In this document: positions 1 through 64,000 of the stretch, piece after piece
Numbering within the stretch: the first letter of the stretch is position 1
Layout of the letters: each line of letters opens with the position of its first letter
Assembly: GCF_016097555.1 (NCBI RefSeq)
Contig: NC_054707.1
Coordinates: 84,489,621-84,553,620, forward strand
Length of the DNA stretch: 64,000 nt
Reading direction: 5' to 3'
Origin: Gigantopelta aegis
Lineage: Eukaryota > Mollusca > Gastropoda > Neomphalida > Peltospiridae
Made by a program: the position numbers and the translations under genes
Notes under the pieces: model-generated
Seen by the model: the letters and a program-made list of their open reading frames with translations, nothing else
Databases searched by the model: none
Told to the model about the DNA's origin: nothing

Positions 1-533
1 TAGGTGATGTTTGGCACATGGATTATACAACCTGTTTTCCTGGCGTCTTGTCAAGTGGACTGGTCTGTGCTAAACTCTTCCACATCGCGGTATATATTCA
101 ATAGCGTACAGCCAGCGGCCATATCGATTGTTGGAACCATCCCGTATTGTTTCCACTGCCGGAAAGACGATCGGAAACACGTTTAAATGATGCTACAGAG
201 GTAAGCGGAAGACTAGAGAGGAAACCAGTAGTGTGGACTGTCAGACACAAGGGGAACACAAAATCAGCGAGAAAACAATAAGGATATAAAAGAAAAGACA
301 TTTTTAAAACACGACTGGCAAACCACAAGAAGAAAGAAGAAAAGAGAGATTGCTTGGCGAAAAAGGAAAAAGGAAAAGAAAGAAAACTAACAAAAGACCG
401 TTCAAAGACAATTTAGGAAAAGAGGAAAGGAATTCATCCATACGGGAAAAGACGAAAAAGAAAGGAAGGAAAGAAGAGCGAAGCTAAAAACGAAAAGGAG
501 AAGTAAGAAGAAAGGAAAGCAACCTAAACGAGG
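1..533. other. Unique sequence, no gene recognised
   Basis: This is non-repetitive, purine-rich sequence towards the right (aag/gaa-rich from about 300 to 530). Short open frames exist on both strands, but none has a recognisable domain, splice context or composition that supports coding. It runs directly into the 51-bp tandem array. Confidence 0.5.
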
Positions 534-3500
534 TAAATAAAAACATTCCACCATTCTAGTGCACGGGGCCGGTAAGCCAAAGAGGTAAATAAAAACATTC
601 CACAGGGCACGGGGCCGGTAAGTCAAAGAGGTAAATAAAAACATTCCACCATTCTAGTCACCATTCTAGTGCATGAGGCCGGTAAGTCAAAGAGGTAAAT
701 AGACAGAAACACCATTCTAGTGCATGAGGCCGGTAAGTCAAAGAGGGCCGGTAAGTCAAAGAGGTAGATAGATAGAAACACCATTCTAGTGCTGAGTAAG
801 TCAAAGAGGTCGAGACAGAAACACCATTCTAGTGCATGAGGCCGGTAAGTCAAAGAGGTAGATAGATAGAAACACCATTCTAGTGCATGAGGCCGGTAAG
901 TCAAAGAGGTCGATAGACAGAAACACCATTCTATCGCATGAGGCCGGTAAGTCAAAGAGGTCGATAGACAGAAACACCATTCTAGTGCATGAGGTCGGTA
1001 AGTCAAAGAGGTAGATAGACAAAAACACCATTCTAGTGCATGAGGCCGGTAAGTCAAAGAGGTAGATAGACAGAAACACCATTCTATCGCATGAGGCCGG
1101 TAAGTCAAAGAGGTCGATAGACAGAAACACCATTCTAGTGCATGAGGTCAAAGAGGTCGATAGATAGAAACACCATTCTAGTGCATGAGGCCGGTAAATC
1201 AAAGAGGTCGATAGATAGCATGATGGCCGGTAAGTCAAAGAGGTCGATAGATAGAAACACCATTCTAGTGCATGAGGCCAAAGAGTAGAGAAACACCATT
1301 CAAAGAGAGGTCGATAGAGGTTGAGAAACACCATTCTAGTGCATGAGGCCGGTAAGTCAAAGAGGTAGATAGACAGAAACACCATTCTGAGGCCGGTAAG
1401 CATGAGGCCGGTAAGTCAAAGAGGTCGATAGATAGAAACACCATTCTAGTGCATGAGGCCGGTAAGTCAAAGAGGTCGATAGATAGAAACACCATTCTAG
1501 TGCATGAGGCCGGTAAGTCAAAGAGGTAGATAGAAACAGAAACACCATAGACAGAAACACCATCTAGTGCATGAGGCCGGTAAGTCAAAGAGGTGCGATA
1601 GACAGAAACACACCATTCTAGTGCATGAGGCCGGTAAGTCAAAGAGGTAGATAGACAGAAACACCATTCTAGCATGCATGAGGCCGGTAAGTCAAAGAGG
1701 TCGATAGACAGAAACACCATTCTAGTGCATGAGGCCGGTAAGTCAAAGAGGTCGATAGACAGAAACACCATTCTAGTGCATGAGGCCGGTAAGTCAAAGA
1801 GGTCGATAGAAACAGAAAAGTCACACCATTCTAGTGCATGAGGCCGGTAAGTCAAAGAGGTATAGATCACCATTCTAGTGCATGAGGCCGGTAAGTCAAA
1901 GAGGTCGATAGACAGAAACACCATTCTAGTGCATGAGGCCGGTAAGTCAAAGAGGTCGATAGATAGATGAGAAACACCATTCTAGTGCATGAGAGGCCGG
2001 TAAGTCAAAGAGGTCGATAGACAGAAACACCATTCTAGTGCATGAGGCCGGTAAGTCAAAGAGGTCGATAGACAGAAACACCATTCTAGTGCATGAGGCC
2101 GGTAAGTCAAAGAGGTAGATAGATACCATTCTAGATGAGGCCGGTAAGAAACACCACCATTCTAGTGCATGAGGCCGGTAAGTCAAAGAGGTAGATAGAC
2201 AGAAACACCATTCTAGTGCATGAGGCCGGTAAGTCAAAGAGGTCGAGATAGACAGAAACACCATTCTAGTGCATGAGGCCGGTAAGTCAAAGAGGTCGAT
2301 AGACAGAAACACCATTCTAGTGCATGAGGCCGGTAAGTCAAAGAGGTCGATAGACAGAAACACCATTCTAGTGCATGAGGCCGGTAAGTCAAAGAGGTCG
2401 ATAGACAGAAACACCATTCTAGTGCATGAGGCCGGTAAGTCAAAGAGGTCGATAGACAGAAACACCATTCTAGTGCATGAGGCCGGTAAGTCAAAGAGGT
2501 AGATAGACAGAAACACCATTCTAGTGCATGAGGCCGGTAAGTCAAAGAGGTCGATAGACAGAAACACCATTCTAGTGCATGAGGCCGGTAAGTCAAAGAG
2601 GTAGACAGATAGATGAGGCCGGTAGAAACACAGAAACACCATTCTAGTGCATGAGGCCGGTAAGTCAAAGAGGTAGATAGACAGAAACACCATTCTAGTG
2701 CATGAGGCCGGTAAGTCAAAGAGGTCGATAGATAGAAACACCATTCTAGTGCATGAGGCCGGTAAGTCAAAGAGGTCGACATAAAGAGGTCGATAGATAG
2801 AAACACCATTCTAGTGCATGAGGCCGGTAAGTCAAAGAGGTCGATAGACAGAAACACCATTCTAGTGCATTCTATATAGTGAAACACCATTCTAGTGCAT
2901 GAGGCCGGTAAGTCAAAGAGGTCGATAGATAGAAACACCATTCTAGTGCATGAGGCCGGTAAGTCAAAGAGGTAGATAGACAGAAACACCATTCTAGTGC
3001 ATGAGGCCGGTAAGTCAAAGAGGTAGATAGACAGAAACACCATTCTAGTGCATGAGGCCGGTAAGTCAAAGAGGTCGATAGACAGAAACACCATTCTAGT
3101 GCATGAGGCCGGTAAGTCAAAGAGGTAGATAGAAGAAACACCATTCTAGTGCATGAGGCCGGTAAGTCAAAGAGGTCGATAGACAGAAACACCATTCTAG
3201 TGCATGAGGCCGGTAAGTCAAAGAAGGTCAACCATTCTAGTGCATGAGGCCGGTAAGACAAAGAGGTAATAGATAGAAACACCATTCTAGTGCATGAGGC
3301 CGGTAAGTCAAAGAGGTCGATAGACAGAAACACCATTCTAGTGCATGAGGCCGGTAAGTCAAAGAGGTCGATAGACAGAAACACCATTCTAGATGAGGCC
3401 GGTAAGTCAAAGAGGTAGATAGACCCATTCTAGTGCATGAGGCCGGTAAGTCAAAGAGGTAGATAGACAGAAACACCATTCTAGTGCATGAGGCCGGTAA

Positions 3501-6350
3501 GTCAAAGAGGTAGATAGACAGAAACACCATTCTAGTGCATGAGGCCGGTAAGTCAAAGAGGTAGATAGACAGAAACACCATTCTAGTGCATGAGGCCGGT
3601 AAGTCAAAGAGGTAGATAGACAGAAACACCATTCTAGTGCATGAGGCCGGTAAGTCAAAGAGGTCGATAGACAGAAACACCATTCTAGTGCATGAGGCCG
3701 GTAAGTCAAAGAGGTCGATAGATAGAAACACCATTCTAGTGCATGAGGCCGGTAAGTCAAAGAGGTCGATAGATAGAAACACCATTCTAGTGCATGAGGC
3801 CGGTAAGTCAAAGAGGTAGATAGATAGAAACACCATTCTAGTGCATGAGGCCGGTAAGTCAAAGAGGTAGATAGATAGAAACACCATTCTAGTGCATGAG
3901 GCCGGTAAGTCAAAGAGGTAGATAGATAGAAACACCATTCTAGTGCATGAGGCCGGTAAGTCAAAGAGGTCGATAGACAGAAACACCATTCTAGTGCATG
4001 AGGCCGGTAAGTCAAAGAGGTCGATAGACAGAAACACCATTCTAGTGCATGAGGCCGGTAAGTCAAAGAGGTCGATAGACAGAAACACCATTCTAGTGCA
4101 TGAGGCCGGTAAGTCAGAGGTAAATAAAAACATCCCACCATTCTAGTGCATGAGGCCAGTAAGACAAAGAGGTAGATAGACAGAAACACCATTCTAGTGC
4201 ATAGATCAGAGGTCATAGACACACCATTCTAGTGCATGAGGCCGGTAAGTCAAAGAGGTAGATAGACAGAAACACCATTCTAGTGCATGAGGCCGGTAAG
4301 TCAAAGAGGTCGATAGACAGAAACACCATTCTAGTGCATGAGGCCGGTAAGTCAAAGAGGTCGATAGACAGAAACACCATTCTAGTGCATGAGGCCGGTA
4401 AGTCAAAGAGATCGATAGACAGAAACACCATTCTAGTGCATGAGGTTGGTAAGTCAAAGAGGTAGATAGACAGAAACACCATTCTAGTGCATGAGGCCGG
4501 TAAGTCAAAGAGGTAGATAGAGAGAAACACCATTCTATCGCATGAGGCCGGTAAGTCAAAGAGGTCGATAGACAGAAACACCATTCTAGTGCATGAGGCC
4601 GGTAAGTCAAAGAGGTCGATAGACAGAAACACCATTCTAGTGCATGAGGCCGGTAAGTCAAAGAGGTCGATAAGAGGTCGAAGAGGTCTAGTGCATAGAC
4701 AGAAACACCATTCTAGTGCATGAGGCCGGTAAGTCAAAGAGGTAGATAGACAGAAACACCATTCTAGTGCATGAGGTCGGTAAGTCAAAGAGGTAGATAG
4801 ACAGAAACACCATTCTAGTGCATGAGGCCGGTAAGTCAAAGAGGTCGATAGACAGAAACACCATTCTATCGCATGAGGCCGGTAAGTCAAAGAGGTCGAT
4901 AGACAGAAACACCATTCTAGTGCATGAGGCCGGTAAGTCAAAGAGGTCGATAGATAGAGGTCGATAGATAGAAACACCATTCTAGTGCATGAGGCCGGTA
5001 AGTCAAAGAGGTCGATAGACAGAAACACCATTCTAGTGCATGAGGTCGGTAAGTCAAAGAGGTAGATAGACAGAAACACCATTCTAGTGCATGAGGCCGG
5101 TAAGTCAAAGAGGTAGATAGACAGAAACACCATTCTAGTGCATGAGGCCGGTAAGTCAAAGAGGTCGATAGACAGAAACACCATTCTAGTGCATGAGGCC
5201 AGTAAGTCAAAGAGGTCGATAGATAGAGGTCGATAGATAGAAACACTATTCTAGTGCATGAGGCCGGTAAGTCAAAGAGGTCGATAGATAGAAACACCAT
5301 TCTAGTGCATGAGGCCGGTAAATCAATGAGATACATATATAGAAACACCATTCTAGTGCATGAGGCCGGTAAGTCAAAGAGGTCGATAGATAGAAACACC
5401 ATTCTAGTGCATGAGGCCGGTTAATCAAAGAGATAGATAGACAGAAACACCATTCTATTGCATGAGGCCGGTAAGTCAGAGGTAAATAAAAACATCCCAC
5501 CATTGTAGTGCATGAGGCCGGTAAATCAAAGAGGTTGATAGACAGAAACACCATTCTAGTGCATGAGGCCGGTAAGTCAAAGAGGTAGATAGACAGAAAC
5601 ACCATTCTAGTGCATGAGGCCGGTAAGTCAAAGAGGTCGATAGACAGAAACACCATTCTATCGCATGAGGCCGGTAAGTCAAAGAGGTCGATAGACAGAA
5701 ACACCATTCTAGTGCATGAGGTCGGTAAGTCAAAGAAGTCGATAGACAGAAACCCCATTCTAGCGCATGAGGCCTGTAAATCAAAGAGGTAGATAGAGAG
5801 AAACACCATTCTAGTGCATGAGGCCGGTAAGTCAAAGAGGTAGATAGATAGAAACACCATTCTAGTGCATGAGGCCGGTAAGTCAAAGAGGTAGATAGAT
5901 AGAAACACCATTCTAGTGCATGAGGCCGGTAAGTCAAAGAGGTAGATAGATAGAAACACCATTCTAGTGCATGAGGCCGGTAAGTCAAAGAGGTCGATAG
6001 ATAGAAACACCATTCTAGTGCATGAGGCCGGTAAATCAAAGAGGTCGATAGACAGAAACACCATTCTAGTGTATGAGGTCGGCAAGTCAAAGAGGTCGAT
6101 AGACAGAAACACCATTCTAGTGCATGAGGCCGGTAAGTAAGTCAAAGAGGTAGATAGACAGAAACACCATTCTAGTGCATGAGGTCGGTAAGTCAAAGAG
6201 GTCGATAGACAGAAACACCATTCTAGTGCATGAGGCCGGTAAGTCAAAGAGGTAGATAGACAGAAACACCATTCTAGTGCATGAGGCCGGTAAGTCAAAG
6301 AGGTAAAACCTTTCTAGATAGACAGAAACACCATTCTAGTGCATGAGGTA
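534..6350. repeat. 51-bp minisatellite, about 110 copies
   Basis: The unit is 51 bp and contains 'accattctagtgcatgag', then 'gccggtaagtcaaagag', then 'gtcgatagacagaaac'. Copies vary mainly at gtcgatag/gtagatag and gacag/gatag, with small truncations and rearrangements. Because 51 is a multiple of three, long frames stay open on both strands, but they encode only a 17-residue repeat and are not genes. The first units (534-640) differ, containing 'aaataaaaacattcc'. Each unit carries a GTAAGT matching a 5' splice-site core. One stray half unit lies at 6456-6478, beyond a unique spacer. Confidence 0.95.
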
Positions 6351-6479
6351 TCCGTGTCAATCGTTTGGGTGGATTAGATCCATTTTAATAATATACAAAG
6401 TAAATTTCATACTAACTGGAAATGAGTATCATAAATCGATAGACACATGCACTAACACCATTCTAGTGCATGAGGCACA

Positions 6480-6715
6480 AAGCCTATGCATAAAGTATCG
6501 TATAACCAACTAGCTTACAGTTTTATCAGCACACTTCCTTTTGCCCGAGGAAGCGCAAATAAAAGATCCCTTGCTGTTAATCGGAAGAGTATGGTAGCCC
6601 ATGTAGTGGCGACAGCGGGTTTCCTCTCAAAATCTGTGGTCCTTAACCATATGTGTGACGCCATATAACCGTAAATAAAATGTGTTGAGTGCGTCGTTAA
6701 ATAAAACATTTCTTT
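6480..6715 (+). mobile_element. SINE-like fragment
   Basis: It contains the conserved SINE body 'gcgcaaataaaagatccc', 'gcgacagcgggtttcctc' and the 3' end 'gtcgttaaataaaacatt', in the plus orientation. The tRNA-like head is missing, so the copy is 5' truncated. The tail 'gtgttgagtgcgtcg' marks a subfamily different from the copies ending 'gctctagnggcgtcg'. Confidence 0.75.
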
Positions 6716-7045
6716 CTAGTCATATCATGGATTGGGTGATAAAGCTGATATGTAATAGTCATATCATGAATTAGGTGATAAAGCTGATATGTAATAGTTA
6801 TAGCATAGATGAGATGATAAAGCAGATATGTAATAGTTATAGCATGGATTATGTGATAAAGCTTATATGTAATAGATATAGCATAGATGAGATGATAAAG
6901 CAGATATGTAATAGTTATAGGATGGATTAGGTGATAAAGCTTATATGTAATAGTTATAGCATAGATGAGATGATAAAGCAGATATGTAATAGTTGTAGCA
7001 TGGATTAGGTGATAAAGCGTATATGTAATAAATATAGTATGAATT
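6716..7045. repeat. Minisatellite, about 40-47 bp unit, block 1
   Basis: About seven imperfect copies of a unit containing 'gataaagcagatatgtaata' and 'gttatagcatagatgag'. The same unit reappears in the same orientation at about 7800-8010, so one array has been split or seeded twice. Confidence 0.85.
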
Positions 7046-7068
7046 TGATGATATATAGAATATCAGTT

Positions 7069-7191
7069 TACTATGTTTTGATATCGTGGTTATTTGGCGA
7101 GGTTTAGATAACGGTGTAAAAGACGAGCTTCAGCGAACCTGTTACACCGTTATCGAACCGAGCCAAATAAGCACGATATCAAAACGTAGTA
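7069..7191. repeat. 123-bp imperfect palindrome (hairpin)
   Basis: The left arm (7069-7119) and right arm (7141-7191) are near-perfect reverse complements of about 51 nt. The arms share 'ttttgatatcgtg', 'ttatttggc' and 'ataacggtgtaa'. The loop is about 21 nt. No terminal target duplication is obvious. It could be a foldback or MITE remnant, or a transcribed hairpin. Confidence 0.8.
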
Positions 7192-7799
7192 ACCTGATGT
7201 TTTTGTATCATGCAACAACCTCTTTCAAGTTATATTTTTGTATCATGCAACCTCTTTCAAGTTATAGTTTTATAACATGTTTCAGCGGTATAGAAACTGT
7301 TAGTTTGATCATGTAAAAACTACTTCCGGAAGTCGGACAACAGCAGACGCCCGAAAGCATCTTGGGAATGGCATAGCCAGCCTAAAAGTTATGTGTTTCC
7401 AAATTGTAAATAAAATACTTTGATTATATTTCAATTTGTTTTACTTTTTTTCTGTGAAAACTGAAGTTTATGTGTGACCTGAAGAAGATCTGCTAGTAAC
7501 TGTGACACCAGACGCTGTCCCAATGTAAACATTATTTGCAGGAAGCTACTTGCTTTTTTGTTTCAAAATGTTTAATTCAAAACGCTGGCTAGTTCCGAAT
7601 GGGAGCGAATAATGGAGAATTGACCAAATAAGAGGTAATTTGGTGTTACAGGAAGTGTAAATGTTATATTTATTTATGCAGTTCAACAATTATTGCTGTA
7701 AATGGATGTTTGAAAAATGAGAACACGATCTACCTGATTTCCTAGTGACATGATAACACTTCGAATTATCAGTAGGGGTTATCAGGTCAATAGGAGGCA
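7192..7799. other. No gene recognised
   Basis: AT-rich unique sequence. A roughly 35-bp direct duplication ('tttttgtatcatgcaac' followed by 'ctctttcaagttata') lies at about 7199-7267. Nothing else is recognised. Confidence 0.4.
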
Positions 7800-8010
7800 T
7801 GGTTGCATGATAAAAAGCTGATTTGTAATAGTTGTAGCATGCTTTTGGTGATAAAGCTGATATGTAATAGTTATAGCATGAATTAGATCCTAGAGCTGAT
7901 ATGTAATAGTTATAGCATGGATTTGGTGATAAAGCTGATATGTAATAGTTATAGCATGGATTTGGTGATGAAGCTGATATGTAATAGTTATAGCATGGAT
8001 TTGGTGAGCT
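7800..8010. repeat. Minisatellite, block 2 of the 40-bp family
   Basis: About five copies of a unit with 'gataaagctgatatgtaata' and 'gttatagcatggattt'. It is the same family and orientation as 6716-7045, with the palindrome and unique sequence between the blocks. The minus-strand frame across it is an array by-product. Confidence 0.85.
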
Positions 8011-8201
8011 GACAGAGCTACAATTCAACTTTGTAACAATACAATTTATTTTTTATACATTATTTCACGTCCTGTACAGTCAGCTCAAGTTACTGTTAAT
8101 CTGACGCCTGCCACCTGTTAATTAACGTGATCTCGACCTAAGTAACGCCCTGCCCATCCGACCAATCAGTGTCACGGCAAATATCATATTTCACGAGCAA
8201 T

Positions 8202-8488
8202 AAAACCATGTTTTGTTTAACGACACCACTTGAGCACATTGATTTATTAATCATCGGCTATTGGATGTCAAACATATGGTCATTTTGACACAGTCATAGA
8301 GAAGAAACCCGCTATATTTTTTCATTAGTAGCGATGGATCTTTTATATGCATCACACCACAGACAGGATAGCACTGTAGAGTGGCACTGGCTGGAATGAG
8401 AAATAACCCAATGGGCCCACCGACGGGAATCGATCCCGAACCGACCGCGCATTAGGGGGAATTTTTCCAGTGGGCTACGCCCCGTCCC
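8202..8488 (-). mobile_element. Full-length tRNA-derived SINE with 11-bp target duplication
   Basis: The plus strand starts with the SINE 3' end 'ttgtttaacgacaccact', continues through 'atcggctattggatgtc' and 'cacagacaggatagcac', and ends at the tRNA-like head 'gggctacgccccgtccc', so the element lies on the minus strand. It is flanked by the exact duplication 'tcacgagcaat' (8191-8201 and 8489-8499), which is a clear sign of target-primed insertion. Confidence 0.88.
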
Positions 8489-8499
8489 TCACGAGCAAT

Positions 8500-8880
8500 C
8501 ACAGACACAATGTATTTCAAATGTTCAGACGGATCCGGCTTCTCAAGATCTGTATTTCAGCACAGCACTACACCTTCAACGTCTATCGACTGTCAATCTA
8601 GGGGTTTTCTTGACGGGATGCAACCCATCTCGTCCCTTTAAGCTGTGCACCCAAACGGCCTTAACGAGGCCACTCGCGTGGACATATCGATCGGACTTTA
8701 AACGTTTAGATCTGCGTTCAAAATTTTATGTCGAAATTACTTCTTTTTTGTAATATTATTAAATAGTCCGATCCTCTCTTCTTTCTCTTATTTAATTTTG
8801 GACTGTCCTTCTAAAATGCTCCAAATTATATAAATATTCGGCCGAGCAGTCAATTCTTTTTTATTTTTGGCTTGTAACCT
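8500..8880. other. No gene recognised
   Basis: Unique sequence between a SINE and a second repeat; no supported coding or RNA feature. Confidence 0.4.
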
Positions 8881-9055
8881 TTTTCTTTTTTTATTTATTC
8901 TATTAACGTTTTTACTAATTGCTATTTTCAAAATTCTGCCCATTTTCAACCCCCCCCCCCCCCCATCCCGAGTCAGGCCACCGATCTTATCGGAGGTCGG
9001 ACTCGGGATGGGCGTGTTCGAAACCCTAGTGGTATATGGGCACGTTAAACTAGTT

Positions 9056-9088
<33 letters not shown>
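8881..9088 (+). mobile_element. Probable SINE 3' part with (ATC)n tail
   Basis: A poly-C run (about 8950-8964) is followed by 'actcgggatgggcgtgtt', 'aaaccctagtggtatat' and a microsatellite tail (atc)n. A related body ('gggatggacatgcctgaaa') recurs at about 32365-32420, which shows that this is a dispersed repeat. No target duplication was identified, so the boundaries are approximate. Confidence 0.5.
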
Positions 9089-9518
9089 TGTTGTCTTCAG
9101 TATCGCAGCCAGACTCGCCACGTGCATACGTGTTTATATGAACGGCAGACTCCCGGAAAACAGGTTCTCCCCACAGCCTTGACGTGCTCTGACAAAACAC
9201 AAACCTGTGGAACCACCCAGTGGCATTTCTATAACCAAGAGTTTTATTTAATAACTTTAACTTGTTGTTACATGTTGGAGTTGGAAACACCCTATAATGA
9301 CTTATGTTGTTCATTAGTTGAAATACGTCAAAAAGGAAAAAGAAGTAAACCTACAAAGTATTTCTACTTAAATACAGTTAACGAATCAAAACCATGCTAT
9401 AAAACATTTTGTATTTTGGGCCTGTGAGAGAGAGTCTGGACTATCCGGTCGGAAAGGTAGGTGGTAGGAAATAGGACCTTTTAGGCTTTGAGTTAGGCAT
9501 TGCACAGGCTCTCGTCTC

Positions 9519-9577
<59 letters not shown>

Positions 9578-10566
9578 ACACATGCTCATGGTGCATATGT
9601 TTGTTTTTATTTTTAATAATAACAGTAACATTTTAGTGGAAATATTTCATTTAAATATTAAATTTTATAATGCAAATAAGTAATAATTAAATATTGGTCC
9701 ATGAAGGGATGCGTGGCCGGGCTTGTTTCATAATTAGGTTTGGCAGGTTGAATATTGGCCTAGTTTCTCGTCCCTTACATGTACCTTACGTATTTATTTT
9801 AACTGTTAAAATTTAATTAGGTGACAAAGTCCATAAAAACGATCCCTTGCTACATTTGGAAACATGTAGCGGGTTTCATCTGATGACTACGTAACTCTTC
9901 AGAATGGGATCTATCACCAACTTTCCGACAGGTGACGTTCGTGCACTATTCACAATTCCGGCTCCTAATTTTGTATTGCCGTAACGCACCGATCGGTATA
10001 TCCACTTTATTATTCCCGGCCTAATTATGACCATTATGTGACTGAATCGTAAAACGGCTAATACTTAAAAAAAAAAAATAAGAAAAAAATCCACAGTTGG
10101 TGGTACAAAAAAAAAAAAAAAAACCCAACAACAAACAAAGAAGAAAAATAAGGTTTACGTACTCGCTGCCAATTCGTGGGTTTTCCAAAACCATGTAGGC
10201 TACTCCCAACCGTTCTCACAACATTCTATCCAATATCCGCCATGCCAAAACCATTAAATGTGTACATATTTGACTTGAGTGTTTGTGATAAAAAATGGCA
10301 ACAGCATTTGATACATGTTTAAATTGTAAAAGCCACGTTCCATTCTTCGCTGTTTACTTCCGGGTTCTAGTCAATGCATGTTATCGCGATTTAATATGCA
10401 TATATGCGTGTTTAAAATCGCAAATTATTCGTTTGCAGAGTAGTGTAAATTCAACCAAATTTTTCAACATAATATTTATTTTTTAATAAATTAATTGAAT
10501 GAAAAACGAAAAAACAAACCTCATCCCAACCAAAATTATTACGGTTAACACAAATGAATATTACAT
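9089..10566. other. No gene recognised; (CT)n tract and old repeat fragment
   Basis: It holds a (CT)n microsatellite at about 9520-9570 and, at about 9830-9930, a diverged SINE piece ('gatcccttgctacattt', 'tagcgggtttcatctga'). Poly-A runs lie near 10070-10125. Open frames here include low-complexity sequence and have no recognisable domain. Confidence 0.45.
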
Positions 10567-10589
10567 GTATATATATATATATATATAGG

Positions 10590-10660
<71 letters not shown>
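10567..10660. repeat. (TA)n microsatellite
   Basis: An almost pure TA dinucleotide tract broken once by 'ggccc'. Similar TA tracts occur at about 11421-11455. Confidence 0.95.
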
Positions 10661-10663
<3 letters not shown>

Positions 10664-11415
10664 GCGGTCAATTCTTAAATAATTGAATTTTTATGCATAC
10701 TTTAACAATACATAACTGAATTTATTTTGTTTAGCTTTAAATACGCCTGTAGTATTGTTTGTGTAAACTTCATTGATACTTATGTCGCGTAACAATGCGA
10801 ACGTTCATTCACTATCATTTAAATCAGGTGATTTTTTTGTAAATGACGTCATTTCCTCTAGCTGCTGTGCATTTTTACGGATCGTTTAGTTATATTGGAA
10901 GGAATTGTCCTATTCGTGTTTATATTTTATGAAAGTGAACGAAGAGAACGTGTCTAACATTTATGCTGTTGGTAGAACCGTTTAATTTTCGCCAACAGCT
11001 GTAGAACATCGCTTACAAGTAAGTTACAGAAGTGAAGTTTCCTACATGTTTCTTGGGCCACCGACCGAGTCTCGTGTCATGATTAGCGAAGAGGTTGGGG
11101 TTTTTGGGTATGTGTGTGGGGTGTGGGTTTTTTTTTTTTACATCAATGCGTATATATCTACATGTCTACTCTGCTATAGCATTTTCCATTAATTTATCGT
11201 GTACATTTTTTGTAGCTTTCACGTGTGTTTTCTTCAAAATATCTAAATATGATTGCCAGAATAATCCGGCTTGATGCACAAAAGTAGTGCGAGTCGGGGG
11301 GGGGGGGGGGGGGGGGGGTAGTAGGCGTGGCTTAATTTTTTTCGGATATGAACGAACAAAAGCAAGCGCCTCTAGACCAATCAGATTGCCGTAAAGTTTA
11401 TAGACGCAAAGAAAA

Positions 11416-11458
<43 letters not shown>

Positions 11459-12055
11459 GTAATAAAAACAAATCAATAATATACGTAAAATTACAGAAAT
11501 AAATATTAAACTTTCAAATGATAAAAAATAGATAAGACATTAGAAATTATCCTAATATAGTCAACATACTCCCCTCAAAAAGTAAAAGTATTATGACTGG
11601 CATACGGCTTAACAGTCACTGCATACAATGATGGGTTTTCGCTACATTTTTCCAAAACAAAAACCCCACAAAAAAACAACACTTTTATTTTAAAAAGTAA
11701 TAAATAAACTGAACAAATATTAAAATTTCCAGTTTCAGGATATTTGTGTAAGTAAATTCTGGATTATAATTTGGAAAGTATTTTATTGTTATGGTCCACA
11801 TTGACACGTGACCCATATGGTTAAAATATCTTAGTACATATCAGTGATAGGTCCCACTAGGACGTCAAGTGGGACGTCACACGATGACGTCATCGATTAG
11901 CGCATTAGTTGAGTGCTATATATGTTACAGTCAATGTGTAAAACCAGGCAATCTGTAGAATGCCTGAAAATTTCAGGCAATCTGTAAAGTAACTGATTCA
12001 CTCAGGCAATCTGTATATTGCCTAAATAGTTCAGGCAATATACACATTGCCTGAC
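10661..12055. other. AT-rich non-coding; poly-G, TA tract, AGGCAAT cluster
   Basis: No gene is recognised. A poly-G run is at 11296-11318 and a TA tract at 11421-11455. From about 11945 to 12055 there is a cluster of direct and inverted copies of 'caggcaatctgta' and 'attgcctga', directly abutting the inverted-repeat element that starts at 12056. Confidence 0.5.
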
Positions 12056-12931
12056 TTTTCAAGGTAATTTATAGACACATTGCCTGAAATGAAAGATCCA
12101 CCATTCATTGACAGCAATTGTTGTAACGGTAAACACACCTAGTGACAAAATGCAATAATAGTTAAAATTATGTAATTTATTTAAAATAAAAATCTCCACA
12201 AAGACATTCTCCAAAAACAAAACACTAACGAAAAGCTTGACATCAAAGTAATTAAGATTAAAAATATTGCTTTTAATCTCACACTGTCTTAATCTGTTAA
12301 TTCTATAGTTTGAAAGAATAATCGTAACAGTTAATTACCTTAAAATAGATTGGGTTTTTTCAATGGATTAGAAGCCCGTTGAACATGCATTCATGATAAC
12401 TTTTGATGTTAACCTGTCTTAATCTATTAATTCTATACTTTGAAAGAATAATCTTTTAATGTTAGCATGTCTTTTAATGTTTTAATGATGTATGTGATGT
12501 ATGTTTTAATACATTTATCTCCAACCGTAGCAAAAATATTCAAATTGTTTTAATGATTTGCATCTATGTATGTTTTAATGTATTTATTTCAAATCTGTAG
12601 CAAAAATATTCATGTATGTTTTAATGTATTTATCTCAAAACCGTAGCAAAAATATTCAAATTGTTTTAATGATTTGCATCTATGTATGTTTTGATGTATT
12701 TATCTCAGATCTGTAGAAAACATATTCAAATTGTTTTAATGATGTGCATCTTGTGATTAATTATCAATTATGTGTTTGGTTTAGATTTTTACTTGTTTTA
12801 ATGTCTTTATCTCAAATACGTAGCGAATTAAATAATATTGCATTTTGTCACTAGTTGTGTTTACCTTTATAACAATTGCTGTCAATGAAAACTTTCATTT
12901 CAGGCAATGTGTCTAGAAATTACCTTGAAAA
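12056..12931. mobile_element. 876-bp element with ~97-bp terminal inverted repeats
   Basis: The left end (12056 to about 12152) is the reverse complement of the right end (about 12835-12931) over roughly 97 bp, with few mismatches. Matching blocks are 'aggtaatttatagacacatt' on the left against 'gtctagaaattacctt' on the right, and 'gacagcaattgttgtaac' against 'acaattgctgtc'. The interior is AT-rich and holds about four copies of a unit with 'tgttttaatgatttgcatct' and 'gtagcaaaaatattca'. No transposase frame is present, so it is best seen as a non-autonomous MITE or foldback element. No target duplication was found. Confidence 0.75.
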
Positions 12932-12934
12932 CGA

Positions 12935-12936
12935 CC

Positions 12937-12995
<59 letters not shown>
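12935..12995. repeat. Poly-C followed by (CT)n
   Basis: A run of about 13 C is followed by about 48 bases of CT dinucleotide, immediately right of the inverted-repeat element and upstream of the P450 gene. Confidence 0.95.
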
Positions 12996-12998
<3 letters not shown>

Positions 12999-13069
12999 AT
13001 ATATACATATATACAGAACTTCATATACGTTGTTATCGATTCCTATTTATTGCACGAGTTAAGTATGCG

Positions 13070-13072
<3 letters not shown>

Positions 13073-13150
<78 letters not shown>
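13073..13150. repeat. (TA)n microsatellite upstream of P450
   Basis: A 78-bp TA tract about 120 bp upstream of the P450 start codon. It will be length-variable. Confidence 0.95.
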
Positions 13151-13152
<2 letters not shown>

Positions 13153-13204
13153 GACGAGACCGTGTGGCGGTAGAACGGTATGCGAAAAATAAAAGAGTTA
13201 TGCC

Positions 13205-13267
13205 CATAATATTCCTGTTTAATTTCAGACTAGAAGACGACGACGACGACGACGAAGTGTTGCTGCC
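13205..13267 (+). promoter_or_regulatory. P450 5' leader with possible 3' splice site
   Basis: A good 3' splice-site candidate ('cctgtttaatttcag') ends at 13228, 39 bp before the start codon. It is followed by a (GAC)n run (about 13237-13256) and then ATG at 13268 in the context tgccATGg. This suggests that a non-coding first exon lies further upstream, but no upstream partner was identified. Confidence 0.4.
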
Positions 13268-13583
13268 ATGGACGTCGTGTTCGCTGTGAGTGGCGTCACG
13301 GGAATACTGCTGACGGTGGCAGCGTCACTCATTTGTTTCACATTCATTCGGAGACGTCAGCTTCCACCAGGACCGTGGGGCGTGCCCCTTCTCGGTTGTC
13401 TTCCCTTCTGGAAAGGCCCAGAGACCAATTCTGAATGGTACAACCAATACGGAGATATATACAGTGTGAGAATGGGATCCAGTCTGATAGTGTATCTAAA
13501 CAGTATGCCGTTGGTGAACAAATATCTCAAGGATTCGGTTGATATTATCGACAGACCGCCAGGGCCTGCAGCTATTGGACAAG
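13268..13583 (+). CDS. P450 exon 1
   Basis: Residues 1-105 plus the first base of codon 106. It encodes the membrane anchor, the basic stop-transfer RRR, the proline hinge and the segment ending IIDRPPGPAAIGQ. The donor is aag|gtgcct. Reading past it would give a short artefactual tail ending near 13648. Confidence 0.93.
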
Positions 13584-16500
13584 GTGCCTATTCTTTGTTC
13601 TTTCTTTTCATTATCTGTTTGTCTATAATTATATCAGTATCAATTTAGCTTGTTATTTATCTATCTGTCTATTTGTCTGGCTATTTGCCTGTCTTTCTGT
13701 CAATGACAGCGATAGGTAGATGTATAGATAGACTGTCTTTGTAGACAGACAGACAGACAGACAGACAATCATGCATATAATATTATAGCTATGAATATTG
13801 CACGTTAGTTCTAAGAGTAAATATATTGATCCAGGAAGTTTTAACTTTTTATTTCCAGGTATTTTATTTGGCAGTGGACAAAAATGGCGCCTCAACAGAA
13901 CGCTGTGTCTTCATACGCTGTGGGGTGATAAGGCGGAACAGGCCTTTCACCGACATTTACAAAACGAGGCTACAGACTTGCTGGCGCAGTTAGAAAGGTT
14001 TTCCGAGCGGGAAATGAACCTAACCGAAACGCTTCGCCCGTGCATCGTGAATGGCCTGTGCACTCTAATCAGAGGGTCGCGCTTTTCCTACACGGATCCA
14101 GACTTTGTGTCGCTGGTGGCCCTGCTACGCGGGGCAGACGACGTGGACTTACTTTCCCTCTCGACCGCCCTGAGTGTGAAGCTGCCCAAGCTGTGGGCGC
14201 TCATCCCCCACCAGTCCCCGGACCTGGCGGAGATAACGGCGGGACTGGCGAGCGTCATTGGGAGGTGGGTGGCGGAACGCCGCCAGTCGTGCGAGAAATA
14301 CTCGTCTGACAGTCTCATCGACGTGTTCCTCAACAGCGAACAGTATCAACAGATTAACTCAACAGGTAAACAGTAGCTCAATGCTAGGTAAACAGTAGAT
14401 CAGTGCTAGGTAATCAGTAGATCAGTGCTACGTAACCAGTAGCTCAGTGCTAGGTAAACAGTAGATCAGTGTGAGGTAAACATTAGCTCAGTGCTAAGTA
14501 AACAGTAGATCAGTCCTAGGTAAACAGTAGATCAGTGCTAATTAAACAGTAGCTCAGTGCTAGGTACACAGTAGCTCAGTGCTAGGTACACAGTAGATAA
14601 GTGCTAGGTACACAGTAGCTCAGTGCTAATTAAACAGTAGATCAGTGCTAGGTACACAGTAGATAAGTGCAAGGTAAACAGTAGCACAGTGCTAGAACAG
14701 TAGCACAGTGCTAGGTAAACAGTAGCTCAGTGCTAGGTACGCAGTAGATAGATGCTAGGTAAACAGTAGCTCAGTGCTAGGTAAACAGTAGCTCAGTGCT
14801 AGGTAAACAGTACATAAGTGCTAGGTAAACAGTAGCTCAGTGCTAGGTAAACAGTAGATAAGTGCTAGGTAAACAGTAGCTCAGTGCTAATTAAACAGTA
14901 GATCAGTGCTAGGTACACAGTAGATTAGTGCTAAGTAAACAGTAGATCAGCGTTAGGTACACAGTAGCACAGTGCTAGGCAAACAGTAGCTCAGTGCTAG
15001 GTACACAGTATATCGGTGCTAGGTAAACAGTAGCTCAGTGCTAGGTAAACAGTAGATCAGTGCTAGGTACACAGTAGATCAGTGCTACTTAAACAGTAGA
15101 TCAGTGCTAATTAAACAGTAGCTCAGTGCTAGGTACACAGTAGCTCAGTGCTAGGTAAACCGTAGATCAGTGCTAGGTAAACAGTAGCTCAGTGCTAGGT
15201 ATACAGTAGCGCAGTTCTAGGTAAACAGTAGATCAGTGCTAGGTAAACAGTAGATCAGTCCAAGGTAAACAGTAGATCAGTAGCTAAACAGTAGCTCAGT
15301 GCTAAGTACACAGTAAATAAATGATAGATAAACAGTAGCTCAGTGCTAGGTACACAGTAGCTCAGTGCTAAGTAAACAATAGATCAGTGTTAGGTACTCA
15401 GTAGCACAGTGCTAGGTAAACAGTAGCTCAGTGCTAGGTAAACAGTAAATAAGTGATAGATAAACAGTAGCTCAGTGCTAGGTACACAGTAGCTCAGTGC
15501 TAAGTAAACAATAGATCAGTGTTAGGTACTCAGTAGCACAGTGCTAGGTAAACAGTAGCTCAGTGCTAGGTAAACAGTAATTCAGTGCTAGGTACGCAAT
15601 AGCTCAGTGCTAAGTAAACAATAGATCAGTGTTAGGTATACAGTAGCGCAGTTCTAGGTAAACAGTAGATCAGTGCTAGGTAAACAGTAGATCAGTCGCA
15701 GGTAAACAGTAGCTCAGTGCTGGGGAAACAGTACATCAGTGCAAGTTAAACAGTAATTAAATGGGTAAACAGTAATTCATTGCCAGGTAAACAGTAATTA
15801 AACGGGTAAACGGTAGTTCATTGCTTGGTAAACAGTAGATCAATGCCAGGTAAGCAGTAATTAAACGGGTAAACAGTAGTTCAGTGCTAATTAAACAGTA
15901 GCTCAGTGCAAGGTAAACAGTAGCTCAGTGCTGGGGAAACAGTAGCTCAGTGCCAGGTAAACAGTAGCTCAGTGCCGGGTAAACAGTAGCTCAGTGCCAG
16001 GTAAACAGTAGCTCAGTGCTGGGGAAACAGTAGCTCAGTGCTAGGTAAACAGTAGCTCAGTGCTGGGGAAACAGTAGATCAGTGCAAGTTAAACAGTAGA
16101 TCAGTAGGTAAACAATAGCTCAGTTCTAGGTACACAGTAGATCAGCTCTAGGTAAACAGTAGCTCAGTGTTAGGTAAACAGTAGCTCAGTGCTAGGTACA
16201 CAGTAGATCAGTAGGTAAACAATAGCTCAGTTCTAAGTACACAGTAGATCAGCTCTAGGTAAACAGTAGCTCAGTGCTAGGAAAACAGTAGCTCAGTGCT
16301 AGGTACACAGTAGATCAGGTCTAGGTAAACAGTAGTTCAATGCTAATTAAACAGTAGCTCAGTGCTGGGGAAACAGTTGCTCAGTGCCAGGTAAACGGTT
16401 GCTCAGTGCCAGTTAAACAGTAGTTCATTGCTAGGTAAACAGTAGATCAGTGCCAGGTAAACAGTAATTAAACGGGTAAACAGTAGTTCAATGCTAATTA

Positions 16501-19500
16501 AACAGTAGCTCAGTGCTGGGGAAACAGTTGCTCAGTGCCAGGTAAACGGTTGCTCAGTGCCAGTTAAACAGTAGCTCAGTGCTAGGTACACAGTAGATCA
16601 GGGCTAGGTACACAGTAGACCAGTAGGTAAGCAATAGCTCAGTTCTAGGTACACAGAAGATCAGTTCTAGGTACAGAGTAGACCAGTGCTAGGTACACAG
16701 TAGACCAGTGCTAGGTAAACAGTAGCTCAGTGCCAGGTAAACAGTAGACCAGTGCTAGGTAAACAGTAGCTCAGTGCCAGGTAAACAGTAGCTCAGTGCT
16801 GGGGAAACAGTAAATCAGTGCAAGTTAAACAGTAGATCAGTAGGTAAACAATAGCTCAGTTCTAGGTACACAGAAAATCAGTTCTAGGTACAGAGTAGAC
16901 CAGTGCTAGGTACACAGTAGACCAGTGCTAGGTAAACAGTAGCTCAGTGCCAGGTAAACAGTAGACCAGTGCTAGGTAAACAGTAGCTCAGTGCAAGGTA
17001 AACAGTAGATCAGTGCTAGGTAAACAAGGTAAACAGTTGCTCAGTGCTAGGTAAACAGTTGCTCAGTGCTAGGTAAACAGTAGATCAGTGCTGGGTAAAC
17101 AGTTGCTCAGTGCTAGGTAAACAAGGTAAACAGTTGCTCAGTGCTAGGTAAACAGTAGATCAGTTCTAGGTACACAGTAGATCAGTTCTAGGTAAACAGT
17201 AGCTCTGTGCCAGGTAAACAATAGCTCAGTGCTAGGTACACAGTAGATCAGTTCTAGGTAAACAGTAGCTATATGCCAGGTAAACAGTAGCTCAGTGCTA
17301 GATACACAGTAGATCAGTTCTAGGTACACAGTAGGTCAGTGCTGGGTAAATAGTAGCTCAGTTCTAGGTACACAGTAGATCAGTTCTAGGTAAACAGTAG
17401 CTCGGTGCTAGGTGCACAGTAGATCAGTGCTAGGTATACAGTAGATCAGTGCTAGGTACACAGTAGATCAGTTCTAGGTAAACAGTAGCTCTGTGCCAGG
17501 TAAACAATAGCTCAGTGCTAGGTACACAGTAGATCAGTTCTAGGTAAACACTAGCTCTATGCCAGGTAAACAGTAGCTCAGTGCTAGATATACAGTAGAT
17601 CAGTTCTAGGTACACAGTAGGTCAGTGCTGGGTAAATAGCTCAGTTCTAGGTACACAGTAGATCAGTTCTAGGTAAACAGTAGCTCGGTGCTAGGTACAC
17701 AGTAGATCAGTGCTAATTAAACAGTAGCTCACTGCTAGGTAAACAGTGCTCTCGCAATGCTGGGTAAACAGTAGCTCAGTGCTAGGTAAACAGTAGATCA
17801 ATGCTAGGTTAACAGTAGATCAGTGCAAGGTAAACAGTAGATCGCAGTGCCAAGTACACAGTGGCTCAGTGCTAGGTAAACAGTAGCTCAGTGCTGGGTA
17901 AACAGTAGCTCAGTGCTAGGTAAACAGTAGATCAGTGCTAAGTAAACAGTAGATCAGTGCTAGGTAAACTAGTTCAGTGCTAGGTAAACATTAACTCAGT
18001 GTTAGGTAAACAGTAGCTAAATGCTAGGAAAACAGTAGCTCAGTGCTAGGTACACAGTATATCAGTGCTAGGTAAACATTAACACAGTGCTAGGTAAACA
18101 GTAGCTCAGTGCTAGGTAAACATTAGCTAGAATAGATTGCTTAAATAAAGTGTACTGAGTAATGGGATCGCATATCATGGGTAATATTTATATATTACGT
18201 TGCTGCTAGTCGAAATAAGTATGCCCATGTTGTAGTAGTGTCTCTCTTCTCTCGTCTGCAAACAGTGTTTTACAGTTATAGTTACATGAGGGGTCAGTCA
18301 GCACCATCTGGGGGGAACCAATGCTCATAGTGATGTTTGTCACGCATTACATCCCTACTGATGGAACATTTATGATAGCATTGCAGGACTCACAGCTTTC
18401 TGTGTGTAACTACCCGTTTTGTGACCCTACCCCCATTTTCACGACAGTTCTATTTTTTATAGAATGAATTGCTAACGGGTGACTATATTAAAAGCATTGT
18501 AAAATATTTGTCAGGGCATTTAGGAATACAAACATGTGAAGAATGGGAGGTAATGGATTGATGAATTCAGATATGTTACCAATATTGAAATCCTTTGTGG
18601 ATTATGGTCTCATATAAAAAACAATTCTGTAACGTTACAAAATACAATTCACAGTTTTACTTTTCATTAGCAATTTAACATATAGTTTAGCACCTCAAAT
18701 ATTCTCTTTGATGGTTTTAATTACAGCAGAAGCTCATTTGGACATCCAGTTGTTAGTTACATCCTATAAATTATAAAGTTTTGTTGCAGGATTGTCTGTG
18801 TAATTACACATTTGATAACACTGACCTTATTTCCTGACCTTATTACCAGTGACTTACGCTCATTGTAACCCTCTCGAGATGACACGACTGACCCAAGCAG
18901 GAATTAACCTTTCTTGTGGTAGTCCCCCACTCAGGTTATCTTTTCGATAAATATTTTAACCCTGGGTTTTTATTTGAACTGTTTGTATAACTTTTCTTAT
19001 GTTTGTCCCCATTCAACTTATCTTGTGATGTGATGATCCTTTTAACGCTAGGTTTCTTTATTATTTGAACTGGTGTTATACTCCTCTTGACCCCTCGATC
19101 TCAATCAGCACACCACCTCCAATGTTTACTTACGTGACCGTGCCTGCAGTATATTATTGTCGATCCTACCTAAACTGTATTATGTGTGAACAGGTCTCCT
19201 GGGAAACATTCACACGGACGCTCATCGTGTACTCTCGGATACTGTAGGTGTCCGACTGTAGCTGTGTTGTAGTCCTCAAACTGTAACCGGCCTCGGTGAC
19301 GTAGTGGTTAAGCCATCGGACTACAGGCTGGTAGGTACAGGGTTCGCAGCCCGGTACCGGCTCCACCCAGAGCGAGTTCTTAAGGGCTCAGTGGGTAGGT
19401 GTAAGGCCACTACACCCTCTTCTCTCTCACTAACCACTAACAAACTAACAACTAACCCACTGTCCTGGACAGGCAGCCCAGATAGCTGAGGTGTGTGCCC

Positions 19501-22500
19501 AGGACAGCGTGCTTGAACCTTAATTGGATATAAGCACGAAAATAAGTTGAAATCAATCAATCAATCAAACTGTATTATGTGTGAACAGGTCCCCTGGGAA
19601 ACATTCACACGGGCGCTCATCGTGTACTCTCAGATACTGTAGGTGTCCGACTGTAGCTAATAATGAGGCTAATATTGGTATATGTTCCCAGGTCTTGTTA
19701 AACCCTACAATGCTCACTAACTCGTCTATAGTCAGCTGCTATAATATGTGGTGGAAAGATAGTCGTAATGAAGTGCCTTTCGGTCGCATCTATTACAATA
19801 CGCAAGTTGGTTATTGAAGTTTACAGCACGACGCAATCACTACATGCAGATGTTTTACGGTTTGTTTGTATGTTGTTTTCAGATGACGAAATGGTGCAGT
19901 CGGCGATAGACATGTTTAACTACATGTAGATGTTTTACGGTTTGTTTGTATGTTATTTTCAGATGACGAAATGGTGCAGTCGGCGATAGACATGTTTAAC
20001 TACATGTAGATGTTTTACGGTATGTTTGTATGTTGTTTTCAGATGACGAAATGGTGCAGTCGGCGATAGACATGTTTAACTACATGTAGATGTTTTACGG
20101 TATGTTTGTATGTTGTTTTCAGATGACGAAATGGTGCAGTCGGCGATAGACATGTTTAACTACATGTAGATGTTTTACGGTATGTTTGTATGTTGTTTTC
20201 AGATGACGAAATGGTGCAGTCGGCGATAGACATGTTTAACGGAGGTCTGGTGGCCAGCCTGTCTGGGCTGGAGTTCCTCTTCCTGTATCTAATTCACAAC
20301 CCGGATGTTCAAAGCAGGATACAGGGAGAAATTGATGATGCCATTGGTTCCGACCGGAAGCCGTCATGGGTGGACCAATCCAAACTGCCGTATACGGTAG
20401 CCACGGTAATGGAGACTCTGAGACTAGCCTGCATTACACCGAGCACGCTGCCGCACGTGGCCACGCGTGACGTCACAGTGCACGGATACAGTGTGCCAAA
20501 AGGAAGTGGAGTTGTGGCCAGCATATTTTGTCTTCATAGGCAATCGGCACAGCACGAGGATCCCGAGACGTTTAATCCCGAGAGATTTCTAAACAAGGAC
20601 AGCACTCTACGGACACCCAGTGACTTCATTCCGTTTGGCGTTGGTAAGTGACAACTAGAATGTCAGAATAGAAGAAAGACTTCACTCCATTTGGCGTTGG
20701 TAAGTGACAACTAGTCTGTCAGAATAGAAGAAAGACTTCATTCCATTTGGCGTTGGTAAGTGACAATTAGAATAAAAGAAAGACTTCATTCCATTTGGCG
20801 TTGGTAAGTGACAATTAGAATAAAAGAAAGACTTCACTCCATTTTGCGTTGGTAAGTGACAACTAGTCTGTCAGAATAGAAGAAAGACTTCATTCCATTT
20901 GGCGTTGGTAAGTGACAATTAGAATAAAAGAAAGACTTCATTCCATTTGGCGTTGGTAAGTGACAATTAGAATAAAAGAAAGACTTCACTCCATTTTGCG
21001 TTGGTAAGTGACAACTAGTCTGTCAGAATAGAAGAAAGACTTCACTCCATTTGGCGTTGGTAAGTGACAATTAGAATAAAAGAAAGACTTCACTCCATTT
21101 GGCGTTGGTAAGTGACAACTAGTCTGTCAGAATAGAAGAAAGACTTCATTCCATTTGGCGTTGGTAAGTGACAATTAGAATAAAAGAAAAAGTAAAGTTT
21201 GTTTTATAAAACGACGCCACTAGAGCACATTGATTTTTTATCCTATCATCGGCTATTGGACGTCAAACATATGGTCATTCTGACACTGTTTTTAGAGGAA
21301 ACCCGCTGTCGCCACATAGGCTACTCTTTTTACGACAGGCAGCAGGGGATCTTTTGTTTGCGCTTCCCACAGGCAGGATAGCACAAACCGTGGCCTTTGT
21401 TGAACCAGTTATGGATCACTGGTCGGTGCAAGTGGTTTACACCTACCCATTGAGTAGAATAAAAGAAAGACTTCACTCCATTTGGCGTTGGTAAGTGACA
21501 ACTAGTCTGTCAGAGTAAAATAAAGACTTCATTCCATTTGGCTTTGGTAAGTGACAACTAGTCTGTCAGAACAGAAGAAAGACTTCACTCCATTTGGCTT
21601 TGGTAAGTGACAACTAGTCTGTCAGAATAGAAGAAAGACTTCACTCCATTTGGCGTTGGTAAGTGACAACTAGTCTGTCAGAATAAAAGAAAGACTTCAT
21701 TCCATTTGGCGTTGGTAAGTGTTAGCATATGCAACATTTCAACTGTTATTTGTAGTGGTGTAACAATACACTCAAATATTCAGTGCACCGAACAGCGACC
21801 TGTATCGTAGTTGTATTCGCATTCGCGGCTGCATGAACCGAATACACGCGAATATTATAATGTAACTGCATGTCGTATGGTTAAGCATACGCCAGTCACG
21901 CTGTTTGAATTGAAATTCAACAGCAATTATTTTATATCAAAAGCAGACACGTAGGCTTACAATATATACTATTAAGACCATCATGCCAATTATTAGACTG
22001 GTGTCTGGACCACTGTTTCGCAAGTCTAAAATTGAACATACGTACATGCAACTCAGGGGCGTACCGAGCCATTTTTGATGTGGATTCCAAATTTACAGTC
22101 GAGCACCGAAGGTGCGAGTGTTGTAGGGGGGTCTGGGGGCATCAACCCCCCCCCCCCCCCCCTCCCCCCGAACATTTTTGAAACCTAGACGTCATATGGT
22201 GCACTCTGGCGACTTTAAGAACTAATTTTACACCTATAAATAAACTTTGAAATCGCAAGTTTTAATGCGCAATTTGTAAAATGTTTTTGTTTGGGGGGGG
22301 GGGGGGGGGGAATGACGTGAACGCCACTGCGTACTTGCGTACAGGCAGGTACGCGCCTGCAACTGAATAAGCAAATGCATCATAATACCATGTTTTAATT
22401 ATTATGTGTGAATTTCTGACTTGTCAGCACGTTTTTGCCTATATGCATTGTATTCATGAATAAATAGTTGTATTCGTCACCTTATATTCGTGATACGTAT

Positions 22501-22780
22501 CGTATTCGCCACCCTGTGTATTCGTTACACCTCTAGTTATTTGTGTATTTCAGCACCACGGAACTGCCCCGGCGACAGATGGTTTCACGTGTTAGCATTC
22601 CTGATCCTCACGTGGGTTCTTCAGTCGTACAGTGTGAGCCAACCACAGGGGGAGGAGTTACCGCCCTTCAAAACGAAGATGCGGATCGTGAGGCGACTCG
22701 AGCCGTATTCTCTGGTTTTAACGCCTCGGAAAACCTCGTCAAAGTTCGTCTCAGAAAACAAAAGTCAAGATATTAATTAA
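13268..22780 (+). CDS. Cytochrome P450 (clan 2-like), 4 coding exons, 496 aa
   Basis: This is a haem-thiolate monooxygenase-family protein, expected to be anchored in the ER membrane. The exons are 13268-13583, 13859-14365, 20203-20643 and 22554-22780. All three introns are phase 1 with GT-AG ends, and the joined frame is 496 codons plus TAA, a normal P450 length. Visible motifs are an N-terminal membrane helix (about residues 5-27) followed by RRR, the hinge PPGPWGVPLLG, the C-helix W115xxxR119, the K-helix E345-T-L-R348, and PERF at 400-403. The haem loop is F419-G-V-A-P-R-N-C426-P-G, where Cys426 is the iron ligand. Two departures stand out: the I-helix reads GGLVA (288-292), where the family usually has an acid and a Thr, and Ala422 replaces the usual Gly. 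The hinge and exon 2 opening (GILFGSGQKW) point to clan 2. Subfamily and substrate cannot be assigned from sequence alone. Confidence 0.93.
13584..13858 (+). other. P450 intron 1
   Basis: A 275-bp phase-1 intron with gtgcct at the 5' end and 'ttttatttccag' at the 3' end. It contains short (gaca)n and ctatctgt-type simple repeats. Confidence 0.85.
13859..14365 (+). CDS. P450 exon 2
   Basis: Completes codon 106 and encodes residues 107-274, opening with GILFGSGQKW and containing the C-helix WRLNR. GC content is clearly higher than in the surrounding introns. The donor is acag|gtaaac, and the 22-bp minisatellite begins at this junction. Confidence 0.93.
14363..18128 (+). repeat. 22-bp minisatellite grown from the exon 2 splice donor, ~170 copies
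   Basis: The unit is about 22 bp: 'aggtaaacagtagctcag' then 'tgct'. Common variants are gtacac for gtaaac, gatcag for gctcag, and gccagg for gctagg. The first unit is the real exon 2 / intron 2 boundary (acag|gtaaacagtagctc), so nearly every unit carries AG|GTAAAC or AG|GTACAC. Some local higher-order duplications occur, for example around 17160-17700. The last recognisable unit ends near 18128. Confidence 0.95.
18129..19170 (+). other. P450 intron 2, unique part
   Basis: Non-repetitive AT-rich intron sequence with no gene, tRNA or clear mobile element recognised. Confidence 0.5.
19171..19662 (+). repeat. ~95-bp tandem duplication interrupted by a SINE
   Basis: A segment of about 95 bp, opening 'aactgtattatgtgtgaaca' and ending 'gtgtccgactgtagct', occurs at about 19171-19264 and again at about 19567-19660, with a SINE between. 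The SINE either entered one copy of an existing duplication or was carried into it. Confidence 0.85.
19285..19563 (+). mobile_element. tRNA-derived SINE with (atca)n tail
   Basis: The head is 'ggcctcggtgacgtagtgg' and the box-B-like site is GGTTCGCAGCC (19341-19351). The body includes 'agcgagttcttaagggctc' and 'tggatataagcacgaaaat', ending in 'caatcaatcaatca'. The repeated 'tcaaactgta' at both ends is a likely target duplication. It is the same family as 25112-25345. Confidence 0.85.
19841..20240 (+). repeat. 80-bp repeat of the exon 3 splice acceptor, 5 copies
   Basis: Copies start at 19841, 19921, 20001, 20081 and 20161. Each holds 'tgtatgttgttttcag' (polypyrimidine tract plus AG) and the first 38 nt of exon 3 (atgacgaaatgg...). 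Only the last copy continues into full exon 3. In the earlier copies the exon part runs straight into 'tacatgtag' and meets a stop after about 15 codons, so using an upstream acceptor without re-splicing would truncate the protein. Confidence 0.95.
20203..20643 (+). CDS. P450 exon 3
   Basis: Completes Asp275 and encodes residues 276-421. It carries the I-helix, K-helix ExxR (E345, R348), PERF (400-403) and FIPFGV at the start of the haem loop. The acceptor is the last of five tandem copies and the donor (gttg|gtaagt) is the first of about 16. The frame open from 20190 and running into GK* after FGVG is unspliced sequence. Confidence 0.93.
20625..21722 (+). repeat. 48/56-bp repeat of the exon 3 splice donor, ~16 copies
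   Basis: Units of 48 or 56 bp contain the last 17-18 nt of exon 3 (gacttcattccatttggcg), the donor g|gtaagtgac and about 25 nt of intron ('aactagtctgtcagaatag'). The first unit is the genuine exon end. Copies have ccattt for the exon's ccgttt, so the extra copies share one ancestor. A SINE interrupts the array at 21190-21454. Confidence 0.95.
21190..21454 (-). mobile_element. 5'-truncated SINE inside the donor array, 14-bp target duplication
   Basis: The plus strand reads from the SINE 3' end ('agtaaagtttgttttataaa') to 'acacctacccattga', so the element is on the minus strand and lacks its tRNA-like head. The duplication 'tagaataaaagaaa' (21176-21189 and 21455-21468) is array sequence, so the SINE landed after the array had formed. 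It is the same family as 35281-35678. Confidence 0.9.
21723..22553 (+). other. P450 intron 3, remaining part
   Basis: Unique sequence with a poly-C tract near 22147-22163 and a poly-G tract near 22293-22310. The acceptor is 'tatttgtgtatttcag' ending at 22553. Confidence 0.7.
22554..22780 (+). CDS. P450 exon 4
   Basis: Completes codon 422 (g + ca = Ala) and encodes residues 423-496. It begins PRNCPGD, with the haem-ligand Cys426, and ends with a P450-like C-terminus (EPYSLVLTPRK) plus about 15 further residues before TAA. Confidence 0.92.
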
Positions 22781-25111
22781 TATTCAAACAGTTGTCGCAA
22801 ATCTAATTTGTTCAGTAAACAATGGAGTTTTAATTATGTGACTAATTAAAGAAATACAATGAACGTTTGTTTTGTTTAGAACACATTGATGTCAGTGGAT
22901 GTCACATCGACATTGAGACACAAACGTATTGGAGAAAATCCGCTACATCTTTTTCCATTAGCAGCAAAGTATATTTTATATACATTTTCCCACAGACAGG
23001 ATAGCACATACCACGGTCTTTGATATACCAGGGCAATAACAAGAGGGGATTCTATCGTTCGACCCAAGCAGATGAGTTGTGTTGTGGGATTGTACTGGTA
23101 TGTGGCCGTGATTCACTGTTACTGTTACGGGGGAGTGCTGATCGTGACGACGATATATGGTTCCAACTCCGCCTGTAAGAGTAATGCTACTTTATAGCGC
23201 ATGGCAGTGAAGATGCCGAAAACCTTCCTCAGTGTCCGTAAACAGACGGGATACATACTAATATTTCAAGCAAGGAACTGTACATTTTAAAAATAAATTT
23301 TACACAAATTATTTCCAGGCGAAATGCATTTAATAACCTTTAGCTGTAATGGGTCGGCGATCATCTAAACTTTCAAATGAGACTTCGTTAGTCACTTTCA
23401 AAATGTTATCAGCAGCGTTCATTTTGAAATTTGAAACCATTTCTCAAATAGAGAATACTACCCCCCGTGTGCTCGTTGGATACAATTCATCTTACGACGC
23501 GCTGTAAGGTTTAGATTACGTTATCACCGAGTGTGTTACAACCCCCCCCCCCCTCACCCCCCACGAGAACAGGCGACGAAGAGACGTTCTCCATGACGTA
23601 TACAGAACAATCCCCCCACGAGAACAGGCGACGAAGAGACGTTCTCCATGACGTATACAGAACTAACAAACACCCCCCGCACCCGCACCCGCGTACGGGC
23701 CAGAGTACTCGAGTCCACTATTTTGGACTGGTGGAAGCCCTGATACAGAATGCCTTGACATGAAAGCATGTGGAGATCTTAATATCCAGAAGGTACAAAA
23801 TGAAATTAAATAATTTGAAATCATTCACCATGAATATAGTATGCATTAAAAACAAATGTCCCTAGGGGCAGGGCACTAACCGCCCTCATTCCTCTTTATA
23901 CAATGTCCCATCCTGAAATCTTTTTCACGTTCTTAATTTGCGTTTCTATAATCATTTACTGAGTAATGACTAAAACAGAACCAGGATATTGGATGGCATA
24001 TATGAAAACAGCACAAAGAACTGAAACCAATCTGTAGTACGGGATCTGGCGCCTGGAAGATTGGATATGTTGCCAGTATATAACAATATCCATACATCAG
24101 ATCATATTTGAGGTCAGCGCCACGACAAACGTAACAAATCATATATTATAGCCCATGATATATTACAAATAAACCTAACATTACGAAAATCGTCGTTTGT
24201 GAATTTTTGCCATTAACTGTTAAACGTCCCGCTACGTCAATAATTCCATCGGATTCAGATTCTACGGGCAAAAGGACCATAACAACAACTTTGAAGAAAA
24301 AAGTTCACGTTGCCCAACCCTATTATGGCTCTTCATCTGAAGAGGACATACATGTATTGCTTGAGCAGTACTCTCCGAATGCTTGTTAAAGAATGCGTTT
24401 ACTGTAGGTAACTGAATGAATGAATGAATGTTTAACGACACCCCAGCACGAAAAATACATATGCTATTGGGTGTCAAACTATGGTACTGTAGGTATCTAG
24501 TGAAATGGTCCATCACTTCCGAGACATATATACTGTTGTCCCCCTTTTGTGACTTGTTTACATTAGGTTTTCCGACGTATCCTATTCAGAATCAAAAACT
24601 ATTATTGATAGTAAATCTTAAGGCAGAGATGAATTTACTTGTAGAATGCAGAAAATTGCATTTTAGGACATCTAGTTTTCAAAGGTTTATAGAAGAGCAT
24701 ATCCCCGAACCGCTCCAGAAACTTTGCTTTGCGCCTTTGGGCTGCGAACCCTAACCACGACATCACCGAGGCCGGTGTGTGCATGTGTGCGAGTGCGTGC
24801 GTACGTACGTAGGCTACATACCTACATAATACATAGGCTACATATATACATAGATACATACAGAGCCGGTCTAAGGATCCGCGGGGACTGTAGAACAAAT
24901 AACAGCGGGGCCCCTTCCCAGGATACATATATATATATTTTTCAAACCCCTCGGGGAGAAGGGAAAAAATTGAGAAAATAAATGTGCACATCACCCCTGT
25001 TCAAAGTGCGGGACCCGTAGTACGTGCTACATGTACTTCTAGGATAAACCGGCTTTGACATACATACATACATACATACATACATACATGCATGCACACA
25101 TACATACATAC
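22781..25111. other. Intergenic region between P450 and GATD1
   Basis: A degraded SINE lies at about 22866-23080 (minus: 'cagacaggatagcacatacc'). A roughly 55-bp duplication containing 'acgagaacaggcgacgaaga' is at about 23564-23665, and a short SINE end ('tgtttaacgacacccca') at about 24430. No further gene is supported; the open frames are short and have no recognisable domain. Confidence 0.45.
25058..25111. repeat. (CATA)n microsatellite
   Basis: A tetranucleotide tract, slightly interrupted, immediately preceding a SINE. Confidence 0.9.
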
Positions 25112-25345
25112 AACGGCCTCGGTGGTGTCGTGGTTTGGCCATCGCACATAAAGCTGGTAGGTTCAGGGTTCGCAGCCCGGTACCGGCTCTAACCCAGAGC
25201 GAGTTTTAACGACTCAATGGGTAGGTGTATGACCACCACACTCTCTTCTCTCTCACGAACCACTAACAGCCCAGATAGTTGAGGTGTGTGTCCAGGACAG
25301 CGTGCTTGAATCTTAACTGGATATAAGCACGAAAATAATTTAAAG
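25112..25345 (+). mobile_element. tRNA-derived SINE
   Basis: The head is 'cggcctcggtggtgtcgtgg' and the box-B-like site is GGTTCGCAGCC (25167-25177). The body includes 'aacccagagcgagtttta' and the 3' end 'tggatataagcacgaaaat'. It is the same family as 19285-19563, with an internal deletion around the 'cactaacagcccag' segment. Confidence 0.82.
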
Positions 25346-25856
25346 GAAATACACACACACGTCTATATAAAACTGATTCATCCATTTTGCACCCCCCCCC
25401 CCCCTCCAAACACACCTCCACCTCACTTGCCGGTATCTTCCGACATCTATGACTGAATTGGAAGAACCAGCTGCTCGAGTTTCACCGTCTTCTTAGCGTT
25501 GAGATATCACACTAAAGGTATATGATTCGAATCCCGTCAGTGGAAGTTGATTTTATTTTCCCCGGAGATGATGTAGGCTACTTGGTGTATTCTTAAAACA
25601 AGAATACAATTACAGCCTGGCCAGGATCCATAACAGTTCAACTTCCCCTGGCCCACGTACCTTCACTTAAGCCGAAGATGAAGGGTAGTTCAAATATTCT
25701 AAATAAAATTAGTAAATGCAACTCAAATGGCTCATTCCGATGTTACGTTCCTATTCGTTTTTATGCAGTATAAGACTGTTTCTTCGTCGTGTTTGTGTAG
25801 GATCATATTTCTATGGTAATGTGCCGTAGCAAATTAATGTACCGGTGTATTGCAAG
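25346..25856 (+). promoter_or_regulatory. Upstream region of GATD1
   Basis: About 500 bp between a SINE and the GATD1 start codon, with a poly-C tract near 25391. No TATA box at a usual distance or other confident promoter element is seen. It is annotated as the probable promoter and 5' UTR only by position. Confidence 0.3.
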
Positions 25857-25908
25857 ATGTCTGCGCCCAGGACGAGCTGTCTGATAGTTGTCAGTTCGGC
25901 TGTCGAAG
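25857..25908 (+). CDS. GATD1: GATD1 exon 1
   Basis: Encodes [17 protein letters not shown] plus the first base of Gly18. The ATG gives the N-terminal beta strand at the expected distance from GVSAQSF in exon 2. The donor gaag|gtttgt is weaker than the other donors of this gene. Confidence 0.88.
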
Positions 25909-28900
25909 GTTTGTACTTTAAGTACAGATGACTTTGGCAAAATTTATTGTTAGCATTATCATAATTGATTTTTATTTTAAACAAAAAGATAGATGATTCT
26001 TAAATAAAACGAGACTACCGATAGAGAAGTCGGAGAAGGGGGCGTGGTTCACTGTGACTGTTTAGCCAGAGTACTTTGATCGTAAGAGAGCAAGACGGAC
26101 GGTGTATGACTGTAGAACCAAGCGGCACGCTCCAACAGGAGGGACCAGTTCTTGAAGATAAAGCTCGACATACGCCGAGTCGAGGGCCCCCGCCCGCTGC
26201 CGCCTTCATGATGCACTTGATAATCATAATGTTGATAGCGCGGGCACCGGACGGTCCCTTCTGAGCTTCTCCCACCCCACACCCCAAACCCATTTCTGTC
26301 CTGGACGGAGGAGCTGGCATAAGTCGACAACTGCGCCCATTACAGGCGTGTGCAACAACAGTTTGCTCTGAATGTGCACATTGAACCCTATGACCAGACC
26401 TGACTGGATTCATTGCATCGCGCTTGTGTTATTAATTTTAAAAAATTTAAAAATAATAATAAACAACTTTAACAAGCCCCCCCCCCCCCCCCCCCCCAGC
26501 AAAACAAACTTTGTGTATGGATATTGAAAAGGAAATATTTGACAGAATTACAAAAAAAAAATAAAAAAAATAGTTTATTGAGCAGAGCAAGCTCTGGGTT
26601 CACAAAACAAACTTGCGGAAATCATTTTCCAACATCAATGAAAGAAAGTTTGTTTTGTTTAATGACACCACTAGAACACATTGATTATTAATCATCGACT
26701 ATTGGATGTCAAACATGGTCATTAGTAGCAAGAGATCTTTTATATGTACCATCCCACAGACAGGATAGCACATACATGTACCACAGCCTTTGATATACTA
26801 GTCCAGTTGCACTTGCTGGAACAAGAAATAGCCCATAGGCCCACCAATGGGGATCGATCCCAAACCGACTGCGCATCAAGCGAGCACTTTACCACTGGAC
26901 TACATCCTGCCCTTTAATTATTATTTTTTTTAAATAACACCCAATGATTACATGTACATGAAATGATTTCACCAGATTAAAAGGGTGAAATCTAGCTCAG
27001 TGGATTGCTCACCCGAATAGCCAAGGTTCTCTTATAAATTGAAGGTACACACAATGTATATATACAGAATGATAAAAGTATTTGATCTAGATTACTCTGC
27101 TGTTTGACAGCTAGACAGACATGTGGTCAGTTATAATGGCTCTCATTGTTTAGAGACAACTAAATAATGAAAACACAGGATTTTTGCCTACTTAATGCAA
27201 AACAAATCCTATGTTTGACATTGAATACATTTACATTGATTATTTTTTAGTTTGCTGTCAATACCATTTTCACATATTAATCACTAATAATACACACACA
27301 CACTATAAAAGAAATGTGACACATCCCCTTTCAACAATGTTTTGGTTCAATACATACAGCTGGCATGTTTCTCCCTGTAATGTGTGTATTAGTTATTAAT
27401 ATGTGAAATATGTGTTATTGGCAAACTCAAAAGTTATCAATATTTAAAAGGCATAAATAAAATATAATATTAATACGTTAAACAGGATAAATATTGTATT
27501 AGTGTGGAAATCTTTGCCTGTAGATGTGGTATAGGTAAAATTCCTGTTTTCGTTATAGAGTTATCACTGATGGCAGAGAGGTATTATAATTGTCCAATAT
27601 CCATCTATCCAGGCTTGAAATGGTAGGAAGTGAAAAGCGAAAAACCGTACTTCACCTGCTAAAACCATTAAAGCACACGAGATAAAGCACGAGATATATG
27701 GCAGATCATGTTTCAAGAGGCAGATCCTCTAAAGTACATAGATCTCCGAGGTTCTAATTTCCCACATCCCTCACTTTACTCCAGTCTTACTTCCAGCAGG
27801 CCATACGTTTCTTAGCAGGCTATACATGTACATGTATTTCTGTTTTCTTGTCCCAACCAATACCCCACAATTGGTATATCAAAAGTCCTGGTATGTGCTG
27901 TCTTGTCTGGGAAAGTGATATAAAAGAACAAAGATATATCGGGTTACTTCATGGCTAACATTTTTGGCATTAACAGCTCTTAAAATAGTGGAAAAATAGA
28001 ACAGGTGTCCTCTGACACTATATGTGAAAATTGGCTAATAATATATGGCCTGGTGGTGTCGTTAAAAACTTACTTACCGTAAAAGGAAATTTACCATCTG
28101 TGTTTACAATTCACAATTGGCAAATTTGCCGAGTGGCAGAGCAAGCCTACCTGACTTTCTATACGTCACTACACAGCTGGCGTTCTACATGTCACGACAC
28201 TCTTGATGTTCTGTCAGTACACAGCTGACTTTCCATATGTCACTACACAGCTGACTTTCTATATGTCACTACACAGCTGACTTTCTATATGTCACTACAC
28301 AGCTGATGTTCTGTCACTATATGCTGCTGACTTTCTATGTCACTATACAGCTGACTTTCTATATGTCACTACACAGCTGACATTCTATATGTAGCTATAC
28401 AGCTGATGTTCTGTCATTACACAGTTGATTTTCTATATAATAGTATATGTCATTACACAGCTGACTTTCTATATGTCACTGCACAGCTGACGTTCTGTAT
28501 GTCACTACACAGCTGATGTTCTGTATGTCACTACACAGCTGATGTTCTATATGTCACTACACAGCTGATGTTTTGTCATTACACAGTAGACTTTCTATGT
28601 CACTACACAGCTGACATTCTATATGTCACTACACAGTTGACTTTTTATATGTCACTACACAGCTGACTTTCCATATGTCACTACACAGCTGACATTCTGT
28701 CATTACACGGCTGACTTTCTATGTCACTACACAGCTGACATTCTATATGCCACTACACAGCTGACTTTCCATATGTCACTACACAGCTGACATTCTATGT
28801 CACTACACAGCTGACTTTCTATACGTCACTACACAGCTGGCGTTCTACATGTCACTCTTGATGTTCTGTCAGTACACAGATGACTTTCCATATGTCATTA

Positions 28901-31900
28901 CACAGCTGACTTTCTATATGTCACTACACAGCTGACTTTCTATATTCACTACACAGCTGATGTTTTGTCACTATATGCAGCTGACTTTCTATGTCACTAT
29001 ACAGCTGACTTTCTATATGTCACTACACGGCTGACATTCTATATGTAGCTACACAGCTGATGTTTTGTCATTACACAGTTGATTTTCTATATAATAGTAT
29101 ATGTCATTACACAGCTGACTTTTTATGTCACTACACAGCTGACTTTCTATATCATAGTATATGTCATTACACAGCTACAGGTAGGGAAAATTATACACAT
29201 TATGCAACTATATTCAATAGTATTTTTTCTTTTAACCAAAAAGTAATTTAATGCAGGATTTTCGGGATTTCTAAAAATAAAATTGAGTTTAAAATAAGTT
29301 TAAAGTTAACATCCCAGCCTGTGATTTTAGAAATAAACATGATAAATAAATATTTGTTTTTCAGGAGTGTCAGCACAGTCATTTATACAAGCCTACACTC
29401 TAGCCAGCTCAAACTTCTCAATCCAGCTAGCATCTCCAGGGGTAAGTCTGTTCACATGTTACTGTTTTACACTGTCGGTCATTTATACAAGCCTACACTC
29501 TAGCCAGCTCAAACTTCTCAATCCAGCTAGCATCTCCAGGGGTAAGTCTGTTCACATGTTACTGTTTTACACTGTCGGTCATTTATACAAGCCTACACTC
29601 TAGCCAGCTCAAACTTCTCAATCCAGCTAGCATCTCCAGGGGTAAGTCTGTTCACATGTTACTGTTTTACACTGTCGGTCATTTATACAAGCCTACACTC
29701 TAGCCAGCTCAAACTTCTCAATCCAGCTAGCATCTCCAGGGGTAAGTCTGTTCACATGTTACTGTTTTACACTGTCGGTCATTTATACAAGCCTACACTC
29801 TAGCCAGCTCAAACTTCTCAATCCAGCTAGCATCTCCAGGGGTAAGTCTGTTCACATGTTACTGTTTTACACTGTCGGTCATTTATACAAGCCTACACTC
29901 TAGCCAGCTCAAACTTCTCAATCCAGCTAGCATCTCCAGGGGTAAGTCTGTTCACATGTTACTGTTTTACACTGTCGGTCATTTATACAAGCCTACACTC
30001 TAGCCAGCTCAAACTTCTCAATCCAGCTAGCATCTCCAGGGGTAAGTCTGTTCACATGTTACTGTTTTACACTATCGGTCATTTATACAAGCCTACACTC
30101 TAGCCAGCTCAAACTTCTCAATCCAGCTAGCATCTCCAGGGGTAAGTCTGTTCACATGTTACTGTTTTACACTATCGGTCATTTATACAAGCCTACACTC
30201 TAGCCAGCTCAAACTTCTCAATCCAGCTAGCATCTCCAGGGGTAAGTCTGTTCACATGTTACTGTTTTACACTGTCGGTCATTTATACAAGCCTACACTC
30301 TAGCCAGCTCAAACTTCTCAATCGAGCTAGCATCTCCTGGGGTAAGTCTGTTCACATGTTACTGTTTTACACTATCGGTCATTTATACAAGCCTACACTC
30401 TAGCCAGCTCAAACTTCTCAATCCAGCTAGCATCTCCAGGGGTAAGTCTGTTCACATGTTACTGTTTTACACTATCGGTCATTTATACAAGCCTACACTC
30501 TAGCCAGCTCAAACTTCTCAATCCAGCTAGCATCTCCAGGGGTAAGTCTGTTCACATGTTACTGTTTTACACTATCGGTCATTTATACAAGCCTACACTC
30601 TAGCCAGCTCAAACTTCTCAATCCAGCTAGCATCTCCAGGGGTAAGTCTGTTCACATGTTACTGTTTTACACTATCGGTCATTTATACAAGCCTACACTC
30701 TAGCCAGCTCAAACTTCTCAATCCAGCTAGCATCTCCAGGGGTAAGTCTGTTCACATGTTACTGTTTTACACTATCGGTCATTTATACAAGCCTACACTC
30801 TAGCCAGCTCAAACTTCTCAATCCAGCTAGCATATCCAGGGGTAAGTCTGTTCACATGTTACTGTTTTACACTGTCGGTCATTTATACAAGCCTACACTC
30901 TAGCCAGCTCAAACTTCTCAATCGAGCTAGCATCTCCTGGGGTAAGTCTGTTCACATGTTACTGTTTTACACTGTCGGTCATTTATACAAGCCTACACTC
31001 TAGCCAGCTCAAACTTCTCAATCGAGCTAGCATCTCCAGGGGTAAGTCTGTTCACATGTTACTGTTTTACACTGTCGGTCATTTATACAAGCCTACACTC
31101 TAGCCAGCTCAAACTTCTCAATCCAGCTAGCATCTCCAGGGGTAAGTCTGTTCACATGTTACTGTTTTACACTGTCGGTCATTTATACAAGCCTACACTC
31201 TAGCCAGCTCAAACTTCTCAATCCAGCTAGCATCTCCAGGGGTAAGTCTGTTCACATGTTACTGTTTTACACTGTCGGTCATTTATACAAGCCTACACTC
31301 TAGCCAGCTCAAACTTCTCAATCCAGCTAGCATCTCCAGGGGTAAGTCTGTTCACATGTTACTGTTTTACACTGTCGGTCATTTATACAAGCCTACACTC
31401 TAGCCAGCTCAAACTTCTCAATCCAGCTAGCATCTCCAGGGGTAAGTCTGTTCACATGTTACTGTTTTACACTGTCGGTCATTTATACAAGCCTACACTC
31501 TAGCCAGCTCAAACTTCTCAATCGAGCTAGCATCTCCAGGGGTAAGTCTGTTCACATGTTACTGTTTTACACTGTCGGTCATTTATACAAGCCTACACTC
31601 TAGCCAGCTCAAACTTCTCAATCCAGCTAGCATCTCCAGGGGTAAGTCTGTTCACATGTTACTGTTTTACACTATCGGTCATTTATACAAGCCTACACTC
31701 TAGCCAGCTCAAACTTCTCAATCGAGCTAGCATCTCCAGGGGTAAGTCTGTTCACATGTTACTGTTTTACACTGTCGGTCATTTATACAAGCCTACACTC
31801 TAGCCAGCTCAAACTTCTCAATCCAGCTAGCATCTCCAGGGGTAAGTCTGTTCACACGTTACTGTTTTACACTATCGGTCATTTATACAAGCCTACACTC

Positions 31901-34900
31901 TAGCCAGCTCAAACTTCTCAATCCAGCTAGCATCTCCAGGGGTAAGTCTGTTCACATGTTACTGTTTTACACTGTCGGTCATTTATACAAGCCTACACTC
32001 TAGCCAGCTCAAACTTCTCAATCCAGCTAGCATCTCCAGGGGTAAGTCTGTTCACATGTTACTGTTTTACACTGTCGGTCATTTATACAAGCCTACACTC
32101 TAGCCAGCTCAAACTTCTCAATCCAGCTAGCATCTCCAGGGGTAAGTCTGTTCACATGTTACTGTTTTACACTGTCGGTCATTTATACAAGCCTACACTC
32201 TAGCCAGCTCAAACTTCTCAATCCAGCTAGCATCTCCAGGGGTAAGTCTGTTCACATGTTACTGTTTTACACTGTCGGTCATTTATACAAGCCTACACTC
32301 TAGCCAGCTCAAACTTCTCAATCCAGCTAGCATCTCCAGGGGTAAGTCTGTCACTGGCTGTCCAGAGACCGGACCCGGGATGGACATGCCTGAAACCTTA
32401 GTGGTATAGGGGCATGTTAAAAATACTCAAAGTCAAGTCTAGCCAGCTCAAACTTCTCAATCCAGGGTCAAGTCTGTTCACAGAGGCAAGTCTGTTCACA
32501 GAGGCAAGTCTGTTCACAGAGGCAAGTCTGTTCACATGTCAGTCAAGGAAATCTTGTTTTAAAACATGTTCATGTGAAGAGAAAACAAAAATGATAAAAC
32601 AGTAAATGTAGTTTTTTACTGGGTTATAATAAATGACCATCATTTATGTGAAAAGATGACTTGATCTTCTCATTACTCGCAACTATATGATATCCTCTAG
32701 CCAGGTTAACAAGTTGAAGCAAGCTGCACACATTATACCTGTATACAGATATGTGCCTGTGTTTATAATACCTGTATCAGATATGTGCCTGTGTTTCTAA
32801 AATCTGTATACAGATACATCAGTATTCTCCAGACTTCATAACCTCTACTGACTGCGACACGTCAGTATTCTCCAGACTTCATAACCTCTACTGACTGCGA
32901 CACGTCAGTATCCTCCAGACTTCATAACCTCTACTGACTGCGACACGTCAGTATCCTCCAGACTTCATAACCTCTACTGGCTACGACACGTCAGTATCCT
33001 CCAGACTTCATAACCTCTACTGACTGCGACACGTCAGTATCCTCCAGACTTCATAACCTCTACTGGCTGCGACACGTCAGTATCCTCCAGACTTCATAAC
33101 CTCTACTGACTGCGACACGTCAGTATCCTCCAGACTTCATAACCTCTACTAGCTGCGACACATCAGTATCCTCCAGACTTCATAACCTCTACTGACTGCG
33201 ACACGTCAGTATTCCTGTCAGTTAGAGTGAAACATGTCTAATTTACATCTCTTGTTTCAGGGTCGTCAAGTTGAGTATGTTCAGCAGGATGACAACAATC
33301 GGCGTTGGTTTAACGAGTTCCGCTCGAAGGCAAGCTCAACACCGATTGGACTAGAAGCTATTGATCGTAATCAGTCTCTTGCAATCTGAACTTTATTTAT
33401 ATGTCTCCATACGTTACTTTACAATAGATATAGAACTTTGTTTGTATGTCTCCATACGTCACTTTACAATAGATATAGAACTTTGTTTGTATGTCTCCAT
33501 ACGTCACTTTACAATAGATATAGAACTTTATTTATATGTCTCCATACGTCACTTTACAATAGATATAGAACTTTGTTTACAATAGATATATAAGTTTGTT
33601 TATGTCTCCATACATGACTTTACAATAGATATAAAACTTTATTTATATGTCTCCATATGTCACTTTACAATAGATATAGAAGTTTGTTTATATGTCTCCG
33701 TACGTCACTTTACAATAAATATAGAACTTTATTATATGTCTCCATACGTCACTTTACAATAGATATAGAACTTTGTTTATATGTCTCCGTACGTCACTTT
33801 ACAATAGATATAGAACTTTATTTATATGTCTCCGTACGTCACTTTACAATAGATATAGAACTTTATTTGTATGTCTCCGTACGTCACTTTACAATAGATA
33901 TAGAACTTTACTTATATGTCTCCGTACGTCACTTTACAATAGATATAGAACTTTATTTATATGTCTCCATACCTGACTTTACAATAGATATAGAACTTTG
34001 TTTATATGTCTCCGTACGTCACTTTACAATAGATATAGAACTTTGTTTATATATCTCCCTACGTCACTTTACAATAGATATAGAACTTTGTTTATATGTC
34101 TCCGTACGTCACTTTACAATAGATATAGAACTTTGTTTATATATCTCCCTACGTCACTTTACAATAGTTATAGAACTTTATTTGTATGTCTCCGTACGTC
34201 ACTTTACAGTAGATATAGAACTTTGTTTGTATGTCTCCGTACGTCACTTTACAGTAGATATAGAACTTTATTTGTATGTCTCCGTACGTCACTTTACAGT
34301 AGATATAGAACTTTGTTTGTATGTCTCCGTACGTCACTTTACAATAGATATAGAACTTTGTTTATATATCTCCCTACGTCACTTTACAATAGTTATAGAA
34401 CTTTGTTTATATGTCTCCGTACGTCACTTTACAGTAGATATAGAACTTTGTTTGTATGTCTCCGTACGTCACTTTACAGTAGATATAGAACTTTGTTTGT
34501 ATGTCTCCGTACGTCACTTTACAGTAGATATAGAACTTTGTTTGTATGTCTCCATACGTCACTTTACAATAGATATAGAACTTTGTTTATATATCTCCCT
34601 ACGTCACTTTACAATAGTTATAGAACTTTGTTTATATGTCTCCGTACGTCACTTTACAATAGATATAGAACTTTGTTTATATGTCTCCATACGTCACTTT
34701 ACAATAGATATAGAACTTTGTTTATATGTCTCCATACGTCACTTTACAATAGATATAGAACTTTGTTTATATGTCTCCGTACGTCACTTTACAATAGATA
34801 TAGAACTTTGTTTATATGTCTCCATACGTCACTTTACAATAGATATAGAACTTTGTTTATATGTCTCCGTACGTCACTTTACAGTAGATATAGAACTTTG

Positions 34901-37900
34901 TTTATATGTCTCCATACGTCACTTTACAGTAGATATAGAACTTTATTTATATGTCTCCGTACGTCACTTTACAGTAGATATAGAACTTTATTTATATGTC
35001 TCCATACGTCACTTTACAATAGATGTAGATTTTATTTGTAGGTCTCGATACGTCACTTTAAAATAGATATAGAACTTTATTTATATGTCTCCGTACATGA
35101 CTTTACAATAGATATAGAACTTTATTTGTAGGTCTCCATACGTCACTTTACAATAGATATAGAACTTTATTTATATGTCTCCGTACATTACTTTACAATA
35201 GATATAGAACTTTGTTTATATGTCTCCATATGTCACTTTACAATAGATATAGAACTTTATTTACATGTCTCCATACGTCAAACCAGCCTCGGTGGCGTCG
35301 TGGCAGGCCATCGGTCTACAGGCTGGTAGGTACTGGGTTCGGATCCCAGTCGAGGCATGGGATTTTTAATCGAGATACCGACTCCAAACCCTGAGTGAGT
35401 GTTCCGCAAGGCTCAATGGGTAGGTGTAAACCACTTGCACCGACCAGTGATCCACAACTGGTTCAACAAAGGCCATGGTTTGTGCTATCCTGCCTGTGGG
35501 AAGCGCAAATAAAAGATCCCTTGCTGCCTGTCGTAAAAAGAGTAGCCTATGTGGCGACAGCGGGTTTCCTCTAAAAACAGTGTCAGAATGACCATATGTT
35601 TGACGTCCAATAGCCGATGATAAGATAAAAAATCAATGTGCTCTAGCGACGTCGTTAAATAAAACAAACTTTACTTTACCATACGTCACTTTACAATAGA
35701 TATAGAACTTTGTTTATATGTCTCCATACGTCACTTTACAATAGATATAGAACTTTATTTATATGTCTCCATACGTCACTTTACAATAGATATAGAACTT
35801 TGTTTACATGTCTCCATACGTCACTTTACAATAGATATAGAACTTTATTTGTAGGTCTCCATACGTTACTTTACAATACATATAGAACTTTATTTGTAGG
35901 TCTCCATACGTTACTTTACAGTAGATATAGAACTTTATTTGTAGGTCTCCATACGTTACTTTACAATAGATATAGAACTTAATTTGTAGGTCTCCATACG
36001 TTACTTTACAATAGATATAGAACTTTATTTGTAGGTCTCCATACGTTACTTTACAATAGATATAGAACTTTATTTGTATGTCTATATGTGTCAGCAAATA
36101 CAAACATATACATATTATTGCTGTTCATGGAAGATCAATTGTACCAGTAGCTACTAATCACCAGTCCTACTCTGTGTAACTACGTTTTATGTTAATATTA
36201 ATTTATACTTCTATAATTACCACTTCTATAATTACCACTGATTCACTGATGCATCTCCACAAATCACAGATATTTGTATTATAGGAATTTTAAAAGTAAA
36301 TCTGAATGGATATTAGCAAATTATTTTCATCTCTAGATTAGAATCTGGGTATTTTTCTGGAAATTGTTGTTAAATGTTCTGCCCCTTATTTTTACAAATA
36401 ATAATGTTTTCAGGATCTTACTTTTCTCTCTCTGTTTTTGCCCAGCAAACCGATATTCAGCTCTCCTTATCCCAGCAGCCCAGGGTGCGGTTCATGATCT
36501 CAGTAGTAACAAAGACCTCGGCCAGATCGTGGAACATTTTGTGAAGGAAAAAAGTAAGACAAAGTCTGATAGCATCTTCACCCAAAAGTATAATCAGAAA
36601 TTGACATCAAACATGCATTTCATTTTACTTACAAGCGGGACCTAGCCCAGTGGTAAACCCGTCAGTGGGCACATTGGAGTATTTCTCCTTCCAACATGTG
36701 CTATCCTATCTGTGGCATGGTGCATATAAAAGATCCCTTGCTACTAATGAAAAAATATAGCAGGTTTCATCTCTAAGACTATATGTCAAAACTACAAAAT
36801 ATTTGACAGCCAATAGCCGATGATTAATAAATCAATGTGCTATAATGGTGTAATTTTACCCATATTTTTGAGTGTTGTTTACTGTCACCCTTACTGTTCT
36901 TGGAGAGTGTGTGCGTGGTTGGAATGGGAGTTGCTGGTCTGTGTGGAGTTATTCACTGTCACCCTTACTGTTCTTGGAGAGTGTGTGCGTGGTTGGAATG
37001 GGAGTTGCTGGTCTGTGTGGAGTTATTCACTGTCACCCTTACTGTTCATGTACAGCCTGTGTGTGCGGTTGGAATGGGAGTTGCTGGTCTCTGTGGAGTT
37101 GTTCACCGTCACCCTTACTGTTCATGTAGAGCCTGTGTGCGCGGTTGGAATGGGAGTTGCTGGTCTCTGTGGAGTTGTTCACTGTCACCCTTACTGTTCT
37201 TGCAGAGCCTGTGTGTGCGGTTGGAATGGGAGTTGCTGGTCTGTGTAGAGTTGTTCACTGTCACCCTTACTGTTTTTGTAGAGCCTGTGTGTGCAATTGG
37301 AATGGGAGTAGCTGGTCTGTGTGCAGCTCGCACAGAAGATGGCAAGGGCTGGCATCTGGAAGACTACAGTTTAACTGCTGTACGTTTACACCTCATCATA
37401 ATGTGGAGCACAGCCAAATACATGTAGACACACCCTTACACCACCCAAACACCACTCCATGATACAAATACATGTAGACGCACCCTTACCCCACCCAAAC
37501 ACCACCCCATGATACAAATACATGTAGACGCACCCTTACCCCACCCCATGATACAAATACATGTAGACGCACCCTTACCCCACCCAAACACCACCCCATG
37601 ATACAAATACATGTAGACGCACCCTTACCCCACCCCATGATACAAATACATGTAGACGCACCCTTACCCCACCCAAACACCACCCCATGATACAAATACA
37701 TGTAGACGCACCCTTACCCCACCCAAACACCACCCCATGATACAAATACATGTAGACGCACCCTTACCCCACCCCATGATACAAATACATGTAGACGCAC
37801 CCTTACCCCACCCAAACACCACCCCATGATACAAATACATGTAGACGCACCCTTACCCCACCCAAACACCACCCCATGATACAAATACATGTAGACGCAC

Positions 37901-40887
37901 CCTTACCCCACCCCATGATACAAATATATGTAGACGCACCCTTACCCCACCCAAACACCACCCCATGATACAAATACATGTAGACGCACCCTTACCCCAC
38001 CCAAACACCACCCCATGATACAAATACATGTAGACGCACCCTTACCCCACCCCATGATACAAATACATGTAGACGCACCCTTACCCCACCCCATGATACA
38101 AATACATGAAGACGCACCCTTACCCCACCCCATGATACAAATACATGTAGACGCACCCTTACCCCACCCACACACCACCCCATGATACAAATACATGTAG
38201 ACGCACCCTTACCCCACCCCATGATACAAATATATGTAGACGCACCCTTACCCCACCCAAACACCACCCCATGATACAAATACATGTAGACGCACCCTTA
38301 CCCCACCCAAACACCACCCCATGATACAAATAAATGTAGACGCACCCTTACCCCACCCCATGATACAAATACATGTAGACGCACCCTTACCCCACCCAAA
38401 CACCACCCCATGATACAAATACATGTAGACGCACCCTTACCCCACCAAAACACCACCCCATGATACAAATACATGTAGACGCACCCTTACCCCAACCAAA
38501 CACCACCCCATGATACAAATACATGTAGACGCACTCTTACCCCACCCAAACACCACCCCATGATACAAATACATGTACACACATCCTTACCCCACCCTGT
38601 AATGCAGTAATTACCAAGTCTCAGGGCTTGAAATAATCAGTTGTCTGGTTGCCAGTTGTGACCATATCAGTTGATGCCTGAAGAAAATAAAGAGTCAGTC
38701 ACCTTTGGCTTCTAACCTTGGTTTGGTAACTAAAAGTCTGGTGACCCTGATGAATATTATATTGAGAAATTCCTCCTCTTGTTCTTGTATGAATTAAGTT
38801 AAGATTTTTATTCTTGATCCATCTGCTTTCCTCTTTATATGAGACTACAACTGGTCATAGTTCGCAGTAGCATTTATAGTCAGAGAAATTAACTATACAG
38901 ACTGACTACCAATGTAATGTGAATTTTTTTAATTTAAAATTGTTTTAACAGAAATGAAATTGTATAGCCTAAAGATGACAAAAGGAGTAAATAATTGATC
39001 AGAGGCTGTGATAAAATAAGGAACAAAAACTAATCAATCTTATTTAAGTAAATACCACATGGTTGGGATCATGTTGTTGAATTTTAAAACTGCATTTACA
39101 TTAACATGTGAAACAAGAATGCAGCGCAATTTTAAAAAAGATATTTTGGCCAGAAAATAATGAAGGACATGTTTGCTGAAAATGTTTCAGCTTGATTTGT
39201 AAAACAGATTTTAATTAACGATAATTTTAAAAGAAATACTGATATACGTATGTAAATGATAAACAGCCTAACTCGTGTCAGTGTTTCAAAAAGTCACGAA
39301 ATAGTAAAATACATAGATTTCTGGTTTAATCCTGTTTTCAGGACTAATTAACAAGAATGCGTAGTGTGTGAAATGTCCAGCCACCATTTATAAATGTGTG
39401 AATGATTTGTTTTCCAATTGCAATTTCAGCCATCAGTATTCGAGCTTGCTCGAGAGCCTGAGTTTGCGACACTTCCCATCATACTGGAAGACTTCATCAA
39501 GGATCACGGTGCTAGATATAATCGTAAGTTAAATGCTGTGAAGAAAGAAAGAGAACCTTGTCATAAGCAGATGCAGGTAGTGCATTGACCACCACCCACC
39601 CCACTCCTTATCATAAGCTTCAGACGCAGGTAGTGCACTGCCCACCCCACTCCTTATCATCAGCTTCAGACGCAGGTAGTGCACTGACCACCCCACTCCT
39701 TATCATAAGCTTCAGATGCAGGTAGTGCACTGCCCACCCCACTCCTTATCATCAGCTTCAGACGCAGGTAGTGCACCGACCACCGCACTCCTTATCATCA
39801 GCTTCAGACGCAGGTAGTACACCGACCACCGCACTCCTTATCATCAGCTTCAGACGCAGGTAGTGCACTGACCACCGCCCACCCCACTCCTTATCATCAG
39901 CTTCAGACGCAGGTAGTGCACCGACCACTGCCCACCCTACTCCCGCCACCCCCAACTCTGAAGGTGAGGTCGCCAGATTGTGTTAGTAACTCAGTTTGAA
40001 TGGTAAATTAGTGGAACCAGTCCTTCCATTTGCTGGCATTTTCTCAAAGCTGGGTGTATGGGGGTGGGATGTAACTCTGTGAGCCTGTATGGGTGTCGGA
40101 TATACACCAAATGCAGGCTTTTGTTTTTAAAAAACTAACGAAAGTAAACAAAAAATGTTAGGGTGTCTTGTCAACCAATTAAATAAAAAGTTTGTTTTTA
40201 ATGTTCACCACTAGAGAACATTAATTTATTAATCATCAGCTATTGGATGTCAAACATTTGGTGACCGACATGTAATCCGTGAAAACCCATTAAAATTCTC
40301 TTAGCAGCAAGCGATCTTTTATATGAACTCTCCCATAGTCCTGGGAAAAAACAAATACCATGGTGTTAGATATACCCATTGTAGGACACTGGTTGGGATG
40401 GGAAAAAACTAATACCATGGTGTTAGATATACCCATTGTAGGACACTGGTTGGGATGGGAAAAAACAAATACCATGGGTGTTAGATATACCCATTGTAGG
40501 ACACTGGTTGGGATGGGAAAAAACAAATACCATGGGTGTTAGATATACCCATTGTAGGACACTGGTATGGGAAAAAACAAATACCATGGGTGTTAGATAT
40601 ACCCATTGTAGGACACTGGTTGGGATGGGAAAAAACAAATACCATGGTGTTAGATATACCCATTGTAGGACACTGGTTGGGATGGGAAAAAACTACGAGA
40701 GGAGATTTTATTTTTGACCCAAGGACTCGAGGAAACCAGTTTAAATTGATTAATTTGTTTGTTTTCTGCAGGAAGTGAAGCGGATGCAGTCCATGTTATT
40801 GTGGACCGCCATATGATCACTGCTCAAAACACACAGTCAACATTGACGGCCGTGCAGAATCTTATACTCATGTGCAGCCAAAAGTAG
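25857..40887 (+). CDS. GATD1: GATD1 (glutamine amidotransferase-like class 1 domain protein), 7 exons, 216 aa
   Basis: This protein has a DJ-1/PfpI-like class-I glutamine amidotransferase fold. GATD1 (also called PDDC1) has no well-established biochemical activity. The exons are 25857-25908, 29365-29441, 33261-33366, 36446-36553, 37282-37379, 39430-39523 and 40772-40887. They join in frame into 216 codons plus TAG, close to the roughly 220 aa of the vertebrate protein. Family landmarks in order are [94 protein letters not shown] and the C-terminal [10 protein letters not shown]. At the nucleophile elbow, where PfpI proteins have A-x-C-H-G, the sequence is A-I-G-M-G (Gly121), so classical Cys catalysis is not expected; as I recall the vertebrate protein also lacks this Cys. 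Every intron except the fourth carries a minisatellite private to it or anchored on its junction, and the fourth carries the acceptor array. Confidence 0.95.
26645..26918 (-). mobile_element. tRNA-derived SINE
   Basis: The plus strand runs from the SINE 3' end ('gtttgttttgtttaatgac') through 'cccacagacaggatagcac' to the tRNA-like head ('actggactacatcctgccc'). It is the same family as 8202-8488. Confidence 0.85.
28110..29185 (+). repeat. ~26-bp minisatellite in GATD1 intron 1, ~40 copies
   Basis: The unit is 'cactacacagctgactttct' plus 'atatgt', with frequent variants such as gatgttctgtcat. A block of several hundred bp (about 28160-28440 against 28840-29110) repeats the same order of variants, so the array also has higher-order structure. 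It ends about 180 bp before exon 2. Confidence 0.93.
29365..29441 (+). CDS. GATD1: GATD1 exon 2
   Basis: Completes Gly18 and encodes residues 19-43 ([12 protein letters not shown] to QLASPG). The acceptor 'tttgtttttcag' exists only once; the donor aggg|gtaagt is the first of 30 copies. Confidence 0.95.
29379..32350 (+). repeat. 100-bp repeat of GATD1 exon 2 and its splice donor, 30 copies
   Basis: Units are exactly 100 bp, starting at 29379, 29479 and so on to 32279. Each holds the last 63 nt of exon 2 ('tcatttatacaagcctacac' to 'catctccaggg'), the donor GTAAGT and about 30 nt of intron ('ctgttcacatgttactg'). Copies differ at only a few sites (actgtcgg/actatcgg, atccagc/atcgagc), so the array is young or homogenised. 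No copy after the first has the intron acceptor. A degraded piece ('agccagctcaaacttctca') and four 18-bp 'gaggcaagtctgttcaca' units follow at 32437-32540. Confidence 0.97.
32351..32540 (+). repeat. Repeat fragment and 18-bp mini-array after the exon 2 array
   Basis: At about 32365-32420 there is a dispersed-repeat piece related to 8995-9055. It is followed by a partial exon 2 copy and four tandem 18-bp units containing 'aagtctgttcaca', clearly cut down from the 100-bp unit. Confidence 0.75.
32815..33215 (+). repeat. 43-bp minisatellite upstream of GATD1 exon 3, ~9 copies
   Basis: The unit contains 'cagtatcctccagacttcat', 'aacctctactgactgc' and 'gacacgt'. Copies are highly similar. The array stops about 45 bp before the exon 3 acceptor and does not include it. 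Confidence 0.93.
33261..33366 (+). CDS. GATD1: GATD1 exon 3
   Basis: Encodes residues 44-78 ([11 protein letters not shown] to IGLEAID) plus one base of Pro79. The acceptor is 'cttgtttcag' and the donor is gatc|gtaatc. Reading past the donor gives a stop within eight codons. Confidence 0.94.
33385..36085 (+). repeat. 45-bp minisatellite in GATD1 intron 3, ~50 copies
   Basis: The 45-bp unit contains 'atagaactttgtttatatgt', 'ctccatacgtcactttaca' and 'atagat'. It starts about 20 bp after the exon 3 donor. The 45-bp length keeps frames open, which explains a spurious 469-codon frame (33657-35066). A SINE sits inside the array at 35281-35678. Regional subtypes (gtatgt/atatgt, ccgtacg/ccatacg, ttgtaggt at the right end) suggest block-wise growth. 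Confidence 0.95.
35281..35678 (+). mobile_element. Full-length tRNA-derived SINE inside the 45-bp array
   Basis: The head is 'cctcggtggcgtcgtgg', the box-B-like site is GGTTCGGATCC (35336-35346), and the body includes 'cgactccaaaccctgagtg' and 'gcgacagcgggtttcctc'. The 3' end is 'cgtcgttaaataaaacaaac'. The array sequence 'ccatacgtca' is repeated on both sides (35271-35280 and 35679-35688) as target duplication. Confidence 0.93.
36446..36553 (+). CDS. GATD1: GATD1 exon 4
   Basis: Completes Pro79 and encodes residues 80-114 ([12 protein letters not shown] to VEHFVKEK) plus one base of Lys115. The acceptor is 'tgtttttgcccag' and the donor is aaaa|gtaaga. Confidence 0.94.
36632..36848 (+). mobile_element. 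tRNA-derived SINE in GATD1 intron 4
   Basis: The head is 'gcgggacctagcccagtgg' and the body includes 'tgcatataaaagatcccttg' and 'gacagccaatagccgatg'. It is in the plus orientation, with an internal deletion of the box-B region. It lies just before the exon 5 acceptor array. Confidence 0.8.
36885..37322 (+). repeat. 74/76-bp repeat of the GATD1 exon 5 splice acceptor, 6 copies
   Basis: Copies start at 36885, 36959, 37033, 37109, 37185 and 37261. Each carries 'tcacccttactgtt' (pyrimidine-rich), an AG and about 40 nt of exon 5 ('cctgtgtgtgcggttggaat', 'gggagttgctgg'). Only the last copy runs into the whole of exon 5. Copies four to six keep a clean tgtag/tgcag acceptor; the first two read ttggag. 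Confidence 0.95.
37282..37379 (+). CDS. GATD1: GATD1 exon 5
   Basis: Completes Lys115 and encodes residues 116-147 ([13 protein letters not shown] to DYSLTA), including the nucleophile-elbow region with Gly121 in place of Cys. The acceptor is 'tactgtttttgtag' and the donor is gct|gtacgt. Confidence 0.94.
37425..38600 (+). repeat. 39/50-bp minisatellite in GATD1 intron 5
   Basis: Units contain 'gatacaaatacatgtagacg', 'cacccttaccccaccc' and, in the longer form, 'aaacaccacc'. The 50-bp and 39-bp forms are interspersed, for about 25 copies. The array begins about 45 bp downstream of the exon 5 donor. Confidence 0.94.
38601..39429 (+). other. GATD1 intron 5, unique part
   Basis: AT-rich unique intron sequence ending 'tttccaattgcaatttcag'. 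No other feature is recognised. Confidence 0.7.
39430..39523 (+). CDS. GATD1: GATD1 exon 6
   Basis: Encodes residues 148-178 ([10 protein letters not shown] to DHGARYN) plus one base of Arg179. The donor is aatc|gtaagt. Confidence 0.94.
39558..39955 (+). repeat. ~46-bp minisatellite in GATD1 intron 6, ~8 copies
   Basis: The unit contains 'cttcagacgcaggtagtgca', 'ctgaccaccccactcc' and 'ttatcatcag'. It starts about 40 bp after the exon 6 donor. Confidence 0.92.
40188..40735 (-). mobile_element. SINE with internally amplified segment
   Basis: The plus strand starts like a reverse SINE ('gttcaccactagagaacatt', 'atcatcagctattggatgtc'). At the usual 'cataccatggcctttgatataccag' position it enters about seven tandem copies of a roughly 56-bp unit ('aataccatggtgttagatat', 'acccattgtaggacactgg', 'ttgggatgggaaaaaac'). 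It then resumes SINE-like sequence ('gattttatttttgaccc'). The unit is itself SINE sequence, so the array grew inside the inserted element. Confidence 0.75.
40355..40695 (+). repeat. ~56-bp array of SINE-internal sequence, ~7 copies
   Basis: Copies are near identical, except for catggtg/catgggtg variants and one copy that lacks 'ttggga'. The array ends about 75 bp before the exon 7 acceptor. Confidence 0.92.
40772..40887 (+). CDS. GATD1: GATD1 exon 7 (last coding exon)
   Basis: Completes Arg179 and encodes residues 180-216 ([14 protein letters not shown] to NLILMCSQK) followed by TAG. The acceptor is 'tttgttttctgcag'. Confidence 0.95.
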
Positions 40888-41260
40888 GTAGACTGTGACG
40901 TGGTGACCGTGTTGTGGACCATGTTGTGGACGTCGGGCTGTGGAGCACTGACCCCACCACGTCTGCCTGCTGCTAGATGCTTTCATGTTTGCTATTGTCT
41001 TCTACCTGATGTTTGCTATTGTCTTCTACCTGATGTTGGTAAAATAAGTCTTCTCAATCCTTTGCTGCTGGTGGGAGTATCTTAATACCTAGTTAAAAAT
41101 TAAATTTGAAATAATCTTTTAAAAATTGTAAACTGACATAAATGCCATTTTTTAACATTTCAGAAAATTCTATATTTAAATAAAAAAGACAATTTTTTTC
41201 AGCATTTCAAATAAAATCTATATATCAAACATAAATAAAGATTACTGTTCAGCATTTCAT
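40888..41260 (+). terminator. GATD1: GATD1 3' UTR and candidate poly(A) signals
   Basis: AATAAA hexamers occur at 41179-41184, 41210-41215 and 41234-41239, about 300-350 bp after the stop codon. A 19-bp direct duplication ('gtttgctattgtcttctacc') lies at about 40987-41033. The actual cleavage site is unknown. Confidence 0.5.
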
Positions 41261-41689
41261 CAAATCCAGTTTATTTGTGAAAATTATTTTATGCACTAAA
41301 AGCTGAAATTTGATAATAAAAAAAAGTTTTAAAGACCCCATCCTTGATGGCAGGTTCACCAACCATAGGCATACGTATGGGCTCCCATTTTATGTAGGGG
41401 ATTAGGCTGGCTTTTGTCCCAATTAAAAAAAATTACCAAATGTTGATAACATTTATTCATATTAGCTTTACTGCCAAACAGGTATATAGGGTTGCAAACG
41501 TATCACTACGGGGTTTTGCATGGATTACAACCAACTTTGAGGGTTGAATGATGGAAATACATGATAAAAAGACATTTCGCCCAAATATCTGTATCATTTT
41601 TGCCCAAATTTGAGGTTTTGCTCCAGCACTAGGGGACTAGGGGAAGGGGGGGGGGGGGGGGGGGCAGTTTCCTCATATGTCACCAACAT
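41261..41689. other. No gene recognised
   Basis: Intergenic AT-rich sequence with a poly-G tract at about 41647-41664. Confidence 0.45.
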
Positions 41690-42505
41690 GCTTTCCTCTC
41701 ACCAAACAACACACTTTCCTCTGACCAAACAACACGCTTTCCTCTTATCAAACAACACACTTTCCTGTCACCAAACAACACGCTATCCTCTTATCAAAGA
41801 CGCTTTCCTCTGACCAAACAACATGCTTTCCTCTCACCAAACAACACTTTCCTCTGACCTGACAACATGCTTTCCTCTGACCTGACAACACGCTTTCCTC
41901 TCACCAAACAACACACTTTCCTCTGACTTGACAACACACTTTCCTCTTTCCTCTCACCAAACAACACCTCTCACCAAACAACACGCTTTCCTCTCACCAA
42001 ACAACACACTATCCTCTTATCAAAAAACACGCTTTCCTGTCACCAAACAACACGCTATCCTCTTATCAAACAACACCACACTTTCCTCTCACCAAACAAC
42101 ACACTTTCCTCTCACCAAACAACACGCTTTCCTCTGACCTGACAACATGCTTTCCTGTCACCAAACAACACACTTTCCTCTGACCTGACAACATGCTTTC
42201 GTCTGACCTAACAACACGCTTTCCTCTGACCTTTTCCTCTAACCTGACAACACGCTTTCCTCTGACCTGACAACACGCTTTCCTCTGACCAGACAACACG
42301 CTTTCCTCTGACCAGACAACACACTTTCCTCTGACCTGACAACACGCTTTCCTCTGACCAAACAACACACTTTCCTCTCACCAAACAACATGCTTTCCTC
42401 TCACCAAACAACACACTTTCCTCTGACCTGACAACACGCTTTCCTCTGACCTGACAACACGCTATCCTTCACGATATCCTCTCACCAAACAGAACATGCT
42501 TTCCT
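41690..42505. repeat. ~24-bp minisatellite, ~33 copies
   Basis: The unit is 'cctctgaccaaacaacacgc' plus 'tttc', with ctcacc, cttatc and gacctgac variants. Frames across it are repeat by-products. Confidence 0.93.
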
Positions 42506-42705
42506 CCTGCTGTTTTAACACTGTTGTTGATGTTTTTGTGATGCCACTTTACAAACATTACTAGAGATGAAAGTGACAATGGACAATCAAAAAAATGTTA
42601 GTCTTTAAAAGTAGAGAGTCGCTTTGAATGTTTCATTAATTAATAAAAGCAAGAACTGTTTTTAAGTGGCACCAAAATCCAGAAAAGAGAATCATTCAGT
42701 GCTAG
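42506..42705. other. Short unique spacer between arrays
   Basis: Unique AT-rich sequence with no gene recognised. Confidence 0.4.
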
Positions 42706-43342
42706 AGGTTATCTTGCTAGTAGACAGATGGTAGAGCTGCAGTCGCTGCCAACCTTGCTAGTGGACGGAGGGTAGAGCTTCAGTTGCTGCCATCCTTGCT
42801 AGTAGACAGATGGTAGAGCTGCAGTCGCTGCCAACCTTGCTAGTGGACGGAGGGTAGAGCTGCAGTCGCTGCCATCCTTGCTAGTAGACAGATGGTAGAG
42901 CTGCAGTCACTGCCATCCTTGCTAGTGGATGGAGGGTAGAGCTGCAGTCGCTGCCATCCTTGCTAGTAGACAAATGGTAGAGCTGCAGTCGCTGCCAACC
43001 TTGCTAGTGGACGGAGGGTAGAGCTGCAGTCGCTGCCATCCTTGCTAGTAGACAGATGGTAGAGCTGCAGTCGCTGCCAACCTTGCTAGTGGATGGATGG
43101 TAGAGCTGTGGTCGCTGCCATCCTTGCTAGTGGGCGGAGGGTAGAGCTGCAATCGCTGCCATCCTTACTAGTGGGCGGAAGGTACGGAGGGTAGAGCTGC
43201 AGTCGCTGCCATCCTTGCTAGTGGGCGGAGGGTAGAGCTGCAGTCGCTGCCATCCTTGATAGTGGACGGAGGGTAGAACTGCCATCCTTGCTAGTGGATA
43301 GAGGATAGAGCTGCAGTCATTGCCATCCTTGCTAGTGGATGA
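42706..43342. repeat. 41-bp minisatellite, ~15 copies
   Basis: The unit contains 'cttgctagtagacagatggt', 'agagctgcagtcgctgcc' and 'atc'. Two alternating subtypes (agacagatgg and ggacggaggg) suggest a dimeric higher-order unit. Confidence 0.93.
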
Positions 43343-46300
43343 TACGATAAAATACGACAGCATGACCATACAGTTAGGGGTGCAACAATATGACAGTATC
43401 ACCATACAGTTAGGGGTGCAACAATACAATAGCGTGACCATACGGTACGGGGTGTAACAATACAGTTAGGGGTGTAACAATACAACAGCGTGACCACACA
43501 GTAAGGGTGTAACAATACAATAGCATGACCACAGTAAGGGGTGTAACAATACAACAGCATGACCATACAGTAAGGGGTGTAACAATACAACAGCGTGACC
43601 ACGCAGTTAGGGGTGTAACAATACAACAGCGTGACCAATGCAGTAAGGGGTGTAACAATACAACAGCGTGACCACGCAGTAAGGGGTGTAACAATACAAC
43701 AGCGTGACCAAGCAGTTAGGGGTGTAACAATACAACAGCGTGACCACACAGTAAGGGGTGTAACAATACAACAGCGTGACCAGTTAGGGGTGTAACAATA
43801 CAACAGCGTGACCACACAGTTAGGGGTGTAACAATACAACAGCGTGACCATAAAGTTAGGGGTGTAACAATACAACAGCATGATCATACAGTTAGGGGTG
43901 TAACAATACAATAGTGTGACCACACAGTAAGGAGTGTAACAATACAATAGCGTGACCACACAGTAAGGGGTGTAACAATACAACAGCGTCAGCACACAGT
44001 AAGGGGTGTAACAATACAACAGCGTGACCACAGTAAGGGTGTAACAATACAATAGCGTGACCACACAGTAATGGGTGTAACAATACAACAGCGTAACCAC
44101 ACAGTTAGGGGTGTAACAATAAAACAGCGTGACCACAAAGTAAGGGGTGTAACAATACAACAGCATGACCACACAGTTAGGGGTGTAACAATACAACAGC
44201 GTGACCACACAGTTAGGGGTGTAACAATACAACAGCGTGACCACACAGTTAGGGGTGTAACAATACAACAGTGTGGGTGTAACAATACAATTGCGTGACC
44301 TCACAGTAAGGGGTGTAACAATACAACAGCGTGACCACACAGTAAGGGGTGTAACAATACAACAGCGTGACCACACAGTAAGGGGTGTAACAATACAACA
44401 GCGTGACCACACAGTAAGGGGTGTAACAATACAACAGCGTGACCACACAGTAAGGGGTGTTACAATACAATAGTGTGACCACACAGTAAGGGGTGTAACA
44501 ATACAACAGCGTGACCACACAGTTAGGGGTGTAACAATACAACAGCGTGACCACACAGTAAGGGGTGTAACAATACAACAGCGTGACCACACAGTAAGGG
44601 GTGTAACAATACAACAGCGTGACCACACAGTAAGGGGTGTAACAATACAACAGCGTGACCACACAGTAAGGGGTGTAACAATACAACAGCGTGACCACAC
44701 AGTAAGGGGTGTAACAATACAACAGCGTGACCACACAGTTAGGGGTGTAACAATACAACAGCGTGACCATAAAGTTAGGGGTGTAACAATACAACAGCAT
44801 GATCATACAGTTAGGGGTGTAACAATACAATAGTGTGACCACACAGAAAGGGGTGTAACAATACAATAGCGTGACCACACAGTAAGGGGTGTAACAATAC
44901 AACAGCGTGACCATAGTTAGGGGTGTAACAATACAACAGCGTGACCACACAGTAATGGGTGTAACAATACAACAGCGTGACCACACAGTAAGGGGTGTAA
45001 CAATACAATAGTGTGACCACACAGTTAGGGGTGTAACAATACAACAGCGTGGGTGTAACAATACAACAGCGTGACCACACAGTTAGGGGTGTAACAATAC
45101 AACAGCATGGGTGTAACAATACAACAGCGTGACCACACAGTAAGGGGTGTAACAACAGCGTGACCATAGTTAGGGGTGTAACAATACAACAGCGTGACCA
45201 CACAGTAATGGGTGTAACAATACAACAGCGTGACCACACAGTAAGGGGTGTAACAATACAATAGTGTGACCACACAGTAAGGGGTGTAACAATACAACAG
45301 CGTGACCACACAGTAAGGGGTGTAACAATACAACAGCGTGACCATAGTTAGGGGTGTAACAATACAACAGCGTGACCACACAGTTAGGGGTGTAACAATA
45401 CAACAGCATGACCACACAGTAAGGGGTGTAACAATACAACAGCGTGACCACACAGTAAGGGGTGTAACAATACAACAGCGTGACCACACAGTAAGGGGTG
45501 TAACAATACAACAGCGTGACCACACAGTAAGGGGTGTTACAATACAACAGCTTGACCACACAGTAAGGGGTGTAACAATACAACAGCGTGACCACACAGT
45601 TAGGGGTGTAACAATACAACAGCGTGACCACACAGTTAGGGGTGTAACAATACAACAGCGTGACCACACAGTAAGGGGTGTAACAATACAACAGCGTGAC
45701 CACACAGTAAGGGGTGTAACAATACAATAGCGTGACCACACAGTATGGGGTGTTACAATACAACAGCGTGACCACACAGTAAGGGGTGTAACAATACAAC
45801 AGCGTGACCACACAGTTAGGGGTGTAACAATACAACAGCGTGACCACACAGTAAGGGGTGTAACAATACAACAGCGTGACCACACAGTAAGGGGTGTAAC
45901 AATACAACAGCGTGACCACACAGTAAGGGGTGTAACAATACAACAGCGTGACCACACAGTAAGGGGTATAACAATACAACAGCGTGACCACACAGTAAGG
46001 GGTGTAACAATACAACAGCGTGACCAGTTAGGGGTGTAACAATACAACAGCGTGACCACACAGTTAGGGGTGTAACAATACAACAGCGTGACCATAAAGT
46101 TAGGGGTGTAACAATACAACAGCATGATCATACAGTTAGGGGTGTAACAATACAATAGTGTGACCACACAGAAAGGGGTGTAACAATACAATAGCGTGAC
46201 CACACAGTAAGGGGTGTAACAATACAACAGCGTGACCATAGTTAGGGGTGTAACAATACAACAGCGTGACCACACAGTAATGGGTGTAACAATACAACAG

Positions 46301-47718
46301 CGTGACCACACAGTAAGGGGTGTAACAATACAATAGTGTGACCACACAGTTAGGGGTGTAACAATACAACAGCGTGGGTGTAACAATACAACAGCGTGAC
46401 CACACAGTTAGGGGTGTAACAATACAACAGCGTGGGTGTAACAATACAACAGCGTGACCACACAGTAAGGGGTGTAACAACAGCGTGACCATAGTTAGGG
46501 GTGTAACTATACAACAGCGTGACCACACAGTAATGGGTGTAACAATACAACAGCGTGACCACACAGTAAGGGGTGTAACAATACAATAGTGTGACCACAC
46601 AGTAAGGGGTGTAACAATACAATAGTGTGACCACACAGTAAGGGGTGTAACAATACAATAGCGTGACCACACAGTAAGGGGTGTAACAATACAACAGCGT
46701 GACCACACAGTAAGGGGTGTAACAATACAACAGCGTGACCATAGTTAGGGGTGTAACAATACAACAGCGTGACCACACAGTTAGGGGTGTAACAATACAA
46801 CAGCGTGACCACACAGTAAGGGGTGTAACAATACAACAGCGTGACCACACAGTAAGGGGTGTAACAATACAATAGTGTGACCACACAGTAAGGGGTGTTA
46901 CAATACAACAGCGTGACCACACAGTAAGGGGTGTAACAATACAACAGCGTGACCACACAGTTAGGGGTGTAACAATACAACAGCGTGACCACACAGTTAG
47001 GGGTGTAACAATACAACAGCGTGACCACACAGTAAGGGGTGTAACAATACAACAGCGTGACCACACAGTAAGGGGTGTAACAATACAACAGCGTGACCAC
47101 ACAGTTAGGGGTGTAACAATACAATAGTGTGACCACACAGTAAGGGGTGTAACAATACAATAGTGTGACCACACAGTAAGGGGTGTTACAATACAAAAGC
47201 GTGACCACACAGTAAGGGGTGTAACAATACAACAGCATGACCACAGTTAGGGGTGTAACAATACAACAGCGTGACCACACAGTAAGGGGTGTAACAATAC
47301 AACAGCGTGACCACACAGTAAGGGGTGTAACAATACAACAATGTGACCATACAGTTAGGGGTGTAACAATACAATAGTGTGACCATACAGTTAGGGGTGT
47401 AACAATACAATAGTGTGACCACACAGTAAGGGGTGTAACAATACAATAGTGTGACCAAACGGTTAGGGGTGTAACAATACAATAGCGTGACCACACAGTA
47501 AGGGGTGTAACAATACAACAGCATGACCACACAGTAAGGGGTGTAACAATACAACAGCGTGACCATAGTTAGGGGTGTGACCACACAGTAAGGGGTGTAA
47601 CAATACAATAGTGTGACCATACGGTTAGGGGTGTAACAATACAATAGTGTGACCACACAGTAAGGGGTGTAACAATACAATAGCGTGACCACACAGTAAG
47701 GGGTGTAACAATACAGTA
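43343..47718. repeat. 36-bp minisatellite, ~120 copies, with higher-order blocks
   Basis: The 36-bp unit contains 'ggggtgtaacaatacaacag' and 'cgtgaccacacagtaa'. The length keeps frames open on both strands (up to 453 codons), but only a 12-residue repeat is encoded. Distinct variant strings recur in order, for example 'gaccataaagttagg' followed by 'gcatgatcatacagttagg' and 'atagtgtgaccacacag', at about 43840, 44768 and 46090. This shows duplication of blocks of roughly 1 kb. Confidence 0.96.
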
Positions 47719-48097
47719 CATATCAGCCATATCCACGTCATGATCAATATGTATCGAGATATAAGATCTGTAAGACAGTAAGGCTACCTTTTCTTTAGCA
47801 CGGTCATTGCTGCAGTACTAGCTGCTTAGTGTTTCTACCCACGCGACTTGCACATTACACTTTAGCCGTTCATAAAATGTGCTGCCTTCCATGTGACGTC
47901 ATTAATTAAGCCTCCATGTTTCTTTTGGGTAATCAAGCGTAATCTCACAAATGAGGTCATTTCAAGCATTCCCCTTACAGTTCAAGCCACAGCTGCAAAT
48001 AAAGAGATACGTGGTCACACGCCTAGCATTCATGTCAGTGGAAAGACATCAATGTAAGTCAAATGATTCCATGTTTACCACCTGGCGACAGAGATTT
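47719..48097. other. No gene recognised
   Basis: Unique sequence between the 36-bp array and a SINE. Confidence 0.4.
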
Positions 48098-48285
48098 TTT
48101 TTTTTTTTTTAACAACACCATTCTACAGACAGGATAGCACATACCTCGGTCTTTGATATACCAGTCGTGGTGCACTGGCTGGAATGAGAAATAGCCCAAT
48201 GGGACCACCGACGGGGATCAATCCCAAACCTATCGCGCATCAAGCAAGCGGTTTACCACTGGGCTACGTCCCGTTCCGGCAACAG
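48098..48285 (-). mobile_element. SINE fragment with poly-T end
   Basis: After a poly-T run (about 48096-48110) comes 'acagacaggatagcacat', then the tRNA-like head ('ccactgggctacgtcccg'). It is a minus-oriented copy lacking most of its 3' half. It is followed by three 29-bp units containing 'cagagatagctgcacagtt' up to about 48365. Confidence 0.75.
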
Positions 48286-48365
48286 AGATAGCTGCAGTTA
48301 GAACTGCACAGAGATAGCTGCACAGTTAGAACTGCACAGAGATAGCTGCACAGTTAGAACTGCAC

Positions 48366-49744
48366 CAATGGAATGGTAGCCTAATGCTAAAATGTTGATC
48401 TAGAAAATAAAATACAAACATTGAAAACAAATTGAATTTTTGTGAAGCATCGTTTTGAAAAGAGAATATTAGAAATGTCATGTTAATTTTTGTTTTTTAA
48501 TTAATTTGGTTTGGGGATTGTATCGAAACCAGTGTTATTTTGTAACGTATACATGTATTTCGTATGTAAATAAAAGCTATTATTGTTAATATTGCAGGCA
48601 GTCTAAAGCAGCCGGAAACAAGTATTTGTGATATTTTGTGTTGCTACAGGATCGTCTTGTTAGATTTTCACAAATGTGGAGAACAATATAACCAAGTATT
48701 CATGCCAAACAATTGAGGAAAAACAATTGTGTCACTGTGTACAGTGATATTAAAAGTCACTGAATATTCAAATTTTTTGTTGCAATTTATTTTTAATTAT
48801 GTTTTGCTTTTCACACTTTGTTATCAGTTATGATTGGGCATTGAGTATTTTTATACTGTGATCTACACACACTCTGGTGTGGTATTATAATACAGTATTC
48901 ACAAATGTGCCAAGAGTATTTTTTTAGGAAGGCTTCTAACAAAAATAAAATATACGATACAAATCCAAGTTTATTTACTGAAATCTCAAAAGGTATCATA
49001 TCAGGGTATTCAGTTTAATTACTTATGGCAGTTTCGTGGTTTTATTCTTAAACCGGATACATTTTTATTATCCCCTCATGAGTCTTTTTTAAACCGGATA
49101 CATTTTTTTCGTTTTGTATCTCACCGACCCTTTTCCTTTCTCTCCTTTGAATTCCATCTAATTTTTTCCCGATCTGGCAGCTCCTCCCATCTTTTAACTT
49201 CTTTCACGGTCCACCTCCACATCCCAGTCCTTGTCTCTCCAACTGACACGTTTGCCACACACCTGCCGTTTTCCATCAGCTTTAGCTGTGGGCGTAATCT
49301 GACCACTTCAGAGTGTGTTCAGTAGTTACTGCTGGCACTTTAACCACCTACATTCCCCTCCTACTGGCGGTCATTAGTGCCATGGGTCTGACCAGCTTAA
49401 TTAGTGGCAGAGCATGAGGATGCAGGTGGGTGCAGGGAAGTACATAGACTGCACCCATGGATGAAGTTGGGTGCAGGGAAGTACATAGACTGCACCCATG
49501 GATGAAGTTGAGATAGGTGTGGATAGCTCAGAAGACCGAGTCGGAGGATATTGACAGACACGGTCGAAACAGACTGAAATCGTGGGAGATTTTAGGGTTT
49601 TGGGGGTATGTTCCCCGAAAAGTTTTCAAATAAATATGCTTTAGTTTGTGGATGATGAATTAAAACGTCATTAAAAATAACACTTCAAACAGGTGGGAGG
49701 GGAATATATGACTCCCAAAATAACAACCTGTTAATCATGATGAC
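48366..49744. other. No gene recognised
   Basis: AT-rich sequence up to about 49100, then more balanced. A 37-bp duplication ('gtgcagggaagtacatagac', 'tgcacccatggatgaag') lies at about 49430-49510. A 61-codon minus-strand frame at 49121-49306 has no recognisable domain. Confidence 0.4.
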
Positions 49745-50420
49745 TCCCAGTTTTCAGATACTAGGTAGAATGCTGTATTCATAAAATGTAACATACAGTA
49801 ATAGGATGATGCAATGACTCCTATTTTTTTAATGCTACATGTAGGTAAAATGCTGTATTCATGATATTTAACATACAGTAATAGGATGGTGCAATGACTC
49901 CTATTTTTCTAATGCTACATGTAGGTAAAATGCTGTATTCATGAAATTTAACATACAGTAATAGGATGGTGCAATGACTCCTATTTTTCTAATGCTACAT
50001 GTAGGTAAAATGCTGTATTCATGAAATTTAACATACAGTAATAGGATGGTGCAATGACTCCTATTTTTCTTATGCTACATGTAGGTAAAATGCTGTATTC
50101 ATGAAATTTGACATACAGTAATAGGATGGTGCAATGACTCCTATTTTTCTAATGCTACATGTAGGTAAAATGCTGTATTCATGAAATTTGACATACAGTA
50201 ATAGGATGGTGCAATGACTCCTATTTTTCTTATGCTACATGTAGGTAAAATGCTGTATTCATGAAATTTAACATACAGTAATAGGATGGTGCAATGACTC
50301 CTATTTTTCTTATGCTACATGTAGGTAAAATGCTGTATTCATGAAATTTGACATACAGTAATAGGATGGTGCAATGACTCCTATTTTTCTAATGCTAGGT
50401 AAAATGTGGTATTCATGATA
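49745..50420. repeat. 80-bp minisatellite, ~8 copies
   Basis: The unit contains 'acatgtaggtaaaatgctgt', 'attcatgaaatttaacatac' and 'ggtgcaatgactcctatttt'. A single related unit occurs at about 60040-60115, at the far end of the duplicated segment described below. Confidence 0.93.
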
Positions 50421-50436
50421 TGACATACATGTAGGT

Positions 50437-51237
50437 AGACGACCACAGTTATTTGTGAATCTTACGCTGAGATTTATGCCCACCTGGTTTAAAAATAAAG
50501 AAAGATACAGGTATTTTTAGTCTCAAGAAAATGACAAAAAGGGTCATAATTATAAATAGGACTTATTTTAAATATTTTTAGTTAAATGTCTGTGTCCAAA
50601 CTGCAAGATTTTGGGCACATTTTTGACAATGTTCACACCCATACAAACCACACCCAAGCAGAAGTTGGCGGATATCACACATATATTTATGGAAACTTTG
50701 CTCATCAAACTTTACAAAAACCCTCATTTGAATAAAGGTTTAGCTATTAAATTTTTCACAAAATCAGTTTGTTTGAAAAGTACCCAAAATGATCACGCCC
50801 CACGTTTTTTACACGGAAATCCAGTGTATGAATACCAAGCCTCATTACATCTAAACTGTTTGCACTGCTGGTGACAAACCAACTGTCATTTTTAAAAGTA
50901 ACTCCTTGGCTATCACTAAGCTTACAAATTTACTTCCTATTCCAAATAATTAGCCTTCAAACATGGATCTGTGTAAAACCAACAAACAAACTCTTTGTAT
51001 GCCTGGGTATACAAGGGAGCTAACTGTATACTGGTACCATAAAATGGTAACCACAATGTTTTCTGAAGAGCTGGGGTTTTTTTTAGAAACCTTATTCCTC
51101 TTGAAACGAAATGACACCAACCATTTCCCCATGAAGTAATCAATTTTTGTCCAGTGGATTCATCAAATGACACTGGTGAAGCTAAAAATAGCAGTGGAAA
51201 ACACTACAGATGCAAAAAAATTCTAAACACCTTAAGG
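50437..51237. repeat. Segmental duplication, copy 1 (unexpanded)
   Basis: In order, it contains 'gaccacagttatttgtgaat', 'gtccaaactgcaagatttt', 'gacaatgttcacacccatac', 'gcggatatcacacatatat', 'acaaaaaccctcatttgaat' and 'gacaaaccaactgtc'. The same landmarks, in the same order, reappear from 51238 to about 60060, but there the copy is split by a SINE, a DIRS element and a large satellite. Confidence 0.85.
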
Positions 51238-51445
51238 TAGAAGACCACAGTTATTTGTGAATCTTCAGCTGAGAGTTATGCAAACCAGCCCATGGCATCC
51301 TAAATGCCCCCCTATAGTTTAAAATAAAGAAAGATACAGGTATTTTTAGTCTCAAAGAAATTACAAAAAGGGTCATAATTACATGTATAAAGACGACTTC
51401 TTTTAAATATTTTTAATTAAATGTTTGTGTTACTTTCATCATAAT
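51238..51445. repeat. Segmental duplication, copy 2, left part
   Basis: Repeats 50437-50600 ('accacagttatttgtgaatc', 'aaagatacaggtatttttag'). It breaks off at 'ttcatcataatgga', where a SINE has inserted. The copy resumes at about 57803 with 'catcattataatgtgtcc'. Confidence 0.85.
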
Positions 51446-51601
51446 GGAAGGAAGTAAATGTTTTATTTAACAACACACTTAACACATTTTATATACGGTT
51501 ATATGGTGTCTGACATATGGTTAAGGACCACACCGCTATTGTGAGAGGAAACCCGCTGTTACCACTTCATGGGCTACTTTTTTCGAGTAGTAGCAAGGGA
51601 T
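51446..51601 (-). mobile_element. SINE, 3' half (split by DIRS)
   Basis: The plus strand runs 'gtaaatgttttatttaacaa' to 'agtagtagcaagggatt', where SINE sequence stops and the DIRS left terminus begins. The other half is at 57640-57802. Confidence 0.88.
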
Positions 51602-51790
51602 TGGAGAAAACTTGAGTGTTTTCTCTTTTATAGATACATTACCTGTCCTCAAACAAGTGCACCTCCCCCCCACGCAAGTGGTCTGGTCCAAACATCCCAA
51701 CAGCCAATGGGATGGCCTAAATTCTTCTACTGCATACTGCTCTCTAGTTCCGGTCACATGACTGTAACTTCCTTCTTTTTCCCTGAGCGC
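51602..51790. repeat. DIRS left inverted terminal repeat
   Basis: Begins 'ggagaaaacttgagtgtttt' and includes 'cattacctgtcctcaaac', 'ccaatgggatggcctaaat' and 'ggtcacatgactgtaact', all present in reverse complement at about 57470-57640. The left end carries about 25 extra bases beyond the shared part. Confidence 0.9.
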
Positions 51791-51834
51791 ATCGCACGGA
51801 GAACAGGAAGCGGGGAGGCCCGGGCGGGATGAAT

Positions 51835-51922
51835 CTTGAGGACAGGTAATGTATCTATAAAAGAGAAAACACTTCAAGTTTTCTCCATTTCTATAGACAT
51901 TACCTGTCCTCAAACAAGTGCA
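51835..51922. repeat. DIRS internal complementary region
   Basis: The first part ('gaggacaggtaatgtatc' to 'caagttttctcc') is the reverse complement of the left terminus. The second part ('atttctatagacattacc' to 'tgtcctc') is the reverse complement of the right terminus. The junction between them (about 51891) therefore marks both element ends. Confidence 0.9.
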
Positions 51923-52506
51923 GCATTCAACAGATGGTGGTGGGTGCCGAGATCCGTAGATGCTTGTGAAAACTCCCCAACTGGAAAGAGGCTGACTAGT
52001 GGAAGAATAAGGCCAACCTTGGTAAGCCCTCATCTTAGGGATGCCCGTCACAGACCAATGCAGGTGATGTTAGTAACAACAACCAGAATGGTGACATCCG
52101 TCAGCAGTGGCAGGTACGGCTCCTAGAACACATGGACCAGGAGGCGGAAGCCACATCTCATGCTGGTTCTGACAGGGTGGGAAGACGTAGCCACCAGGGA
52201 TGCAGGTGTTAGGTAACCCTCACGTATTGAAGTGTTATAGTTTTTCAATAACAAGCGACAACCTAATGAGGTGCATCCGTCAGAACATTGAACAGAACAA
52301 GCCCCCCGAGTGTTTTCTGTCTAGTACACCAAAGAACTGTTAGTTCAATAACGACAACAAATAACCACATGCAGTGCAGGGTAAAGGTTATCGAGACAAA
52401 AGTTCCGGCACCAGTGCGTGAACTGTGCAAAAGAACAAAAGTCTAAGCAATCCTCACCTGTCGATTCGGTGGACATCTCGGTATACAGCCCAGAATCAGA
52501 CAGACA
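51923..52506 (-). other. DIRS region between recombinase stop and internal complementary region
   Basis: No conserved frame recognised; non-coding 3' part of the element. Confidence 0.5.
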
Positions 52507-53757
52507 TCAACGGCGACGAGGACGGCTTGTATTCAACAGAGTCTGTGCAGCAACAACCGGACCCAGATGATGGAACCCCTCAACGTCTTCTGTGGAAACA
52601 TCCCTCAGATAATAGTTGGCGAAGATGGAGTCCGTAGCCCAGAAACAGCCAGTGATGATGTGCTGAATGGATGTGTTGCAGTGCAGGGACATCGTGGCAG
52701 CCAAGGCACGGAATTCATGCGGATTGGAAGCAGATGGAGCAGGTAAACCCTCCTTCTGATAGGCGGTCAGGATAGACGACCGGATCCAGGTGGCCACCGT
52801 GTTCTTGGTAATATCCCTCAACCGACTCTGGTTACAGGAGAGGAAAAGTCTTTTACAATGTTGTCGAAAAGATCTGGTCCTCTCGATGTACTGGTGCAGG
52901 GCTCTAACAGGGCACAACGCCAAGTCCTCAACGTCCGCTGGACCAACGATAGAGGAGAGGGCCTGCACAACATACGAGCGAGGCGCTTGGTCTGGTAACT
53001 GATTCTTTGCAACAAAGTTCATGAGTAACCCCAAGTTGACTGCACGCCGATCTCAGTGAAAACGTACCAAGTCTACATCAAGAGCATGAAGTTCTGAGAC
53101 ACGAGCAGCCGTGGCGAAACCGAGTAAAAACACCGTCTTCCGTGTCAAATCTTGCAGGGAAGAGGACTCGATCGGCTCATAAGGTGCGGTTGATAACGCT
53201 CGTAACACCAGATTCAAGTCCCATCTTGGTGGCCGAAACCGGTGTACTTGATCTTAAAGGCGAAACCCTTTGATCATCTTATGGATCTCAGGAATACCCG
53301 ATAACTTCGTTCCAGTAGTGACATCACGAACAGTAGCGATGACCGAAACGTACCCAGCGATGGTAGACCCCTTCAATCGTAAAGTGGTCCGCAGATACAG
53401 CAAAAAATCAGCAAGACGAGGTATCTGGATCGTCTGAGGTTTGAGTTTTTTCCGGACACACCATCGGTGAAAGCAAAGCCATATGACATTGTAAGCCGCA
53501 GTAGTAGATGATCTGTGCGCTTTCAAAATGGCCGCCGTAGACTGTGAAGAAAAACCTTTCTTCCTCAAACTCTTGGAGATAAAGTCCACGCGTGCAGTTG
53601 GAACAACTGCGGACGTGGATGGTATAGTCTTGACGTGGGATGCAGCAACAGATGATCCCAGTCTGGCAGCGGTAAAGGATGTGGATCGGCAAGACGTATT
53701 AGATCTGGATACCACATCCTGGATGGCCACATCGGAGCAATGAGCAACAGGCGACAA
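52507..53757 (-). pseudogene. DIRS tyrosine recombinase, two in-frame stops
   Basis: This is a tyrosine recombinase that would integrate circular DIRS DNA. One reading frame covers the whole region, but it is interrupted by a TAA at 53254-53256 and a TGA about 70 codons later, both by single substitutions; the frame itself is kept. Catalytic landmarks are the first Arg (ATAARVSELHAL), the H-x-x-R box (NPHEFRALAA) and the nucleophilic Tyr in FANYYLRDV. The family-typical PPRWDLNLVL follows the first stop. The N-terminal core-binding-like part lies at 53254-53757. Its upstream end overlaps the end of the RT/RNase H ORF in a different frame, as in other DIRS elements. Confidence 0.88.
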
Positions 53758-55783
53758 TGGTACAGCTGAAACCTCTGAAGCACCCTTGGAAGGAGGATTG
53801 GTGGAGGAAAAGCGTACGCGTCCATCTGTTCCCAGCTGATGGCCAATGCGTCGAGATCCCCAGAGCTTCGGGATCCGGCACCGGAGACACGTAAACCCTC
53901 AGCTGATGGTTGAATCGTGTGGCGAAAAGATCGATGTTTGGTGTCCAAAGTCTGTCGCACACCCATCGAAACGCTTCCGGATGGAGCATCCACTCCGTCG
54001 GCTGTGGAGACGACGGTCGGGATAATGTGTCGGCTAGTACATTGGAAACCCCTGGAATATGACGAGCCCGAAGTTGCAATGGAATTTCGTCGACCAGCTT
54101 GTAGAGACGATAAGTCAACTGCAGCAGACTGCTGGAGTGAGTTCCGCCCTGACGATTGATGTAAGCCGCCGTGGTCGTACTGTCTGTGGCCACCATGAGA
54201 GAGGCTTCCGTCAACATCTGTCGCCAATGAAGGATAGCGTAATAGACTGCCAACAACTCTAACAGGTTGATGTGGAGTCCGAGTTCGCCGGGAGACCACA
54301 GCCCTGAAGTAGTCTGGTTGCTTAGATGGGCTCCCCAACCTTCCAATGACGCGTCGACGAACAGGTGATGAGTGGCTATGAAGGCCCGCATAGAGACACC
54401 TTCTAAGACGTTCGATCGGAGCTGCCACCACTGCAGGCTGGAGCGTAGATCGTCCGGGAGTGAGATGATCAAGTCCGGATTGTTGAAACGAACAAACGGG
54501 TTGAGAAACATCTGCAAGCGCCGCAACTGGAGACGACCTCTGAGTGTCAAATCCTGGGCGGAAGTGAGGAGACCCAGGAGACTCTGCCAACCGCGGTAGG
54601 TCATTGGAGCGGTGAGGGCTATGGCAATCATGGTCTGGATCTTCTCCCAATGGTCTAAAGGAACTTGAACGAGGCCCAGGTCGGGTCGAAGCCAAGCGCC
54701 TATGAACTGTAGAGACTGCGTGGGAGCCAGTCGAGATTTCTCGATGTTGATAATCCAACCCAGCTGCTTGAGAAAGTCCATGATGAAGGCAACATGTGCA
54801 GTCAGCCCTGTCTTGCTGTGACTCCTCATCAGGCAATCGTTGAGGTATGGGTAAAAGGATATACCTCTGTGATGCAGGAAGCGTGACATCGGAGTCGTGA
54901 TTCTGGTGAACAGCCATGGCGCTATGGATATCCCAAAGGGCAGGACTGTCCATTCGTAATGCCGACCCTGTAGCACAAACCGCAGGTAGTGATGGAAATC
55001 GGCATGCATCGGAACGTGCAGGTAGGCGTCCTTGAGATCCAGCGAGGCAAGCCAATCCCCCGGTCTGATCACGGCTATGACATCTCGCAACGTTAACATC
55101 TTGAAGGTCGGAGGAGGAGACAGGTAGTGGTCGTTGAAGACCGCCAAGTTGTGAATCATTCGCAGCTCCGGAGAATCTTTCTTTGGTACGAGAAAGATGT
55201 CCGAGTAAAAGCCGGGTGTTAAGTGTACTTCCGAAATGCTGCGAACGGCTCCCTTCTCCACCAGCTTGTTGACGGACTCCTGTAGAACCTTGACTTGCGC
55301 AACGGAATGCCGCGGTTCTCGAGGTGAAGTGGTCAATGGAGGGATGGCAGACAATTGCAGACGATACCCTGTCTTCAAGATCGACGTGACAAACGGATCT
55401 TGGCAAAGTGTCTGCCAGTTTCGCCAATAATGGCGAAGTCGACTTCCGACCATGGATCTTCCGACCGGTGTGGTACACACCGGAAGCGTCAAAACCGAAT
55501 CGCTGTTCTGGTTCAAAAATAGGGGCGGGCGTAGGTTGAAGCAATCTGAGCAGTCCACGATCTGTTGGCTGGCGTCAACGTCGACCAGGCTTCCCCTGGG
55601 TCCGAGCTGGCAGACCGGATGGTCGTCTGACCAGAAACCGTCGAGAAGGTTGACCTCGAAAGGAACCTCTCCAGCGCTTAGATGGTGGTTGTGGTGTGAA
55701 TGTAGACTTTCGCTTCGTAGATTCCAATGTCGAAATAAGTTGCAACGCTTTGACAGTTGCTGTCGACTGTTGGTCCTTATCAT
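53565..55783 (-). pseudogene. DIRS reverse transcriptase / RNase H polyprotein, frameshifted
   Basis: The RT part shows SLDLKDAYLHVPM, LPFGISIAPW and the active-site loop YLND, where the family normally has YLDD, so one catalytic Asp is lost. RNase H follows with LFVDAS, HINLLELLAV, ATDSTTTAAYINRQGG and HIPGVSNVLADTLSR. Then comes NIDLFATRFNHQL and a DIRS-type C-terminal domain (WEQMDAYAFPPPIL, LLLIAPMWP), possibly the methyltransferase-like region. The last part is in a different frame from the rest: a one-base indel near 53850-53870 separates them. The first frame then runs on artefactually to 53699, whereas the true C-terminus ends at 53565. The start is uncertain; 55783 is the first Met and overlaps the gag-like ORF end. 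Confidence 0.9.
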
Positions 55784-57161
55784 TGGCCTTCACCACCTCA
55801 GAAACTTTGCCTGCAAACAGCTTCGTTGCGGACCACGGTTGAGCTAACAGCTCCTTCTTATGCTGGAAATCCAAAGTGGATTTTTTCAGATAAGCCTGGC
55901 GACGGTATTGCATCAACATCGAGGACATCGAAGTCACCGAAGACGTCAGGAAAGCTAGCATCTGCGCCGATTGCTGGAACAGCGCGTAGCACCGTGCATC
56001 TTTTGCCTGGGTGGCCATCGCCGCAAGGAAAACGTCCAAGTAAGATAACACAAACAACCAACGTCTCTGGGCAGTATCCATGGCTTGTACTTGTTTGTCC
56101 GTCAAATCCACGGTTGACGACTTCCCAAGACGGTGAACATCTTCATCCAAAGACGGAGCTACATCTGTAAAGGGCATGTCAAACACCGGATACATACGGT
56201 GACCCCAAGACGGGAAGGCGACAAAAGATGCTGTGTCTTTAAAAGTGCGGTCTAAATCTGTCGCCACCTCAGATACGAGTGTACCGGCTGCCAAGGAACG
56301 GATCACCACATCTTCCGGAGGGACATCAGTCGCTATCATCGGTGTCGGTCCCTTCTTGGACGGCGTTGGTGGATGTGGCAAGGACGGCAACATGTCATAG
56401 ACGGCCGCCAAGCAATCCCTCATATTCATATGGTCAGGAGATTCAGTCTCATCAATGACGGAAACCGCTGTAGGCGCTGCATCTCCAAAGTCTCGAAGCA
56501 CTCGAGCACAGGCTAATCGATCCGCCGAAACAGAAGTCACTGGTGAACCGGACCGTGGACGGTCCCGTCGAGAACCCTCTGAAGACTCAATAGAAGGTCT
56601 GCGCTGCCGATCCACGGAACCCGTAGGGAGACGTGCAGGTCGTGGGGAACGGCTACGAGCCCGGCTCCGCTGCGCCGAAGATGACTTCCCCGCTGAAGAT
56701 CGGTGATCCTTGGAGGCCGTGGAACGTCTTAACTGATTGAGTAGGCTTGTCAGAGGGCTGCGTAGGAACCGCAGGCCTGTCATGTGAAGTCTTGCGTCCT
56801 GGAGCCGCACCCCCCGAAGAGGGGACTTGAACCGGACCTGGCCCCAAACCCGCCGGTTCTGGTAAGGCCGCCATTGATGCCATAGTCTCTTTCAGCATAG
56901 TGGGTAGCATCGAACGTAATACATCTGCTACGGAGTCCGCAATTGACGGCGAAGATTCACTTTCTTGGCTCTCGCCGACACCACCTTCAAGTAAGCGCGC
57001 GAACTCGACAGTAGAGACAGGCCCGAACACAGGTCGCATCTCGAAGAGAGGCTACAAGGAACACGGCAACCCGGACATAATTCATGAGGGTCGCCGCCTG
57101 CAAGTGAACTTCTTACAGCATAGGCACGTCGTACCTGTCGCTGAACATTAACATCTGACAT
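55575..57161 (-). pseudogene. DIRS gag-like ORF1, two frameshifts
   Basis: It probably starts at 57161 (MSDVNVQRQVRRAY), soon followed by a Cys-rich motif CPGCRVPCSLSSRCDLC that resembles a zinc finger. Around 57000-57035 the coherent reading moves to another frame (FARLLEGGVGESQES). Around 56700-56740 it returns to the first frame, giving the basic RSRARSRSPRPARLP segment and a long conserved-looking C-terminal part (to 55575) rich in predicted helix. The role, by analogy with other DIRS elements, is a nucleic-acid-binding gag-like protein. The exact indel sites are inferred. Confidence 0.75.
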
Positions 57162-57469
57162 GATAATAAGTTTTCAATCTGTGAAAGAGAAAGAAAAGAA
57201 TCCATGACACAAACACAAGCCGGTCAACAAAGACGCCATTTTGCAAATGGCGTCCGACACGACAAACGGGCCAATATAACAACATTCATGGTAAATTAAC
57301 ACTTGAGAAAGTCAAGCGAAATACGCGAAAAGAAACATACGAAAGCTAAAGAAAGCTAACGAAAATTAAGGTGAAAAACATTTCACCCAAACACGAATAC
57401 AAAACCAAAGGTCTTATAAAAAAAGTTGACTCCAAACAGAGCCAAAGCAAAAGACGTCCAGACCCTTTA
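57162..57469 (-). promoter_or_regulatory. DIRS leader upstream of ORF1, with perfect hairpin
   Basis: A non-coding leader between the right terminal repeat and the ORF1 ATG. It holds a perfect inverted repeat at 57232-57254 (gacgccattt, loop tgc, aaatggcgtc). Confidence 0.5.
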
Positions 57470-57640
57470 GCGAAGAGAAAAAGAAGAAAGTTACAGTCAT
57501 GTGACCGGAACTAGAGAGCAGTATGCAGTAGAAGAATTTAGGCCATCCCATTGGCTGTTGGGATGTTCGGACCAGACCACTTGCGTGGGGGGGGGGGGGG
57601 AGGTGCACTTGTTTGAGGACAGGTAATGTCTATAGAAATT
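57470..57640. repeat. DIRS right inverted terminal repeat
   Basis: Reverse complement of 51602-51790 over most of its length, containing a poly-G tract (about 57587-57600). It ends '...gtctatagaaat', after which SINE sequence resumes. Confidence 0.9.
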
Positions 57641-57802
57641 TTTATATGCACCATCCAACAGACAGGATAGCGCATACCAGAGCCTTTGATATACCAGTTG
57701 TGGTGCACTGGCTAGAATGAAAAATAGCCCAATGGGAAGGGGATCGATCCCAAACCGACTGTGCATCAAGCGATTGCTTACCACCGAGCTAAGTCCCGCC
57801 CA
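57640..57802 (-). mobile_element. SINE, tRNA-like half (split by DIRS)
   Basis: Resumes with 'ttttatatgcaccatcc' and runs through 'acagacaggatagcgcata' to the head ('accgagctaagtcccgccc'). With 51446-51601 it makes one SINE. It is flanked by 'catcataatg'/'catcattataatg' as the SINE's own target duplication. Confidence 0.88.
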
Positions 57803-59680
57803 TCATTATAATGTGTCCAAACTGCAAGATTTTGACAATGTTCACACCCAACCAGACCACACCAACCCAACCCAACCCAACCCAAACCCACACCCACACC
57901 CAACCCAAACCCAGACCAGACCCAACCAACCCAACCACACCCACACCCAACCCAGACCACACCAAACCCAGACCCAACCCAGACCACACCCAACCACACC
58001 CACACCAACCCAACCACACCCAACCCAACCCACACCACACCAACCCAACCCAACCCAACCACACCAACACAGACCAACCCAACCCAGCCACACCCAACCA
58101 ACCCAGACCACACCCAACCAACCCAGACCAGACCCAACCCAACCAACCCACTCATACAAACCACACCCAAACCAGACCACACCCAACCCAACCCACTCCT
58201 ACAAACACACCCAACCCAACCCACTATACAAACCACACCCAACACAAACCAAACCCAACCCAACCCACTCATACAAACCACACCCAACACAAACCACACC
58301 CAACCCAACCCACTCATACAAACCACACCCAACCCAAACCAACCCACTCATACAAACCACACCCAACCAGGACCACACCAACCCAGACCACACCGACCCA
58401 GACCACACCCAACCCAACCCACTCATACAAACCACACCCAACCCGACCCAAACCACACCCAACCCAAACCACACCCACCGGAGTTGGCCGATATCACACA
58501 AATATTTATGACAATGTTCACACTCATACAAACCACACCCACCACACTCGTACAAACCACACCCACCACACCCACCCCAAACAACACCGACCACACTCAA
58601 CCCAAACCACACACACCACACTCATACAAACACACCCAACCCAACCCACTCATACAAACCACACCCAACCCAAACCACACCCAACCCACTCATACAAACC
58701 ACACCCAACCCAAACCACACCCAACACCCAACCCAACCCACTCATACAAAACCACACCCAACCCAACCCACTCATACAAACCACACCCAACCCAACCATA
58801 CAAACCACACCCAACCCAAACCACACACAACCCAACCCACTCCCAACCCAAACCACACCCAACCCAACCCACTCATACAAACCACACCCACCACACTCAT
58901 ACAAACCACACCCAACCCAAACCACACTCACCACACTCGTACAAACCACACCCACCACACCCATACAAACCACACCCAATCCAGACCACACCCAACCCAG
59001 ACCACACCCAACCCAGACAAGACCACACCCAACCCAGACCACACCCAACCCAACCCACTCATACAAACCACACCCAACCCACTCATACAAACCACACCCA
59101 ACCCAGACCACACCCGACCCAGACCACACCCAACCCACTCATACAAACCACACCCACCACACCCAACCCGACCCAAACCACACCCAACCCAGACCACACC
59201 CAACCCAAACCAACCCAAACCACACCCAACCCAAACCACACCCAACCGGGAGTTGGCCGATATCACACATATATTTATGACAATGTTCACACTCGTACAA
59301 AAACACCAACCCACCACACACCACCCACCCAATCACCATATATTTATGACACACCCCACCGGGAGTTGGCCGATATCACACATATATTTATGACAATGTT
59401 CACACTCATAACATTCATAAAATCACCCCAAACCGGGAGTTGGCCGATATCACACATAATTTATGACAATGTTCACAACTCATACAAACCACACCCAACC
59501 CGATATCACACATATTTTATGACAATGTTCACACTCATACAAACCAACACCCAACCCAAACCACACCCAACCGGGAGTTGGCCGATATCAACATATATTT
59601 ATGAAATGTTCACACTCACACAAACCACACCCAAACCGGGGAGTTGGCCGATATCACACATATTTATGGAAAACTGTTCT
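57803..59680. repeat. CA-rich satellite inside segmental duplication copy 2
   Basis: Begins 'gtgtccaaactgcaagatt' as in copy 1, then about 1.8 kb of C/A-rich repeats ('aacccaaaccacacccaa', 'actcatacaaaccacaccc'). These are interspersed with a longer motif: 'ggagttggccgatatcaca', 'catatatttatgacaatg', 'ttcacactc'. Copy 1 has each of these motifs once (50620-50690). The long frames on both strands are repeat by-products. Confidence 0.93.
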
Positions 59681-60125
59681 CATCAAACCTTACAAAAACC
59701 CTCATTTGAATAAAAGTTTAGTTATTAATTTTTTTAACAAAATCAGCCTGTTTGAAAATTACCCAAAATTTATGCGCTCCATTTTTGTCACAAGGAAAAC
59801 CTGGTGTATCATCTGTATGAATACCAAGCCTCACTACAGCTAAACCATTTGCACTGTTGGTGACAAACCAATTGTCGTTTTTAAAAGTAACTCCTTGGCT
59901 ATCACTAAGCTCAAGAATTTACTTCCTATTCCAAATAATTACATGTATCCTTCAAACATGGATCTGAGCAAACCCAAAAGCGAACTCTTTGCGTGTCTGG
60001 GTACATAAGGGAGCTAACTGTACACTGCCACCATACAAAAATGGTGGTGCAATGACTCCTATTTTTCTAATGCTAGGTAGAGCGCTGTATTCATGATATT
60101 TAGCATACAGGAACAGGATTGTGAG
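59681..60125. repeat. Segmental duplication, copy 2, right part
   Basis: Matches 50695-51030 ('acaaaaaccctcatttgaat', 'gtgacaaaccaattgtcg', 'taactccttggctatcacta', 'gggagctaactgtacact'), then one unit of the 80-bp minisatellite ('ggtgcaatgactcctatttt'). Confidence 0.85.
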
Positions 60126-60707
60126 TGGTTTTGCAACATTTCCGATGCCTTGTTTATTGCAAAATTACTCAAAATGCACAAAATTACTTTGCAAACAGAA
60201 AAACACATTTTACATTTGTATATACATATATTTCTATAAAATATAACACCTAAAACGGCAAAAACATAAAAAACAAACATTAAATATGTGTTCCCAACAA
60301 AGACATACTGAACAAACATCAACTTATGTAACAGCCCTGACTGAGATGAGATTGTCCTCCATAACAGTACCACAAATTGCTATCCCACTGAAAAACCAAT
60401 GAGAATATTCATTACCTATCACAAGATTAGTAATTTCTTGATTGGTTAGTCTGAATGGCTATAACCAATCCATGTTCTTACTAGAAACTAATTTATGATA
60501 CATTCATGGCAATGTTATTTGATTTAAAAATTCTTGGGATGCATTCAGTTTATAGGTTAAATTCACTTGTTAACTTTCAGATCCATTTAACTTAAGCACA
60601 AAAAGCCAGTGACGAGTCTAGCTTAAGTTTCTCAACACCACGAACGGCTCATGTTCTCCGACCGCAGTACAGATGCGTTTATAAAATACTTTATAAAAGA
60701 CACCTCA
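60126..60707 (-). terminator. Probable 3' UTR of the BPL_N gene
   Basis: Sequence downstream (on the minus strand) of the BPL_N stop codon. A minus-strand AATAAA lies at 60153-60158. No other gene is supported here; assignment as UTR is by position. Confidence 0.35.
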
Positions 60708-61122
60708 TCAAAAGTTCACGGTTATTCTCAAGCGTCTCAGAAGGTCAGTTAAAACAGTCGATCCTCTCTGCGTCCCATTTGTCAAGTGTGTCGACAAATC
60801 GTTGAATGCACGGATCATCTCGTGCCAGTAGGCTGCTGTCGTATTGGGATGTATCCCTGTGAGAATGGCTAGCCCGTTGTCCCCGACGACTTTGACTTCA
60901 CGATGGCCGCCGGCGTACCAGGAAGACTGTTGTACCATGCGAGGATTTCTACTGTCTGATCACTGTCTCCTTCTCCGTACAAAGTGAACTGGCCACCTCC
61001 GTTATAGTACGAGGAGAAGGTCACTGGTTGCCCCGACAATGGTTTGTAGGTCACAGAGGCTGCACTGGCTCCCTTGAAAGATCTGTATTTGAAGCCAGGA
61101 AACACTGGGCCCCGACAATACC
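60708..61122 (-). CDS. BPL_N-domain protein (biotin-protein ligase N-terminal-like), last exon, with 1-bp frameshift
   Basis: This is the C-terminal exon of a protein with a biotin-protein-ligase N-terminal (BPL_N) domain, which has a class-I glutamine amidotransferase-like fold; its function in animals is unclear. The exon follows the minus-strand acceptor 'tttatttctatcag' and begins YCRGPVFPG, which may be the nucleophile-elbow Cys region. Family landmarks are FSSYYNGGGQF, VEILAWYNSLPGTPAAIVK and GLAILTGIHP, and it ends LRITVNF with TGA. The first part (61122 to about 60900) and last part (about 60897-60708) are in different frames. A single missing base just after PAAIVK, near 60895-60900, accounts for this, either as a sequencing error or as a real lesion. 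Upstream exons are not visible and probably lie beyond the gap. Confidence 0.75.
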
Positions 61123-61908
61123 TGATAGAAATAAAACATGGTCTTAAGCCTGGAACCACTGGGCCTCGAGAAATACTTGATAGAAGTTAAACCATGGTCT
61201 TAAGCCTGGAACACTGGGCCTCGACAAATACCTGATAGAAGTTAAACCATGGTCTTAAGCCTGGAACACTGGGCCCCGACAAATACTGATAGAAATAAAA
61301 ACATGGTCTTAAGCCTGGTACACTGGGCCCTGACAAATACCTGATAGAAATAAAAACATTGTCTTAAGCCTGGAACACTGGGCCTCGACAAATACCTGAT
61401 AGAAGTAAAAACATGGTCTTAAGCATGGAACACTGGGCCCAGACAAATACCTGATAGAAATAAAAACATGGTCTTAAGCCTGGAACACTGGGCCCTGACA
61501 AATACCTGATAGAAATAAAAACATGGTCTTAAGCCTGGAACACTGGGCCTGACAAATACCTGATAGAAATAAAAACATGGTCTTAAGCCAGGAACACTGG
61601 GCCTGACATATACCTGATAGAAATAAAAACATTGTTTTAAGCCCGGAACACTGGGCCCTGACATATACCTGATAGAAATAAAAACATTGTTTTAAGCCGG
61701 GAACACTGGGCCCTGACAAATACCTGATAGAAATAAAAACATGGTCTTAAGCCTGGAACACTGGGCCTCGACAAATACCTGATAGAAGTAAAAACATGGT
61801 CTTAAGCATGGAACACTGGGCCCAGACAAATACCTGATAGAAATAAAAACATGGGTTTAAGCCTGGAACACTGGGCCCTGACAAATACCTGATAGAAATA
61901 AAACTTTA
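61095..61908 (-). repeat. ~55-bp repeat of the BPL_N exon splice acceptor, ~14 copies
   Basis: On the minus strand each unit contains 'tttttatttctatcag' (polypyrimidine tract plus AG), then about 27 nt of the exon start ('gtatttgtcagggcccagtg', 'ttccaggctt'), then 'aagaccatg'. The real exon is the last copy in the direction of transcription. Units vary slightly (ccctgac, cctcgac, cccagac). The array runs into the N gap. Confidence 0.93.
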
Positions 61909-61910
61909 AC

Positions 61911-62110
61911 NNNNNNNNNNNNNNNNNNNNNNNNNNNNNNNNNNNNNNNNNNNNNNNNNNNNNNNNNNNNNNNNNNNNNNNNNNNNNNNNNNNNNNNNNN
62001 NNNNNNNNNNNNNNNNNNNNNNNNNNNNNNNNNNNNNNNNNNNNNNNNNNNNNNNNNNNNNNNNNNNNNNNNNNNNNNNNNNNNNNNNNNNNNNNNNNNN
62101 NNNNNNNNNN
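61911..62110. other. Assembly gap (200 N)
   Basis: Exactly 200 N, probably a placeholder of fixed length. The frames spanning it are meaningless. Confidence 0.99.
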
Positions 62111-62345
62111 GTTCGGACCAGACCACTTGCGTGGGGGGGGGGGGAGGTGCACTTGTTTGAGGACAGGTAATGTCTATAGAAATTTTTATATGCACCATCC
62201 AACAGACAGGATAGCGCATACCAGAGCCTTTGATATACCAGTTGTGGTGCACTGGCTAGAATGAAAAATAGCCCAATGGGAAGGGGATCGATCCCAAACC
62301 GACTGTGCATCAAGCGATTGCTTACCACCGAGCTAAGTCCCGCCC
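62111..62345. repeat. Second copy of the DIRS/SINE junction after the gap
   Basis: Repeats 57567-57800: the end of the DIRS right terminal repeat, then the tRNA-like half of the same SINE, with the same unusual bases ('gatagcgcataccagagcc', 'gggaaggggatcgatccc'). The poly-G tract length differs. Confidence 0.93.
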
Positions 62346-64000
62346 ATCATTATAATGTGTCCAAACTGCAAGATTTTGACAATGTTCACACCCAACCCAG
62401 ACCACACCCAACCCAACCCAACCCAACCCAACCCACACCACACCCAACCCAACCCAGACCAGACCCAACCCAACCCAACCACACCCACACCCAACCCAGA
62501 CCACACCCAACCCACACCCAACCCAGACCACACCCAACCCAGACCACACCCAACCCACACCCAACCCAACCCACACCCACCCCACACCACACCCAACCCA
62601 ACCCAACCCAGACCACACCCAACCCAGACCACACCCAACCCAGACCACACCCAACCCAACCCAGACCAGACCCAACCCAACCCAGACCAGACCCAAACCC
62701 AACCCACTCATACAAACCACACCCAACCCAGACCACACCCAACCCAACCCACTCCTACAAACCACACCCAACCCAACCCACTCATACAAACCACACCCAA
62801 CACAAACCAAACCCAACCCAACCCACTCATACAAAACCACACCCAACACAAACCACACCCAACCCAACCCACTCATACAAACCACACCCAACCCAAACCA
62901 ACCCACTCATACAAACCACACCCAACCCAGACCACACCCACCCCAGACCACACCCGACCCAGACCACACCCAACCCAACCCACTCATACAAACCACACCC
63001 AACCCGACCCAAACCACACCCAACCCAAACCACACCCAACCGGGAGTTGGCCGATATCACACACATATTTATGACAATGTTCACACTCATACAAACCACA
63101 CCCACCACACTCGTACAAACCACACCCACCACACCCACCCCAAACAACACCGACCACACTCAACCCAAACCACACACACCACAACTCAAAACAAACCACA
63201 CCCAACACCCCAACCCACTCATACAAACCACACCCAACCCAAACCACACCCAACCCACTCATACAAACCACACACACCCAACACAAAAACACCACACCAA
63301 CACCCAACCCAACCCACACACACAAAACCACACCCAACCCCAACCCCTCATACAAACCACACCCAACCCAACCATACCACACCACACCCAACCCAAACCA
63401 CACACAAACCCAACCCACACAAAAACCCAAACCACACCCAACCCAACCCACTCATACAAACACACACCCACACACACACCACATACAACACCACCCCAAA
63501 CCCAAACCCACACTCACCACAACGTACAAACCACACCCCACCACACCCATCACAAACCACAACCCAATCCACACCACACCCAACCACACCACAAACCACA
63601 CCAACACAACACAAGACCACACCCAACCCAAAACCCACACCCAACCCAACACACCACTCACACAAACCACACCCAACCCCACTCATACACACCACACACA
63701 AACCAGACCACACCCACCCAGGACCACACCCAACCCACTCATACAAACACACACCCACCACACCCAACCCGACACAAACCACAAACCCAACCCACACCAC
63801 AACAACCCAAACCACACCCAAACCCACACCCAACCCAAACCACACCCAATACGGGAGTTGGCCGATATCACACATATATTTATGACAATGTTCACACTCG
63901 TACAAACCACACCCAACCCAAACCACACCCAACCGGGAGTTGGCCGATAACACACATATACACACGAAATGTTCACACTCATACAAACCACACCCACCAC
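62346..64000. repeat. Second block of the CA-rich satellite
   Basis: It opens like 57803 ('gtgtccaaactgcaagatt') and continues with the same satellite, including 'ggagttggccgatatcaca' units at about 63043, 63853 and 63934. It follows the first block's order of variants closely for several hundred bp, then diverges with many small indels. It runs off the window end. Confidence 0.92.

Follow-up and report, generated by a model that had tools for sequence, protein, structure and literature searches.

Mirage-type minisatellites overlap splice junctions in genes of the snail Gigantopelta aegis

Mirage-type minisatellites, a kind already known from amphioxus, occur in the deep-sea vent snail Gigantopelta aegis, in a phylum new for them. 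Within the 64,000-nucleotide stretch of DNA that we analysed (the window; C9:84489621–84553620), six of the 21 splice junctions that could be defined overlap a minisatellite that begins at the edge of the exon or inside it, and the three genes affected carry mutually unrelated units. We consider it probable that the arrays were founded by random duplications that straddled a junction, were tolerated and then expanded in the ordinary way. Their presence in a snail, housekeeping genes included, suggests that such arrays may occur wherever a genome makes many minisatellites. They are also natural tests of the choice among identical competing splice sites, with near-identical competitors amounting to 30 donors in GATD1 and five acceptors in P450, and they provide exon-derived splice sites of relevance to the origin of introns.

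Gene models were reconstructed from splice sites, with GATD1 exons 1 and 8 located with the aid of the NCBI Gigantopelta aegis protein P0001. The first gene, a P450 on the plus strand, comprises four exons (13268–13583; 13859–14365, with the donor at 14365/14366; 20203–20643; and 22554–22780, the coding part of exon 4), and its spliced product of 496 amino acids is an exact match to the NCBI Gigantopelta aegis protein P0121, ‘methyl farnesoate epoxidase-like’. GATD1, also on the plus strand, has eight exons: exon 1 (coding part, 25857–25908), exon 2 (29365–29441, of which 64 of 77 bp lie inside the first array unit), exon 3 (33261–33366), exon 4 (36446–36553), exon 5 (37282–37379), exon 6 (39430–39523), exon 7 (40772–40883) and exon 8 (coding part up to the stop codon, 48598–48631). 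The junctions of exons 3, 4, 6 and 7 are without an array, a 45-bp array beginning 22 bp beyond the exon 3 donor, and the spliced product of 226 amino acids matches P0001 exactly. These exact protein matches rule out amphioxus as the source of the window. The third gene lies on the minus strand and encodes a BPL_N domain (Pfam PF09825, E 2.9e-13); its last exon alone was seen (60700–61121, low end approximate; acceptor 61121/61122). In the assembly this exon shows a one-base frame switch near its middle, and a gap of 200 N (61912–62111) starts eight bases past the array at its acceptor, perhaps reflecting a long-read error and an assembly break caused by the array.

TRF returned 132 rows for the window and, after merging, the arrays make up 49% of it. 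In P450, 173 copies of a 22-bp unit begin at the exon 2 donor (14364–18128), five copies of an 80-bp unit lie across the exon 3 acceptor, the last adjoining the exon (19839–20240), and a 48/56-bp array crosses the exon 3 donor, its first copy adjoining the exon (20622–21189), with a continuation (56 bp × 4.8; 21456–21721) beyond 266 bp of unrelated sequence. In GATD1, a 100-bp unit is repeated 30 times with 99% matches across the exon 2 donor (29378–32351) and a 76-bp unit six times across the exon 5 acceptor (36874–37323); in the BPL_N gene, 15 copies of a 55-bp unit lie across the last-exon acceptor (61092–61903, minus strand). The sequence-only reading from which this study started had described six arrays with units composed of part of an exon, a splice site and part of an intron. 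All six were recovered by TRF, and the description holds for five, whose units contain 22–64 bp of exon (in P450, 38 bp at the exon 3 acceptor and 22 bp at the exon 3 donor; in GATD1, 64 bp at the exon 2 donor and 42 bp at the exon 5 acceptor; and 30 bp in BPL_N); for the 22-bp unit it needs correcting, since the exonic part is AG only, 2 bp. In all six arrays the functional junction resides in the terminal, exon-contiguous copy, which is the first copy at a donor and the last at an acceptor. Further arrays begin or end 22–79 bp from GATD1 junctions without taking in exon (33388, 37415, 39596 and 40342).

A repeat family common to the six units is ruled out, as all 15 pairs of unit consensus sequences score inside the shuffled range; what the arrays share is position rather than sequence, as had been proposed. 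The 80-bp and 100-bp arrays are 98–99% uniform and the other four have 80–93% matches. From its homogeneity of 99% across 30 copies, the GATD1 exon 2 array appears to be recent or homogenised; the figure for the 22-bp P450 array is about 80%. A P450 paralogue, 62% identical in exon 3 to the window P450, lies some 40 kb from that gene and 20 kb beyond the window; it has no array at either exon 3 junction and carries big arrays upstream in intron 2. The exon 3 arrays are therefore specific to the window copy, which bears out the earlier suggestion of independent expansion. Exon 2 of the paralogue was not located in 4 kb of further sequence.

Most copies retain a potential splice site. Among recognisable copies, the functional one included, those with an intact splice dinucleotide number 142 of 173 (GT) in the 22-bp array, 5 of 5 in the 80-bp array and 16 of 16 in the 48/56-bp array of P450, 30 of 30 at GATD1 exon 2 and 5 of 6 at exon 5, and 14 of 15 in BPL_N. 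The consequences of using these decoys were checked in four arrays, namely the two at P450 exon 3 and the two of GATD1, and all 14 checked decoys with an intact dinucleotide are predicted on sequence to give a premature stop: four of four at the P450 exon 3 acceptor, four of four at its donor, four of four at the GATD1 exon 2 donor (4 of 29 available) and both of those keeping AG at the exon 5 acceptor, where a third decoy examined had lost its AG. Because the decoys lead to early stops, normal protein requires the exon-contiguous copy, and from the annotated NCBI proteins, which equal the normal products, we infer that this is the copy used in splicing. The retention of GT or AG in most copies could alternatively indicate that the arrays function in splicing or expression, with decoys acting as regulators or yielding alternative isoforms. 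We give this little credence: retention requires no selection if the copies are of recent origin or have been homogenised, as they may be, the decoys that were checked would truncate the product, the P450 paralogue does without exon 3 arrays, and the affected genes differ, with no logic in common.

Comparable structures have been described in amphioxus, where, according to PMC3087553, ‘mirage’ minisatellites are known in Adh (Adh3), with units of 10–72 bp, and in the globins BflGb6 and BflGb9, with units of 150–160 bp; PMC3902484 reports PGBD5 repeats that overlap splice sites in amphioxus and cites troponin C as another case. The snail arrays resemble these in having units of exon part, splice site and intron part, at donors or acceptors, and in affecting different genes with varied unit lengths. 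They differ in their host phylum, Mollusca rather than Cephalochordata, and in reaching 173 copies; and whereas length and somatic instability and splicing by RT-PCR have been reported for amphioxus, the snail arrays are known from one assembly. In the open-licence literature, the mirage reports that we found concern lancelets only and no mollusc case of minisatellites at splice junctions was found; by term search, the word ‘minisatellite’ is absent from the main text of two published G. aegis genome papers, and in a Conus paper retrieved by the gastropod literature search its sole mention is in the title of a reference. With the amphioxus mirages as precedent, and with a count that largely follows minisatellite abundance, the arrays are less unusual than the sequence-only reading had held. 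In period, copy number and homogenisation they are like ordinary intronic minisatellites. The contig measures 84.9 Mb, and 364 kb separate the window from its end; in vertebrates, minisatellites cluster near chromosome ends. Unlike ordinary intronic minisatellites, all six overlap a splice junction.

A link to intron gain had also been drawn. In the model of Rogers (1989), AGGT within an exon is reportedly duplicated to create a new intron. That model is cited in PMC3087553, in which the amphioxus globin authors propose a tandem-duplication route to intron gain, and PMC4974935 describes intron gain by tandem genomic duplication in potato RdRp, a case that the snail arrays resemble in that extra splice sites arise within a gene. 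The arrays could on such grounds be early intermediates of intron gain through tandem duplication of AGGT-containing exon sequence, and their units do hold splice sites and pieces of exon. We judge this still less credible than a functional role. All six arrays lie on junctions of existing introns and, unlike the events of the Rogers model, duplicate those junctions into the introns already present; the array copies lie inside introns that the functional exons already delimit, and the three gene models show no extra array-derived intron and no visible gain.

For a sample outside the window, chaperonin (PF00118) exons were taken without regard to arrays: 39 of 64 listed matches, at nine gene loci, made up of 19 in three nearly whole genes and 20 with 160-bp flanks. 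Matches were excluded if they lay on small contigs or were long and uninterrupted, and certain others were also omitted. The 39 exon matches give at most 78 junction edges, being HMM edges of which some are possibly start or stop codons. Three arrays span a junction, at two of the nine gene loci, with units of splice site and exon sequence and an exon depth of 8–12 bp by TRF: one of 61 bp × 2.4 at an acceptor of the C11 gene (GCACAG/ATCATTGA), one of 50 bp × 3.5 at the L033 acceptor and a more diverged one of about 44 bp × 3 at the L032 acceptor, L032 and L033 sharing one locus. Three others come close to an edge, beginning 2 bp beyond the donor (L040), ending about 8 bp ahead of the acceptor (L045) or ending 22 bp from the edge (the C2 gene). 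In the P450 genes L022–L024, with exons taken from the listed P450 matches, none of 13 edges of eight exons has a junction array. Outside the window, then, arrays span three exon edges among a maximum of 91, and two more arrays lie 10 bp or less from an edge. This small sample suggests that junction arrays recur beyond the window. Around some kinesin and chaperonin exon matches the search listing gives open frames of 450–680 codons; L032 and L033 have stops close upstream in all frames, despite the long open frames listed. In L023, which belongs to another P450 gene, a 21-bp (7-codon) tandem repeat occupies 2244–2318 within the P450 exon match span.

Recurrence also bears on whether the arrays could be artefacts of assembly from noisy long reads. 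Such an origin might be suspected for the BPL_N array, near a gap and at an exon with a one-base frameshift, and the copy numbers of the highly uniform 80-bp and 100-bp arrays are possibly wrong. We nevertheless regard an artefact as extremely improbable: the published host assembly, which we infer to be the one analysed here, was built from PacBio fragments selected at 8–50 kb; copies are individually distinct in four of the six arrays; and the same structure is seen on three contigs, C9, C11 and C4.

The number of arrays expected to span junctions under random founding was derived from a background sample of 205 kb at preset positions on 15 contigs, in which 77 arrays, 47 of them with a score of 100 or more, cover 16% of the sequence. 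Depending on the threshold, 0.8–1.3 spanning arrays are expected per 78 edges and 1.0–1.5 per 91, compared with the three observed (Poisson p 0.05–0.14 and 0.08–0.19, respectively); one of the three has fewer than three copies and, at three copies or more, the comparison becomes two with about 0.9 expected. In P450 and GATD1 together, 4–5 of 16–21 arrays span a junction against 0.9–1.6 expected (p 0.006–0.05 across nine threshold settings), p-values that are optimistic because the window was chosen for its junction arrays. Of the pooled array edges, 11 of 19 lie in an exon or 10 bp or less from a junction (5.2 expected, p 0.005, at 150 bp), or 11 of 17 when the first 100 bp only are used (6.5 expected, p 0.023), in tests designed after the data had been seen, with distances partly read by hand and one P450-paralogue array included. 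When the two sets are considered separately, such edges make up 6 of 11 or 12 in the window (p 0.21 or 0.08) and, in the other genes, 5 of 6 or 7 (p 0.03 or 0.02). Observed counts thus exceed the random-founding expectation in both the window and the chaperonin sample, which counts against random founding; the preference for junctions is suggestive, with p about 0.005–0.2 by test and partly post hoc, and array density may rise toward exons. The genome-wide process envisaged in the sequence-only reading is accordingly borne out in so far as the structure extends beyond the locus, the attraction to junctions being suggestive at most.

Splice junctions could be hotspots that found tandem duplications, so that arrays are made there more than elsewhere, with transcription, R-loops, pausing, nucleosome boundaries or AGGT-preferring break and repair as candidate causes. 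The excess at and beside junctions in the window and edge tests is in keeping with this, as are hits on donors as well as acceptors across several genes and the three whole chaperonin genes, which are array-poor (their 48 kb contain seven arrays, a density not half that of the other sampled sequence) and yet have one array spanning a junction and one ending 22 bp off. However, the window was picked post hoc, the edge tests share the drawbacks given above, the spanning count outside the window is not significant alone, and young transposon insertions filling introns could mimic a junction bias by diluting interior density. We think targeting of junctions unlikely. Also rather unlikely is a broader proposal in which G. 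aegis would have a genome-wide, junction-biased process of tandem duplication, of separate origin from that in amphioxus, that has placed decoy arrays at several per cent of junctions, and so in thousands of genes; its spliceosome would dependably choose the exon-contiguous copy among up to 173.

We favour random straddling followed by ordinary expansion, which would proceed as follows. A short tandem duplication would by chance straddle an exon/intron boundary, and it would be tolerated as harmless because one copy stays joined to the exon and splices while the rest fall in the intron. The array would then grow and homogenise like any minisatellite, carrying along from a few to more than 100 decoy splice sites, and splicing should choose the exon-contiguous copy, since the decoys give premature stops. 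With the minisatellite richness of G. aegis, chance alone would bring straddling to one or two per cent of junctions, and the window, which is array-dense and near a contig end, shows more of it; the mild excess at and beside junctions may stem from old, unique exon-flanking DNA or from a weak junction bias.

The window contains other elements besides. Rfam detected no structural RNA in it at gathering scores. In GATD1 intron 7, a 4.4-kb stretch of 36-bp repeats (43351–47715) stands between the main part of the gene and its last codons, which are in exon 8 (at 48598). A retroelement on the minus strand (52510–56891) has reverse transcriptase and RNase H-like domains (Pfam RVT_1 and RT_RNaseH, 53702–55786), and the open frames on either side of them match nothing in Pfam. 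Two C/A-rich satellites (57843–59247 and 62387–63849) are strongly strand-asymmetric, with a GC skew of about −0.74 and CCAAC/ACCACACCC-like words.
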